64,000 nucleotides of DNA from Vogesella urethralis (GTDB lineage: Bacteria > Pseudomonadota > Gammaproteobacteria > Burkholderiales > Chromobacteriaceae): contig NZ_VMDW02000098.1 of assembly GCF_007644045.2 (NCBI RefSeq), positions 62,001 to 126,000 of the forward strand. Reading direction: 5' to 3'. The position numbers and the translations under genes were made by a program. Positions 1 to 64,000 of this stretch are shown here, one piece after another. A model generated the notes under the pieces. The model made no database searches and was not told the origin of the DNA. It worked only from the letters and a program-made list of their open reading frames with translations. Numbering within the stretch: the stretch's first letter is position 1; the number at the start of each line of letters is the position of its first letter.

Positions 1-949
1 TTTCGGTCTGGCTGCCGGCCGGAATGCCCTGCTCCTGCAGGTAGCCGATCACCGGCTGGCCAGCTACGGCGCCGGCCTTGTACTGGCCGCGCACGGTCTT
101 GTTGGCCACGTCCTGCTCGCCGAACGGGCGCAGCGCTTTCAGTACCTTGAGTTTTTCGTCGCGGACCGCGTCGGCGCCCAGGTTGGCCGGCGGCTCCATC
201 GCCACGATACAGAGCAGCTGCAGCAGGTGGTTTTGCACCATGTCGCGCAGCGCGCCGGTGCTGTCGTAAAAGTCGCCACGGGTGCCGACGCCCAGGTCTT
301 CCGAGATGGTGATCTGCACGTCGTGAATCCACTCGCGGCGCCACAGCGGCTCGAACAGCGCGTTGGCAAAGCGGATGGCCAGCAGGTTCTGTACCGACTC
401 CTTACCCAGGTAGTGGTCGATACGGTACAGCTGCTCTTCCTTGAAGTGGCGGGCGACGGCTTCGTTGATCTCGTTGGACGATTCCAGGTCGTGGCCCAGC
501 GGTTTTTCCAGCACCACACGCACCTTGTCGTGGTTCAGGCCGACGGCGGCGAGGTTGTCGCAGATGCCTTCAAACAGGTCGGGCGCGGTGGCCAGGTAGC
601 AGACGGTGACGCGGTCGCCGCCGGCTTTTACCGCCTCGGCCAGCGCCGGGTAGTGTTCCGGGGTGGCAGCGTCTACCTTGAGGTATTGCACCCGTGCCAG
701 GAAGCTGTTCCAGTGTTCGGTGGAGAAGTGCTCCTTCACGTGTACGCGCGCGTTCTTTTCTACCATGGCCAAGTAGTCTTCCCGGCTCATGTCGCGGCGG
801 CCCAGCGCCAGGATACGGCCTTCTTCGTGCAGCAGGCCGGCGGCGTGGGCCTGGTAAAGCGACGGCAGCAGCTTGCGCATCACCAAGTCGCCGGTGCCCC
901 CGAACAGCACCATATCGAAGGCCGGGGTGTGCAGGTTTGCGTTCTCCAT
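1..949 (-). CDS. zwf: glucose-6-phosphate 1-dehydrogenase, N-terminal part (cut by window edge)
   Basis: Oxidises glucose-6-phosphate to 6-phosphogluconolactone with NAD(P)+, the entry step of the Entner-Doudoroff and pentose phosphate routes, in the cytosol. The frame reads MENANLHTPAFDMVLFGGTG, with the Rossmann segment FGGTGDLVMRKLLPSLY near residue 17 and the substrate/catalytic signature RIDHYLGKE near residue 176. About 316 residues are present; the family is about 490, so the C-terminal third lies outside the window. The ATG at 949 gives the family's usual N-terminus. It is divergent from edd, and the shared intergenic region carries HexR-like sites, so joint control by a keto-deoxy-phosphogluconate-responsive repressor is likely (inference). 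Identity is very secure. Confidence 0.96.
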   Translation of the reverse strand, partial: MENANLHTPAFDMVLFGGTGDLVMRKLLPSLYQAHAAGLLHEEGRILALGRRDMSREDYLAMVEKNARVHVKEHFSTEHWNSFLARVQYLKVDAATPEHYPALAEAVKAGGDRVTVCYLATAPDLFEGICDNLAAVGLNHDKVRVVLEKPLGHDLESSNEINEAVARHFKEEQLYRIDHYLGKESVQNLLAIRFANALFEPLWRREWIHDVQITISEDLGVGTRGDFYDSTGALRDMVQNHLLQLLCIVAMEPPANLGADAVRDEKLKVLKALRPFGEQDVANKTVRGQYKAGAVAGQPVIGYLQEQGIPAGSQTE

Positions 950-976
950 CCTGATTGTTCTCGCACAAGGTTGTGA

Positions 977-991
977 TGTAGTTATATTACC
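977..991. promoter_or_regulatory. HexR-like operator in front of zwf
   Basis: TGTAGTTATATTACC matches the published gammaproteobacterial HexR consensus TGTAATTAAATTACA at 12 of 15 positions, recalled from memory. It lies 28 bp upstream of the zwf start, in the zwf/edd divergent region. HexR represses central carbohydrate genes and is released by KDPG. The regulator gene is not in this window, so the assignment rests on motif and context. Confidence 0.5.
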
Positions 992-1153
992 AAACAAGCC
1001 CCACTTGTCTATGTCGATTATTCAGGCCATGCCGTTGCCTGGTGGCGTGTTGTTGGCGGCCAACAAACCTTCAAATAATTGATTTGTAATGTTTTTTTGG
1101 CAAATTTTGCCATTGGCGTCAGCTTTTTGTGGTGTAGCGCCTTGCAAACAGAC

Positions 1154-1168
1154 TGTAGTAAAACTACC
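1154..1168. promoter_or_regulatory. HexR-like operator in front of edd
   Basis: TGTAGTAAAACTACC contains perfect arms GTAGT and ACTAC around AAA and resembles the zwf-proximal site at 977-991. It lies 30 bp upstream of the edd start, where a repressor could block the promoter. Two related palindromes flanking one divergent control region support a common regulator. Confidence 0.5.
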
Positions 1169-1198
1169 ATTCGATCACCTCCATCAGGGTCGATACCA

Positions 1199-3037
1199 AT
1201 GAGTCTGCATCCCGTACTGCACGCTGTTACCCAGCGCATCATCGAACGCAGCCGCGACACCCGCGCGGCCTACCTGGCGACGGCCCGCGCTGCGATGCGC
1301 CAGGGCAAGGTCGAGCGTTCCCAGCTGTCCTGTACCAACCTGGCCCACGCGTTCGCCGCCATGCCGGACGGGATCAAGATCCACCTGAAAGAGGCGGCCC
1401 GCCCCAACCTGGCCATCGTGTCCGCTTACAACGACATGTTGTCGGCGCACCAGCCGCTGGAAACCTTCCCCGCCATCATCAAGGCCGAGGCCTTGAAAGT
1501 GGGCGCTACCGCCCAGTTTGCCGGCGGCGTGCCGGCGATGTGCGACGGCGTGACCCAGGGCTTCGAGGGCATGGAGCTCAGTTTGTTCTCGCGCGACGTG
1601 ATTGCCATGAGCACCGCCATCGCGCTGAGCCACCAGATGTTCGACGCCGCGCTGTACCTGGGCGTGTGCGACAAGATCGTGCCCGGCCTGTTGATCGGCG
1701 CGCTGGCTTTCGGCCACCTGCCGGCGGTGTTTGTACCGGCCGGCCCGATGACCACCGGCATCGCCAACGACGAAAAAGCCAAGGTGCGCCAGCTGTACGC
1801 CGAAGGCAAGGTTGGCCGCGACGCGCTGCTGGAGTCCGAAATGGCCTCCTATCACGGCCCGGGCACCTGCACCTTCTACGGCACCGCCAACAGTAACCAG
1901 ATGCTGATGGAAGTGATGGGCCTGCACCTGCCGGGCGCCGCCTTCGTCAACCCGAATACCCCGCTGCGCGACGCGCTGACGCGCCGCGCCGCCCGTGTGG
2001 CTGCCGAGATCTCGGCCCAGGGCAGCCGCTTTACCCCGATTTGCGAGGTGATCGACGAGAAAGCCATCGTCAACGGCATCGTCGGCCTGCTGGCTACCGG
2101 CGGCTCCACCAACCACACCCTGCATATCAATGCCATCGCCCGCGCGGCCGGCATCAATGTGAACTGGGACGATTTCGACGAGCTGTCCGCCGTGGTGCCG
2201 CTGATTGTGCGCGCCTACCCCAACGGCAAGGCCGACGTGAACCACTTCCATGCCGCTGGCGGCATGGGCTTTGTGATTCGCGAACTGCTGGATGCGGGCC
2301 TGCTGCACGACGACGTCACCACCATCATGGGCCACGGCCTGCGTGCGCACAGCCAGGAAGCCTGGCTGCAAGACGACGAGGCCGCATTCCGCGACGCGCC
2401 GGCGGTGTCCGGCGACGACGGCGTGCTGCGCCCGGCAGCCAACCCGTTCTCCGCCGACGGCGGCCTGAAGGTGCTGACCGGCAATATCGGCCGCGCCGTG
2501 ATCAAGGTGTCGGCAGTGAAGACCGAGCACCGCGTGGTGGAAGCACCGGCGGTGGTATTCCACGACCAGAACGAACTGCTGGCGGCGTTCAAGCGTGGCG
2601 AGCTGGAAAAAGACTTTGTGGCGGTCATCCGCTTCCAGGGCCCGCGCGCCAACGGCATGCCGGAACTGCACAAGCTGACGCCGCCGCTGGGCGTGCTGCA
2701 GGAGCGCGGCTTCAAGGTGGCACTGGTGACCGATGGCCGCATGTCCGGCGCGTCCGGCAAGGTGCCGGCCGCCATCCACGTGTCGCCGGAAGCGCTGCTG
2801 GGCGGTGACATCGGCAAAGTACGCAATGGCGACCTGGTACGCCTGGACGCCAACACCGGCGAGCTGAGCATCCTGGTGGACGCGGCCGAATGGGCAGCGC
2901 GCGAGCACGTACAGATTGACCTCAGCGCCAACCAGCACGGCGTCGGCCGCGACCTGTTCGCCGGCTTCCGCCAACTGGCCACCGCCGCCGAAGACGGCGC
3001 GATGAGCTTTGCCCACCCGCTGTGGGCGGGCCGCTAA
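1199..3037 (+). CDS. edd: phosphogluconate dehydratase
   Basis: Dehydrates 6-phosphogluconate to 2-keto-3-deoxy-6-phosphogluconate, the first committed Entner-Doudoroff step; an iron-sulfur IlvD/Edd family enzyme. The 612-residue product matches the usual length of about 605. Visible family blocks are CDGVTQG near residue 115 and [10 protein letters not shown] near 155 (cluster cysteines), GSTNHT near 300, and NGMPELHKL followed by [11 protein letters not shown] in the C-terminal half. The frame is open further upstream, but ATG 1199 ([14 protein letters not shown]) gives the family start and leaves the HexR-like site outside the gene. eda follows after 94 bp, probably as one transcript. Confidence 0.97.
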
Positions 3038-3095
3038 GCGCCTGCGCCCGCTGCCGTGTGGCGGTGGGCTATAAAAACTGCATCGATCATTGACC

Positions 3096-3115
3096 GGGTT
3101 GGCCGCGGCCAACCC
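3096..3115. repeat. 20-bp perfect palindrome made of two overlapping uptake-like motifs
   Basis: GGGTTGGCCGCGGCCAACCC lies between edd and eda. It is two head-to-head copies of GGTTGGCCGC sharing the central GC. It would fold as RNA into a tight hairpin between the two cistrons and belongs to the dispersed motif family of this window. Confidence 0.85.
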
Positions 3116-3131
3116 CTGCAAAGGACACACA

Positions 3132-3758
3132 ATGGACGCACTGTCTCTGCTTCGCCAAGGCCCGGTAGTACCGGTTATCGTGGTTAACGACGCCGCCGTG
3201 GCGGTAGACCTGGCGCATGCGCTGGTTGCCGGCGGCATCCGCACGCTGGAAATCACGCTGCGTACCAAGGCAGCGCTGGCCGCCATGCGTCGCATCCGTG
3301 ACGAGGTGCCGGACGCGCTGGTAGGTGCTGGTACCGTACGTACCCGTGCCCATCTGGAGGCGGCGCTGGACGCCGGCGCCCAGTTCGGCATCAGCCCGGG
3401 CCTGACCGCCGAGCTGGCCGCTGCCGCCCGCGCCTCGGGCGTACCGTTCATCCCCGGTATTGCCACCCCGTCCGAAGCCATGCACGCGCAGGACGAGGGC
3501 TTCAACATCCTGAAACTGTTCCCGGCCGAAGCCGTTGGCGGCGTGAAGCTGCTGAAATCGCTGGCCGGCCCGCTGCCGGAGCTGCGTTTCTGCCCCACCG
3601 GTGGCATCGACGTGAACAGCGCCCCCAACTACCTGGCACTGCCCAATGTGCTGGCGGTGGGCGGTAGCTGGCTGACCCCGGACGACGCCATCGCGGCGCA
3701 GGACTGGGACCGCATCACCGCACTGGCCCGCGCGGCCAGTGCGCTGGCGGTACGCTAA
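3132..3758 (+). CDS. eda: 2-keto-3-deoxy-6-phosphogluconate aldolase
   Basis: Splits KDPG into pyruvate and glyceraldehyde-3-phosphate, completing the Entner-Doudoroff pathway. The 208-residue product is of normal length. Seen in the sequence: catalytic Glu40 in LEITLRT, phosphate-site GAGTV near 65, the Schiff-base Lys128 in FNILKLFPAE, and CPTGGI near 160. ATG 3132 is preceded by AAGGA at 3121-3125, which decides the start over the longer open frame. It follows edd, as in many proteobacteria, and is closed by a strong terminator at 3913. Confidence 0.97.
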   Translation: MDALSLLRQGPVVPVIVVNDAAVAVDLAHALVAGGIRTLEITLRTKAALAAMRRIRDEVPDALVGAGTVRTRAHLEAALDAGAQFGISPGLTAELAAAARASGVPFIPGIATPSEAMHAQDEGFNILKLFPAEAVGGVKLLKSLAGPLPELRFCPTGGIDVNSAPNYLALPNVLAVGGSWLTPDDAIAAQDWDRITALARAASALAVR

Positions 3759-3912
3759 GGCCCCAGGGCCGTGCCATCCGGTTGCCGGTGCCCTCGCGGG
3801 CCTGTGGCGGCAACGGGGCGGGAACACGCGGCCGCAAGGTGAGGGGTACCCCGTGATCGCTGCCGGTCGTTGCGACGCGACCGGCGGGCTGTAGTTTGTT
3901 GCTTTCTTGTAG

Positions 3913-3947
3913 CGCTCTGCCGATTCTCCCCGGCAGAGCGTTTTTTT
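3913..3947 (+). terminator. rho-independent terminator after eda
   Basis: A perfect 10-bp stem (CGCTCTGCCG at 3913-3922 pairing with 3931-3940), an 8-nt loop and a run of seven T. It ends the edd-eda unit. The rest of the 327-bp gap to rfbB (3759-4085) shows no gene; its last part, 3948-4075, is AT-rich and probably holds the rfb promoter, but no clear -35/-10 pair could be fixed. Confidence 0.92.
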
Positions 3948-4085
3948 ATCCTGAATATATGCGGTGAAAATATGTACTGGTAACGGTAGAATTGCAGCCA
4001 TTTGTTTAATTCTTCATTTTCTGATGTCTGAATTGCCGCGCATTCATGGCGATGGCAGGGCATTAGGTGGCGACGGGGCAATTTT

Positions 4086-5147
4086 ATGACGATTCTGGTA
4101 ACCGGCGGTGCCGGCTTCATTGGTGGCAACTTCGTACTGGACTGGTTGGCCGCACACGATGAAACCGTGGTCAACCTGGACAAGCTGACCTACGCGGGTA
4201 ATCTGCAAACGCTGTCCAGCCTGCAGCACGACCCGCGCCACGTGTTCGTACACGGCGACATCGGCGACCGTGAGCAGGTAGCCGGCTTGCTGGCGCAGTA
4301 CCAGCCGCGCGCGGTGCTGAACTTTGCCGCCGAAAGCCATGTGGACCGCTCCATTCACGGCCCGGGGGACTTCATTCATACCAACGTGCTGGGCACCTTC
4401 AATTTGCTGGAAGCCGTGCGCGGCTACTGGGACGCGCTGCCGGCAGAGGCCAAGGCTGCGTTCCGCTTCCTGCATGTGTCTACCGACGAAGTGTACGGCA
4501 CGCTGTCGCCGCAAGACCCGCCGTTTGCCGAAGACAACCGTTACGAGCCCAACAGCCCGTACTCGGCCAGCAAGGCCGCCAGTGACCATCTGGTGCGCGC
4601 CTGGCACCATACCTACGGCCTGCCGGTGCTCACCACCAATTGCAGCAACAACTACGGGCCTTACCACTTCCCCGAGAAGCTGATTCCGCTGGTCATCCTC
4701 AATGCGCTGGCCGGCAAGCCGCTGCCGATTTACGGCGATGGCCAGCAGGTGCGCGACTGGTTGTACGTGAAGGACCACTGCAGCGCCATCCGCCGCGTGC
4801 TGGACGCCGGGCAGTTGGGCGAGACCTACAACGTCGGTGGCTGGAACGAAAAAGCCAACCTCGACGTGGTGCACACCATCTGCACGCTGCTGGACGAGCT
4901 GCGCCCGCGCGCCGACGGCCAGTCTTACGCCAGCCAGATCACCTTCGTGCAAGATCGCCCCGGTCACGACCGCCGCTACGCCATCGACGCGCGCAAACTG
5001 GAACGCGAGCTGGGCTGGAAGCCGGCCGAAACCTTCGATAGCGGCATTCGCAAGACGGTGCAGTGGTACCTCGACAATCAGGACTGGGTGGCCGGCGTCA
5101 CCAGCGGCAGCTACCGTGACTGGCTGCAGCAGCAGTACGGTGCCTGA
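4086..5147 (+). CDS. rfbB: dTDP-glucose 4,6-dehydratase
   Basis: Second step of dTDP-L-rhamnose synthesis: converts dTDP-glucose to dTDP-4-keto-6-deoxyglucose. It is a 353-residue extended SDR enzyme. The NAD-binding GGAGFIG is at residues 7-13, the catalytic STDEVYG is near 135, and YSASKAASD (Tyr/Lys pair) near 158. [15 protein letters not shown] is the typical substrate-binding stretch. It is first of the rfbBDAC cluster and separated by 2 bp from rfbD. Rhamnose made here normally goes to LPS O-antigen or exopolysaccharide; no glycosyltransferases are in the window. Confidence 0.97.
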
Positions 5148-5149
5148 GC

Positions 5150-6043
5150 ATGACGACGCGCATCCTGATTACCGGTAGCAGTGGCCAAGTCGGTTTCGAA
5201 CTGAAGCGCTCGCTGGCGCTGCACGGCGAGCTGATCTGTCCGCTGCGAGCCGAGTTCGACCTGTCGCAGCCGGCCAGTCTCGCCGCCGCGCTGGATGCCT
5301 GGCAGCCTGACATCATCGTCAACCCGGCGGCGTACACCGCCGTCGACAAGGCCGAAGACGAGCCGGCGCTGGCGCAGGCCATCAATGCCGACGCGGTGGC
5401 GGTGATGGCGCAGTGGGCAGCGGCACACGACGCGCTGCTGCTGCATTACTCCACCGATTACGTGTTTGACGGTAACAAGCCAGGTGCGTGGCACGAAGAC
5501 GATGCGGCCAAGCCGCAGTCGGTGTACGGCAGCAGCAAATGGCAGGGCGAGCAGGCCATCCGCGCCAGCGGTTGCCGCCATTTCATCCTGCGTACCTCGT
5601 GGGTGGCCGGCGTCTACGGTCAGAACTTCCTGAAAACCATGCTGCGGCTGGCGGCCAGCCGCGACAGTCTGTCTGTGGTGGCCGACCAGTTCGGTGCGCC
5701 GACGCCAGCCAGCCTGCTGGCCGACGTGGCGGCCAACCTGGTGCAGCGTACCCGCAGCTTGGCAGACCAGCCTTACGGCACCTACCACGTGGCGGCGCAA
5801 GGGTGCACCAGCTGGCACGAATACGCCAGTTACGTGATCGACTTGGCGCGCGAAGCCGGCTGGCCGCTGCAGTTGGCCGCCGCGCCGCAAGCCATCCCTA
5901 GCAGTGCCTACCCGCAGAAAGCCTGCCGCCCGGCCAACTCGCAGCTGGATTGCAGCAAACTGATGCAGACTTTCGACCTGCAATTGCCGCACTGGCAGCA
6001 GGCGGTGAAACAGATCTTCGATACGATGGATAACCTCAAATGA
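5150..6043 (+). CDS. rfbD: dTDP-4-dehydrorhamnose reductase
   Basis: Last step of dTDP-L-rhamnose synthesis, NADPH-dependent reduction of the 4-keto group. The 297-residue product has the nucleotide-binding GSSGQVG near residues 8-14, STDYVFDG near 103 and YGSSKWQGE near 126 (catalytic Tyr and Lys). The start lies 2 bp after the rfbB stop, and its stop overlaps the rfbA start (ATGA), indicating translational coupling. Confidence 0.96.
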
Positions 6044-6915
6044 GCACAAAAGCACGCAAGGGCATTATTCTGGCCGGTGGTTCCGGTACCCGGCTGTACC
6101 CGGCTACGCTGGCGGTCAGTAAGCAACTGCTGCCGATCTACGACAAGCCGATGATCTACTACCCGCTCAGCACGCTGATGCTGGCCGGTATACGCGAGAT
6201 TCTCATCATTTCCACACCGCAGGACACGCCGCGCTTCCAGCAGTTGCTGGGCGACGGCAGCCAGTGGGGCATCCGTCTCGAGTACACGGTGCAACCCAGC
6301 CCGGATGGCCTGGCGCAGGCCTTTATCCTGGGCGAGGCCTTCCTCGACGGCGCACCATCGGCCTTGGTGTTGGGTGACAACATTTTCTATGGCAGTGAGT
6401 TCCAGCGATTACTGAAAGACGCTAATACAAGAGTAGATGGGGCATCTGTGTTCGCTTATCACGTCCATGATCCTGAGCGTTACGGTGTTGTTGAGTTTGA
6501 TGCCGCCGGGCGTGCCATCAGTATCGAGGAAAAACCGGGACAGCCGAAGTCCAGCTATGCCGTGACCGGGCTGTACTTTTACGATGAGCAGGTCGTCGAT
6601 ATCGCCAAGGCCATCAAACCGTCCCCCCGTGGTGAACTGGAAATTACCGACGTCAACGCCACCTACCTGGCGCAAGGCACGCTCAATGTGCAGACCATGG
6701 GTCGCGGCTATGCTTGGCTGGATACTGGTACTCACGAGTCGATGTTGGAAGCCAGCCAGTTCATCGCCACCGTGGAAAATCGTCAGGGGCTGAAAGTGGC
6801 TTGTCCGGAAGAGATTGCCTTCAACGCTGGGTGGATTGATGCTATTCAGCTTGAGAAGCTGGCCACACCGTTGAAGAAAAATGCTTATGGCAAGTACTTG
6901 CTGGCGATGCTGTGA
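6040..6915 (+). CDS. rfbA: glucose-1-phosphate thymidylyltransferase
   Basis: First step of the pathway: joins glucose-1-phosphate and dTTP to give dTDP-glucose. At 291 residues it has the expected length. The N-terminus carries the nucleotidyltransferase signature GGSGTRLYP and the block [26 protein letters not shown] near residue 108 holds a metal-binding Asp. Base composition is uneven: up to about 6410 it is GC-rich like rfbB and rfbD, but about 6411-6520 and 6780-6995 use many A/T-ending codons, suggesting an allelic patch brought in by recombination (inference). Confidence 0.97.
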
Positions 6916-6999
6916 TTAAGCGCAACGTTAAGTGTAGTTGTTGCTTATAGTTTGTCTCAGGTAGCGGTATAGGCTGCTGTTGGATTTCTTGGTCGCGCC

Positions 7000-7548
7000 A
7001 TGCATATCATTGATACAGTTATTGCCGACGTCAAAATCATCGAGCCCACCGTATTTGGTGACGAGCGCGGTTTTTTTTACGAGAGCTTCAGCCAGCGCCT
7101 GTTCGACGAGGCGGTTGGGTACCACGTGGCCTTCGTCCAGGACAACCACAGTCGGTCGGTACGCGGCGTGCTGCGCGGCCTGCATTACCAGCTGCCGCCG
7201 TTTGCCCAGGGCAAGCTGGTACGCTGTACCGTGGGCGAGGTGTTCGACGTTGTCGTGGACATCCGCCGCAGTTCACCCACTTTCGGTCAGTGGGGCGGGC
7301 ACGTGCTGTCTGCGGCCAACAAGCGTCAGTTGTGGATTCCGGCAGGTTTCGCCCACGGCTTTGTCACCCTCAGCGAACACGCCGAGTTCCTGTACAAGAC
7401 CACGCAGTACTACGCGCCCAGCCACGACCGCGGCGTGTTGTGGAACGACCCGGCCATCGGCATTAGCTGGCCGGACGCCGGCACGCTGACGTTGTCGCCC
7501 AAAGACGCGCAACAGCCGCTGCTCGCCGCCGCCGAGCTGTTCGACTAG
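7000..7548 (+). CDS. rfbC: dTDP-4-dehydrorhamnose 3,5-epimerase
   Basis: Epimerises C3 and C5 of the 4-keto sugar before RfbD reduces it. This cupin-fold enzyme has 182 residues. Seen: FYESFSQRLFD near 25, the catalytic-histidine stretch VRGVLRGLHYQ near 53-63, and the end of the barrel with IPAGFAHGFVTLSE. It lies 84 bp after rfbA across an AT-rich spacer, unlike the tight rfbB-D-A joints, so it may have joined the cluster separately. Confidence 0.96.
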   Translation: MHIIDTVIADVKIIEPTVFGDERGFFYESFSQRLFDEAVGYHVAFVQDNHSRSVRGVLRGLHYQLPPFAQGKLVRCTVGEVFDVVVDIRRSSPTFGQWGGHVLSAANKRQLWIPAGFAHGFVTLSEHAEFLYKTTQYYAPSHDRGVLWNDPAIGISWPDAGTLTLSPKDAQQPLLAAAELFD

Positions 7549-7611
7549 CCTCTCGTCGCGCCGCGCGTTTCCGGTTAAGGTGTCGGCCTGCCCCTGACGC
7601 AAGGACATGCA

Positions 7612-8292
7612 ATGAAGCTGCTTGTAGCCGAAGACGACACCGTCCTGGCCGATGCGCTGCTGACGCGGCTGGATCGGCTGGGTTTTGCCACCACCCACGC
7701 ACCGGATGGCCTGCAGGCGCAGCAACTGCTGCTGGCGGAGGCCTTCGACGCTGTCATTCTCGATATCGGCCTGCCCGGCCTGGACGGCTTGCAGGTGCTG
7801 CGCAACGTGCGCGTGCACAAGCCGGCGCTGCCCATCCTGATCCTCACCGCGCTGGACAGCATGGAAGACCGCGTTGCCGGCCTGGATGCCGGCGCCGACG
7901 ACTACCTGGTCAAACCGTTCGAATTTCCCGAGCTGGAAGCGCGCATCCGCGCCTTGTTGCGTCGCCACCGCGTGGCCGAGGCGGTGCGGGATGAGCTGCA
8001 CTTTGCCGGCCTGCGCCTGGACCGTGCCGGCCAGCGCGTGTGGGCCGGCGAGCAGGCGCTGGACCTGTCGGCGCGCGAGCTGCAGCTGATGGACATCCTG
8101 ATGAGCAACGGCGAACGCGTGGTGACCAAGGAGCAGATCGCCGGCGAGTTGGCCGCAGACGGCGAAGAAGTGGGCGTCAACGCGGTGGAAGTCTACGTGC
8201 ATCGCCTGCGCAAGAAGCTGGACGGCAGCGGCGTCGGCATCCGTGCCGTGCGCGGCCTCGGCTATTTGCTGGCCGCTACCGACGATCACTAA
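7612..8292 (+). CDS. OmpR-family response regulator (TctD/QseB-like)
   Basis: Cytosolic DNA-binding receiver of a two-component system. It has 226 residues: a receiver domain (about 1-115) with acidic pocket EDD, phosphoacceptor Asp51 in VILDIGLPG and Lys in LVKPFEFPEL; then a winged helix (about 125-220) with VNAVEVYVHRLRKKL and IRAVRGLGYLL. The kinase gene follows 41 bp later. Downstream lies the sugar importer gtsABCD, whose upstream region has phased repeats suited to an OmpR-type regulator, so control of sugar uptake is the likely role (inference). Confidence 0.9.
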   Translation: MKLLVAEDDTVLADALLTRLDRLGFATTHAPDGLQAQQLLLAEAFDAVILDIGLPGLDGLQVLRNVRVHKPALPILILTALDSMEDRVAGLDAGADDYLVKPFEFPELEARIRALLRRHRVAEAVRDELHFAGLRLDRAGQRVWAGEQALDLSARELQLMDILMSNGERVVTKEQIAGELAADGEEVGVNAVEVYVHRLRKKLDGSGVGIRAVRGLGYLLAATDDH

Positions 8293-8333
8293 GCCGCCTG
8301 CCGCCGTGGCGGCCAACCCTGACGCTTGCGAGA

Positions 8334-9749
8334 ATGCCCATGCCCCGTCGCCGTGAACTGTCGCTGCGCCGCCAGCTGCTGATGTGGCTGCTGCTGCCGC
8401 AACTGGTGTTGTGGCTGGCCGCCGCCTTTCTGGCCTACAACATGGCGCTGGCCTACACCAACGAGGTCATCGATCGCACGCTGGCCAAGTCCAGCAGCGC
8501 GCTGGCACGCCAGGTCAAACCGTTCGGCAACGGTTTTTATGTCGATTTCCCCAGCGCCGCCCGCGACATCTTGCAACAAGACCCGGACGATCGCGTTTAC
8601 TACATGGTGAGTTCGCCACCGGAAGCCTTCCTGCTGGGCGAGCCGGCCATGCCGCGCCCGCCGGCCGGCACCCCGGCCAAGGCTGGTGACAGTTTTTTCT
8701 ACAACGCGCGCATGAAAGGCAAGGAAGTACGCGTCGCCGCCCAGTACCTGATGGCCGGCACCGCCGAGCGGCCGCAGCTGATGCTGGTGCAAGTGGCCAA
8801 AAGCCGGGCGCTGAACGCCGAGCTGGCGCGCAAGATCCTGGTCGACATGGGCCTGCCGTTGCTGGGCATGATGCTGCTGACCAGCGTGTTGGTGTGGGCC
8901 GGTATCAGCCGTGGCCTGTCGCCGCTGCGCAGCCTGCGGCGGCGGGTAGAAGACCGCAGCGCCCGTGATCTGGCCCCCATCGAAGTAGACAACGCGCCCA
9001 ACGAAGTACGGTCGCTGACTGCGGCCATCAATGCGCTGCTGGGCGAGGTACACGGCCAGGTGGCGCAGCAGCGCCGCTTTATTGCCGACGCCGCCCACCA
9101 GTTGCGCACGCCGCTGGCCGGCCTGAAGTCGCAAACCGAGCTGGTGCGCGCCGAACTGCGCGAAGCGCAGCCTGATCTGCCACGGGTCAGCCGCCAGCTG
9201 GCGCAGGTGGAAACCAGCGTCGCGCGCTCGATCCGGCTGGTGAACCAGCTGCTGGCGCTGGCCCGTGCCGAGCCGGAAGCCGGCCTGAACCTGCTGCCAT
9301 TGGACTTTGCCCAACTGGTACGTGACGTCACCACCGAAGCGGTGCCGCGTGCGTTGAGCGCGCGTATCGACCTGGGGCTGGAGGCGGAAGCGGGCGCCAT
9401 GGTGGTCAGTGGCCACGCCGGCCTGCTGCGCGAACTGCTGGCCAACCTGCTGGACAATGCCATCCAGTACACGCCAGCCGGGGGCGAGGTAACCGTGTTG
9501 CTGCAGCGCCGCGGCCACAGCCTGCTGCTGACCGTACGCGATAACGGCCCCGGCATCCCCGCCACCGAGCGCGAGCGCGTGTTCGAGCGCTTCTACCGTG
9601 GCAGCGCCGAAGGCAAGGGCAAGGGCTGCGGCCTGGGCTTGGCCATCGTGCAGGAGATCGCCCGCCGTCACGGCAGCAGCCTGCAATTGACCGACACCCC
9701 GGGCGGCGGCCTCAGCGCCGTGCTGCAACTGGCCTTGCTGCCGGACTAA
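8334..9749 (+). CDS. TctE-type sensor histidine kinase
   Basis: Inner-membrane kinase for the preceding regulator. About 471 residues: first membrane helix near 14-34 (LLMWLLLPQLVLWL), a periplasmic 2CSK_N-like region with DDRVYYMVSSP, second helix near 170-190, then an H-box (DAAHQLRTPL), N-box (NLLDNAIQYTP), G1 (DNGPGIP) and G2 (GCGLGLAIV). The N-terminal region is the type found in TctE and QseC kinases rather than in Pseudomonas GtrS. The start may be ATG 8334 or ATG 8340; neither has a strong ribosome site, and the frame is open far upstream inside the regulator gene. The ligand cannot be told from the sequence. Confidence 0.9.
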   Translation: MPMPRRRELSLRRQLLMWLLLPQLVLWLAAAFLAYNMALAYTNEVIDRTLAKSSSALARQVKPFGNGFYVDFPSAARDILQQDPDDRVYYMVSSPPEAFLLGEPAMPRPPAGTPAKAGDSFFYNARMKGKEVRVAAQYLMAGTAERPQLMLVQVAKSRALNAELARKILVDMGLPLLGMMLLTSVLVWAGISRGLSPLRSLRRRVEDRSARDLAPIEVDNAPNEVRSLTAAINALLGEVHGQVAQQRRFIADAAHQLRTPLAGLKSQTELVRAELREAQPDLPRVSRQLAQVETSVARSIRLVNQLLALARAEPEAGLNLLPLDFAQLVRDVTTEAVPRALSARIDLGLEAEAGAMVVSGHAGLLRELLANLLDNAIQYTPAGGEVTVLLQRRGHSLLLTVRDNGPGIPATERERVFERFYRGSAEGKGKGCGLGLAIVQEIARRHGSSLQLTDTPGGGLSAVLQLALLPD

Positions 9750-9889
9750 GGCCCCCCATAACGGGGCATCGTCGTGTAGTTGCGACATTACAGCGCGCCG
9801 CAATGGTGCGCTGCCACATTGCTTGCATGCCTTGTATCTGCTTGATTCAGCTGGATGTCATGTTGTGCTGCGGGCCAGGGTGGTGCAAA

Positions 9890-9944
9890 ACTTACGCCTT
9901 CTTCACTTAAAACTTACACAACACTTACAGCTTGCGGCTATAGT
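9890..9944 (+). promoter_or_regulatory. phased ACTTAC repeats and -10 box upstream of gtsA
   Basis: ACTTAC occurs at 9890, 9912 and 9923, i.e. 22 and 11 bp apart, on one face of the helix. A -10-like TATAGT lies at 9939-9944, so the last repeat takes the place of the -35 element. Direct repeats about 11 bp apart at a poor -35 are typical of activation by OmpR-family regulators. The remainder of the 306-bp gap 9750-10055 shows no gene. Confidence 0.5.
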
Positions 9945-10055
9945 TCAGCCAACTGCAGCGGCGCCAGGAGAGTGGCGCCCGTAGTTGACCACACAGAGCC
10001 GCCGGCAACCCTCAACAGCACGGCGGACAGATGCGACACAAACACGGAGATAAAC

Positions 10056-11300
10056 ATGAAGCTGAAGCGCCTGACCGCGGCCGTTCTCGCCGCCTCCCTG
10101 CTGCCCGCCGCTGCCTTTGCCGGTGACGTTGAAGTCCTGCACTGGTGGACTTCCGGTGGTGAGGCCAAATCCGCTGCCGAACTGAAAAAGATGATGACCG
10201 GCAAGGGTCACACCTGGAAAGATTTCGCCGTAGCCGGTGGTGGTGGTGACAACGCCATGACCGCGCTGAAAACCCGTGTTGTGTCCGGCAACCCGCCGAC
10301 CGCCGCCCAGATCAAGGGCCCGGCCATCCAGGAATGGGGTGCCGAAGGCGTGCTGGCTGATATCGATGCCGTGGCCAAAGCCGGCAACTGGGACAAACAG
10401 CTGCCCACCGTGGTCAGCAACGTGATGAAATACAAAGGCAAGTACGTGGCCGCCCCGGTGAACGTACACCGTGTGAACTGGCTGTGGGTGAACCCGGAAG
10501 CGTTCAAGAAAGCCGGCGCTACCGTACCGAAAACCTGGCCGGAATTCTTTGCTGCCGCCGACAAGCTGCAAAAAGCCGGCATCCAGCCGATCGCTCACGG
10601 TGGCCAGCCGTGGCAAGACGCCACCCTGTTTGAATCGGTGGCGCTGGGTGTAGGCGGTGCCGACTACTACAACAAGGCCTTCGTGAAACTGGACAAAGCC
10701 ACCGTGGGTGGCGCGACCACCGTCAAGGTGTTCGAGACCATGGCCAAGATCAAGACCTACATCGACAAGGGCGCCGCTGGCCGCGACTGGAACCTGGCCA
10801 CCGCCATGGTGATCAACGGCAAGGCCGGCATGCAGTTCATGGGTGACTGGGCCAAGGGCGAGTTCACCGCCGCTGGCAAGGTACCGGGCAAAGATTTCAT
10901 CTGTACCGATGCCCCGGGCACCCAGAACGCCTTTACCTTCAACATCGACTCCATGGCCATGTTCCAGCAGAAGTCTCCGGCTGCGGTGAAAGCCCAGGCC
11001 GACCTGGCTGCCACCATCATGAGCCCGGCCTTCCAGGAAGTGTTCAACCTGAACAAGGGTTCCATCCCGGCGCGCCTGGATACCCCGATGGGCAAGTTTG
11101 ACGACTGCGCCAAGAAGTCCAGCTTCGACATGAACGCAGCCGCCAAGAGCAACAAGCTGGTGCCCAGCTTCGCGCACAAGATGGCCATGCCGTCGGCTAC
11201 CGAAGGTGCCATGGTGGACGTGATCTCCCAGTTCATGAACTCCAGCATGACCCCGGCCCAGGCTGCCGAGCGTCTGGCCAAGGCCAGCGCGGTACGCTAA
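10056..11300 (+). CDS. gtsA: sugar ABC transporter substrate-binding protein (glucose/mannose type)
   Basis: Periplasmic sugar receptor of the gtsABCD importer. It has 414 residues with a clear signal peptide (MKLKRLTAAVLAASLLPAAA, cleavage after AFA near residue 22) and a mature start with VEVLHWWTSGGE, typical of family-1 binding proteins for glucose/mannose. ATG 10056 follows GGAG and gives the signal peptide; the upstream open frame is not coding. The gene is followed by hairpins that would leave its mRNA more abundant than the membrane genes. The exact sugar is inferred from similarity and from the nearby Entner-Doudoroff genes. Confidence 0.92.
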   Translation: MKLKRLTAAVLAASLLPAAAFAGDVEVLHWWTSGGEAKSAAELKKMMTGKGHTWKDFAVAGGGGDNAMTALKTRVVSGNPPTAAQIKGPAIQEWGAEGVLADIDAVAKAGNWDKQLPTVVSNVMKYKGKYVAAPVNVHRVNWLWVNPEAFKKAGATVPKTWPEFFAAADKLQKAGIQPIAHGGQPWQDATLFESVALGVGGADYYNKAFVKLDKATVGGATTVKVFETMAKIKTYIDKGAAGRDWNLATAMVINGKAGMQFMGDWAKGEFTAAGKVPGKDFICTDAPGTQNAFTFNIDSMAMFQQKSPAAVKAQADLAATIMSPAFQEVFNLNKGSIPARLDTPMGKFDDCAKKSSFDMNAAAKSNKLVPSFAHKMAMPSATEGAMVDVISQFMNSSMTPAQAAERLAKASAVR

Positions 11301-11307
11301 GTGCCGC

Positions 11308-11373
11308 CACCCTGCCGCCGGTGCGGCAGGGTGTTGCCTGAACCGTGTCACGACAGGCCGCCTGGCGGCCTGT
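11308..11373 (+). other. two intercistronic hairpins between gtsA and gtsB
   Basis: The first hairpin has an 11-bp stem (CACCCTGCCGC at 11308-11318 with 11323-11333) and a 4-nt loop; the second has an 8-bp stem (ACAGGCCG at 11353-11360 with 11366-11373). Neither has a T tract. Such structures after a binding-protein gene usually protect the upstream mRNA from 3' exonucleases or attenuate transcription. Confidence 0.65.
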
Positions 11374-11494
11374 AACCCGCCCCCCATGTCCGTCGTCCGT
11401 CCCGTCATGCTGCATGCTTGCGGCAGGGCGGTGTGTTGCCGGCTGCCGGGCAAGCGGGCGTGTTTTCCCTAAACGAGACAGCAAGGAATCACAC

Positions 11495-12397
11495 ATGTCT
11501 GCCTCCGCATCGCAAGGCCGTCTCAGTGCACTGGCCGACCGCTGGCTGCCCAAGCTGGTGTTGTCGCCCACGTTGCTGGCGAGCCTGGTGTTCGTCTACG
11601 GCTTTATCGCCTTTACCGGCTGGCTATCCTTTACCGAATCCCGCCTGATGCCCCGCTTCGAGTGGGCCGGGCCGGTGCAATACCAAGCGCTGTTCGAAAA
11701 CGAGCGCTGGTGGACCGCTGCGGCCAACCTTGGCATCTTCGGCGGCCTGTTCATCCTGATCTGCCTGCTGGTAGGCCTGTTGATGGCCATCTTGCTGGAC
11801 CAGAAAATCCGCGCCGAAGGCGCACTGCGCACCATCTACCTGTACCCGATGGCGCTGTCCTTCGTGGTGACCGGTACCGCCTGGAAGTGGATGCTGAACC
11901 CGGACATGGGCCTGCAAAAGGTGATGAACGACCTGGGTTTTGCCAACTTCACTTTCGACTGGCTGGTGAACCCCGACATGGCCATCTACACCGTGGTGAT
12001 TGCCGGTGTGTGGCAGAGCTCGGGCTTCGTGATGGCGCTGTTCCTGGCCGGCCTGCGCGGCATTGACGACTCGATCATCAAGGCCGCCCAGGTGGATGGC
12101 GCCAGCCTGCCCACCATCTACCGCCGCATCCTGATCCCCAGCCTGCGCCCGGTGTTCTTCAGCGTGCTGCTGATCCTGTCGCACATCGCCATCAAGAGCT
12201 TCGACCTGGTGATGGCGCTGACCGGTGGTGGCCCGGGTACCTCGTCCGACGTGCCGGCCATCTTCATGTACCAGTTTGCCTTTACCCGTGGCCAGCTGGG
12301 CCAGGGTGCCGCCTCGGCTATGATGATGCTGTTCACCATCGTCGCAGTATTGGTCCCGCTGATGTATCTGGAAACAAGGAGTGCCAAACGTGTTTAA
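11495..12397 (+). CDS. gtsB: sugar ABC transporter permease, MalF type
   Basis: Inner-membrane subunit forming half of the sugar channel. About 300 residues, six predicted membrane helices (first near 22-44), and the permease-ATPase coupling loop (EAA-like) AAQVDGASLPTIYRRILIPSL near residue 190-210. ATG 11495 follows AAGGA; the longer open frame upstream crosses the hairpins and is unlikely to be translated. Its last codons overlap the start of gtsC. Confidence 0.93.
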   Translation: MSASASQGRLSALADRWLPKLVLSPTLLASLVFVYGFIAFTGWLSFTESRLMPRFEWAGPVQYQALFENERWWTAAANLGIFGGLFILICLLVGLLMAILLDQKIRAEGALRTIYLYPMALSFVVTGTAWKWMLNPDMGLQKVMNDLGFANFTFDWLVNPDMAIYTVVIAGVWQSSGFVMALFLAGLRGIDDSIIKAAQVDGASLPTIYRRILIPSLRPVFFSVLLILSHIAIKSFDLVMALTGGGPGTSSDVPAIFMYQFAFTRGQLGQGAASAMMMLFTIVAVLVPLMYLETRSAKRV

Positions 12398-13247
12398 GAA
12401 CCTCACCGTTGGCCGCGCGCTGGTGTATGCCGCGCTGCTCCTGATGGCCATTTACTACCTGCTGCCGCTGTACGTGATGCTGACCACCTCGTTCAAGAGC
12501 CTGGACGACATCCGCGCCGGCAACATGCTGTCGCTGCCGCAAGCGTGGGAAGGCGGTGCCTGGGCCAAAGCCTGGGCCACGGCCTGCACCGGCGTGGAGT
12601 GCAACGGCATGCAGGGCTTCTTCTGGAACTCGCTGAAGATGACCGTGCCGGCAGTGCTGATCTCCACCCTGATCGGTGCCGTCAACGGCTACGTGGTGTC
12701 GATGTGGCGCTTTCGCGGGTCTGATGCGCTGTTCACCATGCTTCTGGTGGGCTGCTTCATCCCGTTCCAGGTGGTGCTGCTGCCAATGGCGCAACTGCTG
12801 GGTACCCTCGGCATCGCCAACACCACTACCGGCCTGGTGCTGGTGCACGTGGTGTACGGTACCGCGTTTACCACGCTGTTCTTCCGTAACTTCTACATCA
12901 CCGTGCCGGACGAGCTGGTGAAGGCGGCGCGCATCGACGGCGCCGGCTTCTGGACCATCTTCCTGCGCATCCTGCTGCCGATCTCGGGCCCCATCTTCGT
13001 GGTGTGCGTGATCTGGCAATTCACCCAGATCTGGAACGACTTCCTGTTTGGCGTGGTATTCGCCAGCGGCGAATCGCAGCCCATTACCGTGGCGCTGAAC
13101 AATCTGGTGAACACCTCTACCGGGGTGAAGGAATACAACGTGGACATGGCCGCAGCCATCATTGCTGCGCTGCCGACTCTGTTTGTTTACATGGTTGCTG
13201 GCCGCTACTTCGTGCGTGGCCTGACAGCCGGTGCCGTGAAAGGTTAA
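12390..13247 (+). CDS. gtsC: sugar ABC transporter permease, MalG type
   Basis: Second channel subunit. About 285 residues with six membrane helices and the EAA-like loop KAARIDGAGFWTIFLRILLP. I chose GTG 12390 because AAGGA at 12376-12380 is 9 nt upstream; the alternative GTG at 12381 would touch the ribosome site. It overlaps gtsB by 8 bp and ends 4 bp before gtsD, so the genes are co-translated. Confidence 0.92.
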   Translation: MFKNLTVGRALVYAALLLMAIYYLLPLYVMLTTSFKSLDDIRAGNMLSLPQAWEGGAWAKAWATACTGVECNGMQGFFWNSLKMTVPAVLISTLIGAVNGYVVSMWRFRGSDALFTMLLVGCFIPFQVVLLPMAQLLGTLGIANTTTGLVLVHVVYGTAFTTLFFRNFYITVPDELVKAARIDGAGFWTIFLRILLPISGPIFVVCVIWQFTQIWNDFLFGVVFASGESQPITVALNNLVNTSTGVKEYNVDMAAAIIAALPTLFVYMVAGRYFVRGLTAGAVKG

Positions 13248-13251
13248 TGCG

Positions 13252-14361
13252 ATGGCTGCACTTTCCATCAATAACGTCTGCAAGACTTACGCCAACGGCA
13301 CCGACGTGCTGAAAGGCATCAATATCGCCATCGAAGACGGCCAGTTCCTGATTCTGGTGGGCCCGTCCGGCTGCGGCAAATCCACGCTGCTGAACATGAT
13401 CGCCGGCCTCGACGACATCACCAGCGGTGATATCGAAATCGGCGGCAAACGCGTCAACGACCTGTCGCCGAAAGATCGCGACATCGCCATGGTGTTCCAG
13501 AGCTACGCGCTGTACCCGTCGATGACCGTGCGCCAGAACATCAGCTTCGGCCTGGAAATCCGCAAGGTGCCGCAGGCCGAGATCGACGCCACCGTAAACC
13601 GCGTGGCCGAGATGCTGCAGATCACCCACCTGCTGGACCGCAAGCCGGGCCAGATGTCCGGTGGCCAGCGTCAGCGCGTGGCCATGGGCCGTGCACTGGC
13701 CCGCAACCCGTCCATCTTCCTGTTCGACGAGCCGCTGTCCAACCTGGACGCCAAGCTGCGCGTGGAGATGCGTACCGAAATCAAGCTGATGCACCAGCGC
13801 CTGAAGTCCACCATCGTGTACGTGACCCACGACCAGATCGAGGCCATGACGCTGGGCGACAAGATCGCGGTGATGAAGGACGGCATTGTGCAGCAGTTCG
13901 GTAGCCCGCAAGACATCTACGACAACCCGGCCAACCTGTTTGTGGCCAGCTTCATCGGCTCGCCGTCGATGAACTTCATCCCGGCCACCGTCATCCAGAC
14001 CGGCGACAGCATCGGCGTGAAGATCTGCGACGACAAAGGCTGCGTGGTGCTGCCGCTGCCGCACGACAAGACCAAGCTGGCGCAGTTTGTCGGCCAGGAA
14101 GTGATCTTCGGCATCCGCCCGGAGCAGATCACCGACGCCCGCACCGCGCACCGCGAAGGCCTGCCGGTGATGAGCTGCCACATCGACGTGATCGAGCCTA
14201 CCGGCCCGGACACCCTGGTATTCGTGTCGCTGAACAACACCAAAGTGTGCTGCCGTACCCACCCCACCGAAGCCAAGCGCCCGGGGCAGAGCATGGACCT
14301 GGTGTTCGACGTGTCCAAGGCGGTGCTGTTCGACCCGAAAACCGAAGCTCGGATCGTGTAA
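13252..14361 (+). CDS. gtsD: sugar ABC transporter ATP-binding protein (UgpC/MsmK type)
   Basis: Cytosolic ATPase of the importer. It has 369 residues: Walker A GPSGCGKST near 38-46, Q-loop MVFQSYALYPSMTV, signature MSGGQRQRVAMGRALAR, Walker B IFLFDEPLSNLDAKLR, H-loop VTHDQ, then the MalK-like C-terminal OB domain (from about 235) with FGIRPEQI. The tail could bind regulators as in MalK. Its stop shares one base with the next gene's start. Confidence 0.95.
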   Translation: MAALSINNVCKTYANGTDVLKGINIAIEDGQFLILVGPSGCGKSTLLNMIAGLDDITSGDIEIGGKRVNDLSPKDRDIAMVFQSYALYPSMTVRQNISFGLEIRKVPQAEIDATVNRVAEMLQITHLLDRKPGQMSGGQRQRVAMGRALARNPSIFLFDEPLSNLDAKLRVEMRTEIKLMHQRLKSTIVYVTHDQIEAMTLGDKIAVMKDGIVQQFGSPQDIYDNPANLFVASFIGSPSMNFIPATVIQTGDSIGVKICDDKGCVVLPLPHDKTKLAQFVGQEVIFGIRPEQITDARTAHREGLPVMSCHIDVIEPTGPDTLVFVSLNNTKVCCRTHPTEAKRPGQSMDLVFDVSKAVLFDPKTEARIV

Positions 14362-15257
14362 TGACGGCGCTGGGCAAGCAAGGGTTGGCCGCATCGGGGC
14401 CGCTGCTGTCACCGGTGGCGGCCGGCGTCTGGCGTCTGGACGAATGGGGATTTGACGACGCCGCGCTGGCCGCCTGGGTGGAGCACGCCCTGGCGCTGGG
14501 CATCACCACCTTCGACCACGCCGACCTGTACGGCGGCTTCACCTGTGAAGCGCTGTTCGGTCGCTGGCTGAAGGCCCACCCGTCGCGCCGCGATCAGCTG
14601 CAACTGGTCAGCAAGTGCGGCATCAAGCCGGCCATGGCCGAGCGCGGCTGGCAGGTGAAGCACTACGACACCTCGGCGGCGCACATCACCGCCAGTGTCG
14701 AGGCCTCGCTGCGCCACCTGGGCACCGACTACCTCGACCTGCTGCTGATCCACCGCCCCGACCCGCTACTGGAGGCGGATGACGTTGCCGACACCTTCCG
14801 CCGCCTGTTCGAGGCCGGCAAGGTGCGCCACTTCGGCGTGTCCAATTTCACGCCGTCGCAGTATGCGCTGCTGGCCAGCCGTTTCCCGCTGGTGACCAAC
14901 CAGGTGGAAGCCTCGCTGCTGCACCTGGACCCGCTGTTCGACGGCACCTTTGATCAGTGCCAGCAGCTGCGGGTGCGCCCGATGCTGTGGTCGCCGCTGG
15001 CCGGTGGCCGCCTGCTGGATACCGCGGCCAACCCCGTGTTGCACGCTACCCTGCAGCAGGTGGCCGGCGCGCTGGACGTCAGCGTGGCCACGGTGGCGTT
15101 GGCCTGGCTGCTGCAGCACCCGTGCAAGCCGCTGCCCATCATCGGCTCGCGCCGTCTGGCTTCGCTGGACGAGGCGGCGGCGGCCTGCCGGCTGGAGCTT
15201 GATCGCCAGCAGTGGTTTGCGCTGTTGCAGGTGGCACTTGGCCGCGAGGTGGCCTGA
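14361..15257 (+). CDS. aldo/keto reductase, YdhF-like
   Basis: Probable NADPH-dependent oxidoreductase of the AKR barrel family, 298 residues. Seen: DHADLYGG (catalytic Asp/Tyr) near 52, SKCGI with the catalytic Lys, LLLIHRPDP with the His region, [10 protein letters not shown] and the cofactor-binding PIIGSRR near the end. ATG 14361 overlaps the gtsD stop (TAATG), so it is co-transcribed with the sugar importer and may act on an imported sugar or its product (inference); the substrate is unknown. Confidence 0.88.
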
Positions 15258-15290
15258 TTGTTCTGTTGTATCGTTGTGTTGTTGCGTTAG

Positions 15291-15317
15291 GCGGCCCCGC
15301 GTGGGCCGCTTTTTTTT
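15291..15317 (+). terminator. rho-independent terminator after the gts operon
   Basis: A 7-bp GC stem GCGGCCC/GGGCCGC (15291-15297 with 15303-15309), a 5-nt loop and eight T. It ends the gtsABCD-aldo/keto reductase transcript. Confidence 0.93.
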
Positions 15318-15421
15318 ATGGCGCTAGACAGCCGCCATGCCAGCCGCTTACGATGGCCCTTCCCCTGTGTCGGGGGAACGTCGCTCGGACGGTTCCGGGC
15401 GCTTACGTTGAAAGGTTTCCC

Positions 15422-16630
15422 ATGTCGTCTACCGGCAAGCGCCGCTTTGCGCGCATCGATCGTCTCCCCCCTTACGTTTTCAACATTACCGCCGAACGCA
15501 AAATGGCTGCCCGCCGCCGTGGCGACGATATCGTCGACATGAGCATGGGCAACCCGGACGGGGCCACGCCGCCGCACATCGTGGCCAAGCTCACCGAAGC
15601 CGCGCAGCGGCCCGATACCCACGGTTACTCGGCGTCCAAGGGCATACCGCGCCTGCGCCGTGCCATCGCGCGCTGGTACCAGCAGCGCTACGCGGTGGAT
15701 ATCGACCCGGACAGCGAGGCCATCGTCACCATCGGCTCCAAGGAAGGCCTGGCGCACCTGATGCTGGCCACGCTGGACCGTGGCGACACCGTGCTGGTGC
15801 CGGACCCGAGCTACCCCATCCACATTTACGGCGCAGTGATCGCCGGCGCCGACATCCGCAGCGTGCCGATGGTGCCGGGGGTGGACTTCTTTGCCGAGCT
15901 GGAAAAAACCATTCGCGGCAGCTACCCCAAGCCCAAGATGATCGTCATCGGCTTCCCGTCCAACCCCACCGCGCAGTGCGTGGAGCTGGACTTCTTCGAG
16001 CGCGTGATCGCGCTGGCCAAGAAGCACGACATCTTCGTGGTACACGACCTGGCCTACGCCGACATCGTGTTCGACGGCTGGAAGGCGCCGTCCATCATGC
16101 AGGTGCCGGGCGCCAAGGACATCGCGGTGGAGTTCTTCACCCTGTCCAAGAGCTACAACATGGCCGGCTGGCGTATCGGCTTCATGGTGGGCAACCCCGA
16201 CCTGGTGGCCGCGCTGGCGCGCATCAAGAGCTACCACGACTACGGCACCTTCACCCCGCTGCAGATTGCCGCCATCGCCGCGCTGGAAGGCGACCAGCAA
16301 TGCGTGCTCGACATTGCCGCCACCTACCAGAAGCGCCGCGACGTGCTGTACAAGGGGCTGATGGAGGCGGGCTGGCAGGTGGACCTGCCCAAGGCGTCGA
16401 TGTACATCTGGGCGCGCATTCCCGAGCACTATCGTGAGTTGGGCTCGCTGGCGTTTGCCAACCTGCTGCTGGACAAGGCCAAGGTGTCGGTGTCGCCTGG
16501 TGTGGGATTTGGCGACTACGGCGACGAGTACGTGCGCTTTGCGCTGATCGAGAACGAAAGCCGCATCCGCCAGGCCATCCGCGGCATCAAGGCCATGTTC
16601 CGCGTCGACGGTTTGTTGCCACCGGCTTGA
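15422..16630 (+). CDS. alaC: class I aminotransferase, glutamate-pyruvate type
   Basis: PLP-dependent aminotransferase, most like AlaC (YfdZ), which makes alanine from pyruvate and glutamate. It has 402 residues; seen are [12 protein letters not shown] near 39, [14 protein letters not shown] near 66, [11 protein letters not shown] near 180 and the PLP lysine in [15 protein letters not shown] near 240. ATG 15422 gives the family start; the frame upstream crosses the terminator and is not coding. It has its own promoter region after the gts terminator. Confidence 0.92.
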
Positions 16631-16673
16631 CCTGGCGCTGCCCGGCCAGGGCTAGGTAGTTGCCGCCAGTAAA

Positions 16674-16696
16674 ACGCCGTCCTTCGGGGCGGCGTT
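16674..16696. terminator. UUCG-capped hairpin between convergent alaC and the GFA gene
   Basis: A 9-bp stem (16674-16682 with 16687-16695, one G-U pair) closed by a TTCG tetraloop, after the alaC stop. AAAA precedes the stem, giving a short T run on the minus strand, so it can serve the convergent gene too. There is no real T tract on the plus strand. Confidence 0.6.
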
Positions 16697-16715
16697 GTCA
16701 TGTCACCAGCTTGGC

Positions 16716-16735
16716 TGCGGCCAACGTTGGCCGCA
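16716..16735. repeat. inverted pair of the uptake-like motif
   Basis: TGCGGCCAACGTTGGCCGCA is a perfect 20-bp palindrome of two TTGGCCGCA cores placed just past the end of the convergent GFA gene. It fits the family's habit of sitting as inverted pairs at gene ends. Confidence 0.8.
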
Positions 16736-16738
16736 GGC

Positions 16739-17140
16739 CTAGCCCTGGCGGTCGGCCGGGTGGTTGACGCCGTCGTTTACCGGAATATCGCCCAGCAGAT
16801 AGGGGTTCACTCCGTCCAGGCAGCCGACGTTGTAGCCGTACTCGTCCGGGTGCGAGCGGCGCTGGTGGTGGGTGTAGATGCCGCATACCGAGCAGAAGTA
16901 GTGTTTGGCGGTATGGGTGTTGAACTGGTACAGCCGCAGCAGCTCGGCGCCTTGCTCGATGCGGATGCCGTCCAGCTTTACCGACGCCACGATGGCGCCC
17001 TTGCGGCGGCAGATCGAGCAGTCGCAGCGGCGCGGGCGTTCAATGCCGTTGGGCAGCGTCAGCGCCAGCACCACGCCGCCGCAGTGGCAGCGCGCGGTAT
17101 GCACCGGCTGGATCTGGGTGTCGCCAACTTGCTTGATCAT
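16739..17140 (-). CDS. GFA-family zinc protein (Mss4-like fold)
   Basis: About 133 residues with the family's cysteine pattern: CHCGG near 19, CDCSICRRKG near 40 and FCSVCGIYTHHQRRS near 80, which bind zinc. Members are often called glutathione-dependent formaldehyde-activating enzymes, but for most the reaction is unproven. I chose ATG 17140 (MIKQVGDTQIQ) because GGAG lies 8 nt upstream; the other ATG at 17146 sits too close to it. Flanked on both sides by inverted motif pairs. Confidence 0.85.
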   Translation of the reverse strand: MIKQVGDTQIQPVHTARCHCGGVVLALTLPNGIERPRRCDCSICRRKGAIVASVKLDGIRIEQGAELLRLYQFNTHTAKHYFCSVCGIYTHHQRRSHPDEYGYNVGCLDGVNPYLLGDIPVNDGVNHPADRQG

Positions 17141-17176
17141 GTGCATTGCTCCGGTAGTCAGAACATCAGTGTCGTC

Positions 17177-17196
17177 TGCGGCCAATGTTGGCCGCC
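17177..17196. repeat. near-palindromic motif pair between the GFA gene and ogt
   Basis: TGCGGCCAATGTTGGCCGCC is an imperfect inverted pair of the TTGGCCGCA core just past the end of ogt (minus strand). A mismatch in one arm suggests decay of an earlier perfect pair. Confidence 0.65.
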
Positions 17197-17199
17197 GGT

Positions 17200-17742
17200 T
17201 CAGAACAGCTGCGGCTGGGTGTCACCAAAGCGGCTGCGCTGTTCGTGCGCCAGCAGCCAGGCCTTGCGCTGCAGGCCGCCGCCATAGCCGGTAAGGCTGC
17301 CGTCTTTGCCGATGACGCGGTGGCAGGGCACGATGATGGCGACGCGGTTGGCACCGTTGGCGCCGGCGACGGCGCGGATGGCGGCCGGTTTGCCCAGGCG
17401 GTCGGCCTGCTGCTGGTAGCTGATGGTATCGCCGTAGGGAATGGTTTGCAGCGCTTGCCACACCTGCTGCTGGAAAGCCGTGCCGGGCAGGTGCAGCGCT
17501 ACGTCGAAGCGCTGGCGGCTGCCGGCAAAATACTCGCCGATTTCGCGCTCGGTCTGGCGCGTGTGGTCGTTTTCGCCGGCCACGATGCGGCAGCCCAGCA
17601 GCCGTTGCAGGTCGGCAAACTCGCGTTCGTTACGCTGGCTGACGGCAAACTCCAGCAGGCAGACGCCCTGTTCGCTGGCGCAGACAAACATCGGCCCCAG
17701 CGGGCTGTGAAAACGGTGTAGCAGCAGGGCGGGTGGGGTCAT
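17200..17742 (-). CDS. ogt: methylated-DNA-protein-cysteine methyltransferase
   Basis: Removes O6-alkyl groups from guanine in DNA by suicide transfer to its own cysteine. It has 180 residues: an N-terminal ribonuclease-H-like part, then the DNA-binding domain with TAFQQQVWQALQTIPYGDTISYQQQA near 87 and the active-site IVPCHRVIGKDGSLTGYGGG near 136. The active-site cysteine is present, unlike in the second family member at 26417-26734. Confidence 0.95.
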   Translation of the reverse strand: MTPPALLLHRFHSPLGPMFVCASEQGVCLLEFAVSQRNEREFADLQRLLGCRIVAGENDHTRQTEREIGEYFAGSRQRFDVALHLPGTAFQQQVWQALQTIPYGDTISYQQQADRLGKPAAIRAVAGANGANRVAIIVPCHRVIGKDGSLTGYGGGLQRKAWLLAHEQRSRFGDTQPQLF

Positions 17743-17821
17743 GGCGATGGGCAGTCAGTCGGGGCAGGCGGCCAGTGTAACGCAGTGGCCGCCTGCCGTA
17801 GCCTGCCGTTTGGGCGGGCGT

Positions 17822-19048
17822 TTACTTCAGCCGGCGCGGGTTGCTGTTGCCCCATACCGTGTACAGGTCGGCCAGCAGCGCGCCGTTGATGTCTTCCATT
17901 TCGGTCTGGGTGATTTCGGCGTTGCCCTGCTTGCCGAACAGTACCACTTCGTCACCCGCTTTCACGCCGGGAATGTCGGTGACGTCCACCATGGTGGTGT
18001 TCATCGACACCTTGCCCACCACCGGCGCGCGCTGGCCGTTGACCAGCACATAGCCCTTGTTGGTGAACACGCGGCGGTAGCCGTCGGAATAGCCCAGCGG
18101 CAGGTTGGCCAGCAGGCTGTCGCGCTTGAGGGTGAAGGTGCGGTCGTAACCGACGGTATTGCCGGCCGGGTAGGCGTTGACGGCGGCGACGCGGGTTTTG
18201 AACGCCATCACGCGGCGGTATTCGGTGTAGCTGGGAAGGGTGTCACCGTATAGCAGGCCGCCGGGGCGCACCATGTCGAGGTGGCTTTCCGGCACTTCCA
18301 GCGTGGCGAAGGAGTTGGCCGCGTGCAGCGTCAGCTTGCTGCGGTCGAGGCCGGCATTGTCGATCAGCCACTGGCTTTGCTGCTTGAATGCGGCCAACCC
18401 TTTGCGTACGTCGTCGGCGTCTTCCACCGCAAAGTGGGTCATGATGCCCACCAGCTTCAGGCCGGGCTGTTTCACCAGCGCCAACGCGTCCTGACGGCCT
18501 TGTTCGGTGGCCATTTCCAGCCCGTTGCGGCTCATGCCCGACGAGTTCAGGCCCAGGTGGATGCGCAGCGTCCGGCCTTGCTGTTGCGCCAGCTGACCGG
18601 CGGCGCGGGCGTGCGCCAGGTTGCCTACCAGCTCTTCCATGTTGTAGCGCAGTGCGCCGCGGATTTCGGCCAGCGTGGCGGTGCGTACGCGCATCAGGCG
18701 GCCCTTGAAGCCTTTCTCGCGCACCACGCGGGCTTCTTCGTTGCTGGCCACCGCAATGCACGGCACGCCGCTGGCGATGACCGACGGCACCAGCAGCGCG
18801 ATGCCGTGGCCGTAGGCGTCGGCCTTCATCACGGCGCAGATTTGCGATTTGCCGGCCAGGCGGGTTTGCAGCTGACGGATATTGTGCTCGAAGGCGGCTT
18901 TGTCGATTTCCACCCAGGCATTGCCGGCGGGGGCGGCGGCTTCGGTGCGGGCCGGGGCTACGGCATCCAGCAACGGGGCGGACAGGGCGGGCTGGGCGCC
19001 CAGTAGGGTGGCCAGGCTCAGGGCCAGCAGGCTACGACGGAATGGCAT
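17822..19048 (-). CDS. bsr: periplasmic broad-specificity amino-acid racemase (alanine racemase fold)
   Basis: PLP-dependent racemase of 408 residues. A signal peptide (MPFRRSLLALSLATLLGAQP, cleaved near LSA) points to the periplasm, unlike housekeeping Alr. The PLP lysine is in AVMKADAYGHG near 74, the second catalytic Tyr in NTVGYDRTF near 300, and VGKVSMNTTMVDVTDI follows. This matches the BsrV/Alr2 group that makes non-canonical D-amino acids for wall remodelling. The exact amino-acid range cannot be read from the sequence. Confidence 0.88.
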   Translation of the reverse strand: MPFRRSLLALSLATLLGAQPALSAPLLDAVAPARTEAAAPAGNAWVEIDKAAFEHNIRQLQTRLAGKSQICAVMKADAYGHGIALLVPSVIASGVPCIAVASNEEARVVREKGFKGRLMRVRTATLAEIRGALRYNMEELVGNLAHARAAGQLAQQQGRTLRIHLGLNSSGMSRNGLEMATEQGRQDALALVKQPGLKLVGIMTHFAVEDADDVRKGLAAFKQQSQWLIDNAGLDRSKLTLHAANSFATLEVPESHLDMVRPGGLLYGDTLPSYTEYRRVMAFKTRVAAVNAYPAGNTVGYDRTFTLKRDSLLANLPLGYSDGYRRVFTNKGYVLVNGQRAPVVGKVSMNTTMVDVTDIPGVKAGDEVVLFGKQGNAEITQTEMEDINGALLADLYTVWGNSNPRRLK

Positions 19049-19301
19049 GTTTTCTCCTTTGCATGCGTCGCCACGCTTGTGTTTTACCGGCTGCGGGTAG
19101 CAGGCCGGGGCGATGCCAACATGCTATGCCATTGTGGATTGTGATGGTTATATGAATGCGACATGAATTTTTCACAAAGCCGCTTTTGTTTCTGCATTGT
19201 GCTAACCCCGATACAAACTGACAGTGGTTTGTCGGGCCGGCTGCGCTAGGCTTTGCTTACCGGCGCACCTGTCGTGCCGGACCAGTACGGAGGGTCACAC
19301 C

Positions 19302-19541
19302 ATGAGCGTTTCCGGCATTTCTTCCGCAGGCTCCACCATTGCTGCCGGTTACGGCAGCATCGGTACCGGGATCAGCAAGATTGCAGATGGCGCCACCGAT
19401 ATCGGCGGCGGCATCATGGACATCGGCAGTGGCATCGTCGATGGCATCGAGGAGGCGGGTGATACCGTTGTGGAGGCGTTTTCGGCCACGGGCGAAGCGA
19501 TCCAGCAAGCGGTAGGCAGCGCCATCAACCTGGTTGTGTAG
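19302..19541 (+). CDS. small glycine-rich hypothetical protein
   Basis: A 79-residue protein not recognised as any family. It starts at ATG 19302 with a strong ribosome site (GGAGGG, 7 nt upstream). Nearly all of it is a low-complexity run of G, I, S, A and D with spacing like GTGISKIADGATDIGGG; it has no Cys, no Arg and a single Lys, and ends hydrophobic (AINLVV). There is no signal peptide and no clear membrane helix. The pattern could form an amphipathic or glycine-zipper helix. It stands alone between the racemase and the HDOD gene with more than 240 bp on each side, which suggests its own promoter. Confidence 0.7.
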   Translation: MSVSGISSAGSTIAAGYGSIGTGISKIADGATDIGGGIMDIGSGIVDGIEEAGDTVVEAFSATGEAIQQAVGSAINLVV

Positions 19542-19808
19542 GACCTGTGCGGGCGTCGCGTACGCCTGTGCAGTGGCAGTAGCGTAGTAGCAAGCTGTGC
19601 TGAGTTGAGTTGTTATGTACCTTGGGCCGGTAGGCCGGCATCGTCATGCCCTTGGCGTGGTGGTGACCGGAAAATACCGGCTGTTTTTTTGCCATTCCTT
19701 GCCTAAGCTCACTGAGAGTCGCTAAGAAAACTGCGCGGCCGGGCAGGGTTAGCCCGGCGGTTTTGTTAGCGGCTTGTGTACGGGCACACCACGACAAGGA
19801 GACCCCAA

Positions 19809-20633
19809 ATGCAAGTGGCAGAGCTATTCGACAAGGCATCCGGCAAGCTGCCGATGGTGCCCAAGGTAGTACAGGAGCTGATCGCCAGCTTCAATGACAA
19901 AAACATCAACATGGACGACGTGGCCGACAAGGTGGCCCACGATCAGGTACTGAGCGCCCGTGTCCTGCGGCTGGCCAATACCGCGCGCTTTGGCGGCAGC
20001 CGCAAGATCGGCTCGCTGGAAGACGCGGTGGTGATGCTGGGCTTCGATAACCTGCGCGTGCTGGTCATCGCCTCCGGTGTCAGCGGCGCCACGGCCAACA
20101 TTCCCGGTTTCGACATGAAAAGCTTCTGGGGCCGCAGCTTCGAGATGGCCAATACCAGCAAGGCGCTGGCCAAGCTGGCGGGCCTGGAAACCCAGCTGGG
20201 CTATACCTGTGGCCTGATGTCCAATATCGGCGAGCTGGTGTTGCACGTGGCCGAGCCGGAAAAAGCGGTGCAGATCGACCGTGTGGTCGATGGCGGGGCC
20301 GACCGCCTGGCTACCGAGCGCATGGTGCTGGGCATGGATCTGACCGAAGTGGGCGCCGAGCTGGCCCGGCGCTGGAACTTCCCCGATGCCATCCAGGACG
20401 CCATCCGTAACCAGCACAATCTGGTGCCACCGGCCGATGCGTCGCCGTACGCGCTGCTGATCGGCCTGGCGTCGTACATCGTGGCCGGTTTCAACCGTGG
20501 CATGAGCGAGCAGGACATGCTGGAAACGGTACCGCAGCGTGTGGTGTCGGCGTTGAACATCAGCGCCGAGCAGCTGGAAGGCGCCATCGGCCACCTGAAG
20601 GAAATGAGCACCCAGATCGACAGCCTGCTGTAG
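19809..20633 (+). CDS. HDOD-domain signalling protein
   Basis: About 274 residues, almost wholly an HDOD domain (about 15-215): LPMVPKVVQELIASF at the start, MLGFDNLRVLVIASG, and a TCGLMSNIGELVLHV block in place of active HD residues. HDOD proteins are HD-type folds without phosphodiesterase activity that act as scaffolds in signalling and motility. ATG 19809 is preceded by AAGGAG. It ends before a shared bidirectional terminator. Confidence 0.88.
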   Translation: MQVAELFDKASGKLPMVPKVVQELIASFNDKNINMDDVADKVAHDQVLSARVLRLANTARFGGSRKIGSLEDAVVMLGFDNLRVLVIASGVSGATANIPGFDMKSFWGRSFEMANTSKALAKLAGLETQLGYTCGLMSNIGELVLHVAEPEKAVQIDRVVDGGADRLATERMVLGMDLTEVGAELARRWNFPDAIQDAIRNQHNLVPPADASPYALLIGLASYIVAGFNRGMSEQDMLETVPQRVVSALNISAEQLEGAIGHLKEMSTQIDSLL

Positions 20634-20652
20634 GCGCTGTCCGGCAGAAAAA

Positions 20653-20679
20653 ACAAGGCCCCGCATCGCGGGGCCTTGT
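20653..20679. terminator. bidirectional terminator between HDOD gene and RNase II gene
   Basis: A perfect 12-bp stem (20653-20664 with 20668-20679) and a 3-nt loop; an A-rich run on the left side gives the T tract for the minus-strand gene, while the plus side has only a mixed T-rich tail. It sits between two convergent genes. Confidence 0.85.
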
Positions 20680-20685
20680 GCATTC

Positions 20686-22572
20686 TTAAGCCGGTTGCTC
20701 GGCGCTGTCCGCCGGCGGCGTCTTGCGCGAAATCACCGCCACGAAGCGGCATTCCAGCTCCAGCATCAGCTCGTCGATGCGGATGATCTGCAGCTGGATG
20801 CGGTCGCCGTTTTCCAGCTCCGGCAGGCCGGCAATGCGCAGGCGCAGCGGCACGCCGTCGATGCGCACCAGGTCTTCCTTGATGAAGGTGGCGGTCGGCT
20901 CGGTCACGCCCTCCTGGCTGAACCAGCGCAGGCACCAGAAGTGCTCCATCTTGTCCTGGAAGCCCAGGTAGGCGCTGTAGGCGGCGTCGAAGTCGCGCAG
21001 CAGCGCAAACAGCATGGCGTCGCCTTGCGCGTACTGCGGGTCTTCGCCACGGATCATCGCCACCAGCTGGCGCTGGTTCACAAAGTCGGACGCACGGCGC
21101 AGCGGCGAGGTGCTCCACGCGTACTGTGCTACGCCCAGGCCGATATGCGGCTCGGGGCGGGTGGTCATGCGTACCTTGCCCATGCTTTGCGCACGGTACA
21201 TGGCCGGGATGTCGGCTTCGGCCAGCATGCGGCCCCACTCGCTGTTGGCCAGGATCATCAGCTCGGAAACCAGCTTGTCCATCGGCGAACCGCGCTTGCG
21301 GATGGTGATGCGCACCTTGCCGTCTTCCACGGCAAAGTTGTAGTCCACCTGCGGCGGGCGGTTCGGGTCTGGCGTCTTGCCGCGGAAGGCTTCGCGGGCG
21401 TTGGCAAACTGCCACAGCCAGACCAGCTCGCGCTTGAACGCGTAGTCGGGGCCGAAGCCGGGTGCGGCCAACGTGTCTTCGTTGAACACCTGCTCCAGCT
21501 GATCGTGGCGCAGGTTGGCCGCAATGTGCACGCGCTCGACGCGGTTTTCGAAATCCACCAGCTCGAAGGCCGGGCTCACTTCCACGTACAGGCTCAGCGC
21601 CGGGCAAGCCTGGCCTTCCTGCAGCGTGAACTGTGCCACCACGTCGTCGGGCAGCATGGTGATCTTGTCGCCGGGGAAGTACACGGTGGACAGGCGCTGG
21701 TGCACGATCTTTTCCAGATCGCTACCCGGCGCAATGCCCAGCGTGGGCGCGGCAATGTGGATGCCGACACGGATATTGCCGTTGTCCAGCCACTGTACCG
21801 ACAGCGCATCGTCGATTTCGGTGGTGGCGGCGTCGTCGATGGAGAACGCCTGTACCTCGGCCAGCGGCAGCGCCTCCGGCAGCGTGGCGGGGGCATAGTT
21901 ACCAAAACCCAGCCCTTTGGGGAAGTGCTCCATCTGGAAGCCGGCCATCAGGTAGGCCGGTACCGACGGAATGCCACCCACTTTGTCGGCCAGGCGCAGC
22001 GGCGGCAGGCTGGTGGCGCGGCTGGCCTGGTCGAAGGCCTTGTATTCCAGCGTGTTCTTGTCCGGGCGGTACAGGATGGCCATCAGGTGGCTGCGGATGG
22101 CGTCCGGCAGCGTGCCGGCGGCCAGCTCGGCGGCCCAGGCGTCGATCTGTTCCTGTTCGCGCTTTTTGCGCTCGATACCGGCCAGCGCGGCTTTCAGCGT
22201 TTCTTCCGGTGCGGCCTTGAAGCGGCCCTTGGCCTTCTTGTAGAAGTACATCGGCGCGGCGTACAGGCGCAGCAGGATGGCGGCGTTTTCCAGCGCATTG
22301 GGGGCGTGGCCGAAGTAGTCGGCGGCCAGGGTGTCGAAACCGAATTCGTCGTCGCCGCAGCATTCCCACAGGAAGTCGACGTCGATATCGGCAGCAATCG
22401 CTTCGGCAGCCGGCAGAAAGTCCTGCAGCGCGCTGCTGAACTCCAGGAACACGTTGGCCGCTTTCAGCTTGGTGCGCTTGCCGTGCTGGGTGTCGATTTG
22501 CAGACTGGCGTCAGCGCGGGACACCACGCTGCCGACCTTGAAGCTGCCGCTTTCTTCGTAAAAGACGTTCAT
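20686..22572 (-). CDS. RNase II-family 3'-5' exoribonuclease (RNB domain)
   Basis: Degrades RNA from the 3' end. About 628 residues: an N-terminal region, then the RNB catalytic core from about 240 with the acidic motif IDDAATTEIDDALSVQWLDN, later TSPLRRASDFVNQRQLVAMI near 480, and a short C-terminal S1-like barrel (RIQLQIIRIDELML). It is shorter than RNase R (about 800) and resembles the short RNB enzymes common in betaproteobacteria. ATG 22572 was chosen because the frame upstream runs into the promoter region. Confidence 0.9.
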   Translation of the reverse strand: MNVFYEESGSFKVGSVVSRADASLQIDTQHGKRTKLKAANVFLEFSSALQDFLPAAEAIAADIDVDFLWECCGDDEFGFDTLAADYFGHAPNALENAAILLRLYAAPMYFYKKAKGRFKAAPEETLKAALAGIERKKREQEQIDAWAAELAAGTLPDAIRSHLMAILYRPDKNTLEYKAFDQASRATSLPPLRLADKVGGIPSVPAYLMAGFQMEHFPKGLGFGNYAPATLPEALPLAEVQAFSIDDAATTEIDDALSVQWLDNGNIRVGIHIAAPTLGIAPGSDLEKIVHQRLSTVYFPGDKITMLPDDVVAQFTLQEGQACPALSLYVEVSPAFELVDFENRVERVHIAANLRHDQLEQVFNEDTLAAPGFGPDYAFKRELVWLWQFANAREAFRGKTPDPNRPPQVDYNFAVEDGKVRITIRKRGSPMDKLVSELMILANSEWGRMLAEADIPAMYRAQSMGKVRMTTRPEPHIGLGVAQYAWSTSPLRRASDFVNQRQLVAMIRGEDPQYAQGDAMLFALLRDFDAAYSAYLGFQDKMEHFWCLRWFSQEGVTEPTATFIKEDLVRIDGVPLRLRIAGLPELENGDRIQLQIIRIDELMLELECRFVAVISRKTPPADSAEQPA

Positions 22573-22702
22573 ACTGCCTCTGGCGGGACCGGGGCTGCCC
22601 CGTGCTGTCAATGGAACAGGAGATTATAACAGCAGGCTGCGTCATACCGCTTTACTGTCGGTATACTGACAATCTTTGTATAAATGTCCGTTTAACTTAG
22701 CC

Positions 22703-24301
22703 ATGTCTGTTCAGACACTTCCGCAAACCCTGCTGGGCCTGTCCCAGGAAATGGACCACGTTGGTCGCCAGCTGCTGGATCGCTGGGACCCGGAGCTGGC
22801 CCGCCGCTTTACTGCGCTGAGCCAGTGTTTGCAGGGCGTGGCCGAGCAGGCGGGTGCCGACGAGTTGTTGCGCGCCAACGACGAACTGGCCGCCCAGCTG
22901 CGCGCCTGGTTGAAGCGCCGCCGCGCTCAGGACGACATCCTGGGCCTGCGCCAGCAACTGTCGCTGGTGACGCAGCTGGCCAGCATGCCGGCCCCGCCGA
23001 AGAGCACGGTGGCCAGCGCGCCATTGCGGCAGAGTCATCGCTTGTTTCTGTGGGCGGGCGAGCGTGAAGTGGATGATTACCTGATCGAGCAGCTGGCCTG
23101 CTTCGGCTACCGGCTGGACGTGTTCCGTGATGCCTTGCAGCTGCAGCAGGCCTTGCGCCAGCACACGCCGGGGGCGTTGGTGGTGTACAGCGATTTCGTC
23201 GGCGACGAAACGCTGTTCCCGCCGGGCATGCCGCTACCGTGCCCGCTGCTGTACGCCAGCCCGCGCCGCGATTTCGAGGCCAGGCTGAAGGCCGTACGCA
23301 ACGGCGGTCAGGGCTACCTGAACTGGCCGCTGGGCGTACGCGAGTTGCTGGACGCGCTGGCAGTGCCGCAGCCGCAAGACCGCCGCAACCCGCTGCGCGT
23401 GCTGCTGATCGAAGACATGGGTTCGCTCGCCGGGCTGTATTCGGCGGTACTGAGCCAGCACGGCATCCTGACCGAGCAGGTGACACGCCCTAGCCAGGCG
23501 CTGGAAGCGATCGAGCGCTTCCGCCCCGACCTCATCCTGATGGACATGTACATGCCGGAGTGCGACGGCAAGGAGCTGGCGCGCATCATTCGCCAGCAAG
23601 GCCTGATGGACGGCATCCCGATCATTTTCCTGTCGATGGAAAAACGGCAGGACATCCAGCTGGACACGCTGGCGCTGGGGGTGGACGGATACCTCACCAA
23701 GCCGGTGTCCAGCGACGAGCTGGTGGTCACCGTCACCACCCGCGCCCGCCGCTACCGCAAGCTGCGTTCCTACATCAGCACCGACAGCCTGACCGGCCTG
23801 CTGAACCACACCCACCTGTTTGCGCGGCTGGAGTACGAGTTTGCCCGCGCTCAGCGCGAACGGTTGCCGCTGGCGATGGTGATGCTGGACCTAGACCACT
23901 TCAAGCGCATCAATGACAACTACGGCCATCAGGCTGGCGACGAGGTGCTGGTTAACCTGGCGCGCTTCCTGCGCGAGCGCCTGCGCCGCAGCGACCTGAT
24001 CGGCCGCTACGGCGGCGAGGAGTTTGCGCTGGTGTTGCCGGGCATGACGGTGGACCAGGCTTACCGGCTGATGGAAGAGATTCGCGCCGATTTCGAGCTG
24101 CTGGACCAGCAGTCGCCGCGTGGCCGCTTCCGCCAGACGTTTAGCGCTGGCGTGTGCGGCATCGAAGGCATGCCGGACGTGGTGGCAGTGGTGCAGCGTG
24201 CTGACGCCATGCTGTACCGCGCCAAGGAGCTGGGCCGCAACCTGGTGGTGGCGTGGAGTAGCGAGCAGCACGAGCGGCTGCCCGTCGCGTTGCCGCGTTA
24301 G
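22703..24301 (+). CDS. response-regulator diguanylate cyclase (pseudoreceiver-REC-GGDEF)
   Basis: Makes c-di-GMP under phosphorylation control. 532 residues: an N-terminal helical region (1-100), a degenerate receiver-like domain (about 112-225), a true receiver (about 235-350) with VLLIEDMG, phospho-Asp in LILMDMYMP and Lys in YLTKPVS, then a GGDEF domain (about 370-525) with STDSLTGLLNH and an active GGEEF in RYGGEEFALVLP. The first receiver-like unit keeps an Asp (VVYSDF) but lacks the acidic pair and has Trp for Lys (YLNWP), so it is probably a ligand or dimer module. ATG 22703 follows the -10-like AT-rich stretch. Confidence 0.93.
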   Translation: MSVQTLPQTLLGLSQEMDHVGRQLLDRWDPELARRFTALSQCLQGVAEQAGADELLRANDELAAQLRAWLKRRRAQDDILGLRQQLSLVTQLASMPAPPKSTVASAPLRQSHRLFLWAGEREVDDYLIEQLACFGYRLDVFRDALQLQQALRQHTPGALVVYSDFVGDETLFPPGMPLPCPLLYASPRRDFEARLKAVRNGGQGYLNWPLGVRELLDALAVPQPQDRRNPLRVLLIEDMGSLAGLYSAVLSQHGILTEQVTRPSQALEAIERFRPDLILMDMYMPECDGKELARIIRQQGLMDGIPIIFLSMEKRQDIQLDTLALGVDGYLTKPVSSDELVVTVTTRARRYRKLRSYISTDSLTGLLNHTHLFARLEYEFARAQRERLPLAMVMLDLDHFKRINDNYGHQAGDEVLVNLARFLRERLRRSDLIGRYGGEEFALVLPGMTVDQAYRLMEEIRADFELLDQQSPRGRFRQTFSAGVCGIEGMPDVVAVVQRADAMLYRAKELGRNLVVAWSSEQHERLPVALPR

Positions 24302-24315
24302 GCGGGTATCGCACA

Positions 24316-24346
24316 GCAACAAGGGCGCCTGCGGCGCCCTTGTTGC
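24316..24346. terminator. terminator hairpin after the diguanylate cyclase gene
   Basis: A perfect 14-bp stem GCAACAAGGGCGCC (24316-24329) with 24333-24346 and a 3-nt loop, between convergent genes. The T content after the stem is low, so efficiency is uncertain. A GCGGCCAACC motif follows at 24355. Confidence 0.75.
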
Positions 24347-24364
24347 TTGCTACGGCGGCCAACC

Positions 24365-25135
24365 TTATACCGGGTCGGCCAGGTACATGCGTACGTTGTG
24401 GTCGTCCAGCAGCTTCTTCAGGCTTTCCGGCGGCATGGCGTCGGTAAAGATGGCGTTGAACTCGCTGATATGGCCCATGCGTACCAGCGCATTGCGGCCG
24501 AACTTGCTGTGGTCGGCGGCCAGGAAGCGGTGGCGGGCGTTGTTCATCATCGCCTGCGCCACGCGCACTTCGCGGTAGTCGAAGTCCAGCAGCGAACCGT
24601 CAGTCTCTATGCCCGACACACCGATGATGGCGTAGTCCACCTTGAATTGGTTGATGAAGTCCAGCGTGGCCACGCCGGTAATGCCGCCGTCCGAGGCGCG
24701 TACCACGCCCGAGGTGATCATCACCGTGAAATCGGGGTTGGCCGACATGATCGACGCCACGTGGATGTTGTTGGTGATCACGCGCAAGCCCTTGTGGCTG
24801 GCGGTCAGCGCCTGCGCCACCGCTTCGATGGTGGTGCCGATGCTCATGAACAGCGAGGCATGGTCGGGAATGTTTTCCGCGATCATGTCGGCAATGTGCG
24901 CTTTCTCGCTTTGCAGCTTGCCCTTGCGCGAGAAGTAATCCTCGTTCTCCACGCTGTTACCCAGCGCCGCGCCGCCGTGATAACGGCGTAGCAGGTTGGC
25001 CTCGCACAGCTGGTTGATGTCGCGGCGGATGGTCTGCGGCGTCACGTCCAGAATGCGCGCCAGCTCCTCGATGGGCATAAAGCCATTCTCGCGCACCAAC
25101 TGCAGGATTTTGTCGTGTCTAGGTGATCGGCTCAT
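24365..25135 (-). CDS. DeoR/GlpR-family transcriptional regulator
   Basis: DNA-binding repressor of 256 residues. The N-terminal winged helix (about 5-58) has MPIEELARILDVTPQTIRRD; the C-terminal sugar-phosphate-sensing domain (about 75-240) has SIGTTIEAVAQAL, VITNNIHVASIM, GITGVATLDF and DHSKFGRNA. Closest in pattern to GlpR, which senses glycerol-3-phosphate, but no glycerol genes are nearby, so the target is open. Monocistronic, with an AT-rich leader to the right. Confidence 0.9.
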   Translation of the reverse strand: MSRSPRHDKILQLVRENGFMPIEELARILDVTPQTIRRDINQLCEANLLRRYHGGAALGNSVENEDYFSRKGKLQSEKAHIADMIAENIPDHASLFMSIGTTIEAVAQALTASHKGLRVITNNIHVASIMSANPDFTVMITSGVVRASDGGITGVATLDFINQFKVDYAIIGVSGIETDGSLLDFDYREVRVAQAMMNNARHRFLAADHSKFGRNALVRMGHISEFNAIFTDAMPPESLKKLLDDHNVRMYLADPV

Positions 25136-25296
25136 GGGGCTAAGTTCGGAATCGAAAATTACCCCGAGTCTTTAACATATTTTTGCTGCATACGGCAACT
25201 TTGCCTTGTCATAAACGAATACTTGCGGTGAAAAAGCGCCAGTACGTCGCGTGCTTGTTGCGGCGGCATTGACAAGGCAAGCCAAGCTGCGGGTGT

Positions 25297-25328
25297 AAAA
25301 AAACCTGCCCGGCGTGGCCGGACAGGTT
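25297..25328 (-). terminator. rho-independent terminator after the Tsx-like gene
   Basis: A 12-bp stem with one mismatch (25302-25313 with 25317-25328), a 3-nt loop, and seven T on the minus strand (25297-25303). It ends the minus-strand porin gene. The rest of 25136-25428 holds no gene. Confidence 0.88.
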
Positions 25329-25428
25329 GCAGAGTCGATGCTGCCTTCCCTGCGCGCTACAGCTGCGGCCGGCCGGTGGCCATGCGGCCCACCGCCAGCC
25401 TGCCGCAGTCGCCGCAGGCCGCAGACAA

Positions 25429-26211
25429 TCAGAAGTTGTACTTGATGGTAGTGATCAGCGCGCGCTGGTAAGTGGCGGAGCCCAGCTTCTGGTCGGCGTA
25501 GCGGTAGGTCAGGCCACCGGTCACGCTCTTGGTAGCGTTCCACCACAGCGACACGGCGCCGTTGTTAGCCAGTTTGCGGCCGTTGGCCACTTTGCCGTCC
25601 TTGCCCATGGCCAGGTAGCGGTTTTCACGATCGAATTCGATTTCGTGCCATTGGGTTACCATCAGGTCCTGACCGGCGGCCTTGAACGGGAAGCCCAGTA
25701 CCCAGCCGGCCATCATGCCGTTGCGGTGTGCACCCACGCCTTGCTTGAACTCCTGGTGCGCGCCCAGGAACGGCTTCACCCACAGGTTGCCGGCGGAGAA
25801 GCTGGTGCCCAGACCCAGTACGCGGTTCTGGTCGTAGAACTTGCCTTCACGGAAGTCGTACACGTGGGCGTAAGCCTGTACCGGCAGGTTGCCGATCTGG
25901 GCCACATTCACGCGGGCTACCACTTTGGAAGCGTAGCGACGGTTCTGGCCACCTTGCTCGCGGGTGTTCTGATCCGGGTTCTCGATGTCGAGGAAACCGT
26001 ACACATCGCCCCAGTTGCCGCCCATGCCGCCTTCGGCTTCCAGGTAGGCAAAGTCGGCCTTGCCGCCGAACGGGCCCTTGTTGGTGCGGTCCTGGGTGTT
26101 GGAAGACCAGTCCAGCCAGTTGGCGCTGACGTTGCTGAAGGTGTAATCGGCGTGTGCGAAGCCGGCACAGGAAGCCAGTGCCAGGGCGATCAGAGTAGTG
26201 CGAGTTGTCAT
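25429..26211 (-). CDS. nucleoside-specific outer-membrane channel (Tsx/OmpK family)
   Basis: Outer-membrane beta barrel, 260 residues, signal peptide at 1-21 ending FAHA. The mature start DYTFSNVSANWLDWSS, the repeated amphipathic strands and the terminal Phe (TTIKYNF) needed for barrel assembly match the Tsx/OmpK family. It probably admits nucleosides across the outer membrane. The gene is single, with its own terminator. No nucleoside permease is adjacent. Confidence 0.88.
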   Translation of the reverse strand: MTTRTTLIALALASCAGFAHADYTFSNVSANWLDWSSNTQDRTNKGPFGGKADFAYLEAEGGMGGNWGDVYGFLDIENPDQNTREQGGQNRRYASKVVARVNVAQIGNLPVQAYAHVYDFREGKFYDQNRVLGLGTSFSAGNLWVKPFLGAHQEFKQGVGAHRNGMMAGWVLGFPFKAAGQDLMVTQWHEIEFDRENRYLAMGKDGKVANGRKLANNGAVSLWWNATKSVTGGLTYRYADQKLGSATYQRALITTIKYNF

Positions 26212-26416
26212 GTTGTTCTGCTGCTAAGTCGTTAAAAAAGCAAACCGTTTTGCTGCGGATGCCGGCGGGTAGCCGGTTGGCGGCAAAACGGGGACGCGGA
26301 GCATAGCAGAAAGCGGGCGTGATGCGCAGTCAAACACCCGTTTAGGACAAATGCTGTGTGATTCCTGCACGATCGCCGTCATAACATGACGATGGCGCAT
26401 GAGTGTTGCATGAGGC

Positions 26417-26734
26417 TTACTCGCCGGCCACCGGCCAGCCGTAACGGCGCAAATCGATACGGCCGTTGCGGCCAACCTCGACGCCGTCTTCTTCCAGCAG
26501 CAGGCGCTGGTAATCCGCTTGCGGTGTGCCGGGGCGGGCAATGTGGCCACTGCTGCTAACCACGCGAAACCACGGCCAGCCGGCGCCGTCGGGCGCGCTG
26601 GCCAGCAGCTTGCCCACGTGGCGGGCGTGGCGCGGGTAGCCGGCTAGCGCTGCCAGCACGCCGTAGCTGCTGACCCGCCCCGGCGGGATGGCCAGCAGCT
26701 GCGCCAGCACCGCGCGTTCGAAGGCGGCGTCCAT
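26417..26734 (-). CDS. alkyltransferase-like protein (Atl/YbaZ)
   Basis: A 105-residue relative of the Ogt DNA-binding domain: IPPGRVSSYGVLAALAGYPRHARHVGKLL, then WPWFRVVSSSGHIA, where Trp takes the place of the methyl-accepting Cys. Such proteins flip and flag O6-alkylguanine for nucleotide-excision repair rather than repairing it themselves. The start overlaps the stop of the upstream hydrolase gene, so the two are co-translated. The genome thus has both a real Ogt (17200) and this sensor. Confidence 0.9.
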   Translation of the reverse strand: MDAAFERAVLAQLLAIPPGRVSSYGVLAALAGYPRHARHVGKLLASAPDGAGWPWFRVVSSSGHIARPGTPQADYQRLLLEEDGVEVGRNGRIDLRRYGWPVAGE

Positions 26735-27384
26735 CAGCCGTAGCGGCGGTCGGCCACGAACGGGTTGCTGCGGCGCTCGTCGCCAATGGTAGTGAACGGG
26801 CCGTGGCCGGGCACCACCGTCATGTCATCCGGCAGCGCGAACAGCTTGCTGCGGATGGCATCGATCAGTTGCTCGTGGTTGCCCATCGGAAAGTCGGTGC
26901 GGCCGATACTACCCTGGAACAGCACGTCGCCGACGATACAGACGTTGGCCGCACGGCTAACGAACACCACATGGCCAGGGGTATGGCCCGGGCAGTGCAG
27001 GACTTCCAGTTGTTGCTGGCCGACGGTGACGCTGTCGCCCTCGTGCAGCCAGCGTTCCGGCGTCAACGGCTCGGCCCGCGGAAAGCCGAACATGGTGCCC
27101 TGGCTGGGCAGCTGGTCCAGCCAGAAGCTTTCGGCCGGATGCGGTCCTTCAATGGCCACGCCCAGCGCATCTGCCAGCTCGCGTGCGGCGCCAGCGTGGT
27201 CGATATGGCCGTGGGTGAGCAGCAGCTTTTCTACCGTCAGCCCTTGGGCATCGATAAATGCGCGGATGCGGGCGATGTCGCCACCGGCATCGATCACCGC
27301 CGCCTGGCGCGTTGCATCGCACCAGATCACCGAACAGTTTTGCTGGAAGGGTGTGACCGGAATGACCTTTAGTTGTAAAGCCAT
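26734..27384 (-). CDS. metallo-beta-lactamase-fold hydrolase, YcbL/glyoxalase II-like
   Basis: 216 residues with the metal motif LLTHGHIDHAG near 56-66, CPGHTPGH near 130, IVGDVLFQGSIGRTD near 150 and VVPGHGP near 190. It is close to E. coli YcbL, a type II glyoxalase-like thiolesterase with activity on S-D-lactoylglutathione; that activity is inferred. ATG 27384 gives the usual MALQLKVIPVTPFQQNC start. Confidence 0.9.
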   Translation of the reverse strand: MALQLKVIPVTPFQQNCSVIWCDATRQAAVIDAGGDIARIRAFIDAQGLTVEKLLLTHGHIDHAGAARELADALGVAIEGPHPAESFWLDQLPSQGTMFGFPRAEPLTPERWLHEGDSVTVGQQQLEVLHCPGHTPGHVVFVSRAANVCIVGDVLFQGSIGRTDFPMGNHEQLIDAIRSKLFALPDDMTVVPGHGPFTTIGDERRSNPFVADRRYG

Positions 27385-27523
27385 GGTTATAGAATCCTGG
27401 TGGATTTAAGGTGGGCGAAATTTTGACAGCCTGTCTGTCGGTGCAAAAGTGCTTTTGCCGCTTGCCGCCACCGGCGGAAACAACGATGCTACAAGCAGCC
27501 ATCACCGCATTACTGTATTCATC

Positions 27524-28414
27524 ATGCCCGATTTTTCCGAAAAAAAGCCGTATCTGCTGCAGTATCGGCGCCGTTTCATGCTGGTTCTGGGCATCCTGTT
27601 ACTGGCTGAAATCCTGTTTCATCTGTTGTGGTTGCCGTGGTTGTCGCAAAGCTGGCTGTTCAGCGTCGGCGGCCTGGCCGAGCTGACGGTGCTGTCCATC
27701 ATCGTGCTGATGTTCTGGGGTGTCCAGCGTGAACCCTTACCTGACGCCGCCTATAACTGGCTGACCTGTGGCCTCAGCCTGTGGCTGGTCAGCGCGGTGG
27801 CCGACATCATGGATGAAGTGGTCGAGCAGCCGCGCTGGTTGTCGGCCTTCGGCGAAGACCTGATGCGGGTATTCGGCATGGCGCTGGTAGCGGGCGGCGT
27901 GTTCAGCCTGATGCGGCATGCCCGCCGCGTGCACCAGCAGCTGCAAAGCCTGGCCAATACCGACGAGCTGACCGGGCTGTGCAACCGCCGCCAGTTCAAC
28001 CGCCTGGGTGCCAGCATGCAGCCTGCCGGCATGGGCTTGCTGCTGTTGGACCTCGATCATTTCAAGGCGGTCAACGATACCTACGGCCATAGCGTGGGTG
28101 ACGAGGTGCTGCGCGAACTCGGCCGCATCCTGGCGCGGCAATGCCCGCCGGGTGGTGTGGCCGCGCGCCTGGGTGGCGAGGAGTTCGCTGTGTTGCTGCC
28201 CGACATGCCGGAGGGTCGTCTGCTCGACTTGGCCGAGGCCGTTCGCCTGGCGGTAGCCGGCATGCAGGTGCGCGCCGAACTGCAGCTCACCACCAGCGTG
28301 GGCGTCGGACGCCTGCGTTTGGGTGAAACGCTGGAGCAGCTGCAGCAGCGTACCGACCGCGCCTTGTACCGCGCCAAGGCATTGGGCCGCAATCGCAGCG
28401 AGTGGGCGGATTGA
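27524..28414 (+). CDS. membrane diguanylate cyclase (GGDEF)
   Basis: Inner-membrane c-di-GMP synthase of 296 residues. Three to four membrane helices in the first 125 residues (FMLVLGILLLAEILFHLLWL first), then GGDEF (about 140-292) with NTDELTGLCNRRQFNRL, LLLLDLDHFKAVNDTYGH and an active GGEEF. No I-site RxxD appears before the GGEEF (RQCPPGGVAARLGGEEF), so product inhibition is probably absent. ATG 27524 was chosen because upstream residues are not hydrophobic and lack a ribosome site. Confidence 0.92.
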   Translation: MPDFSEKKPYLLQYRRRFMLVLGILLLAEILFHLLWLPWLSQSWLFSVGGLAELTVLSIIVLMFWGVQREPLPDAAYNWLTCGLSLWLVSAVADIMDEVVEQPRWLSAFGEDLMRVFGMALVAGGVFSLMRHARRVHQQLQSLANTDELTGLCNRRQFNRLGASMQPAGMGLLLLDLDHFKAVNDTYGHSVGDEVLRELGRILARQCPPGGVAARLGGEEFAVLLPDMPEGRLLDLAEAVRLAVAGMQVRAELQLTTSVGVGRLRLGETLEQLQQRTDRALYRAKALGRNRSEWAD

Positions 28415-28458
28415 CGGCACTGCTACAATAACGGCAACCCCTATTTGCGGAAGCCGTC

Positions 28459-29280
28459 ATGAGCCTGATCCCCGAAATCAAACCGCAGCAGTCGATCGAA
28501 CTGCTGAAAGAGCTGCACATCCTTACCCGCGACGGCAAGATCAACCAGGATACCCGCCGCAAACTGAAGCAGGTGTACCACCTGTACCAGTTCATCGAGC
28601 CGCTGATGGCGGACGTGCTGGCGCAGAAAGGCAGCCTGAGCCTGGCCGACCACGGCGCCGGCAAGTCTTACCTCGGTTTCATCCTGTACGACCTGTTCCT
28701 GAAGGACAAAGCCGACGCCACCGTTTACGGCGTGGAAACGCGGCAGGACCTGGTGGACAAGTCGGTCGAGCTGGCTAACCGGCTGGGCTTTGCCGGCATG
28801 CAGTTCCTGAACCTGACCGTCGAGCAGTCCATCACCTCCGACGCCTTGCCGGCCCAGGTCGACATCATCACCGCGCTGCACGCGTGCAATACCGCCACCG
28901 ACGACGCCATCCGCTTTGCGCTAGCCAAGGACGCCCGTTACATCGTGCTGGTACCGTGCTGCCAGGCCGAAGTGGCCGCCGTACTGCGCCAGAAAAAGAA
29001 CGAGACTTTCGGCAAGACGCCACTGTCCGAGCTGTGGCGCCACCCCATCCACACCCGCGAGTTCGGCAGCCAGCTCACCAACGTGCTGCGCTGCCTGCAG
29101 CTGGAGGCGCGCGGTTACCAGGTGACGGTTACCGAGCTGGTGGGCTGGGAGCACTCGATGAAAAACGAGCTGATCATTGCCAAGAAGGTGGGCGGCGGCA
29201 AGAAGAGCGCCCGCGAACGTCAGGAAGCCATCCTGCGCGAGCTGAATCTGGAAGCGCTGCGCGAACGTTTCGCTTACTGA
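28459..29280 (+). CDS. SAM-dependent methyltransferase-like protein (Methyltransf_32 type)
   Basis: 273 residues. An N-terminal helical part, then a Rossmann fold with LADHGAGKSYLGFILYD near 66 (SAM-binding), VYGVETRQDLVDKS near 93, ALHACNTATDDAI near 140 and LVPCCQAEVAAVL near 165. The substrate is unknown; the family (DUF/Methyltransf_32) is found beside RNA- and carbohydrate-related genes. The gene sits 44 bp after the cyclase and 10 bp before the LysR gene. Confidence 0.85.
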   Translation: MSLIPEIKPQQSIELLKELHILTRDGKINQDTRRKLKQVYHLYQFIEPLMADVLAQKGSLSLADHGAGKSYLGFILYDLFLKDKADATVYGVETRQDLVDKSVELANRLGFAGMQFLNLTVEQSITSDALPAQVDIITALHACNTATDDAIRFALAKDARYIVLVPCCQAEVAAVLRQKKNETFGKTPLSELWRHPIHTREFGSQLTNVLRCLQLEARGYQVTVTELVGWEHSMKNELIIAKKVGGGKKSARERQEAILRELNLEALRERFAY

Positions 29281-29290
29281 GCACGCTGCC

Positions 29291-30175
29291 ATGTTGCCGC
29301 GCCGCCTTGACGCCAGCCTGCTGGCCGACCTGTGGTTTTTCCACGCCGTGGCCGAAGCCGGTGGTTTTCGCCGGGCGGCTGCGGTGCTTGCCATTAGCCC
29401 GGGCGCCGTCAGCCAGCGCATGCAGCGGCTGGAAGCACGGCTGGGCCGGGTGCTGATGCAGCGCGGCCCGCGCGGTTTCGTGCTGACCCAGGCCGGTCAG
29501 CAGTTGTACCTTGCCGCGCAGCAGGGCTTTACCGCGCTGGGCGACGGCTTGGCCGCCTTGCAGACCCACGGCGCCAGCGTCCGGCTGGTGGCGCCACCCT
29601 CGCTGGCGCTGGGCTGGCTGCTGCCGCGGCTGGGCCGGTTTGCCGGTTTGTACCCCGATATCGTGGTCGACCTGCAGGCCGACACCGTCGCGCCGCAACG
29701 GCCGGCGGACCCGTCGCATTTGTACCTGTGCTATCTGCCGCACCCCCCGCAAGATGCCGTGCCGCACTGGCCCGAGTACGGCATGCCGGTGCGTTCGCCG
29801 ACGGCGGCGCCGCCTGCGACCGGTTGGCCGCTGCTGCACGACGACAGCCCGTGGAGCGTGTCGTCGGCGCCGGGTAGCGAGTGGGCACGCTGGCTGGCGG
29901 TGCACGGTCGCCCGGCCGGTTGCGGGCTGGCCGAGCGCCATTTCAACCAGGCGCAGCTGGCGTATCGCAGTGCCGAGGCCGGCGAGGGTGTGGCGCTGGG
30001 GCGCTGGCGGCTGGTGGCGCCCGCCTTGCAGGCTGGCAGCCTGTGCCGGCTGGACGCCACGCCGCCCTTGTTGCTGGGCTGCTATGCGCTGTACGGTGGC
30101 GAGCGCAGCGCTGCGGTGGCCACGCTGGCCGGCTGGCTGGGCGACGAGTTGGCCGCCGACGCCGTCGGTAGCTGA
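29291..30175 (+). CDS. LysR-family regulator, tail-to-tail with dsdA
   Basis: 294 residues: helix-turn-helix at about 15-65 (LWFFHAVAEAGGFRRAAAVLAISPGAVSQRMQRLEARLG begins and ends this part) and an effector domain. Its stop lies 1 bp from the stop of dsdA on the other strand. In E. coli the D-serine regulator DsdC is also a LysR protein next to dsdA, so a DsdC-like role is possible, but arrangement and sequence leave this as inference. Confidence 0.88.
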   Translation: MLPRRLDASLLADLWFFHAVAEAGGFRRAAAVLAISPGAVSQRMQRLEARLGRVLMQRGPRGFVLTQAGQQLYLAAQQGFTALGDGLAALQTHGASVRLVAPPSLALGWLLPRLGRFAGLYPDIVVDLQADTVAPQRPADPSHLYLCYLPHPPQDAVPHWPEYGMPVRSPTAAPPATGWPLLHDDSPWSVSSAPGSEWARWLAVHGRPAGCGLAERHFNQAQLAYRSAEAGEGVALGRWRLVAPALQAGSLCRLDATPPLLLGCYALYGGERSAAVATLAGWLGDELAADAVGS

Positions 30176-30176
30176 C

Positions 30177-31388
30177 TCAACTCGCCAGCAGCGGCAGAAA
30201 CACCTCATCCGGCAGACCGTTGCCGCCCGTCGTCCACACTACCGGTATCACGTCCTGCGCCCATTGGCTGGCGACCAAGCGGTGGGCCACAAAGCCGGCA
30301 GCTGCCGACGGCTCCAGCCGCAGGCCATATTGCTGCCATTGATGACGCACCTCGCTCAGCAAGCTGTCGTCGCTGACGGTGACTACGGCATCTACCAGGT
30401 GTTGCACGATGCCGGCTACGGTGGCCGACGCGCGTGGCACGGCCAGGCCATCGGCCAGCGTGCGGTTATCGAGGCCGATATCGTAAACCGATAGCCGGTC
30501 GTCGCCGCTGGCCAGCCGCAGCAGAAAGCACGGCGACGCCACCGGCTCCACGAACACGATCTGCACCGCGTCGCCGTACAGGCACTTCAGCCCGAACGCC
30601 ACCCCGCCAGGCGCCCCGCCGACGCCGCAGGGCAGGTAGACGCGCAGCGGCCGCGCCGGCGTCGGCAGCTGGCCGGTGGCGTCCAGCTGGGCTTTCAGGT
30701 CGCGGGCGGCTGCCGCGTAGCCGAAGAACAGCAACAGCGAACTCTCGTCATCGATGAAATAGCTGGCCGGGTCGGCGGCGGCCAAGGTGCGGGCGCTGGC
30801 CAAGGCGGTGGCGTAGTCGCCGGCGTGCTCCACCACACGGGCACCCAGTGCCCGCAGGCGGTCCTTCTTCCAGGCCTTGGCGTCGCTGGACATGTGGACT
30901 TCCACCTGCAGGCCCAGCGCGCGTGCCATCACGCCCACGCTGTAACCCAGGTTGCCGGTGCTGCCCACCAGAATGGTGTGGCGGGCAAACAGCGCACGGG
31001 CCGCGTCGCCGGCCAGCACGGCGTAGCTGTTGCCGCCCTCCAGCAAACCGGCCGCTTGCGCCAGTGCTTCGGCCTGGCACAGCACCTCGTAGACGCCACC
31101 GCGTGCCTTGATGCAGGCGGTAACCGGCAGCGCGTGGTCGGCCTTGACCAGCAGCTCGCCATCCTGCCAAAGCAAGGGCGAGTCGATACGGCCATCGGCC
31201 GCCACGCTGTCCGGAAAACAGTGCGCCAGCAGCGGGGCAAAGCGCTGCCAGCGGGCGATGGCAGCGTCGATGTCGGCGTGGCCGTATGGCAGCGACGCCA
31301 GCGCGGCCGCGGCCGGCAGCCGCTGCGGGTTGTGCCACAGCAAGGGCTCGGCGCGGGCGAGTTGGGGAGGGAGGGTAGGGCTGGTCAT
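30177..31388 (-). CDS. dsdA: D-serine dehydratase (D-serine ammonia-lyase)
   Basis: Turns D-serine into pyruvate and ammonia with PLP, for detoxification or use of D-serine. 403 residues, a little shorter than E. coli DsdA (442). The PLP lysine is in ITACIKARGG-like TACIKARGGVYEVL near 92; SSDAKAWKKDRLRALGA, VYLPCGVGGAPGGVAFGLK and VVWTTGGNGLP follow. ATG 31388 (MTSPTLPPQLARAEPLLWHNP) matches the start seen in the family. It fits the periplasmic racemase (17822), which could generate D-serine. Confidence 0.93.
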   Translation of the reverse strand: MTSPTLPPQLARAEPLLWHNPQRLPAAAALASLPYGHADIDAAIARWQRFAPLLAHCFPDSVAADGRIDSPLLWQDGELLVKADHALPVTACIKARGGVYEVLCQAEALAQAAGLLEGGNSYAVLAGDAARALFARHTILVGSTGNLGYSVGVMARALGLQVEVHMSSDAKAWKKDRLRALGARVVEHAGDYATALASARTLAAADPASYFIDDESSLLLFFGYAAAARDLKAQLDATGQLPTPARPLRVYLPCGVGGAPGGVAFGLKCLYGDAVQIVFVEPVASPCFLLRLASGDDRLSVYDIGLDNRTLADGLAVPRASATVAGIVQHLVDAVVTVSDDSLLSEVRHQWQQYGLRLEPSAAAGFVAHRLVASQWAQDVIPVVWTTGGNGLPDEVFLPLLAS

Positions 31389-31611
31389 GGTGTTCTCCGC
31401 TGGGGGCAATGCATGGCAGTGTGCGTGCCGGCCGGGCAGGGCGACAAGCCAGCAATACTGAGCCAGCTGTTTAGCATTGCTTAACACCTGGTGTGGGTGC
31501 CAGATCCGCCGGCCAGCAGGCAACGGCGGGCTGGTGACAGCTTGGCTTTTATAGCGCAGGCAGCTTGCTCGCTATGCTGACAGCTGTGTACCACGTTGCG
31601 GTCTTGTCGCC

Positions 31612-33573
31612 ATGATCCTTTCCGCCTTGAGCGAGCTGTTCTTTTCCGCCCTGCCCAGCCTGCCGCTGTTTGCGTTACAGGCTGCGGCAGCGATCGGCAT
31701 GATCGGTACCGTCCTGGTGCTGACCCGTTATCGCGGGGTGGCCATCCGTCAGCGCGGCCTGCATCTGGGGCTGGGCATGGGGCTTACCATCTACCTGATC
31801 ACCTGGTTCGTATCGGCGTCGATGAAGGGCCCGGTGAAGCTGAATCTCACCACCGACCTGCTGCTGCTCAGCGGGGTACTGGGTGGCTGGCCGGGCGGGC
31901 TGGCCTGTTATGTGCTGAACACGCTGGCGCGCTGGCAGTTCGCCGGGACCGACCGGCTGCTGGCCAGCATGCTGGACACGGCGGTACCGGTGCTACTGGG
32001 TTGCCTGTTGCACCGGCGTTGCCTGTTGCCCATTCGCCGCCGCTTCAGCTTGCGGGTGGTGCTGAAGGTATGGCTGGTCCGCGTGGTGGCGACCTACGCC
32101 GGTTTTGCGCTGGGGCTGACCGTCATCACCTTGCCTGCCGGCTTGGTGGCGCAATTGCTGATGCTGCGCCTGCTGGTGCTGCCGTTGTCGTTCTGCATCC
32201 TGTACCTGTCGTTGCGCATGGTGTACATGGACGCGCAGATCGATGCACAGCGCCGCCGCGAGCAAGCGCTGGTACGCACCGATGCGATGAGCGGGCTGCC
32301 CAACCGGCTGGCGCTGGACGAATGCCTGGCCATGCAGCCGGCACCAGCGGGTTGCCTGCTGGTGCTGGAGCTGTGCCGGCTGCGGGATTTCCTGCTGTTG
32401 TATGGCCCGCAAGCCGGCAGCAAGCTGTGGCAGGGGCTGGGCCAGTTGCCCGCCGACGCACCGTTATGGCAGCCGCTGCAGGGTTATCGCTGGCAGTTGT
32501 TCCAGTACGGCGATTTTTCCTTGGCCATCGTGCTGCACGATGCCCGCCTGCCGGCGCTGGAAACGTCGGGCGCGGTGGATGATTTCCTGCTGCGGCTGGG
32601 TGAATACCTCACCGCTGCCTGGCCGCAGTTCGTGCCGGGCTTTCGCTGTGCCGTGGTGGAGCTCGACGCCCGCGCCGCCGGCCACGAGCCGGCCTACCGC
32701 CACATCACGCTGGCGCTGACTGCCCGCGAAGGTGGCGTGGCGTACTTCAACGACATGCTGCGCCAAGATACCGGCCTCGACCGCGACATCGAGACCGCCC
32801 TCAGCCGCTGGCGGCTGGCGCCGCACACCATGCCCATCCATCTGCAGCCCAAGGTCCGCGTCAGCGATGGTGCCCTGCTGGGGGCCGAGGCGCTGTTGCG
32901 CATGCAGCACGCCAGCGGCCAACCGGTGTCGGCGATGCGGGTCATTACCTTGCTGCGCCAGCGCGGCCGGTTGGCCGAGTTTGAATGGGTGTCGCTGCAA
33001 GCGGTGGTGGCGATGCTGCCGCGCTTGCGCGCACGCTTTCCCGAGCTGTGCGTGGCGGTGAACGTGTCTACCGAATCGCTGTGCCGCCCCGACTTTGCCA
33101 GCGGCCTGTGTCAGCTGATGGCCAGCTATGCGCTGCCCGGCAGCGCGCTGCGGCTGGAGGTGGTGGAATGGTGCGATGTGCTGCAACTGCCGCAGGTGGA
33201 GCGCAATATGCAACGCCTGGCCGAGGACGGCTTCAGCCTGTCGCTGGACGACTTCGGCGTCGGTTACTCCACGCTGATGCTGCTGACGCGGTTCGCCTTT
33301 TCCGAGGTGAAGCTGGAGCAGTCGCTGGTGGCCGATCTGGATAACCAGAAAGCCTGCAATGTGGTGACGCTGGCGGTAGAAGCGGCGCACCGCAGCGGCG
33401 CGCAGGTGGTGGCCGAAGGGACCGAAACCGCCGACATGCTGGCGCAGGTGCGCAGCCTGGGGGTGGACGTGGCGCAGGGTTACCTGTTTTCGGCGGCGCG
33501 CGACCTGGACAGTTTCATGCTGTTACCGGCTTATCTGCCGTTGCCGGCAGACGAATCGGCTTCCTGCGTCTGA
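31612..33573 (+). CDS. membrane protein with degenerate GGDEF and EAL domain
   Basis: Probable c-di-GMP phosphodiesterase of 653 residues. Five to six membrane helices (about 1-205) resembling the 5TM-LYT input domain, a GGDEF-like segment (about 225-390) without a GGDEF signature, and EAL (about 405-640). EAL key residues look intact: GAEALL, AVNVSTESL, LEVVEWCD, LDDFGVGYS, VKLEQSLV, AEGTE. So hydrolysis is expected and synthesis is not. Its last 43 bp overlap the convergent GIY-YIG gene. Confidence 0.88.
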   Translation: MILSALSELFFSALPSLPLFALQAAAAIGMIGTVLVLTRYRGVAIRQRGLHLGLGMGLTIYLITWFVSASMKGPVKLNLTTDLLLLSGVLGGWPGGLACYVLNTLARWQFAGTDRLLASMLDTAVPVLLGCLLHRRCLLPIRRRFSLRVVLKVWLVRVVATYAGFALGLTVITLPAGLVAQLLMLRLLVLPLSFCILYLSLRMVYMDAQIDAQRRREQALVRTDAMSGLPNRLALDECLAMQPAPAGCLLVLELCRLRDFLLLYGPQAGSKLWQGLGQLPADAPLWQPLQGYRWQLFQYGDFSLAIVLHDARLPALETSGAVDDFLLRLGEYLTAAWPQFVPGFRCAVVELDARAAGHEPAYRHITLALTAREGGVAYFNDMLRQDTGLDRDIETALSRWRLAPHTMPIHLQPKVRVSDGALLGAEALLRMQHASGQPVSAMRVITLLRQRGRLAEFEWVSLQAVVAMLPRLRARFPELCVAVNVSTESLCRPDFASGLCQLMASYALPGSALRLEVVEWCDVLQLPQVERNMQRLAEDGFSLSLDDFGVGYSTLMLLTRFAFSEVKLEQSLVADLDNQKACNVVTLAVEAAHRSGAQVVAEGTETADMLAQVRSLGVDVAQGYLFSAARDLDSFMLLPAYLPLPADESASCV

Positions 33574-33845
33574 GCTGCCAGCCAGGCTCGCTTCTGCGCG
33601 GCGCTCATCGCCTTCACTGCGTGCTCGGCGGCCAGCGCGTCACCTTTACCGTCAAACTGCAGCACCAGCGCAATGCTCAGCGGCGGAAAGCTGCGCGTAT
33701 AGCGCGCCCCCTTACCGGCGGCGTGCGCCGCGTAGCGCTTGGCCACATCGGTGGTGATGCCGGTGTACAGGCTGCCGCCTCGGCAGTGCAGCACGTACAG
33801 ATACCACAAGCGGCCGGGGTTGGCCGCAGCCTGCCCGTCACTCAC
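33531..33845 (-). CDS. GIY-YIG nuclease-superfamily protein (UPF0213/YhbQ type)
   Basis: 104 residues. The GIY-YIG core is visible as LYVLHCRGGSLYTGITTDVAKRYAAHAAGKGARYT, where LYVL and YTGI are the two signature strands, followed by Arg and Glu (ALAAEHAVKAMS). Members are small single-domain proteins, some with DNA-nicking activity; the role here is unknown. The start overlaps the metB-like gene's end by 4 bp and its 3' end lies within the EAL gene. Confidence 0.88.
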   Translation of the reverse strand: MSDGQAAANPGRLWYLYVLHCRGGSLYTGITTDVAKRYAAHAAGKGARYTRSFPPLSIALVLQFDGKGDALAAEHAVKAMSAAQKRAWLAAQTQEADSSAGNGR

Positions 33846-35020
33846 GCCAGCGCCTGTGCCAGGTCGGCAATGAGGTCGCGCACGTCTTCAATCCCCACCG
33901 AGCAACGTATCAGACCGCCCGGAATGCCCAGTGCCACCCGTTCTGCCTCGCTGCATTCCACATGGCTGGTGGTGCTGGGAATCCCCAGCAGCGTATCCAC
34001 CGAGCCCAGCGTGGCGGCGCGAATCAGCAACTGGCAGCGCGGCAGCATGGCCTGCACTGCGGCAAAGCCGCCGGCCAGCTCGAAGCTCAGCACGCCGCCA
34101 AAGCCCTGCATCTGGCTGGCGGCCAGCGCGTGCTGCGGGTGGCCGGGCAGACCGGGGTAGTTCACCTGTGCCACGGCCGGGTGGCTTTGCAGCCATTGCG
34201 CCAGCGCCAGTGCGTTGGCGTTGTGCTGGCGCATGCGCAGTGCCAGCGTCTTGATGCCGCGCAGGATCAGAAATGCGCTCATCGGGTCCAGGCAGGCGCC
34301 GTGGATCTCGCGGTAGTGGCGCAGCTTGTCGGTCAGCGCGCGGCTGCCGCAGGCGATACCGCCCATGGCGTCGGCGTGGCCGCCCAGAAACTTGGTGGCG
34401 CTGTGCAGCACCAGGTCGGCGCCCAGTGTCAGCGGCTGCTGGTTCACCGGGGTGGCGAAGGTGTTGTCGATCACCACCACGGCCCCGGCGGCATGGCCGG
34501 CGGCGGCCAGACGGCGGATGTCCTGCACTTTCAGCATCGGGTTGGTCGGCGATTCCAGGTACAACAGGTCGCAGCCCTGCGCCATGGCGTCGGCAAAGGC
34601 GTCGGCGTCGGTGGTATCGCATAGCGTCACCTGTACGCCCCAGTGCGGCAGCGTGTGCTGGAACAGGTAATGGCTGCCGCCGTAGGTGTCCTTGCCGGCC
34701 ACCACGCGGGCGCCGGGGTGCAACAGCGCCATGAGCGTGCTGCTGATGGCGGCCATGCCGCTGCTGAACGCCACGGCTGCCTCGGCGCCTTCCAGTGCGG
34801 CCAACCTCGCTTCCAGCGCCAGCGTGGCCGGCTGTGCGGTGTTACGGCTGTACAGCGGGCCGGGCGCGTCGCCGCGTGCCACTTGCTCCCAGCTGGCCAC
34901 GTCGGGGTAACCGTGGGCGATGGCAAACTCCACCGGTACGGCCAGTGCGTCGTGCGGGCGGAACGGGTCTTCGCCAGCGCGGACGGCCAGCGTATCGGGG
35001 TGCAGGGTGGGGCGGGTCAT
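33842..35020 (-). CDS. metB: cystathionine gamma-synthase-family PLP enzyme
   Basis: Trans-sulfuration enzyme, probably joining activated homoserine with cysteine. 392 residues with SRNTAQPATLALEARLAALEG near 57, FSSGMAAIS near 85, LYLESPTNPML near 150, VVIDNTFATP near 180 and the PLP lysine in HSATKFLGGHAD near 205; then the C-terminal SVGIEDVRDLI. The family also holds lyases and sulfhydrylases, so the exact reaction is less sure than the family. ATG 35020 starts MTRPTLHPDTLAVRAGED. A structured element conserved with the pdxH leader lies 85 bp upstream. Confidence 0.85.
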   Translation of the reverse strand: MTRPTLHPDTLAVRAGEDPFRPHDALAVPVEFAIAHGYPDVASWEQVARGDAPGPLYSRNTAQPATLALEARLAALEGAEAAVAFSSGMAAISSTLMALLHPGARVVAGKDTYGGSHYLFQHTLPHWGVQVTLCDTTDADAFADAMAQGCDLLYLESPTNPMLKVQDIRRLAAAGHAAGAVVVIDNTFATPVNQQPLTLGADLVLHSATKFLGGHADAMGGIACGSRALTDKLRHYREIHGACLDPMSAFLILRGIKTLALRMRQHNANALALAQWLQSHPAVAQVNYPGLPGHPQHALAASQMQGFGGVLSFELAGGFAAVQAMLPRCQLLIRAATLGSVDTLLGIPSTTSHVECSEAERVALGIPGGLIRCSVGIEDVRDLIADLAQALA

Positions 35021-35104
35021 GGCAGCTCCGGGCGCAAACATGGCGGCATGCTGCGTGGCCGGCAGGGCCACTGTCAAGCCTGCCCCGACGGGCTGGCGCG
35101 GGAT

Positions 35105-35197
35105 GACCCGGCCTGTTCGCAACGCAAACAAGCCGGGTCTTGCAAGCGGGCGGGCTGCGGATGCTCGGGGGAATGTGGCGCGGCCCGACTTGGCCGG
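35105..35197 (-). repeat. candidate structured RNA element, copy 1 (upstream of metB)
   Basis: A 93-bp block that aligns with 41762-41853. It begins with a hairpin: outer stem GACCCGGC/GCCGGGTC (35105-35112 with 35132-35139), one C-A mismatch, inner TGTT/AACA stem and a GC-containing loop. Then come shared blocks GGCTGCGGA and GTGGCGCGGCCCG. In the second copy the outer stem changes to a different but still paired sequence, which suggests selection on structure. It lies between the PEBP gene stop and the metB start, on the minus strand. It has no T tract. Not recognised as any known riboswitch. Confidence 0.55.
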
Positions 35198-35254
35198 TGC
35201 CGGTAAGGCCGTGGTCGCTGCGTTGTAAGCCGCCACTAGCCCGCTGCCGGGCGC

Positions 35255-35794
35255 TTAGCGCTGGTAGGTGGCCGTCAGGCTGGCCTTGCCCAGACTGTTG
35301 GCATTGAGCATATAGCCCACCAGCGCCGGCATGGCCTTGCTGTCCAGCCCCAGCTTGTCCACTTTCAGCGCGTGAACGGTGAAGATGTAGCGGTGCGGTT
35401 GGTCGCCTTGCGGCGGGCAGGCGCCGCCGAAGCCGGGGCCGCCGAAATCGGTCAGGCTCTGGATGCTGCCGGCCGGGCGTTTGCCTTTGGCGTTACCGGC
35501 GCCGCTGGGCAGACCCTGGCTGCTGGCTGGCAGGTCGAACAGCACCCAGTGCCACCAGCCGCTGCCGGTGGGGGCATCCGGGTCGTACACGGTGACGGCA
35601 AAGCTCTTGGTGCCGGCCGGGGCGTTTGTCCAGCTCAGGGCCGGCGATACATTGCCGCCATGGCAGCCGAAGCTGTTGAACTCCTGCGCCTTGGCCAGCG
35701 GCTGGCCGTCTTTCAGGTCGGGGCTGCTCAGTTCGAAGGCAGTGGCCGGAACGGCCAGGGCGGCCAGCAGGCTGGCCAGAACAAGACGGGACAT
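35255..35794 (-). CDS. YbhB/YbcL-type PEBP protein, exported
   Basis: Phosphatidylethanolamine-binding-protein family (Raf-kinase-inhibitor-like) of 179 residues. A signal peptide spans 1-19 (MSRLVLASLLAALAVPATA). Ligand-pocket motifs are visible: SFAVTVYDPDAP near 66, SGWWHWVLFDLP near 78 and PHRYIFTVHAL near 130. Bacterial members have no settled biochemical role. ATG 35794 with GGAG upstream gives the signal peptide; the extra upstream residues are not export-like. Confidence 0.88.
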   Translation of the reverse strand: MSRLVLASLLAALAVPATAFELSSPDLKDGQPLAKAQEFNSFGCHGGNVSPALSWTNAPAGTKSFAVTVYDPDAPTGSGWWHWVLFDLPASSQGLPSGAGNAKGKRPAGSIQSLTDFGGPGFGGACPPQGDQPHRYIFTVHALKVDKLGLDSKAMPALVGYMLNANSLGKASLTATYQR

Positions 35795-35893
35795 GGTGCG
35801 CTCCGTTGCGGTGGATGATGAAGACATCATCGCTTATTCCGCTGGCGGTGGCGCGCCGTGAAGCGGCAACCACTGTGCCGTAACGCTCACGCG

Positions 35894-36700
35894 TCAGGCG
35901 GCATGGTCGCGTTGCTGGCGCAGCTGGCTGGGGGTAACGCCGAAGCGCTGGCGGAAGGCGGCGGTAAAGCGCGACGGTGACAGGTAGCCGCAGGCGGCAG
36001 CCACGTCGCTCAGCGGCTGGTTGCCGCTGTTGACCAGACCCAGCGCCCGCTCCATGCGCACCTCGCCCAGCAGGGTGGAAAACGAGGTGTGCTCGGCGGC
36101 CAACCTGCGCCGTAACGTAGCCGGGCTCATCGCCAGATGGCGGGCGATATCGGTGGCTTGCCAGTCGCGGGCCGGGTCGAAGGCCAGCAGGCTCTGGATT
36201 TGCGCACGCACGTCTTGCCGTGGCTGGCGGAACAGGTCGGCACCCTGGCGCGCGGCGGCCAGCGCCAGCATCAGGCCTTGCCAGGCGTGTTCGGCGCGTG
36301 CCTCGCCCAGCGTGCCGGCCTCGGCCTGCGGCAGCAGCGTTTGCAATTGCTGCAAGGCGGCGACGGCGTCGGCGTGCGGGCGGAACACGGGGGGAGTTTC
36401 CTGCCACGGCGGCGCCGGTAGCTGGCTGCCGTACTGGGCCAGCAGCCGTTGCAGCCAGTGTTGCGGTTGTACCAGCGTCCAGGCGCGGTAACCGTGGCGG
36501 TCGGGCTGGTTGATGATGTCCACCTCCTGACCGCCGGGAATCACCAGCCAGCTGCCGGGCGGGCAATGCCAGCTACCGTGGCGGGTGAGCAGCTGCTTCT
36601 CGCCGTGCTCGACGGCCACCAGCAGCGTGGACAGCACCGGCACGCGCGCCAGGCGCTGGCGTTGCAGGCTACGAAAGATATACAGCGGCAGGGTGGACAT
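35894..36700 (-). CDS. AraC-family transcriptional regulator
   Basis: 268 residues: N-terminal cupin-like sensing half (about 10-150, with HCPPGSWLVIPGGQEVDI) and a C-terminal double helix-turn-helix (about 170-262) with WQATDIARHLAMSPATLRRRLAAEHTSFS and LSDVAAACGYLSPSRFTAAFRQRFGVTPSQLR split between them. No operon partner; the target cannot be told. ATG 36700 has GGAG 6 nt upstream. Confidence 0.9.
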   Translation of the reverse strand: MSTLPLYIFRSLQRQRLARVPVLSTLLVAVEHGEKQLLTRHGSWHCPPGSWLVIPGGQEVDIINQPDRHGYRAWTLVQPQHWLQRLLAQYGSQLPAPPWQETPPVFRPHADAVAALQQLQTLLPQAEAGTLGEARAEHAWQGLMLALAAARQGADLFRQPRQDVRAQIQSLLAFDPARDWQATDIARHLAMSPATLRRRLAAEHTSFSTLLGEVRMERALGLVNSGNQPLSDVAAACGYLSPSRFTAAFRQRFGVTPSQLRQQRDHAA

Positions 36701-36800
36701 GGAGGGCTCCTGGCAGGTTGGCCGCATCATGCCGTAGTGGGGTGCTGTCCGCGAGGGGCGTGAGCGGCTGCGGCCAACGCTTGCGCGTTGCGGGCGGGTG

Positions 36801-37395
36801 TCAGGCGGCTGTGAGCCAGGCACTGACGCTGGCCTGCCAGCCATCGGGCTCGCCGGCCGGCAGCGTGTGTTCGGCACCCGCCAGTTGCAAGCGTGCGTGG
36901 CTGGCGTCGAACCACAGCTCGCCCTGGGTAAAGCGGCGGTACTGCGCCGGTTCGGTCTGCATGGCCGCGAAATCCAGCCGCTGCCAGCTATGGCTGGCGG
37001 CCGGCTGCCACAACCATTAGGGCCTGTTAACACTATTTCTTGCTGCGGCGCAGGCTCGAGAAGTTTTCCAATGCCAGGCGGAGGGCGATGCGCTGGGTGG
37101 TTCCCAGCGCAAGCCCGACAACGCCGCAGTGGGAAGCTTATCGGGCCTGCCCTTCGGGGCGCGCGCCATGCGGGGCACTGCTTTGTCAAACCGTGCTGGC
37201 AGGGATCGCCCTGCTGCGCCCGGTTTTTCGCGCATTGCCACCGCCTGACAAGCGCCGCCGCATCAAAAATAGCGTTAACAGGCCCTAGTACACCTGCTCG
37301 GGCGGGCTGCCTGGCGGCTGGTCCAGGCGCTTGATTTCCAGCAGGCTGCCGGCAGCGCCGTAGAAGGCAAACAGACAACGCAGTGGCAGCATCAT
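36801..37395 (-). pseudogene. small gene split by a MITE-like insertion
   Basis: The 5' part (37288-37395) starts at ATG 37395, whose ATGA overlaps the yehS stop, and encodes 36 residues beginning MMLPLRCLFAFYGAAGSLLE before a TAG made by the insertion end. After the 266-bp element, the frame 36801-37016 goes on with about 72 more residues (WLWQPAASHSWQRLDF...). Both parts read in the same direction and the coupling to yehS suggests one gene of about 108 codons. Caution: removing the element with a TA target leaves an in-frame TAA at the joint, so either the excision model is off by a few bases or the parts were never one gene. The family is not recognised. Confidence 0.5.
37020..37285. mobile_element. 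MITE-like element, 266 bp, TA target duplication
   Basis: Terminal inverted repeats GGGCCTGTTAACACTATTT (37020-37038) and, inverted, GGGCCTGTTAACGCTATTTT at the other end (37266-37285) differ at one base over 19; weaker similarity runs about 10 bp further in. TA flanks both ends (37018-37019 and 37286-37287), in a YTAR context as liked by IS5/IS427-type transposases. There is no transposase; open frames inside are short and unlike any protein. It lies within the small gene after yehS. Confidence 0.8.
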
Positions 37396-37874
37396 GCCCC
37401 CGTCTTGTGGGCCATGTCCGGGCGGTGCTTCATCGCCAGGCCCTTGAGCAGGTAGCGCAGGAACTGGTCGCCGCAGACGCGGTAGTTTTTGTGGCCGGGT
37501 TTGCGGAACAGCGCGCCCACTTCGGCCGACGACACCTGGAAGCCGGTACGGGCGATCAGCGCTTCGATGTCTTCCTGCTTCAGCTCGAACGCCACGCGCA
37601 GCTTTTTCAGGATGTCGTTGTTGTTCAGGCGCAGCGCTGGCGGCGGCAGCGGGGCGTCGTCGCGGCGGCCGCGGCGTTCGATGATCAGGCCGTCCAGGAA
37701 GGCGGACAGCAGCTCGTCGCTGCAGCTGTCAAAGCCGTCTTCGTCGTCTTTTTTCAGCAGGGCGGCAAAGTCGTCGTCGGCGTACGGCTCCACATGCTGC
37801 AGGATGGCCAGCATGCGTTTGTCGCTGATGTTCAGGATGAAGCGCACGCTGCGCAGGATGTCGTTGTTGAGCAT
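37392..37874 (-). CDS. yehS: DUF1456-family protein, YehS-like
   Basis: 160 residues made of two related halves, each opening with a L-N-N-D-I-L-R/K pattern (MLNNDILRSVRFILNISDKRM at the start, LNNNDILKKLRVAFELKQED near 84), as in DUF1456. The function is unknown. Its stop overlaps the next small gene's start. A motif-pair hairpin lies 14 nt upstream of its ATG. Confidence 0.9.
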   Translation of the reverse strand: MLNNDILRSVRFILNISDKRMLAILQHVEPYADDDFAALLKKDDEDGFDSCSDELLSAFLDGLIIERRGRRDDAPLPPPALRLNNNDILKKLRVAFELKQEDIEALIARTGFQVSSAEVGALFRKPGHKNYRVCGDQFLRYLLKGLAMKHRPDMAHKTGA

Positions 37875-37888
37875 GGTGGTATCGCAAA

Positions 37889-37921
37889 AAGGTTGGCCGC
37901 AGGTGGCGTGCGGCCAACCTT
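37889..37921 (-). terminator. terminator built from an inverted pair of the uptake-like motif
   Basis: AAGGTTGGCCGCA (37889-37901) and its exact complement (37909-37921) form a 13-bp stem with a 7-nt loop. On the minus strand the stem is followed by five T (37886-37890), so it is a rho-independent terminator for the M28 peptidase gene that ends at 37928. Both arms are exact 11-mers of the dispersed motif, the same use that Neisseria makes of paired uptake sequences. Confidence 0.88.
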
Positions 37922-37927
37922 GCGGCG

Positions 37928-39184
37928 TCAGCGGGCGGCGCTGTTGCCGTCCTGCCCCAGTTCGACAGCGTAGGACAGGGCCAGGCGGGCAAACTTCAGC
38001 GCGTGCGCGGCCTGGTTGCCCATATTGGCCAGCGTGTCGCCGCTGGTGTGAATATGGGGATTGTAATCGCTAAAGCGCGATTCGAACGGCAATGTTGCCG
38101 CGTAGCCTTGCTGGTGCCACGAGGCGTGGTCGGAGCAACCGTAGTTGCATTTGTCGTAGCCCACCTTCAGCGCAGGCTGGTAGGTGCGGATCAGATTGGC
38201 CACAAACGCATTTTGCGCAGCGTTGGTGTAGTCGGTGTACAGGTAGATGTCCTCGGCGCTGCCTTGCCAGTTGGTCATGTCCAGCTGCAGCACGCCCACC
38301 ACGTTGGCTTTCTGCTTTTTATGGCGGGCGGCGATGTCGCCGGACCCGCGCAGGCCCACCTCTTCGGCGGCGTAGGCGATGAACTTCAGCGTGCGCTGCG
38401 GCCGGTAGTTGGCGTCGGCCAGCACGCGGATCACCTCGCTGAGCGTGGCAACGCCGCTGGCGTCATCGTCGGCGCCCGGCGCGCGGCTGTTTTCGGTGGT
38501 GTTGCCGATGGTGGAGTCCAGGTGCGCGCCCAGTACCACCACCTCGCTGGCCTTGCTGCGCCCCGGTACGGTCAGCATGACCGATTTTTGCGGGTAGCCG
38601 GTATGGCTGACCTGCTCTACCTTGATGTCGCTGCGGCGGCTGGCCAGCTGTTGCCAGTGGCGGTACAGCCAGTTGGCCGCATTGACGCCGTGGCTGGTGG
38701 TGTAAAAGCGGTTCTGGTAGGCCGCCAGGCTGCCGATGGTGGTGAGCAGGTTGCTTTCCTGCAGTTGCGGCAACAGCGGGTTGACCAGCTTTTGCTGGCG
38801 CAGCGTGTAGTCGGGGGCGGCCGTCGCGGCCAGCAGGCTGCTGCGCGCGCTGGCGGCCACGCTCTGGCGCGCGTGGTTCAGGCTGGTGTGCACCATATAG
38901 CCGCCACAATGGCGTTTCTGGTGATGGATGGCTTCGCTCAGCGCCGGCAGCAGGCTGTCGTCTACCTGCACCAGGTGCACGGTTTCCTGGCTGGGGGCCA
39001 GGCTGCGCTGGCTGGCCGGGCGGCCGCTGTCGTTGCGCAGGGTGTGCTGTTCGCGGCTGGCGCTGGCCGGTGACAGTTGTTGCAGCAGGCGGTAGCCATC
39101 GTCACCGATGGACAGCCACACCGGCGCGGCATGGCAGAAAGGGCTGGCCAGCAGGGTAGCCAGTAGCAGGGGGCGGAGTGTCAT
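37928..39184 (-). CDS. secreted M28-family aminopeptidase (Vibrio leucyl aminopeptidase type)
   Basis: Extracellular zinc aminopeptidase of 418 residues. Signal peptide 1-20 (ends FCHA), an N-terminal propeptide-like part (21-140), then the M28 core with two-zinc ligands visible in VLGAHLDS, GADDDASG, YAAEEVGLRGS, LQLDMTNWQG and DYNPHIHTSGDT. KCNYGCSDHASW holds the conserved disulfide. ATG 39184 yields the signal peptide. Just upstream lies an M4 protease on the same strand, 68 bp away, so the two exoenzymes may be expressed together. Confidence 0.92.
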   Translation of the reverse strand: MTLRPLLLATLLASPFCHAAPVWLSIGDDGYRLLQQLSPASASREQHTLRNDSGRPASQRSLAPSQETVHLVQVDDSLLPALSEAIHHQKRHCGGYMVHTSLNHARQSVAASARSSLLAATAAPDYTLRQQKLVNPLLPQLQESNLLTTIGSLAAYQNRFYTTSHGVNAANWLYRHWQQLASRRSDIKVEQVSHTGYPQKSVMLTVPGRSKASEVVVLGAHLDSTIGNTTENSRAPGADDDASGVATLSEVIRVLADANYRPQRTLKFIAYAAEEVGLRGSGDIAARHKKQKANVVGVLQLDMTNWQGSAEDIYLYTDYTNAAQNAFVANLIRTYQPALKVGYDKCNYGCSDHASWHQQGYAATLPFESRFSDYNPHIHTSGDTLANMGNQAAHALKFARLALSYAVELGQDGNSAAR

Positions 39185-39252
39185 GGCGTATTCCTTTTCC
39201 GGGCGCAAAAAAACCGGTACCGCACAGGGCGGCACCGGTGCGGGCTACGGGC

Positions 39253-40902
<1,650 letters not shown>

Positions 40903-40961
40903 TCATGGCTGTTGGCATTTATCTGTCCTTTCGTTCAGGCGCCTGTGTAGCCAAAATGAAT

Positions 40962-40979
40962 AATCTACGCGTTTAGATT
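40962..40979. promoter_or_regulatory. inverted repeat upstream of the M4 protease
   Basis: AATCTA and TAGATT arms separated by 6 bp, about 200 bp upstream of the GTG start within the AT-rich 307-bp gap 40762-41068. This could be a regulator site. It does not look like a lux-type box. The gap otherwise holds only the pdxH terminator. Confidence 0.35.
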
Positions 40980-41021
40980 CTGTTTGAAATGAAAGCGTCT
41001 TTTCTGTTTTTGACTTCAAAA

Positions 41022-41049
41022 TGCAACAAGCCGCCCGTGGGCGGCTTGT
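41022..41049 (-). terminator. terminator after pdxH
   Basis: An 11-bp perfect stem (41026-41036 with 41039-41049), with a tight 2-nt spacer that would open to a 4-nt loop, and TGCATTTT following on the minus strand. It closes the pdxH transcript. Confidence 0.75.
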
Positions 41050-41068
41050 GGGTTAGCGCAGGGTAAAC

Positions 41069-41710
41069 TCAGGGCGCCAGGCGGCTGCGTGCCCAGCTGG
41101 CGTCGGCGGCCAGCGTGTACAGCACGCGGTCGTGCAGGCGGCTGGGGCGGCCCTGCCAGAATTCGATGCGGTCCGGCACGATGGCGTAACCTCCCCAGTG
41201 CGGCGGGCGCGGTACCGACAGCGGGTGCTTCAGGCCAAAGCTGGCGGCACGGGTCACCAGCACGGTCTTGCTGTCGATCTCGGTACTCTGTTCGCTGGCC
41301 CAAGCGCCGATGCGGCTGGTGTACGGGCGGCTGGCGAAGTAGGCGTCGGATACCTCGGGCGCCACTTGCGCCACGCGGCCTTCAATGCGTACCTGGCGTT
41401 CCAGCTCCGGCCAGAAGAAGGTCACCGCCACATAGGGGTTGGCCGCCAGCTGGCGACCTTTGCGGCTAAGGTAGTTGGTGTAGAACACCAGTTGGCCGTT
41501 TTCCACGCCTTTGAGCAGCACGATGCGCGCCGACGGGCGGCCGCTGTCGTCTACGGTGGCGATGTGCATGGCGGTGGGTTCGTGCACCTGCGAGGCGATG
41601 GCTTCGTTCAGCCACACTTCAAACTGGGCTACCGCGTCCGGCAGGCAATCGTCGGGCGACAGTTCTTTCTTGCTGTATTCGAGGCGGATATCGGCGAGGT
41701 TCAGCGACAT
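41069..41710 (-). CDS. pdxH: pyridoxamine 5'-phosphate oxidase
   Basis: FMN enzyme that oxidises pyridoxine- or pyridoxamine-5'-phosphate to PLP. 213 residues with [21 protein letters not shown] near 65, [51 protein letters not shown] and the C-terminal [14 protein letters not shown], all standard. ATG 41710 gives [12 protein letters not shown] as usual. Many nearby enzymes use PLP (metB-like, dsdA, alaC, racemase, bioF). Its leader carries the second copy of the structured element. Confidence 0.96.
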
Positions 41711-41761
41711 GGTCGGGCTCCACAGGCATGAGGGCGGCGTTGGCGCCGCCCGAGATCGATA

Positions 41762-41853
41762 ACCCACCCGCTTGGCAGCGCAAACCGGGTGGGTCTTGAA
41801 AGCAGCAAGGCTGCGGACGCAAGGACTAAGGTGGTGCGGCCCGGCTTTGCCGG
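41762..41853 (-). repeat. candidate structured RNA element, copy 2 (upstream of pdxH)
   Basis: A 92-bp block aligned with 35105-35197. Its hairpin has a 9-bp outer stem (41762-41770 with 41786-41794), a C-C mismatch, an inner TTG/CAA stem and a loop with the same GCGC-containing core. Shared blocks GGCTGCGGA and GTGGTGCGGCCCG follow in the same order and spacing. Between the LysR gene stop and the pdxH start, 52 bp from the latter; a second GC hairpin (41733-41752) sits still closer to the start. Confidence 0.55.
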
Positions 41854-41926
41854 GGCCAGTACGCGCTAGCCGGTGCCTGGCGCTGCAGCCTGGTGCGGCG
41901 TCGGCGCCGCACGGGGTTGGCCGCCA

Positions 41927-42817
41927 TCATACGCCGGCGGCTGGCGGCTGGCCCAGACTGTTTGCCAGGAAATCCACCAACATGCGCACCTTGGGCGATA
42001 GCTGGCGGTTGTGCGGGTACAGCGCCCAGATGCCTTCTTCCGGCGGCTGCCAGGCGGTCAGCAGCGCTTGCAGTGCGCCGCTGGCCAGGTGCGCGGCCAC
42101 GTAGTAATCGGGTAGCTGCACGATGCCGTGGCCGGCCAGTGCCGCTTGGGTGAGCGCGTGGCCGCTGTTGCAGCGCAGGCGGCCGTGTACCCGCAGCGGG
42201 CGGCGCTTGCCGTGTTCGCCGATGAACCAGTGCTCGTGGCTGCCCAGCAGGCAGTTGTGCTGCTCCAGCGTGGCCAGGGTGTGTGGCGTGCCGTGCGCAG
42301 CCAGGTAGGCCGGTGCGGCGCAAATGTGCAGGTGGCGGCCGGCCAGCCGGCGCGCGATCAGGCTGGAGTCGGGCAGCTGGCCGATGCGGATGGCCAGGTC
42401 GTAGCCGTCGTGTACCAGGTCCAGCACCTCGTTGCTCAGCTGCAGCTTGATGTCCAGCGCCGGGTAGCGCTGGCCGAACTGCAGCAGCAGCGGCGCGATG
42501 TGGCTTTCGCCGTAGGCCAGCGGCGCGGTCACTTTCAGGCTGCCTTGCGGCGTGGACAGGTGCTGCGACACCGCGCGCTCGGCCTCGCCCAGCGAGTCCA
42601 GCAACTGGCGGCAGTGCTGCAGGTAGAGCTGGCCGGTGTCGGTGAGCGTGACGTGGCGGGTACTGCGGTACAGCAGCTGGGTGCCCAGCCGCGCTTCCAG
42701 CCGCGTCAGTTGGCGGCTCACCTGCGATACCGACAGCCCCAGCACCTGCGCGGCGCGGGTAAAGCTGCCGTGTTCCGCTACGGCGGCAAATTCGCACACC
42801 CCTTCCCATGCCAGCAT
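41927..42817 (-). CDS. LysR-family regulator divergent from frmA
   Basis: 296 residues with the N-terminal helix-turn-helix (FAAVAEHGSFTRAAQVLGLS to LEARLG, about 10-50) and a substrate domain. It is transcribed away from frmA with 99 bp between starts, the usual layout for a LysR activator and its target; control of formaldehyde detoxification is therefore inferred. The intergenic space includes one full motif copy at 42884. Confidence 0.9.
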   Translation of the reverse strand: MLAWEGVCEFAAVAEHGSFTRAAQVLGLSVSQVSRQLTRLEARLGTQLLYRSTRHVTLTDTGQLYLQHCRQLLDSLGEAERAVSQHLSTPQGSLKVTAPLAYGESHIAPLLLQFGQRYPALDIKLQLSNEVLDLVHDGYDLAIRIGQLPDSSLIARRLAGRHLHICAAPAYLAAHGTPHTLATLEQHNCLLGSHEHWFIGEHGKRRPLRVHGRLRCNSGHALTQAALAGHGIVQLPDYYVAAHLASGALQALLTAWQPPEEGIWALYPHNRQLSPKVRMLVDFLANSLGQPPAAGV

Positions 42818-42904
42818 TATTGCACCCTGTAAAAAATCATTTGCCGATAGCGTGGATTATCCCGCAATCAAAGCCCAATACAATGCGGCCAACCTTTTTA
42901 CTGA

Positions 42905-44044
<1,140 letters not shown>

Positions 44045-44054
44045 CCCATCGCCT

Positions 44055-44079
44055 TGCGGCCAACCTGGGGTTGGCCGCA
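44055..44079. repeat. inverted pair of the full 11-mer motif between frmA and fghA
   Basis: TGCGGCCAACC (44055-44065), TGG, then GGTTGGCCGCA (44069-44079): an 11-bp stem with a 3-nt loop in the 49-bp gap between frmA and fghA. No T tract, so it would act as an intercistronic hairpin, not a clean terminator. Confidence 0.88.
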
Positions 44080-44093
44080 GTCAGGAAACCACC

Positions 44094-44945
44094 ATGACCC
44101 TGCAACAGATCAGCTGCAATCGCAGTTTTGGCGGCGAGCACCGCCAGTACACCCACGCCTCGGCCGTGCTCGGCTGCAGCATGCGCTTTGCCGTCTACCT
44201 GCCGCCGGCGGTCTTGGCCGGTGCACGCGTGCCGCTGCTGTACTGGCTGTCCGGCCTGACCTGCAGCGACGAAAACTTCATGCAGAAAGCCGGCGCCCAG
44301 CGTGTGGCAGCCGAGCTGGGCATCGCCATCGTGGCGCCGGATACCAGCCCGCGTGGCGACGGCGTGGCCGACGACCCGGCGTACGACCTGGGGCAGGGCG
44401 CCGGTTTTTACCTGAATGCCACCCAGGCACCGTGGGCGGCGCATTACCGCATGTACGACTACGTCAGCCAGGAGCTGCCGGCTTTGCTGGCAGCCCACTT
44501 TGATTTTGGCCCCGCGGCGATTGCCGGCCACAGCATGGGCGGCCACGGCGCGCTGCTGTGTGCGCTGAAACGGCCGCAGGATTACGTATCGGTATCGGCG
44601 TTCAGCCCGATTGCCAACCCGGTGAACGTGCCGTGGGGGCAGAAGGCGTTTGCCGCCTACCTGGGCGACGACCCCAGCGCCTGGCTGGCATGGGACGCCA
44701 GCGAGCTGATGGCGACCGCCACGCCCGCCAGCGCCTTGCCGTGCCGGGTGGACGTGGGGCTGGCTGACAGCTTTCTCGATAGCCAGCTGCAGCCGCAGGC
44801 ACTGGAAGCGGCCGCGGCCAACAGCGGCTACCCGCTGCAATTGCACCGTCACCCGGGCTACGACCACAGCTATTACTTTGTGGCCAGCTTTATCGAGACG
44901 CAGCTGCGTTTCCACGCGGAATACCTGCAAGCAGCCATGCAATAG
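44094..44945 (+). CDS. fghA: S-formylglutathione hydrolase
   Basis: Esterase-D-type alpha/beta hydrolase that splits S-formylglutathione to formate and glutathione. 283 residues: YWLSGLTCSDENFMQKAGAQR near 56, nucleophile Ser in IAGHSMGGHGAL near 145 and the catalytic His in HPGYDHSYYFVASF near 258. It directly follows frmA in the same direction. The ATG 44094 start has GGAAACC upstream. Confidence 0.96.
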   Translation: MTLQQISCNRSFGGEHRQYTHASAVLGCSMRFAVYLPPAVLAGARVPLLYWLSGLTCSDENFMQKAGAQRVAAELGIAIVAPDTSPRGDGVADDPAYDLGQGAGFYLNATQAPWAAHYRMYDYVSQELPALLAAHFDFGPAAIAGHSMGGHGALLCALKRPQDYVSVSAFSPIANPVNVPWGQKAFAAYLGDDPSAWLAWDASELMATATPASALPCRVDVGLADSFLDSQLQPQALEAAAANSGYPLQLHRHPGYDHSYYFVASFIETQLRFHAEYLQAAMQ

Positions 44946-45054
44946 CACGCCATGCTTTGGCGACGATCAAACGCCATCGTCGCCCCTTCCCCTCTCCGGC
45001 GGCGGGTTTTCGGCTAGAATAGCCCGTTTCCCATAGCGGATTTCTCTCGCCACC

Positions 45055-46308
45055 ATGCAGCTGGTTGCCATCGGACTCAATCACCACACCGCGCCCCTCA
45101 CCATTCGTGAGCGGCTGGCCTTTCCGGCAGAAACGCTGCCGGCCGCGCTGGGCCAGCTGGTCGAGTCGCGGGCGGCGCGCGAGGCCACCATTGTGTCCAC
45201 CTGTAACCGCACCGAGCTGTACTGTGCCACCCAGCACCCGGAAGAAGCGCTGCGCTGGCTGGCGGCCTACCACGGCCTGACGCTGGACGAGGTGCGCCCC
45301 TACCTGTACCTGCTGGACGCGCCGGAAGCGGCCCGCCACGCCTTCCGCGTGGCGTCGGGGCTGGACTCCATGGTGCTGGGCGAAACGCAGATCCTGGGCC
45401 AGATCAAGGACGCGGTGCGCACCGCCGAACGCGCCGGCACGCTGGGCAGCCTGCTCAACGGCCTGTTCCAGAAAACCTTCTCGGTGGCCAAGGATGTGCG
45501 CAGCCAGACCGCCGTCGGTGCCAGTTCGGTGTCGATGGCGGCCGCCGGGGTGAAGCTGGCCGAGCAGATTTTTGCCAGCGTCGGCGGCCTGAACGTGCTG
45601 TTCATCGGTGCCGGCGAGATGATCGAGCTGGTGGCCACCCACTTTGCCGCCCGCCAGCCGGCGCGCATTACCGTGGCCAACCGCACGCTGGAGCGCGGCC
45701 AGCGCCTGGCGGCCGAGTTTGGCGGCCAGGCTATCACGCTGTCCGAGCTGCCCGATCAGCTGCAACACTACGACGTGGTGGTCAGCTCCACCGCCAGCCA
45801 GCTGCCCATCATCGGCAAGGGTATGGTGGAGCGCGCCATCAAGGCACGCCGCCATCGCCCGATGTTCATGCTGGACTTGGCCGTGCCGCGCGATATCGAG
45901 GCCGAGGTTGGCCGCATGGACGACGTCTACCTGTACACGGTGGACGACATCGCCGGCATCGTCGAGGTAGGCCAGCAGGCGCGCAACCAGGCGGCGGAAG
46001 AAGCCGAGCTGATCATCAGCCACCGCGTGGCCGAATTTACCGACTGGCTGAAACGCCGCGAGTCGGTACCGCTGATCCGCGCGCTGCGCGACGAGAGCGA
46101 ACGTATCCGCCGCCACGCACTGGAAGCCGCGCACAAGCAGCTGGCCCGTGGCGACGACCCCGAAAAAGTGCTGGAGGCGCTGTCCGTCCAGCTCACCAAC
46201 AAACTGATGCACCCGCCGACGCAGGCGCTGTCTAGCGGCAGCGGCGCGGCGCACGACGCGCAGGTCGAACTGATCGCGCGTTTGTATCGCTTACACCCGG
46301 AGCAGTAA
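45055..46308 (+). CDS. hemA: glutamyl-tRNA reductase
   Basis: First step of C5 tetrapyrrole synthesis: reduces glutamyl-tRNA to glutamate-1-semialdehyde with NADPH. 417 residues with nucleophile Cys in [12 protein letters not shown] near 49, [16 protein letters not shown] near 102, the NADPH fold [15 protein letters not shown] near 187 and the C-terminal dimerisation domain. Its stop overlaps the prfA start (TAATG), the conserved hemA-prfA pairing. Confidence 0.97.
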
Positions 46309-47384
46309 TGAAACCGTCGATCGCGGCCAAACTCGCCCAGCTGGTAGAACGGCTGGAAGAGGTTACCCACCTGTTGGCAACAGAAAACGCCACCGCCGAT
46401 ATGGATGCTTTCCGCAAGCTGACGCGCGAGCACGCCGAACTGACCCCGGTGGTGGAAACCTTCAACGCCTACCGCCAGTGCGAGGCCGACATTGCCACCG
46501 CCAGCGAGCTGCTGGACGACCCGGACATGAAGGCGTTTGCGCAGGAAGAAATCGCCGAGGCGCGCGAGCGGATCGAGGCGCTGGACATCGAGCTGCAAAA
46601 ACTGCTGCTGCCGAAAGACCCCAACGACGACAAGAACATCCTGCTGGAAATCCGTGCCGGTACCGGCGGCGACGAGGCGGCGCTGTTTGCCGGCGACCTG
46701 CTGCGCATGTACACCCGTTACGCCGAGCGCAACCGCTGGCAGACCGAGATCCTGTCCGCCAGCGAGTCCGACCTGGGCGGCTACAAGGAAGTGATCGTGC
46801 GCATTGCCGGCGACGGTGCCTACTCGCGCCTGAAGTTCGAGTCCGGCGGCCACCGCGTGCAGCGCGTGCCGGCCACCGAAACCCAGGGCCGCATCCACAC
46901 CAGTGCCTGCACCGTGGCAGTGATGCCGGAAGCGGACGAGATTGCCGAGGTGGTGCTGAACCCGGCCGACCTGCGCATCGATACCTACCGCGCCAGCGGC
47001 GCCGGCGGTCAGCACATCAACAAGACCGACTCCGCGGTGCGCATTACCCACTTGCCCACCGGCATCGTGGCCGAGTGCCAGGACGGTCGTTCGCAGCACG
47101 CCAACAAGGCCAGCGCCATGCGCGTGCTGGCGGCGCGCATCTACGACATCCAGCTGCGCGCGCAGCAGCAGAAGGAAGCCGCCGAACGTAAAAGCCTGAT
47201 CGGCTCCGGCGACCGCTCCGAGCGCATCCGCACCTACAACTACCCGCAAGGCCGCATTACCGACCATCGCATCAACCTGACGCTGTACAAGCTGGATTAC
47301 GCGATGGACGGCGACCTGGAAGAGCTGACCAACGCGCTGATCGCCGAGCAGCAGGCCGAGTTGCTGGCGCAACTGGCCGAATAA
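46308..47384 (+). CDS. prfA: peptide chain release factor 1
   Basis: Reads UAA and UAG stop codons and frees the finished peptide. 358 residues; the peptide-release motif GGQ is in [15 protein letters not shown] near 232, and the codon-recognition region is the preceding domain with the usual [18 protein letters not shown] near 185. Translation is coupled to hemA. A terminator follows at 47413. Confidence 0.97.
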
Positions 47385-47412
47385 GCCGCCACCTGCGGCC
47401 AACGATGCCCAG

Positions 47413-47439
47413 GCCCCTTTCCGCAGGAAGGGGCTTTTT
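47413..47439 (+). terminator. rho-independent terminator after hemA-prfA
   Basis: Stem GCCCCTT (47413-47419) with AAGGGGC (47428-47434), 8-nt loop, then five T. Confidence 0.88.
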
Positions 47440-47575
47440 GTTGCCTGCAGTGTGCCGCAGTGTGGTAGGGCGGGTACAGCCGCGTGGCCTGGCGATCGGA
47501 ATGGCCGCTGGCGCTTGGTTTTCAATTTACTTAAATGTATATTGAAGGTGTCAATTCAACCGTACAGGTGCCATC

Positions 47576-47782
47576 ATGTTCCAACGCAATATCGGCAGTA
47601 CCGAGCGTGTCATCCGCATCGTGGCCGGCCTGGCTATCACGGCGCTGGCCTTTGTCGGCCCGCAAACGCCGTGGGCGCTACTGGGCCTGGTGCCGTTGGC
47701 CACTGGCCTGATGGGCTGGTGCCCGCCGTATGCCATCTTTGGTATCAACACTTGCAAGGTGGCGCCCAAGCAAGAGCAGTAA
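47576..47782 (+). CDS. DUF2892-family small membrane protein
   Basis: 68 residues. Starts MFQRNIGSTERVIRIVAGLA; two membrane helices (about 13-32 and 35-50) and WCPPYAIFGINTCK with the family's two Cys. DUF2892 is often fused or linked to rhodanese domains (YgaP), suggesting sulfur chemistry, but no rhodanese is adjacent. It is a single-gene unit with an AT-rich promoter region before it and a strong terminator after. Confidence 0.9.
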   Translation: MFQRNIGSTERVIRIVAGLAITALAFVGPQTPWALLGLVPLATGLMGWCPPYAIFGINTCKVAPKQEQ

Positions 47783-47800
47783 GCGGGTAGCAGGCGCAAA

Positions 47801-47828
47801 AAAAAGCGAGGCAGAAGCCTCGCTTTTT
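47801..47828. terminator. bidirectional terminator between the DUF2892 gene and rlpA
   Basis: A perfect 12-bp stem AAAAAGCGAGGC (47801-47812) with 47817-47828 and a 4-nt loop, A-run on the left and T-run on the right, serving both convergent genes. Confidence 0.93.
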
Positions 47829-47843
47829 GTTTGCTGCACGGTG

Positions 47844-48701
47844 TCAGCGGGTGATCACCGGCGGTACATCCAGCGCCAGCGCGGCCTGGATGGCGTCGCT
47901 GTCCTGGCTGAACGGGCCCATGCGCACGCGGTACAAGCCCTGCTGGTTCACTATCGCCAGCTTGTCGTTGTAGCTGCTGGCGTCGTTGCTGAGCAGCTCG
48001 CGCAACTCGGCTTCTGCCGTAGCCAGGCGGTCGTAGGCGCCCAGCTGCAGGTAGTAAGGCTCACCGCCTGCCGGCTTTTGCATCGAGGCCGGCTTGGTAG
48101 CGATACGGTCGCTGCCCTCCACCGGGAACACGCGTTCCACCACCACATTGCCGTAACCGCTGCGCACGATGCCCAGCTTATGGGCGGCGGCGTAGCTCAG
48201 GTCCATCAGGCGGCTTTTATGGAACGGGCCGCGATCATTGATACGGACAATTACCGACTCGCCGTTCTTCACGTTGGTGACCCTGGCGTAGCTCGGGATC
48301 GGGAGTGTCGGGTGGGCGGCACTCATGGCGAACATGTCGTAGCGTTCACCGGACGAGGTCTTGCGACCGTGGAACTGTTTGCCGTACCAGGAGGCCTTGC
48401 CGGTCTGGCGATAAGGCTTCTCCGAGGCATCCGGGCGGAAACTCATGCCCAGCGCCGAGTACGGCTTGTTGGCGGAAGCGATCAGGGGTTCGGTTTGCGG
48501 TATGGCATCCGGCACCAGATCCAGGTTGACCGGAATCCGGTCTGCCGGGCCGTCATTCTGGAAGTAAGCCCCAGAGTTGCTGCCCGGTTTCTTCACGTTG
48601 GCCTTGGCGGACTGCGTCGCAGTTGCCGGCCTGACAGTGGTACAAGCTACCAGAAAAATGCTGGCACACACGAGCCACAGCCATCGGTAAAAAGGTTTCA
48701 T
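47844..48701 (-). CDS. rlpA: septal-ring lipoprotein RlpA (lytic transglycosylase-like)
   Basis: Outer-membrane lipoprotein acting on denuded glycan at the division septum. 285 residues: signal peptide with lipobox FLVAC (Cys20), the double-psi beta-barrel domain (about 100-190) with GKASWYGKQFHGRKTSSGERYD and VIVRINDRGPF (catalytic Asp), and a C-terminal SPOR domain (about 210-285) with YYLQLGAYDRLATAEAELREL. Divergence from the next gene is 36 bp upstream; trmL is on the same strand. Confidence 0.95.
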   Translation of the reverse strand: MKPFYRWLWLVCASIFLVACTTVRPATATQSAKANVKKPGSNSGAYFQNDGPADRIPVNLDLVPDAIPQTEPLIASANKPYSALGMSFRPDASEKPYRQTGKASWYGKQFHGRKTSSGERYDMFAMSAAHPTLPIPSYARVTNVKNGESVIVRINDRGPFHKSRLMDLSYAAAHKLGIVRSGYGNVVVERVFPVEGSDRIATKPASMQKPAGGEPYYLQLGAYDRLATAEAELRELLSNDASSYNDKLAIVNQQGLYRVRMGPFSQDSDAIQAALALDVPPVITR

Positions 48702-48737
48702 GACCTCTCCTTATGCTGTTGTGCCAACCGTGAATTG

Positions 48738-49205
48738 CTAAATCCCTCCGGCAAAACCGTGCTGGCGCCAGGCTTCGAACACGAGCACGGCGACGGCGTT
48801 GGAGAGATTCAAACTGCGCGATTCGGGCTGCATGGGCAGCCGTACCCGCTGTTCCGTGGGCAGGGTAGCCAGTACGTCGTCTGGCAAGCCGCGGGATTCG
48901 GGGCCGAACAGCAAAACATCGCCCGCTTGGAAGGCGATGTGGTCGTGCCGCGTTGCGCCTTTGGTGGTGGCCGCAAAGATGCGGCGACCGGTGCCCAGGT
49001 GGGCAAGGCAGGCTTCCCAGTTCTCGTGGACCACCATGCGTGCGTACTCGTGATAATCGAGGCCGGCGCGTTTCAGTTTGGCGTCTTCGAGCGGAAAACC
49101 CAGCGGTTTGACCAAGTGCAATTCACAGCCGGTGTTGGCACAGAGTCGAATAATATTGCCTGTATTAGGCGGTATTTCCGGCTGGTAGAGAACAACGGTA
49201 AACAT
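48738..49205 (-). CDS. trmL: tRNA (cytidine(34)-2'-O)-methyltransferase
   Basis: SPOUT methyltransferase that modifies the wobble base of leucine tRNAs. 155 residues with [24 protein letters not shown] near 14, [15 protein letters not shown] near 98 and the knot motif [19 protein letters not shown] near 128. ATG 49205 ([17 protein letters not shown]) is the family start; the residues upstream are not conserved. It lies between comF and rlpA on one strand. Confidence 0.95.
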
Positions 49206-49243
49206 CGTTGCGGGGCGAATATTCCAATGAATCAACAAGTTGG

Positions 49244-49963
49244 TCAAGTGCGACGAAAAATGGCCCTGGCCAGCACCCAGGCATCGACCTGTCTGGCCCC
49301 TGCTTTTAACAGGGTTTTGGCCAGTGCGTGCAGGGTAGCGCCGGTACTCGCCACGTCGTCCACAATGGCGATATGAAGCCCGTCACAGCGGTGTTTCACG
49401 CCAAAGGCATCGCGGACATTACGCAGCCTTTCGCGCCGGTTGCGCCGGGTTTGGCGGCCCGTGTTGCGTTTGCGCCAACACAGCGTGTTGTCGAAACGGA
49501 CGCGCATTGTAGCAGCCAACGACCGGGCCAGGGCGTCGGGCAGGTTGAAGCCGCGTTCTCGCAGGCGTTCGGCCGCAAGCGGCACCGGCACGATCAGGTC
49601 GGGCACGGCAGCGTCTGGCGCGCGCAGGCGGGCTTGCGGCATCAGTGCGGCCAACGTGCCCTGCAGGCTGGCGTCGGGCAGGTATTTGCAGCGGGTAATC
49701 AGCGCGTCGAGCGGATAATCGTAGTCGTAGGCGCTGTACAGCTGCCGGAACGCCGGCCTGAGCTTGCGGCAATCCAGGCAGTCTGCCTGCGCGCTGGCTG
49801 CCGGGCACTGGCAGCGTGGGCAACGGTGGCCGGCACGCCATGGCAGTGTGCAGCAGCAGGCGCTGCACAGGCCGTGCCGGGCGGGGCGTTGGCCGCATAA
49901 ACGGCAGTGCTGCTCAAATAATGGGCAGTTGTCAATTGCGGCTAGTATCAGGTTTGACAGCAT
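49244..49963 (-). CDS. comF: ComF-family phosphoribosyltransferase-like protein
   Basis: 239 residues: an N-terminal zinc-ribbon (CRLCGQ..CSACC and CPRCQCP..CLDC, about 20-66) and a phosphoribosyltransferase fold with [18 protein letters not shown] near 125 and [17 protein letters not shown] near 200. ComF is needed for single-strand DNA passage into the cytosol during natural transformation in several bacteria. This is relevant to the uptake-like motif spread over the window, although the rest of the machinery is not visible here. ATG 49963; it is divergent from bioB by 59 bp. Confidence 0.93.
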
Positions 49964-50022
49964 CGACCGCCTCCCGCAAGATGCGTGGGTGTTTTTACTC
50001 AGATGACAAACGGAAGCCCCGC

Positions 50023-51006
50023 ATGAACCAGGCCACCATCGCATTCCACCGCCCCGCCTCCCCGCACGCCGAATCCGGCCTGTGGACCCAGGAAGAAGTC
50101 GAGGCCCTGTACGACCTGCCTTTCATGGAGCTGGTCTTCCGTGCTGCCGAAGTGCATCGCCAGCACTTCGACCCCAGCCGCGTGCAGCTGTCCACGCTGG
50201 TATCGATCAAGACCGGCGGCTGTCCGGAGGACTGCGGCTACTGCCCGCAGTCCGTGCACCACGACACCCCGGTAGAAAACCAGCCGATGATGACCGTGGA
50301 CGAGGTGGTGGAAGCCGCCCGCCTGGCCAAGGCCAACGGTGCCGGCCGCTTCTGCATGGGCGCCGCCTGGCGCGGCCCGAAGGATGCCGACCTCGAAAAA
50401 ACGCTGGACATGGTGCAGCAGGTGAAGGCCTTGGGCCTGCAAACCTGTGCCACCTTCGGCTTGCTGAAAGACGGCCAGGCCGAAAAGCTGAAAGACGCCG
50501 GCCTGGACTTCTACAACCACAACCTGGATACCGCGCCGGACAAGTACGCCGACATCATCCAGACCCGCGAGTACGAAGACCGCCTCGACACGCTGGGCAA
50601 GGTGCGTGGCGCCGGGCTGTCGGTGTGCTGTGGCGGCATTATCGGCCTCAACGAAACCCGCGAGCAGCGCGCCGGCCTGATCCTGCAGCTGGCCAACCTG
50701 GACCCGCAGCCGGAATCGGTGCCGGTCAATAACCTGGTCAAGGTCAGCGGCACGCCGCTGGACGGCGCCGACGCGCTGGACTGGACCGAGTTCGTGCGCA
50801 CCATCGCCGTGGCCCGCCTGACCATGCCGCACAGCTACGTGCGCCTGTCGGCCGGCCGCCGCGAGATGCCGGAAGCGATGCAGGCGCTGTGCTTCCTGGC
50901 GGGTGCCAACTCCATCTTCTACGGCGACAAGCTGCTGACCACCGGCAACCCGGACGTGGACGCCGACCGCGCGCTGATGGACAAACTGGGCCTGCAACCA
51001 CTGTAA
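50023..51006 (+). CDS. bioB: biotin synthase
   Basis: Radical-SAM enzyme that inserts sulfur into dethiobiotin in the last step of biotin synthesis. 327 residues; the CxxxCxxC cluster is Cys67, Cys71, Cys74 in [13 protein letters not shown], followed by [36 protein letters not shown], and the second-cluster Arg in [15 protein letters not shown] 50023 has GGAAGC upstream. It is followed by a terminator-like hairpin, so bioF needs readthrough or its own start. Confidence 0.97.
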
Positions 51007-51032
51007 GCCGGTTTCAGCGTCTGGTTAAATGC

Positions 51033-51065
51033 AGAGCACCGTGCACGACGCCGGTGCTCTTTTTC
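51033..51065 (+). terminator. terminator or attenuator between bioB and bioF
   Basis: A 9-bp stem AGAGCACCG (51033-51041) with 51052-51060, a 10-nt loop and five T. bioF begins only 26 nt later, so this may be an attenuator setting the bioF level relative to bioB. Confidence 0.85.
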
Positions 51066-51090
51066 ATGATTCTGCAGAAAGGTTGGCCGC

Positions 51091-52242
51091 ATGCGCCCAG
51101 ACCAGCTCGATGCCGCCCTGGCCGCCCTGGCCGATGATCACCGCTTGCGCCAGCGCCACGCGCTGCATACCCCGCAAGGCCCGCGCGTGCGTATCGATGG
51201 CCGCGATTACCTGGCATTTGCCAGCAACGATTACCTTGGCCTGGCCAATCACCCGGCGCTGAAAACCGCCATGCAGCAGGCTATCGCCGACTGGGGCGTC
51301 GGCGCCGGCGCCTCCGAACTGGTGGCCGGCCACTTCGCCATCCAGCAGCAGGCCGAAGCGGCGCTGGCCGACTGGGTAGGCTGTGAGGCGGCGCTGGTGT
51401 TCGGCTCCGGCTATGCGGCCAACCTGGGGGTGATTACCAGCCTGGTAGGGCGGGGCGATGCGGTGTTTGCCGACAAGCTCAACCACGCGTCGCTGAACGA
51501 CGCCTGCGTGCTGTCGCGTGCCGATTTCCAGCGCTTTCGCCACAGCGACCTCGACCATCTGGCCACACTGTTGCAAAAAACCCCGGCCCGTACGCGGCTG
51601 ATCGCCGTCGATGCGGTGTACAGCATGGACGGCGACGAGGCGCCGTTGCGCGAGCTGCTGGCGCTGGCCGAACGCTACGATGCCTGGCTGTATCTGGACG
51701 ATGCGCACGGTTTCGGGCTGCTGGGCGAAGGGCGCGGCGCGCTGGCGGAATATGCCTTGCATCACCCGCGGGTGGTGTACATGGCCACGCTGGGCAAGGC
51801 TGCCGGGGTAGCGGGGGCCTTTGTGGCGGGCAGCCGTGCTTTGGTGCAGTGGCTGGTGAATAGTGCGCGGACGTATATTTTCACCACCGCGCATCCACCG
51901 GCGCAGGCAGCTGCCGTGATGGCCAGCCTGCAGCTGATGCGTGACGAGCCCTGGCGGCGGGAACGGATACAGCAGCATATTGTTACATTAGCGGCATTTA
52001 TGCAGGATAAATCTTTGCACTTGCGCTCTTCCCGTTCGCCAATTCAAGCGATTATTATTGGCAGTAATGAGGCAGCTGTAAGCTATTCCATGGCTTTGCG
52101 CGAGCAAGGCGTATGGATACCGGCGATACGCCCTCCAACGGTTCCGGCAGGCACGGCTAGATTGCGCGTGTCCCTGACGGCAGGTCATACCGAAGACGAC
52201 ATCAAGGCGCTGTTGGCAGCACTGGATCAGGCAATAGGCTAA
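51091..52242 (+). CDS. bioF: 8-amino-7-oxononanoate synthase
   Basis: PLP enzyme joining pimeloyl-ACP and alanine, the first ring-forming biotin step. 383 residues with FASNDYLGLANHPALK near 48, GSGYAANLGVI near 107, DAVYSMDGDEAPL near 172, YLDDAHGFGLLG near 200 and the PLP lysine in MATLGKAAGVAGAF near 235. A full motif copy (51081-51091) ends with the A of the ATG. The last 130 codons, from about 51850, are more AT-rich and use rare codons (ATA, TTA, AGC), unlike the front part. Confidence 0.96.
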   Translation: MRPDQLDAALAALADDHRLRQRHALHTPQGPRVRIDGRDYLAFASNDYLGLANHPALKTAMQQAIADWGVGAGASELVAGHFAIQQQAEAALADWVGCEAALVFGSGYAANLGVITSLVGRGDAVFADKLNHASLNDACVLSRADFQRFRHSDLDHLATLLQKTPARTRLIAVDAVYSMDGDEAPLRELLALAERYDAWLYLDDAHGFGLLGEGRGALAEYALHHPRVVYMATLGKAAGVAGAFVAGSRALVQWLVNSARTYIFTTAHPPAQAAAVMASLQLMRDEPWRRERIQQHIVTLAAFMQDKSLHLRSSRSPIQAIIIGSNEAAVSYSMALREQGVWIPAIRPPTVPAGTARLRVSLTAGHTEDDIKALLAALDQAIG

Positions 52243-52328
52243 GGCGGCCCGCTGTTCGTCAGGTTGTGACCACACGAAAATAATAGCCACCGCGCTGATG
52301 TTGACGAGTGGGTTACCAAATCACTGTT

Positions 52329-55184
52329 ATGAACAGTACGGCTGATTTTCTGTTTACACCAGAAGAAGCTGCCGAAGCGGCACTGGATTTCCTGTTCCGC
52401 TTGCAGGCTCCTGAGGGTGCAACAGTCTGGGGGAAAAAGGGCCCTGTCTGGCAATGTCTTGCCAGCCGGGGTAATTGCGCTGGTTTGCCAGTGCCGACGG
52501 CGCTATCGGGCGAGCTGGCATGGCAGGCCCCGGTGCAATGCCATGCGCTGGGTAGCCCCGGCCAGTCGCTGGGCTGGTTGGTGTGGCAGGGCGGCCGCCA
52601 GGCCGACGAACTGACTCAGCGCCTGGCGCTGCTGCTGTCTGGCCACCTGGTCAGCACCGCCATGCGCGACGAGCTGTCCATCGCCCGCACCACCCACGAA
52701 ACCCTGCTCGAGATCAGCCGTCTGGCCAACCACGCCGACAGCGTGGACGACTTCCTGCCGCGCATGCACCGCGCCGTGTGCCGCCTGATGCCGGCCGACA
52801 ATTTCTATATCGCGCTGTTCGATGAAGAAGCCGGGCAAATCCGCTTCCCGTACTTTGTCGACCAGCGCGACAGCCAGCCGCCGCAACTTGGCCGTGCTTA
52901 CCCGGTACGCGGCCCCAGTGCGTCGCTGACCGCGTGGCTGATCCGCGAAAACCACTTCCTGATGCTGAAAGGCGACGAGCTGGCCACGCTGTGCCAGCGC
53001 GAGCGCATTCGTTTCATGGGCACCCAGCCACACTGGTGGATGGGCATGCCGCTGGTCAGCGGTGCCGGCAAGGTGATGGGCGCCGTGGTGGTGCAGGGGT
53101 ACGACAGTAGCTTTACCCCGATGCTGGCCGACGAATCCACCTTCCTGTACGTAGGCCACCATATTTCCTGCGCGCTGGACCGGCTGCTGTACCGCGCCCA
53201 CCTGGAGCAACAAGTGTGGCAGCGCACCAGCGAGCTGGAAGGCATCAACGCCCGCTTGCGTGCCGAGGTGGCTGAACGCCAGCGCAGCGAACAGTTGCAG
53301 CACATGCTGTTCCGTATTGCCGAGTTGTCCAATACCAGTCTGTCGATGGAGGCCTTTTTTGTCGGCCTGCACCGGCTGCTGTCCGAATTCATCGACGCCA
53401 GCAACTGCATGGTGGCGCTGTACGACCAGAGCCGCGACGAGCTGAGTTTTCCGTATTGTTCCGATCTGCGCCTATCCGAGCTGTCGCCACGCTCGCCCGG
53501 CCGTGGCCCGGTAGAGCAGGTACTGCACAGCGGGCGGCCGCTGCTGCTGGCCGACATGCATAGCCACCCGCTGTTCGGCTTGCAGAACGACAATGGCACC
53601 CCGCCGCACAGCTGGCTGGGTGTGCCGCTGTACAGCGGCAACCTGCTGCGTGGCGTGCTGTCGGTACAAAGCTATCAGGACAACACCCGCTATAGCTGGC
53701 GTGACCAGGAGCTGCTGGAGTTTGTGGCCAACCATATCGGCAGCGCCTTGGCGCGGGTACAGGCGCTGGACGACCTGCAACGTGCCTACATGGACCTGGA
53801 GCAGCGCGTGCGCGAGCGCAGCGACGCGCTGGACGCGGCCAACGCCCAACTGCAGCACGACAGCCTGCACGACCCGGTGACCAAGCTGCCCAACCGCAAC
53901 CATTTCACCCGCGTGCTCAAACGCAGCTGGGACCACTTCCAGCTGGCGCCGGAGCAGCGCTTTGCCGTGATCCTGATCGACCTCGACCGCTTCAAGCTGG
54001 TCAACGACACGCTGGGCCACCTGATCGGCGACCAGCTGCTGGTGGAGGCCGGCCAGCGCATCCGTCAGGGCCTGCGCTTTGGCGACTTCATGGCGCGCCT
54101 GGGCGGTGACGAGTATGCGGTGCTGCTGTCGTCGGTGGAATCGATGGACGAGTGCGAGCAGCTGGCGCGCGAGCTGGTGGCCGCGTTCGAGCGCCCGTTC
54201 GTGCTATCCGGGCGCGAAGTGTTTTCCACCGTCAGCCTGGGCGTGGTACTGGCCAGCAAGGAACACTACAGCCGCGCCGAAGACCTGCTGCGCGATGCCG
54301 ACCACGCCATGTACCGCACCAAGCAGAACGGCCGTCACGGTTACACGCTGTTCAACCACGAGCTGCGCTGCAATCAGGCCGACCAGCTGGCGCTGGAAGC
54401 CGAGCTGCGCCACGCGCTCAGCAACGAAGGCGAGCTGGTGCCGTATTACCAGGCCATCGTCGACAGCCACAGCGGCCGCCTGGCCGGCTTCGAGACGCTG
54501 GTGCGCTGGCATCACCCCGAGCGCGGCCTGATCCCGCCCGGCGTGTTCCTGCCGATGGCCGAAGAAAGCGGGCTGGTGCTGAAGCTGGACCGTTACATGA
54601 TCGAGCGCGCCTGCGCCCAGCTGGCCGCCTGGTACGCCGACGGCACCATCAACCACGAAGTGTGCCTGCACATCAACCTGTCCAGCGCCCACTTCCACGA
54701 CACCAAGCTGGTGGACTGGATGCTGCGGCTGGTGCGCGAGCACCGCCTGCCGCCGGGTACCCTGCACCTGGAGGTGACCGAAAGCGCGCTGATCGACGTG
54801 CCTGACGTAGCCATCGAAGTGATGCGCCAGCTGAAGACCCACGGTATCTGCCTGGCGCTGGACGATTTCGGCACCGGCTACTCGGCGCTGTCCTACCTGC
54901 ACCGCTACCACTTCGACGTGCTGAAGATCGACCAGGCCTTCGTGCGCGAGGTGCACTGCCAGGAAGAGTCCATCGCCATCGTACGTGCCATCGTGGCGCT
55001 GGCCGAGGCGCTGGGCATGGAGGTGGTGGCCGAGGGTGTGGAAACCGAGGTGCAGGTGCGCGCGCTGCGCGAACTGGGCTGCCCGCGCCTGCAGGGCTAC
55101 TACTTTGCCCGCCCGGCGCCGGCCGCCGAGCTGGACTGGCTGCGCCTGGCCGGCATGCCGGCCGAACTGGCCCGCAGCGCCTGA
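52329..55184 (+). CDS. GAF-GAF-GGDEF-EAL c-di-GMP signalling protein
   Basis: 951 residues without membrane helices. A short N-terminal part, GAF-like domain (about 120-285), coiled linker (about 290-325), second GAF (about 325-485), coiled linker (about 485-515), GGDEF (about 515-675) with an active-type RLGGDEYA near 590, and EAL (about 690-940) with FETLVRW in place of EAL, HINLSS, LEVTESAL, LDDFGTGYS, LKIDQAFV and VAEGVETE. The EAL set looks functional, so the protein may do both or only hydrolyse. Start uncertain: ATG 52329 or GTG 52308. It interrupts the biotin cluster and its first 130 bp are AT-rich. Confidence 0.9.
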   Translation: MNSTADFLFTPEEAAEAALDFLFRLQAPEGATVWGKKGPVWQCLASRGNCAGLPVPTALSGELAWQAPVQCHALGSPGQSLGWLVWQGGRQADELTQRLALLLSGHLVSTAMRDELSIARTTHETLLEISRLANHADSVDDFLPRMHRAVCRLMPADNFYIALFDEEAGQIRFPYFVDQRDSQPPQLGRAYPVRGPSASLTAWLIRENHFLMLKGDELATLCQRERIRFMGTQPHWWMGMPLVSGAGKVMGAVVVQGYDSSFTPMLADESTFLYVGHHISCALDRLLYRAHLEQQVWQRTSELEGINARLRAEVAERQRSEQLQHMLFRIAELSNTSLSMEAFFVGLHRLLSEFIDASNCMVALYDQSRDELSFPYCSDLRLSELSPRSPGRGPVEQVLHSGRPLLLADMHSHPLFGLQNDNGTPPHSWLGVPLYSGNLLRGVLSVQSYQDNTRYSWRDQELLEFVANHIGSALARVQALDDLQRAYMDLEQRVRERSDALDAANAQLQHDSLHDPVTKLPNRNHFTRVLKRSWDHFQLAPEQRFAVILIDLDRFKLVNDTLGHLIGDQLLVEAGQRIRQGLRFGDFMARLGGDEYAVLLSSVESMDECEQLARELVAAFERPFVLSGREVFSTVSLGVVLASKEHYSRAEDLLRDADHAMYRTKQNGRHGYTLFNHELRCNQADQLALEAELRHALSNEGELVPYYQAIVDSHSGRLAGFETLVRWHHPERGLIPPGVFLPMAEESGLVLKLDRYMIERACAQLAAWYADGTINHEVCLHINLSSAHFHDTKLVDWMLRLVREHRLPPGTLHLEVTESALIDVPDVAIEVMRQLKTHGICLALDDFGTGYSALSYLHRYHFDVLKIDQAFVREVHCQEESIAIVRAIVALAEALGMEVVAEGVETEVQVRALRELGCPRLQGYYFARPAPAAELDWLRLAGMPAELARSA

Positions 55185-55277
55185 TCCCGCCCCCTGTCTG
55201 GCTGCCTGCCGGGCAGGGCGGTATCTTTCCGCCGCCTTTATTGCGAAAATGCCGCTTTGCCCCCATATGGCTGTTCC

Positions 55278-56042
55278 ATGAGCCTTTTCATTGAAACCCA
55301 CGGGCGCGGCCCGGACGTGGTGCTGCTGCACGGCTGGGGCCTGCACGGCGGCGTGTTCGACCGCGTGGCGGCCAACCTGGCTAACGATTTCTGCGTGCAT
55401 CGGGTCGACCTGCCCGGCCACGGCGCCAGTGCGGCCGCCGCCGTTTTCCACCCCGACCCCATCGCCGCCGAGTTGGCCGTGCGCTTTCCGCTGCCGGTGC
55501 ACGTGGTGGGCTGGTCGCTGGGCGGCCTGATCGCGCAGCACTGGGCGGCCCGCCACCCGGCGCTGGTGAAGAGCCTGGCGTTGATCGCCACCAGCCCGCG
55601 CTTTGTGCGCGACGACAGTTGGCCGCACGCGCAGCAGCGCAGCGCCATCGAAAGCGTGGGCGCCAGCCTGGATACCGCCTTCGAGCTGACGTTGGAGCGC
55701 TTCCTGGCCTTGCAGATGCTGGGTGCGCCCGCTGCACGCCAGACGCTGGCCGACCTCAAGGCGCAGCTGTTCTCGCACGGCCGGCCGCAAGGGCTGCTGC
55801 CGGCGCTGGAGTGCCTGCTGGCGGCCGACGCGCGGGAACTCGCGGCCAGCATTCACTGTCCAGTCGGGCTGTTCTTCGGTGCCCGCGACGCCATCACCCC
55901 GATAGGGGCTGGCCGCTGGCTGGCCGACGCGCTGCCGGACGCCACCTTGTACGAATTTGCCCACGCCTCGCATGCGCCGTTTTTGTCGCACGAGGCAGAA
56001 TTCATCGCGCAGCTGCGCCACCACCTGGAACAACACGCATGA
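55278..56042 (+). CDS. bioH: pimeloyl-ACP methyl ester carboxylesterase
   Basis: Removes the methyl group from pimeloyl-ACP methyl ester, finishing the pimelate chain for biotin. 254-residue alpha/beta hydrolase: oxyanion region VVLLHGWGLHGGVFD near 15, nucleophile Ser in VVGWSLGGLIAQ near 80, Asp in FFGARDAITP near 205 and His in HASHAPFLSH near 234. ATG 55278 was chosen over the frame's earlier start for its family N-terminus. The stop overlaps the bioC start (ATGA). Confidence 0.95.
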   Translation: MSLFIETHGRGPDVVLLHGWGLHGGVFDRVAANLANDFCVHRVDLPGHGASAAAAVFHPDPIAAELAVRFPLPVHVVGWSLGGLIAQHWAARHPALVKSLALIATSPRFVRDDSWPHAQQRSAIESVGASLDTAFELTLERFLALQMLGAPAARQTLADLKAQLFSHGRPQGLLPALECLLAADARELAASIHCPVGLFFGARDAITPIGAGRWLADALPDATLYEFAHASHAPFLSHEAEFIAQLRHHLEQHA

Positions 56043-56944
56043 GCGAAGCGTTTTACACCGACAAATCCCGCGTTCGCGCCTCGTTCGAGCGCGCCGCCGC
56101 CAGTTACGACTCGGCCGCCGTGCTGCAACGCGAAGTGTGTGACCGCATGGCCGAGCGCCTGGACTACATCAAGCTGCAACCGCAAGTGATCCTGGACGCC
56201 GGCAGCGGCACCGGCTACGGCAGCGTCGCGCTGCGCCAGCGTTACCCCGACGCCCGCGTGCTGGAGCTGGACCTGGCCCACGCCATGCTGGCCGCCTCGC
56301 GCGAAAAACAGCGCGCCGGGCAGGGCATGCTGTCGCGGTGGTTCAAGCCGCAGCAGCCGTGGCAGCTGTGCGCCGATATCGAGCGCCTGCCGCTGGCCGA
56401 CAACAGCGTGGACATGATCTGGTCCAGCCTTACCATCCAGTGGGTGAACGTGCCGGACCAGGTGTTTGCCGAGTTCCAGCGCGTGCTGAAACCGGGTGGC
56501 ATGCTGATGTTTGCCACGCTGGGTCCGGACACGCTGTTCGAGCTGCGTGACGCCTTCCGCCACGCCGACGGCGCTACCCACGTCAACCAGTTCATCGACA
56601 TGCACGACCTGGGCGACGCGCTGATGGCGGCGCAGTTCAGCGAACCGGTGATGGACATGGAAAAGATCGTGCTCACCTACGACCATGCCCGCGACGTGAT
56701 GCAGGACCTGAAAGCCATTGGCGCCCACAACGCCACCGCCGGCCGTGGCCGCGGCCTGATGGGCAAGCACGCCTGGCAACGCGTGGTGGACGCCTACGAG
56801 CAGCGCCGCCACAACGGCCAGCTGCCGGCCAGCTACGAGGTGCTGTACGGCCACGCCTGGAAGGGCGAGCCGAAGAAAAAGCCGACCATCCTGCCCGACG
56901 GCAGGCAGGTCATCGAATTTACCCGTAACGCGCCCAAGCGCTGA
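56039..56944 (+). CDS. bioC: malonyl-ACP O-methyltransferase
   Basis: SAM-dependent enzyme that caps malonyl-ACP so that fatty-acid synthesis can build pimelate. 301 residues with FERAAASYDSAAVLQREVCDRM near 15, SAM motif VILDAGSGTGYGS near 48, LPLADNSVDMIWSSLTIQW near 118 and FQRVLKPGGMLMFATLGPDT near 145. BioC comes directly before or after BioH in many bacteria; here translation is coupled. bioA and bioD are not in the window. Confidence 0.96.
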   Translation: MSEAFYTDKSRVRASFERAAASYDSAAVLQREVCDRMAERLDYIKLQPQVILDAGSGTGYGSVALRQRYPDARVLELDLAHAMLAASREKQRAGQGMLSRWFKPQQPWQLCADIERLPLADNSVDMIWSSLTIQWVNVPDQVFAEFQRVLKPGGMLMFATLGPDTLFELRDAFRHADGATHVNQFIDMHDLGDALMAAQFSEPVMDMEKIVLTYDHARDVMQDLKAIGAHNATAGRGRGLMGKHAWQRVVDAYEQRRHNGQLPASYEVLYGHAWKGEPKKKPTILPDGRQVIEFTRNAPKR

Positions 56945-56956
56945 GATAGAGAGTTT

Positions 56957-57844
56957 ATGTCGTTCCTTCGTCGCCTTGCTGCCGTCGGCGTACTGGCCGG
57001 CCTGGCCGCGTGCACCACGCCGTCTTCCGCCCCGGTGGTGCAGCCGCCGCTGCCCAAACCCAAGATTGCCTTTGCCCTCGGTGGCGGTGCCGCCAAAGGC
57101 TTTGCCCACGTCGGCGTCATCCGCGTGCTGGAACAAAACGGCATCAAGGCCGACATCGTGACCGGCACCAGCGCCGGCAGCATCGTGGGGGCCATCTACG
57201 CCAGCGGCGTGGACGGCGAAGCGCTGCGCTACCGCGCCATGCGCATCAACGAAGACGACCTGAAAGACTTCACCTTCTCCAGCAGTGGTTTCCTGAAGGG
57301 CGAGAAGCTGGCCGCGCTGGTCAACCAACAAGTGGACGGCAAGCGCATCGAACAGCTGCCGCGCAAATTCGGCGCGGTGGTCACCGACCTCGACAGCGGC
57401 GCCCGCGTGGTGCTGAAAAGCGGCGACACCGGCACCGCTGCCCGCGCCTCGGCTGCCATCCCCAATGTGTTCCAGCCGGTCAGCCTGAACGGCCGTCGCT
57501 ACGTGGACGGTGGCCTGGTGAGCCCGGTGCCGGTGATGGCCGCTCGCGAAATGGGCGCCGACATCGTCATTGCGGTAGACATCTCGGCCAAGCCCACCGG
57601 CAAGGCCAGCAGCGGCTTTCTGAGCCTGCTGGACCGCAGCCTGAACATCATGAACCTCACCGCGCTGAACCTGGAGCTGAAGCAGGCCGACGTGGTGCTG
57701 CGCCCGGCGGTACTGCACATCGGTGCCGCCGACTTTGACGAACGCGCCAGCGCCATTGCCGAAGGCGAGAAAGTGGCCCGCGCCATGCTGCCGCAGGTCA
57801 AAGCCGCCATCGATAACTGGGTAAAACGCAAGCGTGCCGCCTAA
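56957..57844 (+). CDS. patatin-like phospholipase lipoprotein, copy 1
   Basis: 295 residues. Signal peptide with lipobox GLAAC (Cys19), then a patatin (RssA-like) domain: oxyanion loop FALGGGAAKGFAHVG near 38, nucleophile Ser in VTGTSAGSIVGA near 72 and the Asp of the dyad in YVDGGLVSPVPV near 185. Probably a lipid-anchored serine hydrolase in the cell envelope. It is 12 bp after bioC and overlaps its paralogue by 11 bp; the two share most of the catalytic domain, so they arose by tandem duplication. Confidence 0.9.
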   Translation: MSFLRRLAAVGVLAGLAACTTPSSAPVVQPPLPKPKIAFALGGGAAKGFAHVGVIRVLEQNGIKADIVTGTSAGSIVGAIYASGVDGEALRYRAMRINEDDLKDFTFSSSGFLKGEKLAALVNQQVDGKRIEQLPRKFGAVVTDLDSGARVVLKSGDTGTAARASAAIPNVFQPVSLNGRRYVDGGLVSPVPVMAAREMGADIVIAVDISAKPTGKASSGFLSLLDRSLNIMNLTALNLELKQADVVLRPAVLHIGAADFDERASAIAEGEKVARAMLPQVKAAIDNWVKRKRAA

Positions 57845-58838
57845 GCTGCTGCCGCGCAGCCTGCGCGCCCTCGCCCCGCTGCTGTTGGCCGCGTGTACCA
57901 GCGTCACGCCGCCAGCCCAGCCACCTGCGGTAACGCTGCCGGCCACCCCGGCCAGCGCGCCGATGGCCGAGGCGCCGGTGCCGCAGACACCGCCTGTCAA
58001 ACCTGCTGCGGCCAACCCTGCACCGGCCAAGCCCGCTGCGCCGAAAGTGCGGCGCCAGCCGCGTATTGCACTGGCGCTGGGCGGTGGTGCCGCCAAGGGC
58101 TTTGCCCACGTGGGGGTGATCCGTGTGCTGGAGCAGCAGGGCATCGTGCCCGACATCATCACCGGCACCAGCGCCGGCAGCGTGGTGGGCGCCATCTACG
58201 CCAGCGGCATCAGCGCCGACAAGCTGCGCCGCCGCGCGCTGGCGCTGAACGAAGACGAACTGAAAGACTTCACCCTGTCCGGTGGCGGTTTTCTGAAAGG
58301 CGATAAGCTGGCGGCGATGGTGAACCGCGAGGTTGGCCGCAAGCGCATCGAACAGCTGCCGCGCACCTTCGCCGCGGTGGCTACCGACTTTGACAGCGGC
58401 GCCCGCGTGGTCTTCCGCAGCGGCGACACCGGCACCGCCGTGCGCGCCTCGGCCGCCATTCCCAATGTGTTCCAGCCGGTCACCATCCGTGGCCGCCGCT
58501 ACGTGGACGGTGGCCTGGTCAGCCCGGTGCCGGTCAGCGCCGCGCGCGAGCTGGGCGCCGACATCGTCATCGCCGTCGATATCACCGCCAAGCCGGCGCA
58601 GCGCAAAAGCGGCGTGCTGGGCACCTTCGACCAGAGCCTGTCCATCATGACCCAGGCCGCGCTGGCTAACGAACTGAAAGGCGCCGACGTGATCCTGCGC
58701 CCGCAGGTGCTGGGCCTGGGCGCCGCCGACTTCGACCAGCGCCGCCGCGCCATCCGCGAAGGCGAGCGCGTCGGCAAACAGGGCATCCCCGCCATCCGCC
58801 GCATCATCGCCGCCTGGCAGCAGCGGCAGCAGCGTTGA
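57834..58838 (+). CDS. patatin-like phospholipase lipoprotein, copy 2
   Basis: 334 residues with a GTG start overlapping copy 1. Lipobox LLAAC near Cys21, then a longer Pro/Ala-rich linker (about 22-75) before the same catalytic domain (LALGGGAAKGFAHVG, ITGTSAGSVVGA, YVDGGLVSPVPV). The linker may let it reach further from the membrane. Its last codons (IIAAWQQRQQR) form one copy of the 26-bp direct repeat that brackets the bacteriocin island, so the true ancestral C-terminus may differ by a few residues. Confidence 0.9.
   Translation: MPPKLLPRSLRALAPLLLAACTSVTPPAQPPAVTLPATPASAPMAEAPVPQTPPVKPAAANPAPAKPAAPKVRRQPRIALALGGGAAKGFAHVGVIRVLEQQGIVPDIITGTSAGSVVGAIYASGISADKLRRRALALNEDELKDFTLSGGGFLKGDKLAAMVNREVGRKRIEQLPRTFAAVATDFDSGARVVFRSGDTGTAVRASAAIPNVFQPVTIRGRRYVDGGLVSPVPVSAARELGADIVIAVDITAKPAQRKSGVLGTFDQSLSIMTQAALANELKGADVILRPQVLGLGAADFDQRRRAIREGERVGKQGIPAIRRIIAAWQQRQQR
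58804..58829. repeat. 26-bp direct repeat, left copy (inside patatin copy 2 end)
   Basis: Begins TCATCGCCGCCTGGCAGCAG and is identical over 26 bp to 63545-63570 in the same orientation. The two copies bracket the AT-rich bacteriocin cluster. Confidence 0.9.
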
Positions 58839-58843
58839 GTCTG

Positions 58844-60433
58844 TCAGGCTGTTTGCTTGGTGGGGGTCAAATCGATGACCCGATCTGCCGATGCGATGGT
58901 TTCTGGCCGGTGAGCAACGATGATGCGAGTCAGCTGCAGTTGTGCAATGGCCATATTGACTTCGGCTTCACGGTGGGTGTCCAGGTGGCTGGTGGCTTCG
59001 TCCAGCAGCAGAATGCGTGGCTGACGGTATAGGGCACGCGCCAGTAGTACACGTTGTTTTTGCCCGCCTGAGAGTGCACTGCCCATGTCGCCTACTAAGG
59101 TTTCAAAGCCCATCGGCATGGCTACGATGTCATCATGGATGGCCGCGAGTCTGGCGCAGTGCACGATGCGCTCTCTATCCGGCGACTGATCAAAAAAAGC
59201 GATATTGTCAGCCAATGACCCAGCAAAAAGTATGTCGTTTTGCATGACTGTCGCGCACAGCTCACGGCCCGTGCTGCTGCCCAGCTGCGCTAGTGGAATG
59301 TCCCCCAGCAGAATATCCCCTTGTTGTGGCTGGTAAATGCCTAGCAGTAGTTTTAGTACGGTGGATTTGCCGCAGCCGGACGGGCCAATAATGGCAATCG
59401 ACTCGCCTTCTTTTACCGAGAAGCTCAAACCCTGGCACACCCAGGGTTCGTTATCCGCGTAGCGGAACCATATATTCCGAAAAGTAACACTTCCGTTGCG
59501 AGGCTGAGGCGCAATCAGTGATGGTTGAGGTTCTTGCTCGGTCAGAAGAATATCAGCCAGCCGTTCGGTTTGTAGACGCAGCATGCGCAGAGAGACAGCC
59601 TTGTCTATCAGGCTAATCATCCTGCCAGAGAACTGGGCATTGTACGAAGCGAAAGCCATGTACATGCCTACTGAAAATACATTGTCAAGTACCAGTGAGG
59701 CACCAAACCACAGTACAGCCGCGTTTTCCAAGCCAGTGAAGAGTGTGTTGGCGACTCGGTAGCTAATACCGTTCTTAGCTACCTCCACGTTGGCGTTCGT
59801 TTCGTCAACCAGTAAATTCAGCCAGTTTTGTCGGCGCTGGGTTTCATTGGAAAATAGCTTGATTGCCTGTATACCTCGTAACGTTTCTAAAAAGTGACTG
59901 TCGCGCTTCGCTGCCAGAATCAGCTGCTGTTCAGTCTTTTCTTTTATGTAATCAAACCATAGCCAACGCATCAGTGTGTATAAAAATAGACCGCTAACAG
60001 CAATGACTGTCAATATCGGACTGTAGATTAGCATCAGAATGAAAGTACCGATGGCGAGTAATCCATCTAGTACTGTTTCGATGAAATAGTTGGTTAGCGT
60101 ATTCTGGATGTTGCCGACGCTATGAAAGCGTGAAGAAATGTCACCGATATGACGCTTTTCGAAGTAGGAAACAGGTAGTCGAATTAGGTGCGAGAAAACG
60201 CGCATTGTCCAATTCAACCCTAGCGTGGTAGATAAATGTAAAACGGCCCATGATCGTAAGCTAGAAATAACTACGTTGATGATAACCAGAACCACGCTTC
60301 CGATGACCAGAACTTTCAGTAGTTCTCGGTCAGCACTGACCAAAACACCATCTATCATCCATTGTGTCAGCATCGGACTCAAGATAGACAGAATTTCAAG
60401 AATGAGAGCCAATATAAATATTTGCCACGCCAC
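58844..60433 (-). CDS. bacteriocin ABC exporter, membrane and ATPase part
   Basis: 529 residues: ABC type-1 membrane domain with about five helices (1-280), then an ATPase with GPSGCGKSTVLKLLLG, Q-loop, SALSGGQKQRVLLARALYR, ILLLDEATSHLD and IIVAHRPETI. This is the C-terminal two-thirds of a CvaB-type peptidase-containing exporter. It starts with GTG 60433 only 3 nt past an in-frame TAG that ends the C39 peptidase part; the reading frame is continuous. So it is either a nonsense-mutated single gene of about 708 codons or two separately translated parts. AT-rich, unlike its neighbours. Confidence 0.9.
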   Translation of the reverse strand: MAWQIFILALILEILSILSPMLTQWMIDGVLVSADRELLKVLVIGSVVLVIINVVISSLRSWAVLHLSTTLGLNWTMRVFSHLIRLPVSYFEKRHIGDISSRFHSVGNIQNTLTNYFIETVLDGLLAIGTFILMLIYSPILTVIAVSGLFLYTLMRWLWFDYIKEKTEQQLILAAKRDSHFLETLRGIQAIKLFSNETQRRQNWLNLLVDETNANVEVAKNGISYRVANTLFTGLENAAVLWFGASLVLDNVFSVGMYMAFASYNAQFSGRMISLIDKAVSLRMLRLQTERLADILLTEQEPQPSLIAPQPRNGSVTFRNIWFRYADNEPWVCQGLSFSVKEGESIAIIGPSGCGKSTVLKLLLGIYQPQQGDILLGDIPLAQLGSSTGRELCATVMQNDILFAGSLADNIAFFDQSPDRERIVHCARLAAIHDDIVAMPMGFETLVGDMGSALSGGQKQRVLLARALYRQPRILLLDEATSHLDTHREAEVNMAIAQLQLTRIIVAHRPETIASADRVIDLTPTKQTA

Positions 60434-60436
60434 ATG

Positions 60437-60928
60437 CTATAAGCTTGGTATGTCTTTTAGTAGCCCCCGGAGTGGAATATTTTGTTTTATCTCTGCTTTG
60501 TGAAATGCCGGTGTCGGTGTTAGTTCTAGCGCTATACCAGTAAAGGCTTTGTCAACTTCACTCCACTCGATTTGGCGGAAGCCATGTGCCGGGTCGTGAA
60601 CAGTGATGCCTTTGCGGTGGACTTTGGCCAATACCACAAAGTGGTTCATGTTCCAATGTAACACGCAAGGCAATACCAATTCTCTCATTTCGTCAGGTTC
60701 TAACCTGAATGCCCGGCCTGCCAAGCCTAGTGTATCGGCAATACTGACCATATCAACTAGACTCATTCCTTTAAGAGAGGTGGAGAAACGGCAGCGTAGT
60801 GTAAGCAAGTCACTACGATAGCCATGGAAACTTGCAACCATAGCCAGACAAGCCAGCCCGCATTCAGCGGCTTCACTTTGCAATAAAACGGGCAGCTTAC
60901 GCTGCCCGAGATGGCGTGATGAAAGCAC
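60437..60928 (-). CDS. C39-type leader peptidase part of the bacteriocin exporter
   Basis: 163 residues. The papain-like C39 fold has the catalytic Cys in QSEAAECGLACLAM near 23, His in LHWNMNHFVVLA near 95 and Asp in VHDPAHGF near 112, so it looks able to cut after a double glycine. It ends with TAG at 60437-60439, exactly where related single-chain exporters go on into their first membrane helix. Starts 10 nt after the precursor gene's stop. Confidence 0.9.
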   Translation of the reverse strand: MLSSRHLGQRKLPVLLQSEAAECGLACLAMVASFHGYRSDLLTLRCRFSTSLKGMSLVDMVSIADTLGLAGRAFRLEPDEMRELVLPCVLHWNMNHFVVLAKVHRKGITVHDPAHGFRQIEWSEVDKAFTGIALELTPTPAFHKAEIKQNIPLRGLLKDIPSL

Positions 60929-60938
60929 TTTATTCTAC

Positions 60939-61289
60939 TCAGCCATAGTTGTCGGGATTGTCAAAGCCTTTGTATGCATCCTGCAATTCTCTATGTCGCT
61001 CTTCAGCCGAATTTTTGACATTGAGAGTGCTTCCGATAGAAAGGCCAGCAGCAATATATGCGAGGGCAGAGCCTGGTGCTGCTGCGATAGAGATAACTGC
61101 TCCAGCTGTTGCAAAAATACTTGATTTCAAATCGTTAGTGCCTATATAGTTTCCTGTATTAACTGTGGAAGCTGGATAACCTCCACTTTTCACCAGTCTA
61201 TCATAATCGCTAGAGTTGCTGTAACTGTAGCAGTCATTTTCTTTTCTTCCTCCAGCTACTACTATCAAGTTTTCTGTGATTTCCTTCAT
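60939..61289 (-). CDS. candidate microcin/bacteriocin precursor with double-glycine leader
   Basis: 116 residues beginning MKEITENLIVVAGG: hydrophobic residues at -7 (Leu) and -4 (Val) and Gly-Gly at -2/-1, the leader cut by C39 peptidases. The mature part of 102 residues is polar and Ser/Tyr-rich in front, then has an Ala/Gly-rich hydrophobic stretch (SSIFATAGAVISIAAAPGSA and on, about 56-90) that could insert in a membrane, and a charged end. It has one Cys after the cut site. It sits between the small membrane proteins and the exporter, with AAGGAA 7 nt before its ATG. No known bacteriocin is recognised; activity is inferred from leader and context. Confidence 0.8.
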   Translation of the reverse strand: MKEITENLIVVAGGRKENDCYSYSNSSDYDRLVKSGGYPASTVNTGNYIGTNDLKSSIFATAGAVISIAAAPGSALAYIAAGLSIGSTLNVKNSAEERHRELQDAYKGFDNPDNYG

Positions 61290-61291
61290 GA

Positions 61292-61480
61292 TTATTCCTT
61301 TCGATTTTTTACTAGATGAATGATGAATAAAGCGGTAAATGTAATGGCTATAGATCTGAGGGTGGTGATATCATTATTTAGGTAGAGATAAGGGATGGAT
61401 CCTGCACCTGCTCCTATACAAGTATTCTTTGCTGAGAATTTAAAGGATTTTAATATGTGCATAAATTTATCATTTGACAT
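61292..61480 (-). CDS. small hypothetical membrane protein in the bacteriocin cluster
   Basis: 62 residues with a good ribosome site (GGAGG) before ATG 61480. The front is basic (MSNDKFMHILKSFKFSAKN), then a Gly-rich stretch IGAGAGSIPYLYL and a hydrophobic helix ITFTALFIIHLV. No leader motif or known family. Its position just before the precursor gene suggests an immunity protein or a helper; this is inference. Confidence 0.7.
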   Translation of the reverse strand: MSNDKFMHILKSFKFSAKNTCIGAGAGSIPYLYLNNDITTLRSIAITFTALFIIHLVKNRKE

Positions 61481-61555
61481 TTTTCCTCCGAGGTTAAGTT
61501 GAATGTCAATTGTGTTGCTAAGGTGGTTTGGTTTACGCTATGCTAAATTTTATTT

Positions 61556-61765
61556 CTACCTTTTCGCGTGATTCTGCAGAGCTTGGTGGTTTTTTGTGAT
61601 TGATGCTACCAATGACACGAAGAGAAAAATTCCGAAATATAGTAGTGGCCCTTTCTCTTCGCTGAGTGCTGTATAGATCAGCATGAAAAATCCGAAATGG
61701 TCAATGCTAGTGTTGAATGCTTGCTTCAGATTGCTCAGTGCTGATAGGGTAATTTCCTTCTTCAT
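61556..61765 (-). CDS. small two-helix membrane protein, paralogue A (candidate immunity protein)
   Basis: 69 residues; start ATG 61765 with AAGGAAG before it. Two hydrophobic segments (FGFFMLIYTAL near 25-35, LLYFGIFLFVSLVAS near 41-56) and a basic tail. It shares order and spacing of residues with the 61790-61996 product: LKQAF/IKQTF, FGFFML/FGLIML, EKGPLLYF/EKEVILYF. Size and topology resemble microcin immunity proteins such as Cvi, but no sequence match could be tested. Confidence 0.7.
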   Translation of the reverse strand: MKKEITLSALSNLKQAFNTSIDHFGFFMLIYTALSEEKGPLLYFGIFLFVSLVASITKNHQALQNHAKR

Positions 61766-61789
61766 TAATCTTCCTTTCTGATTTTAATG

Positions 61790-61996
61790 TTATGCACTGC
61801 GCTTTTTTTCGCTGACTTGTTTCTTAATTAGTCTGTAAATGAGTCCTGTGGCAAGTGGAAATAAAAAATACAGAATTACTTCTTTCTCACTTTTTATGAT
61901 GGAAATGCTTAGCATAATAAGTCCAAAGGTTTGTAGTGCCTCTGAGAATGTCTGCTTTATTATTGAGAGATTGGTGTTGTTGTCACTGGTGTTCAT
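61790..61996 (-). CDS. small two-helix membrane protein, paralogue B (candidate immunity protein)
   Basis: 68 residues from ATG 61996 (MNTSDNNTNLSIIKQTF), with two hydrophobic segments (FGLIMLSISII and VILYFLFPLATGLIY) and a Lys-rich tail. It overlaps the end of the HlyD-type gene by 14 bp, so it is translated with it. It resembles the 61556-61765 product across its length. The start could also be 33 bp upstream (62029), but that lies inside the adaptor gene. Confidence 0.7.
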   Translation of the reverse strand: MNTSDNNTNLSIIKQTFSEALQTFGLIMLSISIIKSEKEVILYFLFPLATGLIYRLIKKQVSEKKRSA

Positions 61997-63227
61997 GAAT
62001 TTTCCCGTTCGTTGCGTAGATTGGTTCAAGCAGCCATTCTAATAGCGTGCGTGTTTCACCCAGAATGTCAGCCTCAAGCAACATGCCATTGGATAGCGCT
62101 ATTCTTTTCCCATAGGCAGAAATCCAGTCTTTTTCAATGCTAACCTTCACTTTGTAGACAGGCTCACTTTGTTGTGGTGAATTTTTTAATTCACCTGGAA
62201 ATATGGGTGCTTTTGCAATGTGTGTGATAAAGCCAGATGCATGTCCAAATTTCTGGTAGGGAAATGCCTCGTAGCGTATTTTTACTTTATCACCTTCATT
62301 GATAAATCCTATTGCTTTGCTTGGCACATAGAGTTGTGCTTCGAGTTTTCCAGTATCTGGCAAGATCAGGGCAAGTGGGTGATTAGTTTCTACCCATTGC
62401 CCTATGTTAATGTTATAATCGAGAATGGTACCATTTAGCGGGGCGGTAACTTCTGCTGTTGTACTTATCTTTCGTTCAATCAATTCTTTACTGTTATTCT
62501 TGATTTCTTTTTCTTTGGTTAGTGAGGTGGCTTCCATTTTCGCTGGCAAGCTCTTCATTGTTTCTTTCATGTCTTGCAAAGATGTTTCTTTTTCTTTTCT
62601 TGTTCTCTTTAGATTGCTTAGTAGTCTTCTCTCGTTCATTAAATCTTCTTCTTTTTCTTGCAGACTTGCTGCTGAAATGAATCCATTTGATGCAAGTTGC
62701 TGATGTCTTTGTTTTGTTTTCTCCTGCAGTTCTATTTTTTCTTCTTGTATTTTTATCTCATCGCTAAGCATGGATATTTCGTTGATGGTATTTTTTATTT
62801 GATTGTGAGTTTTTTCAATTTCCATTGCTGTCATTTTTTTGGAATTGGAAATTTCATCTCTGATTATTTCTTCTTTCTTTCGCATCAAGTCTTCAATGTA
62901 GGTTTCGGCATTTTTATTGGAAAACGTATGCTGGTTAATCAAGGTGGCCAGTATGGCATTTTTCTTAACATGATCACCGTGGCGAAAGTTGATGATCTCG
63001 ACACGACCTGGTAGTTGAGAATACAGTCTGACTACATCACTGCTCGACTGAATGTTTCCTTTAACAGTTGTACGTCTTGAGTACTCACTTTTTAGCAAAA
63101 AAATAACGCTGAGTAGTACGAGCGCAGTCAGTGCATAGCTTATAATTATCCAGCTAAGAGGTAACAAAGAGAGTCTATGCCCCATGTTTTCTGCTGGGTG
63201 TAGTTCTCTGAATATTTTCTCACTCAT
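61983..63227 (-). CDS. HlyD-family membrane-fusion protein of the bacteriocin exporter (CvaA-like)
   Basis: Links the inner-membrane exporter to an outer-membrane TolC channel. 414 residues: a cytosolic start, one membrane helix (about 27-46, WIIISYALTALVLLSVIFLL), lipoyl-like half, a long coiled coil (about 115-245, very rich in K and E), then the second lipoyl half with EVTAPLNGTILDYNINIGQWV and the barrel. No TolC gene is in the cluster. It is the first gene of the minus-strand unit and is AT-rich like the rest of the island. Confidence 0.92.
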   Translation of the reverse strand: MSEKIFRELHPAENMGHRLSLLPLSWIIISYALTALVLLSVIFLLKSEYSRRTTVKGNIQSSSDVVRLYSQLPGRVEIINFRHGDHVKKNAILATLINQHTFSNKNAETYIEDLMRKKEEIIRDEISNSKKMTAMEIEKTHNQIKNTINEISMLSDEIKIQEEKIELQEKTKQRHQQLASNGFISAASLQEKEEDLMNERRLLSNLKRTRKEKETSLQDMKETMKSLPAKMEATSLTKEKEIKNNSKELIERKISTTAEVTAPLNGTILDYNINIGQWVETNHPLALILPDTGKLEAQLYVPSKAIGFINEGDKVKIRYEAFPYQKFGHASGFITHIAKAPIFPGELKNSPQQSEPVYKVKVSIEKDWISAYGKRIALSNGMLLEADILGETRTLLEWLLEPIYATNGKIHEHQ

Positions 63228-63642
63228 TTTTATGTTTCAAGGGGTGAGTACACGATTTGAGGTTGCCTTGTTATGCAAATAGCAATAAAAGATTTTTAGG
63301 TTTATTTTTTTTTGAAATTGAATTGTGTTGCAAACTTCATACGCTTGATAAGCTGAGCGACGCAAAGACATAGTGAGAGGTGGCTTGGCTGGTGCTCAGT
63401 AAGCAGTACGAATATGAGCTGCTGTGTAGCTGGCTTGGCTTGTGGTAGTTGAACGCCCTCAGCTGCCGTGCCGCCTTGCCACTATGACGCAATGGGCGTG
63501 CCGTAATTGGGTGGGCCGGTTTTATTCAACGGCCGGCTACTGTTTCATCGCCGCCTGGCAGCAGCGGCAGGGTTAAGGCGTGGGCTTTACGGCGGCAGCG
63601 TGCTCGGGCAAGCTGCCGTTTTCCTTGCTGCATGCCGTTTCC
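63228..63642. other. 415-bp gap right of the bacteriocin cluster
   Basis: The left part (63228-63330) is AT-rich with homopolymer T runs and probably holds the promoter of the minus-strand bacteriocin unit; no certain -35/-10 could be fixed. From about 63350 base composition returns to the GC-rich background. It contains the right copy of the direct repeat. No gene is seen. Confidence 0.6.
63545..63570. repeat. 26-bp direct repeat, right copy
   Basis: Identical to 58804-58829. Here it is read TTTCATCGCC...GGCAG then GGTTAAGG, which in the patatin frame gives FIAAWQQRQG and a stop. It looks like a displaced 3' end of the patatin gene. Confidence 0.9.
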
Positions 63643-64000
63643 ATGTCTGCTTACCGCATTCTACTGGCCGAGGACGAGCCGGCCATTGCCGATACCTTGC
63701 TGTATGCCCTGCAACGCGAGGGCTGGCAGGTGCGGCACTGCACGCTGGCGCGCGACGCCGAAGCCGCGCTGGCGGCCGAGCCGCCGCAGCTGCTGATCCT
63801 GGATATCGGCCTGCCGGACGATAGCGGCCTGGCGCTGCTGGGCCGTTTGCGCCGCCACAGCGAGCTGCCGGTGATGCTGCTGACCGCCCGCGCCGACGAG
63901 GTGGACCGCGTACTGGGGCTGGAGCTGGGCGCCGACGACTACGTGGTGAAGCCGTTCAGCCCGCGCGAGGTGGTGGCGCGGGTGCGCGCCATCCTCAAGC
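63643..64000 (+). CDS. CreB-like response regulator, N-terminal part (cut by window edge)
   Basis: 119 residues of a receiver domain are present: acidic pocket AEDEP, phospho-Asp in LLILDIGLPDD near 55, Thr in MLLTARADEVDRVLGLELGADDYVVKPFSPREVVARV. The stretch after the Lys closely resembles CreB of E. coli. The DNA-binding domain should follow outside the window. No ribosome site better than the one for ATG 63643 was seen. Confidence 0.88.
   Translation, partial: MSAYRILLAEDEPAIADTLLYALQREGWQVRHCTLARDAEAALAAEPPQLLILDIGLPDDSGLALLGRLRRHSELPVMLLTARADEVDRVLGLELGADDYVVKPFSPREVVARVRAILK

Follow-up and report, generated by a model that had tools for sequence, protein, structure and literature searches.

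Across a 64-kb window of the Vogesella urethralis genome (the whole stretch analysed, 64,000 nucleotides of contig NZ_VMDW02000098.1), the 11-mer GGTTGGCCGCA recurs on both strands, and the question is whether this word serves as a DNA uptake sequence (DUS), as the original prediction proposed. According to a 2025 paper, the Neisseriaceae and the Pasteurellaceae are the sole families known for words that mark self-DNA for uptake. Vogesella, a relative of Neisseria, is placed in the Chromobacteriaceae by NCBI taxonomy.

Abundance and strand balance of the word

Our recount returned the predicted 19 exact copies of GGTTGGCCGCA in the window, 10 forward and 9 reverse. The chance expectation is 0.16, in line with the claim that less than one copy would be expected, and 100 dinucleotide-preserving shuffles gave at most one copy each; the GC content, put at about 63%, is 0.634. 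Outside the inverted pairs and the genic copy described below, the word search placed exact copies on the forward strand at 4144..4154, 14383..14393, 21513..21523, 33818..33828, 36716..36726, 51081..51091 and 58331..58341, and on the reverse strand at 11719..11729, 18389..18399, 26467..26477, 34796..34806, 42884..42894, 51414..51424 and 58007..58017. The first coordinate given for the motif, 1810, is that of a one-mismatch copy, GGTTGGCCGCG; the earliest exact copy is the one at 4144. The 10-mer GTTGGCCGCA occurs 31 times, that is, 12 rather than the predicted 11 times beyond the exact 11-mers. Copies of this core whose first base differs from the 11-mer lie at 8147..8157, 26943..26953, 38671..38681, 49887..49897 and 55617..55627 (forward) and at 7311..7321, 21463..21473, 36769..36779, 47394..47404 and 49646..49656 (reverse), and two abutting cores form a perfect 20-base palindrome at 16716..16735, which has no strand. 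GGTTGGCCGC is present in 32 copies.

Against a fourth-order Markov model, GGTTGGCCGCA is the top-ranked 11-mer of the window (19 copies versus 0.32 expected) and GTTGGCCGCA the top-ranked 10-mer (31 versus 1.16). Outliers among 10- to 13-mers were also ranked in two genome samples, one of 461 kb from the same genome and including the window (G000), the other of 400 kb, as 20 stretches of 20 kb, from another Vogesella (G060). Under a fifth-order model, GTTGGCCGCA was the top 10-mer in both, with 212 copies versus 16 expected in G000 and 282 versus 12 in G060, a 13- to 24-fold enrichment, so that the suggested check of whether the motif is the top outlier came out in its favour. The density of the 10-mer is 0.46 per kb in G000 and 0.71 per kb in G060. 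Genome-wide, GGTTGGCCGCA occurs 1,169 times (0.29 per kb), 584 forward and 585 reverse, and the reversed word only 4 times. A table of the flanks shows no AT tract, and positions -2 and -1 are A-rich. The Vogesella word is best written as AGGTTGGCCGCA, with the core GTTGGCCGCA.

KOPS and Chi are likewise short words that occur often and are shared by the members of a genus, but they are strongly polar along the replichore; KOPS point from origin to terminus, and Chi halts a RecBCD-type nuclease. A replication or segregation word of this type, which would orient FtsK or protect DNA ends and lie on one strand per replichore, would likewise be very frequent, genus-conserved and dispersed, and the G-rich strand of G060 does hold 160 of the 282 copies (57%; P 0.03), with replichores assigned from GC skew alone. 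Such a share is far from strong polarity, however, and both orientations occur in 18 of the 18 site-bearing stretches of G060, while the genome-wide strand counts are balanced. The proposed check on replication orientation thus revealed no strong polarity in the Vogesella word, unlike KOPS and Chi. As a polar word would also leave unexplained the intergenic density, the inverted pairs and the two site-free islands described below, we consider this explanation very improbable.

Placement within and between genes

The word could instead reflect codon or protein bias, arising from a peptide that recurs often (Leu-Ala-Ala or Ala-Ala-Asn, for instance), and two Ala-rich frames hold 125 of the 160 intragenic copies in G060 and 82 of the 139 in G000. 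This candidate was rejected by synonymous-codon shuffling (200 shuffles per sample), which nearly abolishes the word: the 160 copies inside called genes of G060 compare with a shuffled mean of 4.9 and a maximum of 11, and the 139 of G000 with a mean of 8.0 and a maximum of 15. Called genes, moreover, hold only 0.50 and 0.34 copies per kb in the two samples, compared with 1.49 and 1.44 per kb in the DNA outside them, a three- to fourfold difference. The word thus survives the codon-aware null that had been suggested, the claim that protein sequence does not account for the copies holds, and we give codon bias practically no credence. Within the window, one exact 11-mer falls inside a hemA-like gene (45055-46308), at 45906..45916 on the forward strand.

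Inverted pairs at gene ends had also been reported, and three are found between called genes in the window, with cores at 16716 (the palindrome), 37892 and 44055. The second pairs a left arm at 37891..37901 (forward) with a right arm at 37909..37919 (reverse), and the third a left arm at 44055..44065 (reverse) with a right arm at 44069..44079 (forward), all four arms being exact 11-mers. In G060, all 26 neighbours at most 50 bases apart are inverted, while chance would place about 8 neighbours, whatever their orientation, within 40 bases; across the two samples, 39 of the 39 pairs at most 30 bases apart lie between called genes. Intrinsic terminators combine a hairpin with a following T run at gene ends, and T runs come after some of the pairs. 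Inverted pairs between genes would be expected if the word were mainly one half of a transcription terminator or REP-like hairpin acting at RNA ends. Nevertheless, most copies are single, the pairs accounting for 52 of 282 in G060 and for 30 of 212 in G000, and the intragenic copies lie in either orientation. A hairpin as the main role is accordingly very unlikely in our estimation. Uptake sequences of Neisseria double as terminators, and a terminator role does not exclude uptake, given that inverted pairs can serve both.

The word had been described as absent from the AT-rich island. The absence is real: beyond 58341 there are no copies, even allowing one mismatch, and the copy-free end (58844..64000, no strand), which is AT-rich from about 60000, carries ABC transporter and HlyD-like genes. 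At 5.7 kb, this site-free DNA is too short to be more than weak evidence by itself, and support comes from the wider samples: two of the 20 stretches of G060 are site-free, and they correspond to a BREX island and a TnsD/TniQ (Tn7-like) element. The suggestion that islands lack the motif is consistent with this depletion, which is confounded with GC content since a GC-rich word is expected to be rarer in AT-rich DNA anyway. Sites are kept between species: in the alignment with V. oryzae, 8 of 11 aligned sites are identical versus 558 of 2,593 background 10-mers sampled every 7 bases (binomial P 0.0004).

Dialects and likeness to known uptake sequences

All 13 Vogesella genomes contain 1,141-1,510 copies of GGTTGGCCGCA, whereas each of the 48 other genomes of the family has 1-22. 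A check for dialects of the word in related genera had been suggested, and two were found. GTTGGCCGAA (the AA dialect) reaches 183-2,168 copies in eight genomes of five genera, with at most 78 in the other 53, and GTTGGCCGAG (the AG dialect) has 1,940 and 1,590 copies in both genomes of genus g5, with at most 165 in the other 59. Common to all three dialects is the core GTTGGCCG, followed by CA in Vogesella and by AA or AG in the others. Among 386 genomes sampled from other families of the order, none came near, the maximum being 223 copies of the four-word pattern. The same word search recovered the known DUS GCCGTCTGAA in four of six loci labelled Neisseria. According to the family word counts, Chromobacterium has no such word despite encoding a ComP relative. 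A further word, TTTACCCTGATCGA in genus g4, was discarded as an artefact, since the g4 loci had been chosen around pilin genes, whose signature GFTLIE this word encodes.

The DUS of the Neisseriaceae are likewise words of about 12 bases with many copies, strand balance, genus-bound dialects, inverted pairs, scarcity in islands and an encoded ComP family. Compared in register with seven of the eight described dialects (wadDUS, which has an inserted base, was left out), AGGTTGGCCGCA comes closest to mucDUS and simDUS, sharing 8 of 12 bases with them, a score that 8.3% of random 12-mers from the window reach by chance. The AA-dialect word AGGTTGGCCGAA matches its nearest DUS dialects at 9 of 12, a score reached by 1.2% of random 12-mers. 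In view of these matches, the original statement that the word is not related to the Neisseria DUS was too strong. CTG occupies positions +6 to +8 of all described DUS dialects (PMC3630211; PMC12061091), and this core is stated to be strictly required in Neisseria. In all three dialects found here, these positions read CCG instead, and position +5 is G, unlike in the Neisseriaceae. An A/C change at +9 separates the Vogesella word from the AA dialect, just as it separates king3DUS from kingDUS. Position +10 is A in the CA and AA dialects, as in DUS, and G in the AG dialect of g5.

The uptake signal sequence (USS) of the Pasteurellaceae follows the same principle, with many copies and uptake specificity, but it is a different word, in gammaproteobacteria. 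Its core is AAGTGCGGT, with flanking AT tracts. The USS receptor is predicted to be a different minor pilin (PMC12616744).

Being non-palindromic and of this length, the word could also be one that has nothing to do with uptake, either bound throughout the genome by a protein such as a nucleoid protein or marked by a methylase. Restriction sites are usually avoided in genomes, in contrast to the enrichment found here. Island depletion, dialects confined to one family and the in-register likeness to DUS fit uptake better, and we regard a binding or methylation site as very unlikely, if slightly less so than the polar word or the hairpin.

A ComP relative and the proposed uptake route

In Neisseria, the uptake-sequence receptor is ComP. 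Our family ComP-like profile, to whose construction 5 of the 13 Vogesella genomes contributed while 8 are independent, finds the solved ComP structures first (2nba, 1.5e-21; 2m3k, 2.6e-19), and its best match in a Neisseria genome is ComP (6e-35). In 13 of 13 Vogesella the match spans the full length of the profile, with E values from 1e-54 to 4e-35, which indicates that all of them encode a predicted relative of this receptor. The profile separates word-bearing genera better than ComP_DUS (PF16732), which was rejected as a marker: the latter matches 61 of 61 family genomes, at 1 to 4 places each, and so cannot tell them apart. A ComP relative alone does not imply a dialect, since one is found in the three Chromobacterium genomes searched and in two g2 genomes, all without the word. 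The ComP tree (23 rows, 12 of them Vogesella, from 30 loci, seven of which, G046, G045, G055, G040, G043, G033 and G030, gave no open frame by pattern) has a topology that follows the dialects; it follows the genera too and is thus no independent evidence.

A secretin gene lies close to the ComP gene. DprA scores above the cut-off in 13 of 13 Vogesella, and ComEC was found in 57 of 61 family genomes, including 11 of 13 Vogesella; the ComEC matches of G058 and G059 are weak. In 14 control genomes, ComEC matches 12 and DprA 10, and these two genes, like comF, are present in many bacteria that have no uptake sequence. comF is a competence gene that is not specific to uptake sequences. Its predicted presence in the window is probable, the candidate being a comF/gntX-like gene at 49247..50044 on the reverse strand (TIGR00201, E 1e-29; NF008616, E 8e-41), with scores that fall short of the curated cut-offs.

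The outlier rank, the codon null, the strand balance, the island depletion (confounded with GC), the dialects and the ComP relative together point to AGGTTGGCCGCA as, with high probability, the DNA uptake sequence of Vogesella, read by a ComP-type minor pilin. From the observed word statistics, the genus-bound dialects and the genes that encode a ComP relative, a secretin and the DprA and ComEC proteins, we infer that ComP binds the word, that word-bearing DNA is preferred for uptake and that this bias lets copies accumulate. The minor pilin, as part of the type IV pilus, would read the word on extracellular double-stranded DNA, and word-bearing DNA would preferentially be pulled through the outer-membrane secretin; ComEC would import it as a single strand, DprA would protect it and recombination would follow. 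Copies would accumulate because word-bearing DNA is taken up more often, and they would be kept in the shared genome where harm is small (between genes, in inverted pairs or in codon frames that tolerate the word), recently arrived islands being without the word.

The main study of Neisseriaceae dialects (PMC3630211) looked at Chromobacterium, Laribacter, Lutiella and Pseudogulbenkiania and reports that none of them has an obvious uptake sequence. Its BLAST search found no ComP in C. violaceum, and it dates the DUS system after that split. On balance, we lean towards an earlier date, with ComP-read specificity predating the Neisseriaceae and reaching beyond them, a second, CCG-core dialect group (GTTGGCCG plus CA, AA or AG) that spans six genera of the Vogesella family, as well as one species from a seventh, without Chromobacterium and others, a CTG core that is not universal, and a receptor and word that changed together. 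If true, a third family, having a ComP relative and dialects of its own, would provide natural receptor-word pairs with a differing core, making it directly testable how ComP reads its word, and the DUS system would either have an earlier origin or have been invented repeatedly. Vogesella and its sister genera would also probably be transformable.

One Azonexus genome has an abundant word, GTCGACCGCA, alike at 8 of 10 bases. A KOPS-like polarity of this word was rejected, as its copies divide by strand 609/647 in the genome, 5/6 in one locus and 41/46 in 280 kb. Judging by its spelling, it might extend the CCG group to another family.

Abundance and form of the word in Vogesella

By the signs that can be tested computationally, the dispersed 11-mer GGTTGGCCGCA is a predicted DNA uptake sequence with dialects of its own, in a family reported, in the available text of PMC3630211, to have none. 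A recount gave the 19 exact copies of the original prediction (10 forward, 9 reverse), where 0.16 would be expected, and the 10-mer GTTGGCCGCA occurs 31 times; these are the window's strongest outliers among 11-mers and 10-mers. Across the own genome (4.03 Mb in 157 contigs), GGTTGGCCGCA is found 584 times forward and 585 times in reverse, with 4 copies of the reversed word, which served as control. We also sampled 20 stretches of 20 kb from another Vogesella genome, a single contig (G060), and 461 kb of the own genome (G000), including the window. In both samples, the three bases 5' of the core GTTGGCCGCA favour A, A and G (frequencies of 0.55, 0.62 and 0.53 in G060), a preference that fades beyond these positions. 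The Vogesella word is therefore written here as AGGTTGGCCGCA, a 12-mer that ranks first among words of its length in both samples.

Vogesella is assigned to Chromobacteriaceae in NCBI taxonomy, and the original remark that no such sequence was known from this family agrees with our literature searches. Six of the words, sought as whole words in texts outside supplements, gave no match. The term 'uptake sequence' returned nothing with Vogesella and, with Chromobacteriaceae, papers that by title concern Neisseria or Kingella; 'natural transformation' with Vogesella returned papers unrelated by title, and broader searches gave, by title, no report of such a sequence in this family.

Placement relative to codons, strands and islands

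Genes were called with a simple purpose-made caller (344 genes covering 80% of the G060 sample and 454 covering 89% of the G000 sample), and synonymous codons were shuffled 200 times inside each called gene. The shuffles retained a mean of 4.9 copies (maximum 11) vs 160 observed in genes of G060, and 8.0 (maximum 15) vs 139 in G000, which rules out codon bias as the source of the copies. As first proposed from their occurrence in several frames, protein sequence does not explain them either: in-gene copies use all six frames, with two Ala-rich frames holding 125 of 160 and 82 of 139 copies, and lie with or against the gene strand at 85:75 and 73:66. Density is 1.49 (G060) and 1.44 (G000) copies per kb outside called genes and 0.50 and 0.34 inside. 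An orientation like that of KOPS or Chi would point to another function, but the strand preference in the G060 sample is slight, without strong polarity, the G-rich strand, assigned by GC skew, carrying 160 of 282 copies (P = 0.03).

Neighbouring copies at most 50 bases apart are inverted in 26 of 26 cases in G060; G000 has 15 inverted and 6 direct neighbours, 5 of the latter in one tandem array. Inverted pairs within 30 bases, described originally at gene ends, lie between called genes in 39 of 39 cases across both samples, with three in the window, and pairs hold 52 of 282 copies in G060 and 30 of 212 in G000. At G000:C28:74195-74265, the 11-mer stands in six tandem copies with a 12-base period and an inverted copy alongside.

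In 2-kb bins, density is 0.53-1.05 copies per kb above 64% GC and 0.13-0.15 at 50-56%, falling to zero in the 8 bins below 50%. The expected scarcity in islands was recovered, with GC and foreign origin confounded in these samples: 2 of the 20 G060 stretches are word-free (L114 and L118), and five proteins scanned in each indicate a BREX system in one and a TnsD/TniQ element in the other. The BREX island encodes BrxL, PglZ, BrxC and a methylase, and the Tn7-like TnsD/TniQ element also encodes a CoiA-like nuclease domain. The AT-rich end of the window (58844-63227), which contains ABC transporter and HlyD-like genes, is word-free and is perhaps a type I export island. Sites appear conserved between species, 8 of 11 being identical in the V. 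oryzae alignment vs 558 of 2,593 10-mers of the same alignment, along with 1 of 2 in V. fluminis and 3 of 5 in V. alkaliphila.

Dialects across the family and relation to the DUS

Window HemA shares 92% identity with that of V. oryzae, 88% with those of V. fluminis and V. alkaliphila, 79 and 80% with those of two Chromobacterium and 76% with that of a Paludibacterium. Whole-genome counts of the four-word pattern GTTGGCCG[AC][AG] (reversed-word control in brackets) were 2,824 (67), 2,164 (52) and 2,251 (51) in these three Vogesella, 94 (96) in P. yongneupense, 117 (88) in C. amazonense, 186 (76) in C. alticapitis, 63 (44) and 96 (28) in two Neisseria and 96 (39) in a MAG titled Neisseriaceae bacterium. 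Equal counts match G051 with V. fluminis and G049 with V. alkaliphila, and word positions in common link G012 with C. alticapitis (eight positions) and G013 with C. amazonense (one); on this basis g1 among the family's numbered genera is Vogesella and g3 most likely Chromobacterium. The exact 11-mer occurs 1,141 to 1,510 times in 13 of 13 Vogesella genomes and 1 to 22 times in 48 other family genomes.

The anticipated dialects were found in several sister genera (the family's genera other than Vogesella being numbered g2 to g10), whose 20-kb stretches gave different top words built on the Vogesella core; whole-genome counts confirmed these words. The AA word GTTGGCCGAA occurs 1,368 times in one g2 genome (G010), 579 (G036) and 2,168 in both g6, 1,245 in g7, 1,851 in g9, and 1,104, 183 (G047, 84% complete) and 893 in three g10 genomes; the AG word GTTGGCCGAG occurs 1,940 and 1,590 times in both g5 genomes. 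Each has at most 92 copies in nine other g2, 19 g3 (most likely Chromobacterium), four g4 and six g8 genomes. In two g8 genomes (G040 and G043), both words stand about four- to fivefold over control; these values and the low counts in G036 and G047 relative to their genus mates may reflect decay of a dialect.

In a draw of 399 genomes from the order, eight dialect carriers had 1,304 to 3,107 matches to GTTGGCCG[AC][AG], with no outside genome near; the 386 genomes outside the family had at most 223 (control 98, 5.7 Mb), a few exceeding the control 2- to 5-fold (82 vs 16 in G123, 139 vs 31 in G288). The top-word search retrieved the known DUS GCCGTCTGAA in 4 of 6 loci labelled Neisseria and therefore works; a fifth (L010) gave GCCGTCTGCA and the 7.5-kb L009 no top word. 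In g2 (without G010), g3, g4 and g8, at 61 to 86 kb each, no word of similar strength was found, a strong word in g4 being an artefact from a pilin gene. The L010 word (MAG Neisseria sp. S32M_Sa_16; 9 copies in 11 kb) differs from the DUS 10-mer by having C at +9, the same change as in the Vogesella word, and its spelling is absent from the eight dialects of Frye et al. in the available text (PMC3630211).

The word had been called unrelated to the DUS, which overstates the difference. Its core is CCG rather than the CTG described as common to all DUS dialects and strictly required (available text of PMC3630211 and PMC12061091). In the Neisseriaceae 12-mer register, AGGTTGGCCGCA agrees with mucDUS and simDUS at 8 positions, and the AA dialect agrees with its nearest DUS dialects at 9; random window 12-mers, compared with 7 dialects on both strands at 7 offsets, reach 8 matches in 8.3% of trials and 9 matches in 1.2%. 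This is modest evidence for a common origin, strengthened by the kinship of the ComP proteins and by an A/C difference at +9, which distinguishes the Vogesella word from the AA dialect as it separates king3DUS from kingDUS (PMC3630211, available text).

In Azonexus sp. R2A61 (L015, L261-L274), GTCGACCGCA occurs 609 and 647 times on the two strands of a 3.7-Mb genome (control 12). Across 301 kb it ranks first among 10-mers (98 vs 8.3) and is locally balanced, with 9 overlapping palindromic pairs; it also occurs 251 times in a MAG (L052) and 76 times in A. hydrophilus (L049). It may be a further uptake word or else a palindromic site built around GTCGAC.

A ComP relative and competence genes

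PF16732 (ComP_DUS) matches 1 to 4 places per genome in all 61 family genomes. Among 174 collected pilin-like frames, one group has in common a domain in which W-P-x-L-P and two cysteines are invariant (17 aligned). The ComP structures 2nba, 2m3k and 5hz7 rank first for the group's profile, whose best match in a Neisseria genome is ComP. For a single Vogesella protein (L172), N-terminal helices of other pilins rank highest; 2nba comes fifth, over residues 40-135, the domain itself. Of 30 genomes searched, 12 of which had contributed to the profile, all 13 Vogesella, all 10 other-dialect carriers and all 3 g3 genomes had a full-length member and both g8 genomes a weakly matching one (2e-25, 4e-26); both g4 genomes gave just paralogue-like partial matches. 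The 12 Vogesella proteins form one side of a 23-protein tree with full support. ComEC is above cut-off in 57 of 61 genomes, with weak matches in two Vogesella (G058, G059) and pieces in G019 and G045, and DprA in 13 of 13 Vogesella.

At L172, the ComP-like gene adjoins aroB (DHQ synthase), aroK (shikimate kinase), a secretin gene and a gene for a GspH-like pilin, as in five other Vogesella loci (L176, L178, L180, L182, L188) among the matches listed; among these matches, it clusters in g2, g3, g5 and g6 with other minor pilins. The ComP profile matches less strongly in genomes with the Azonexus word (1e-21, 3e-23) than in Neisseria, and somewhat more strongly than in two other genomes titled Rhodocyclaceae.
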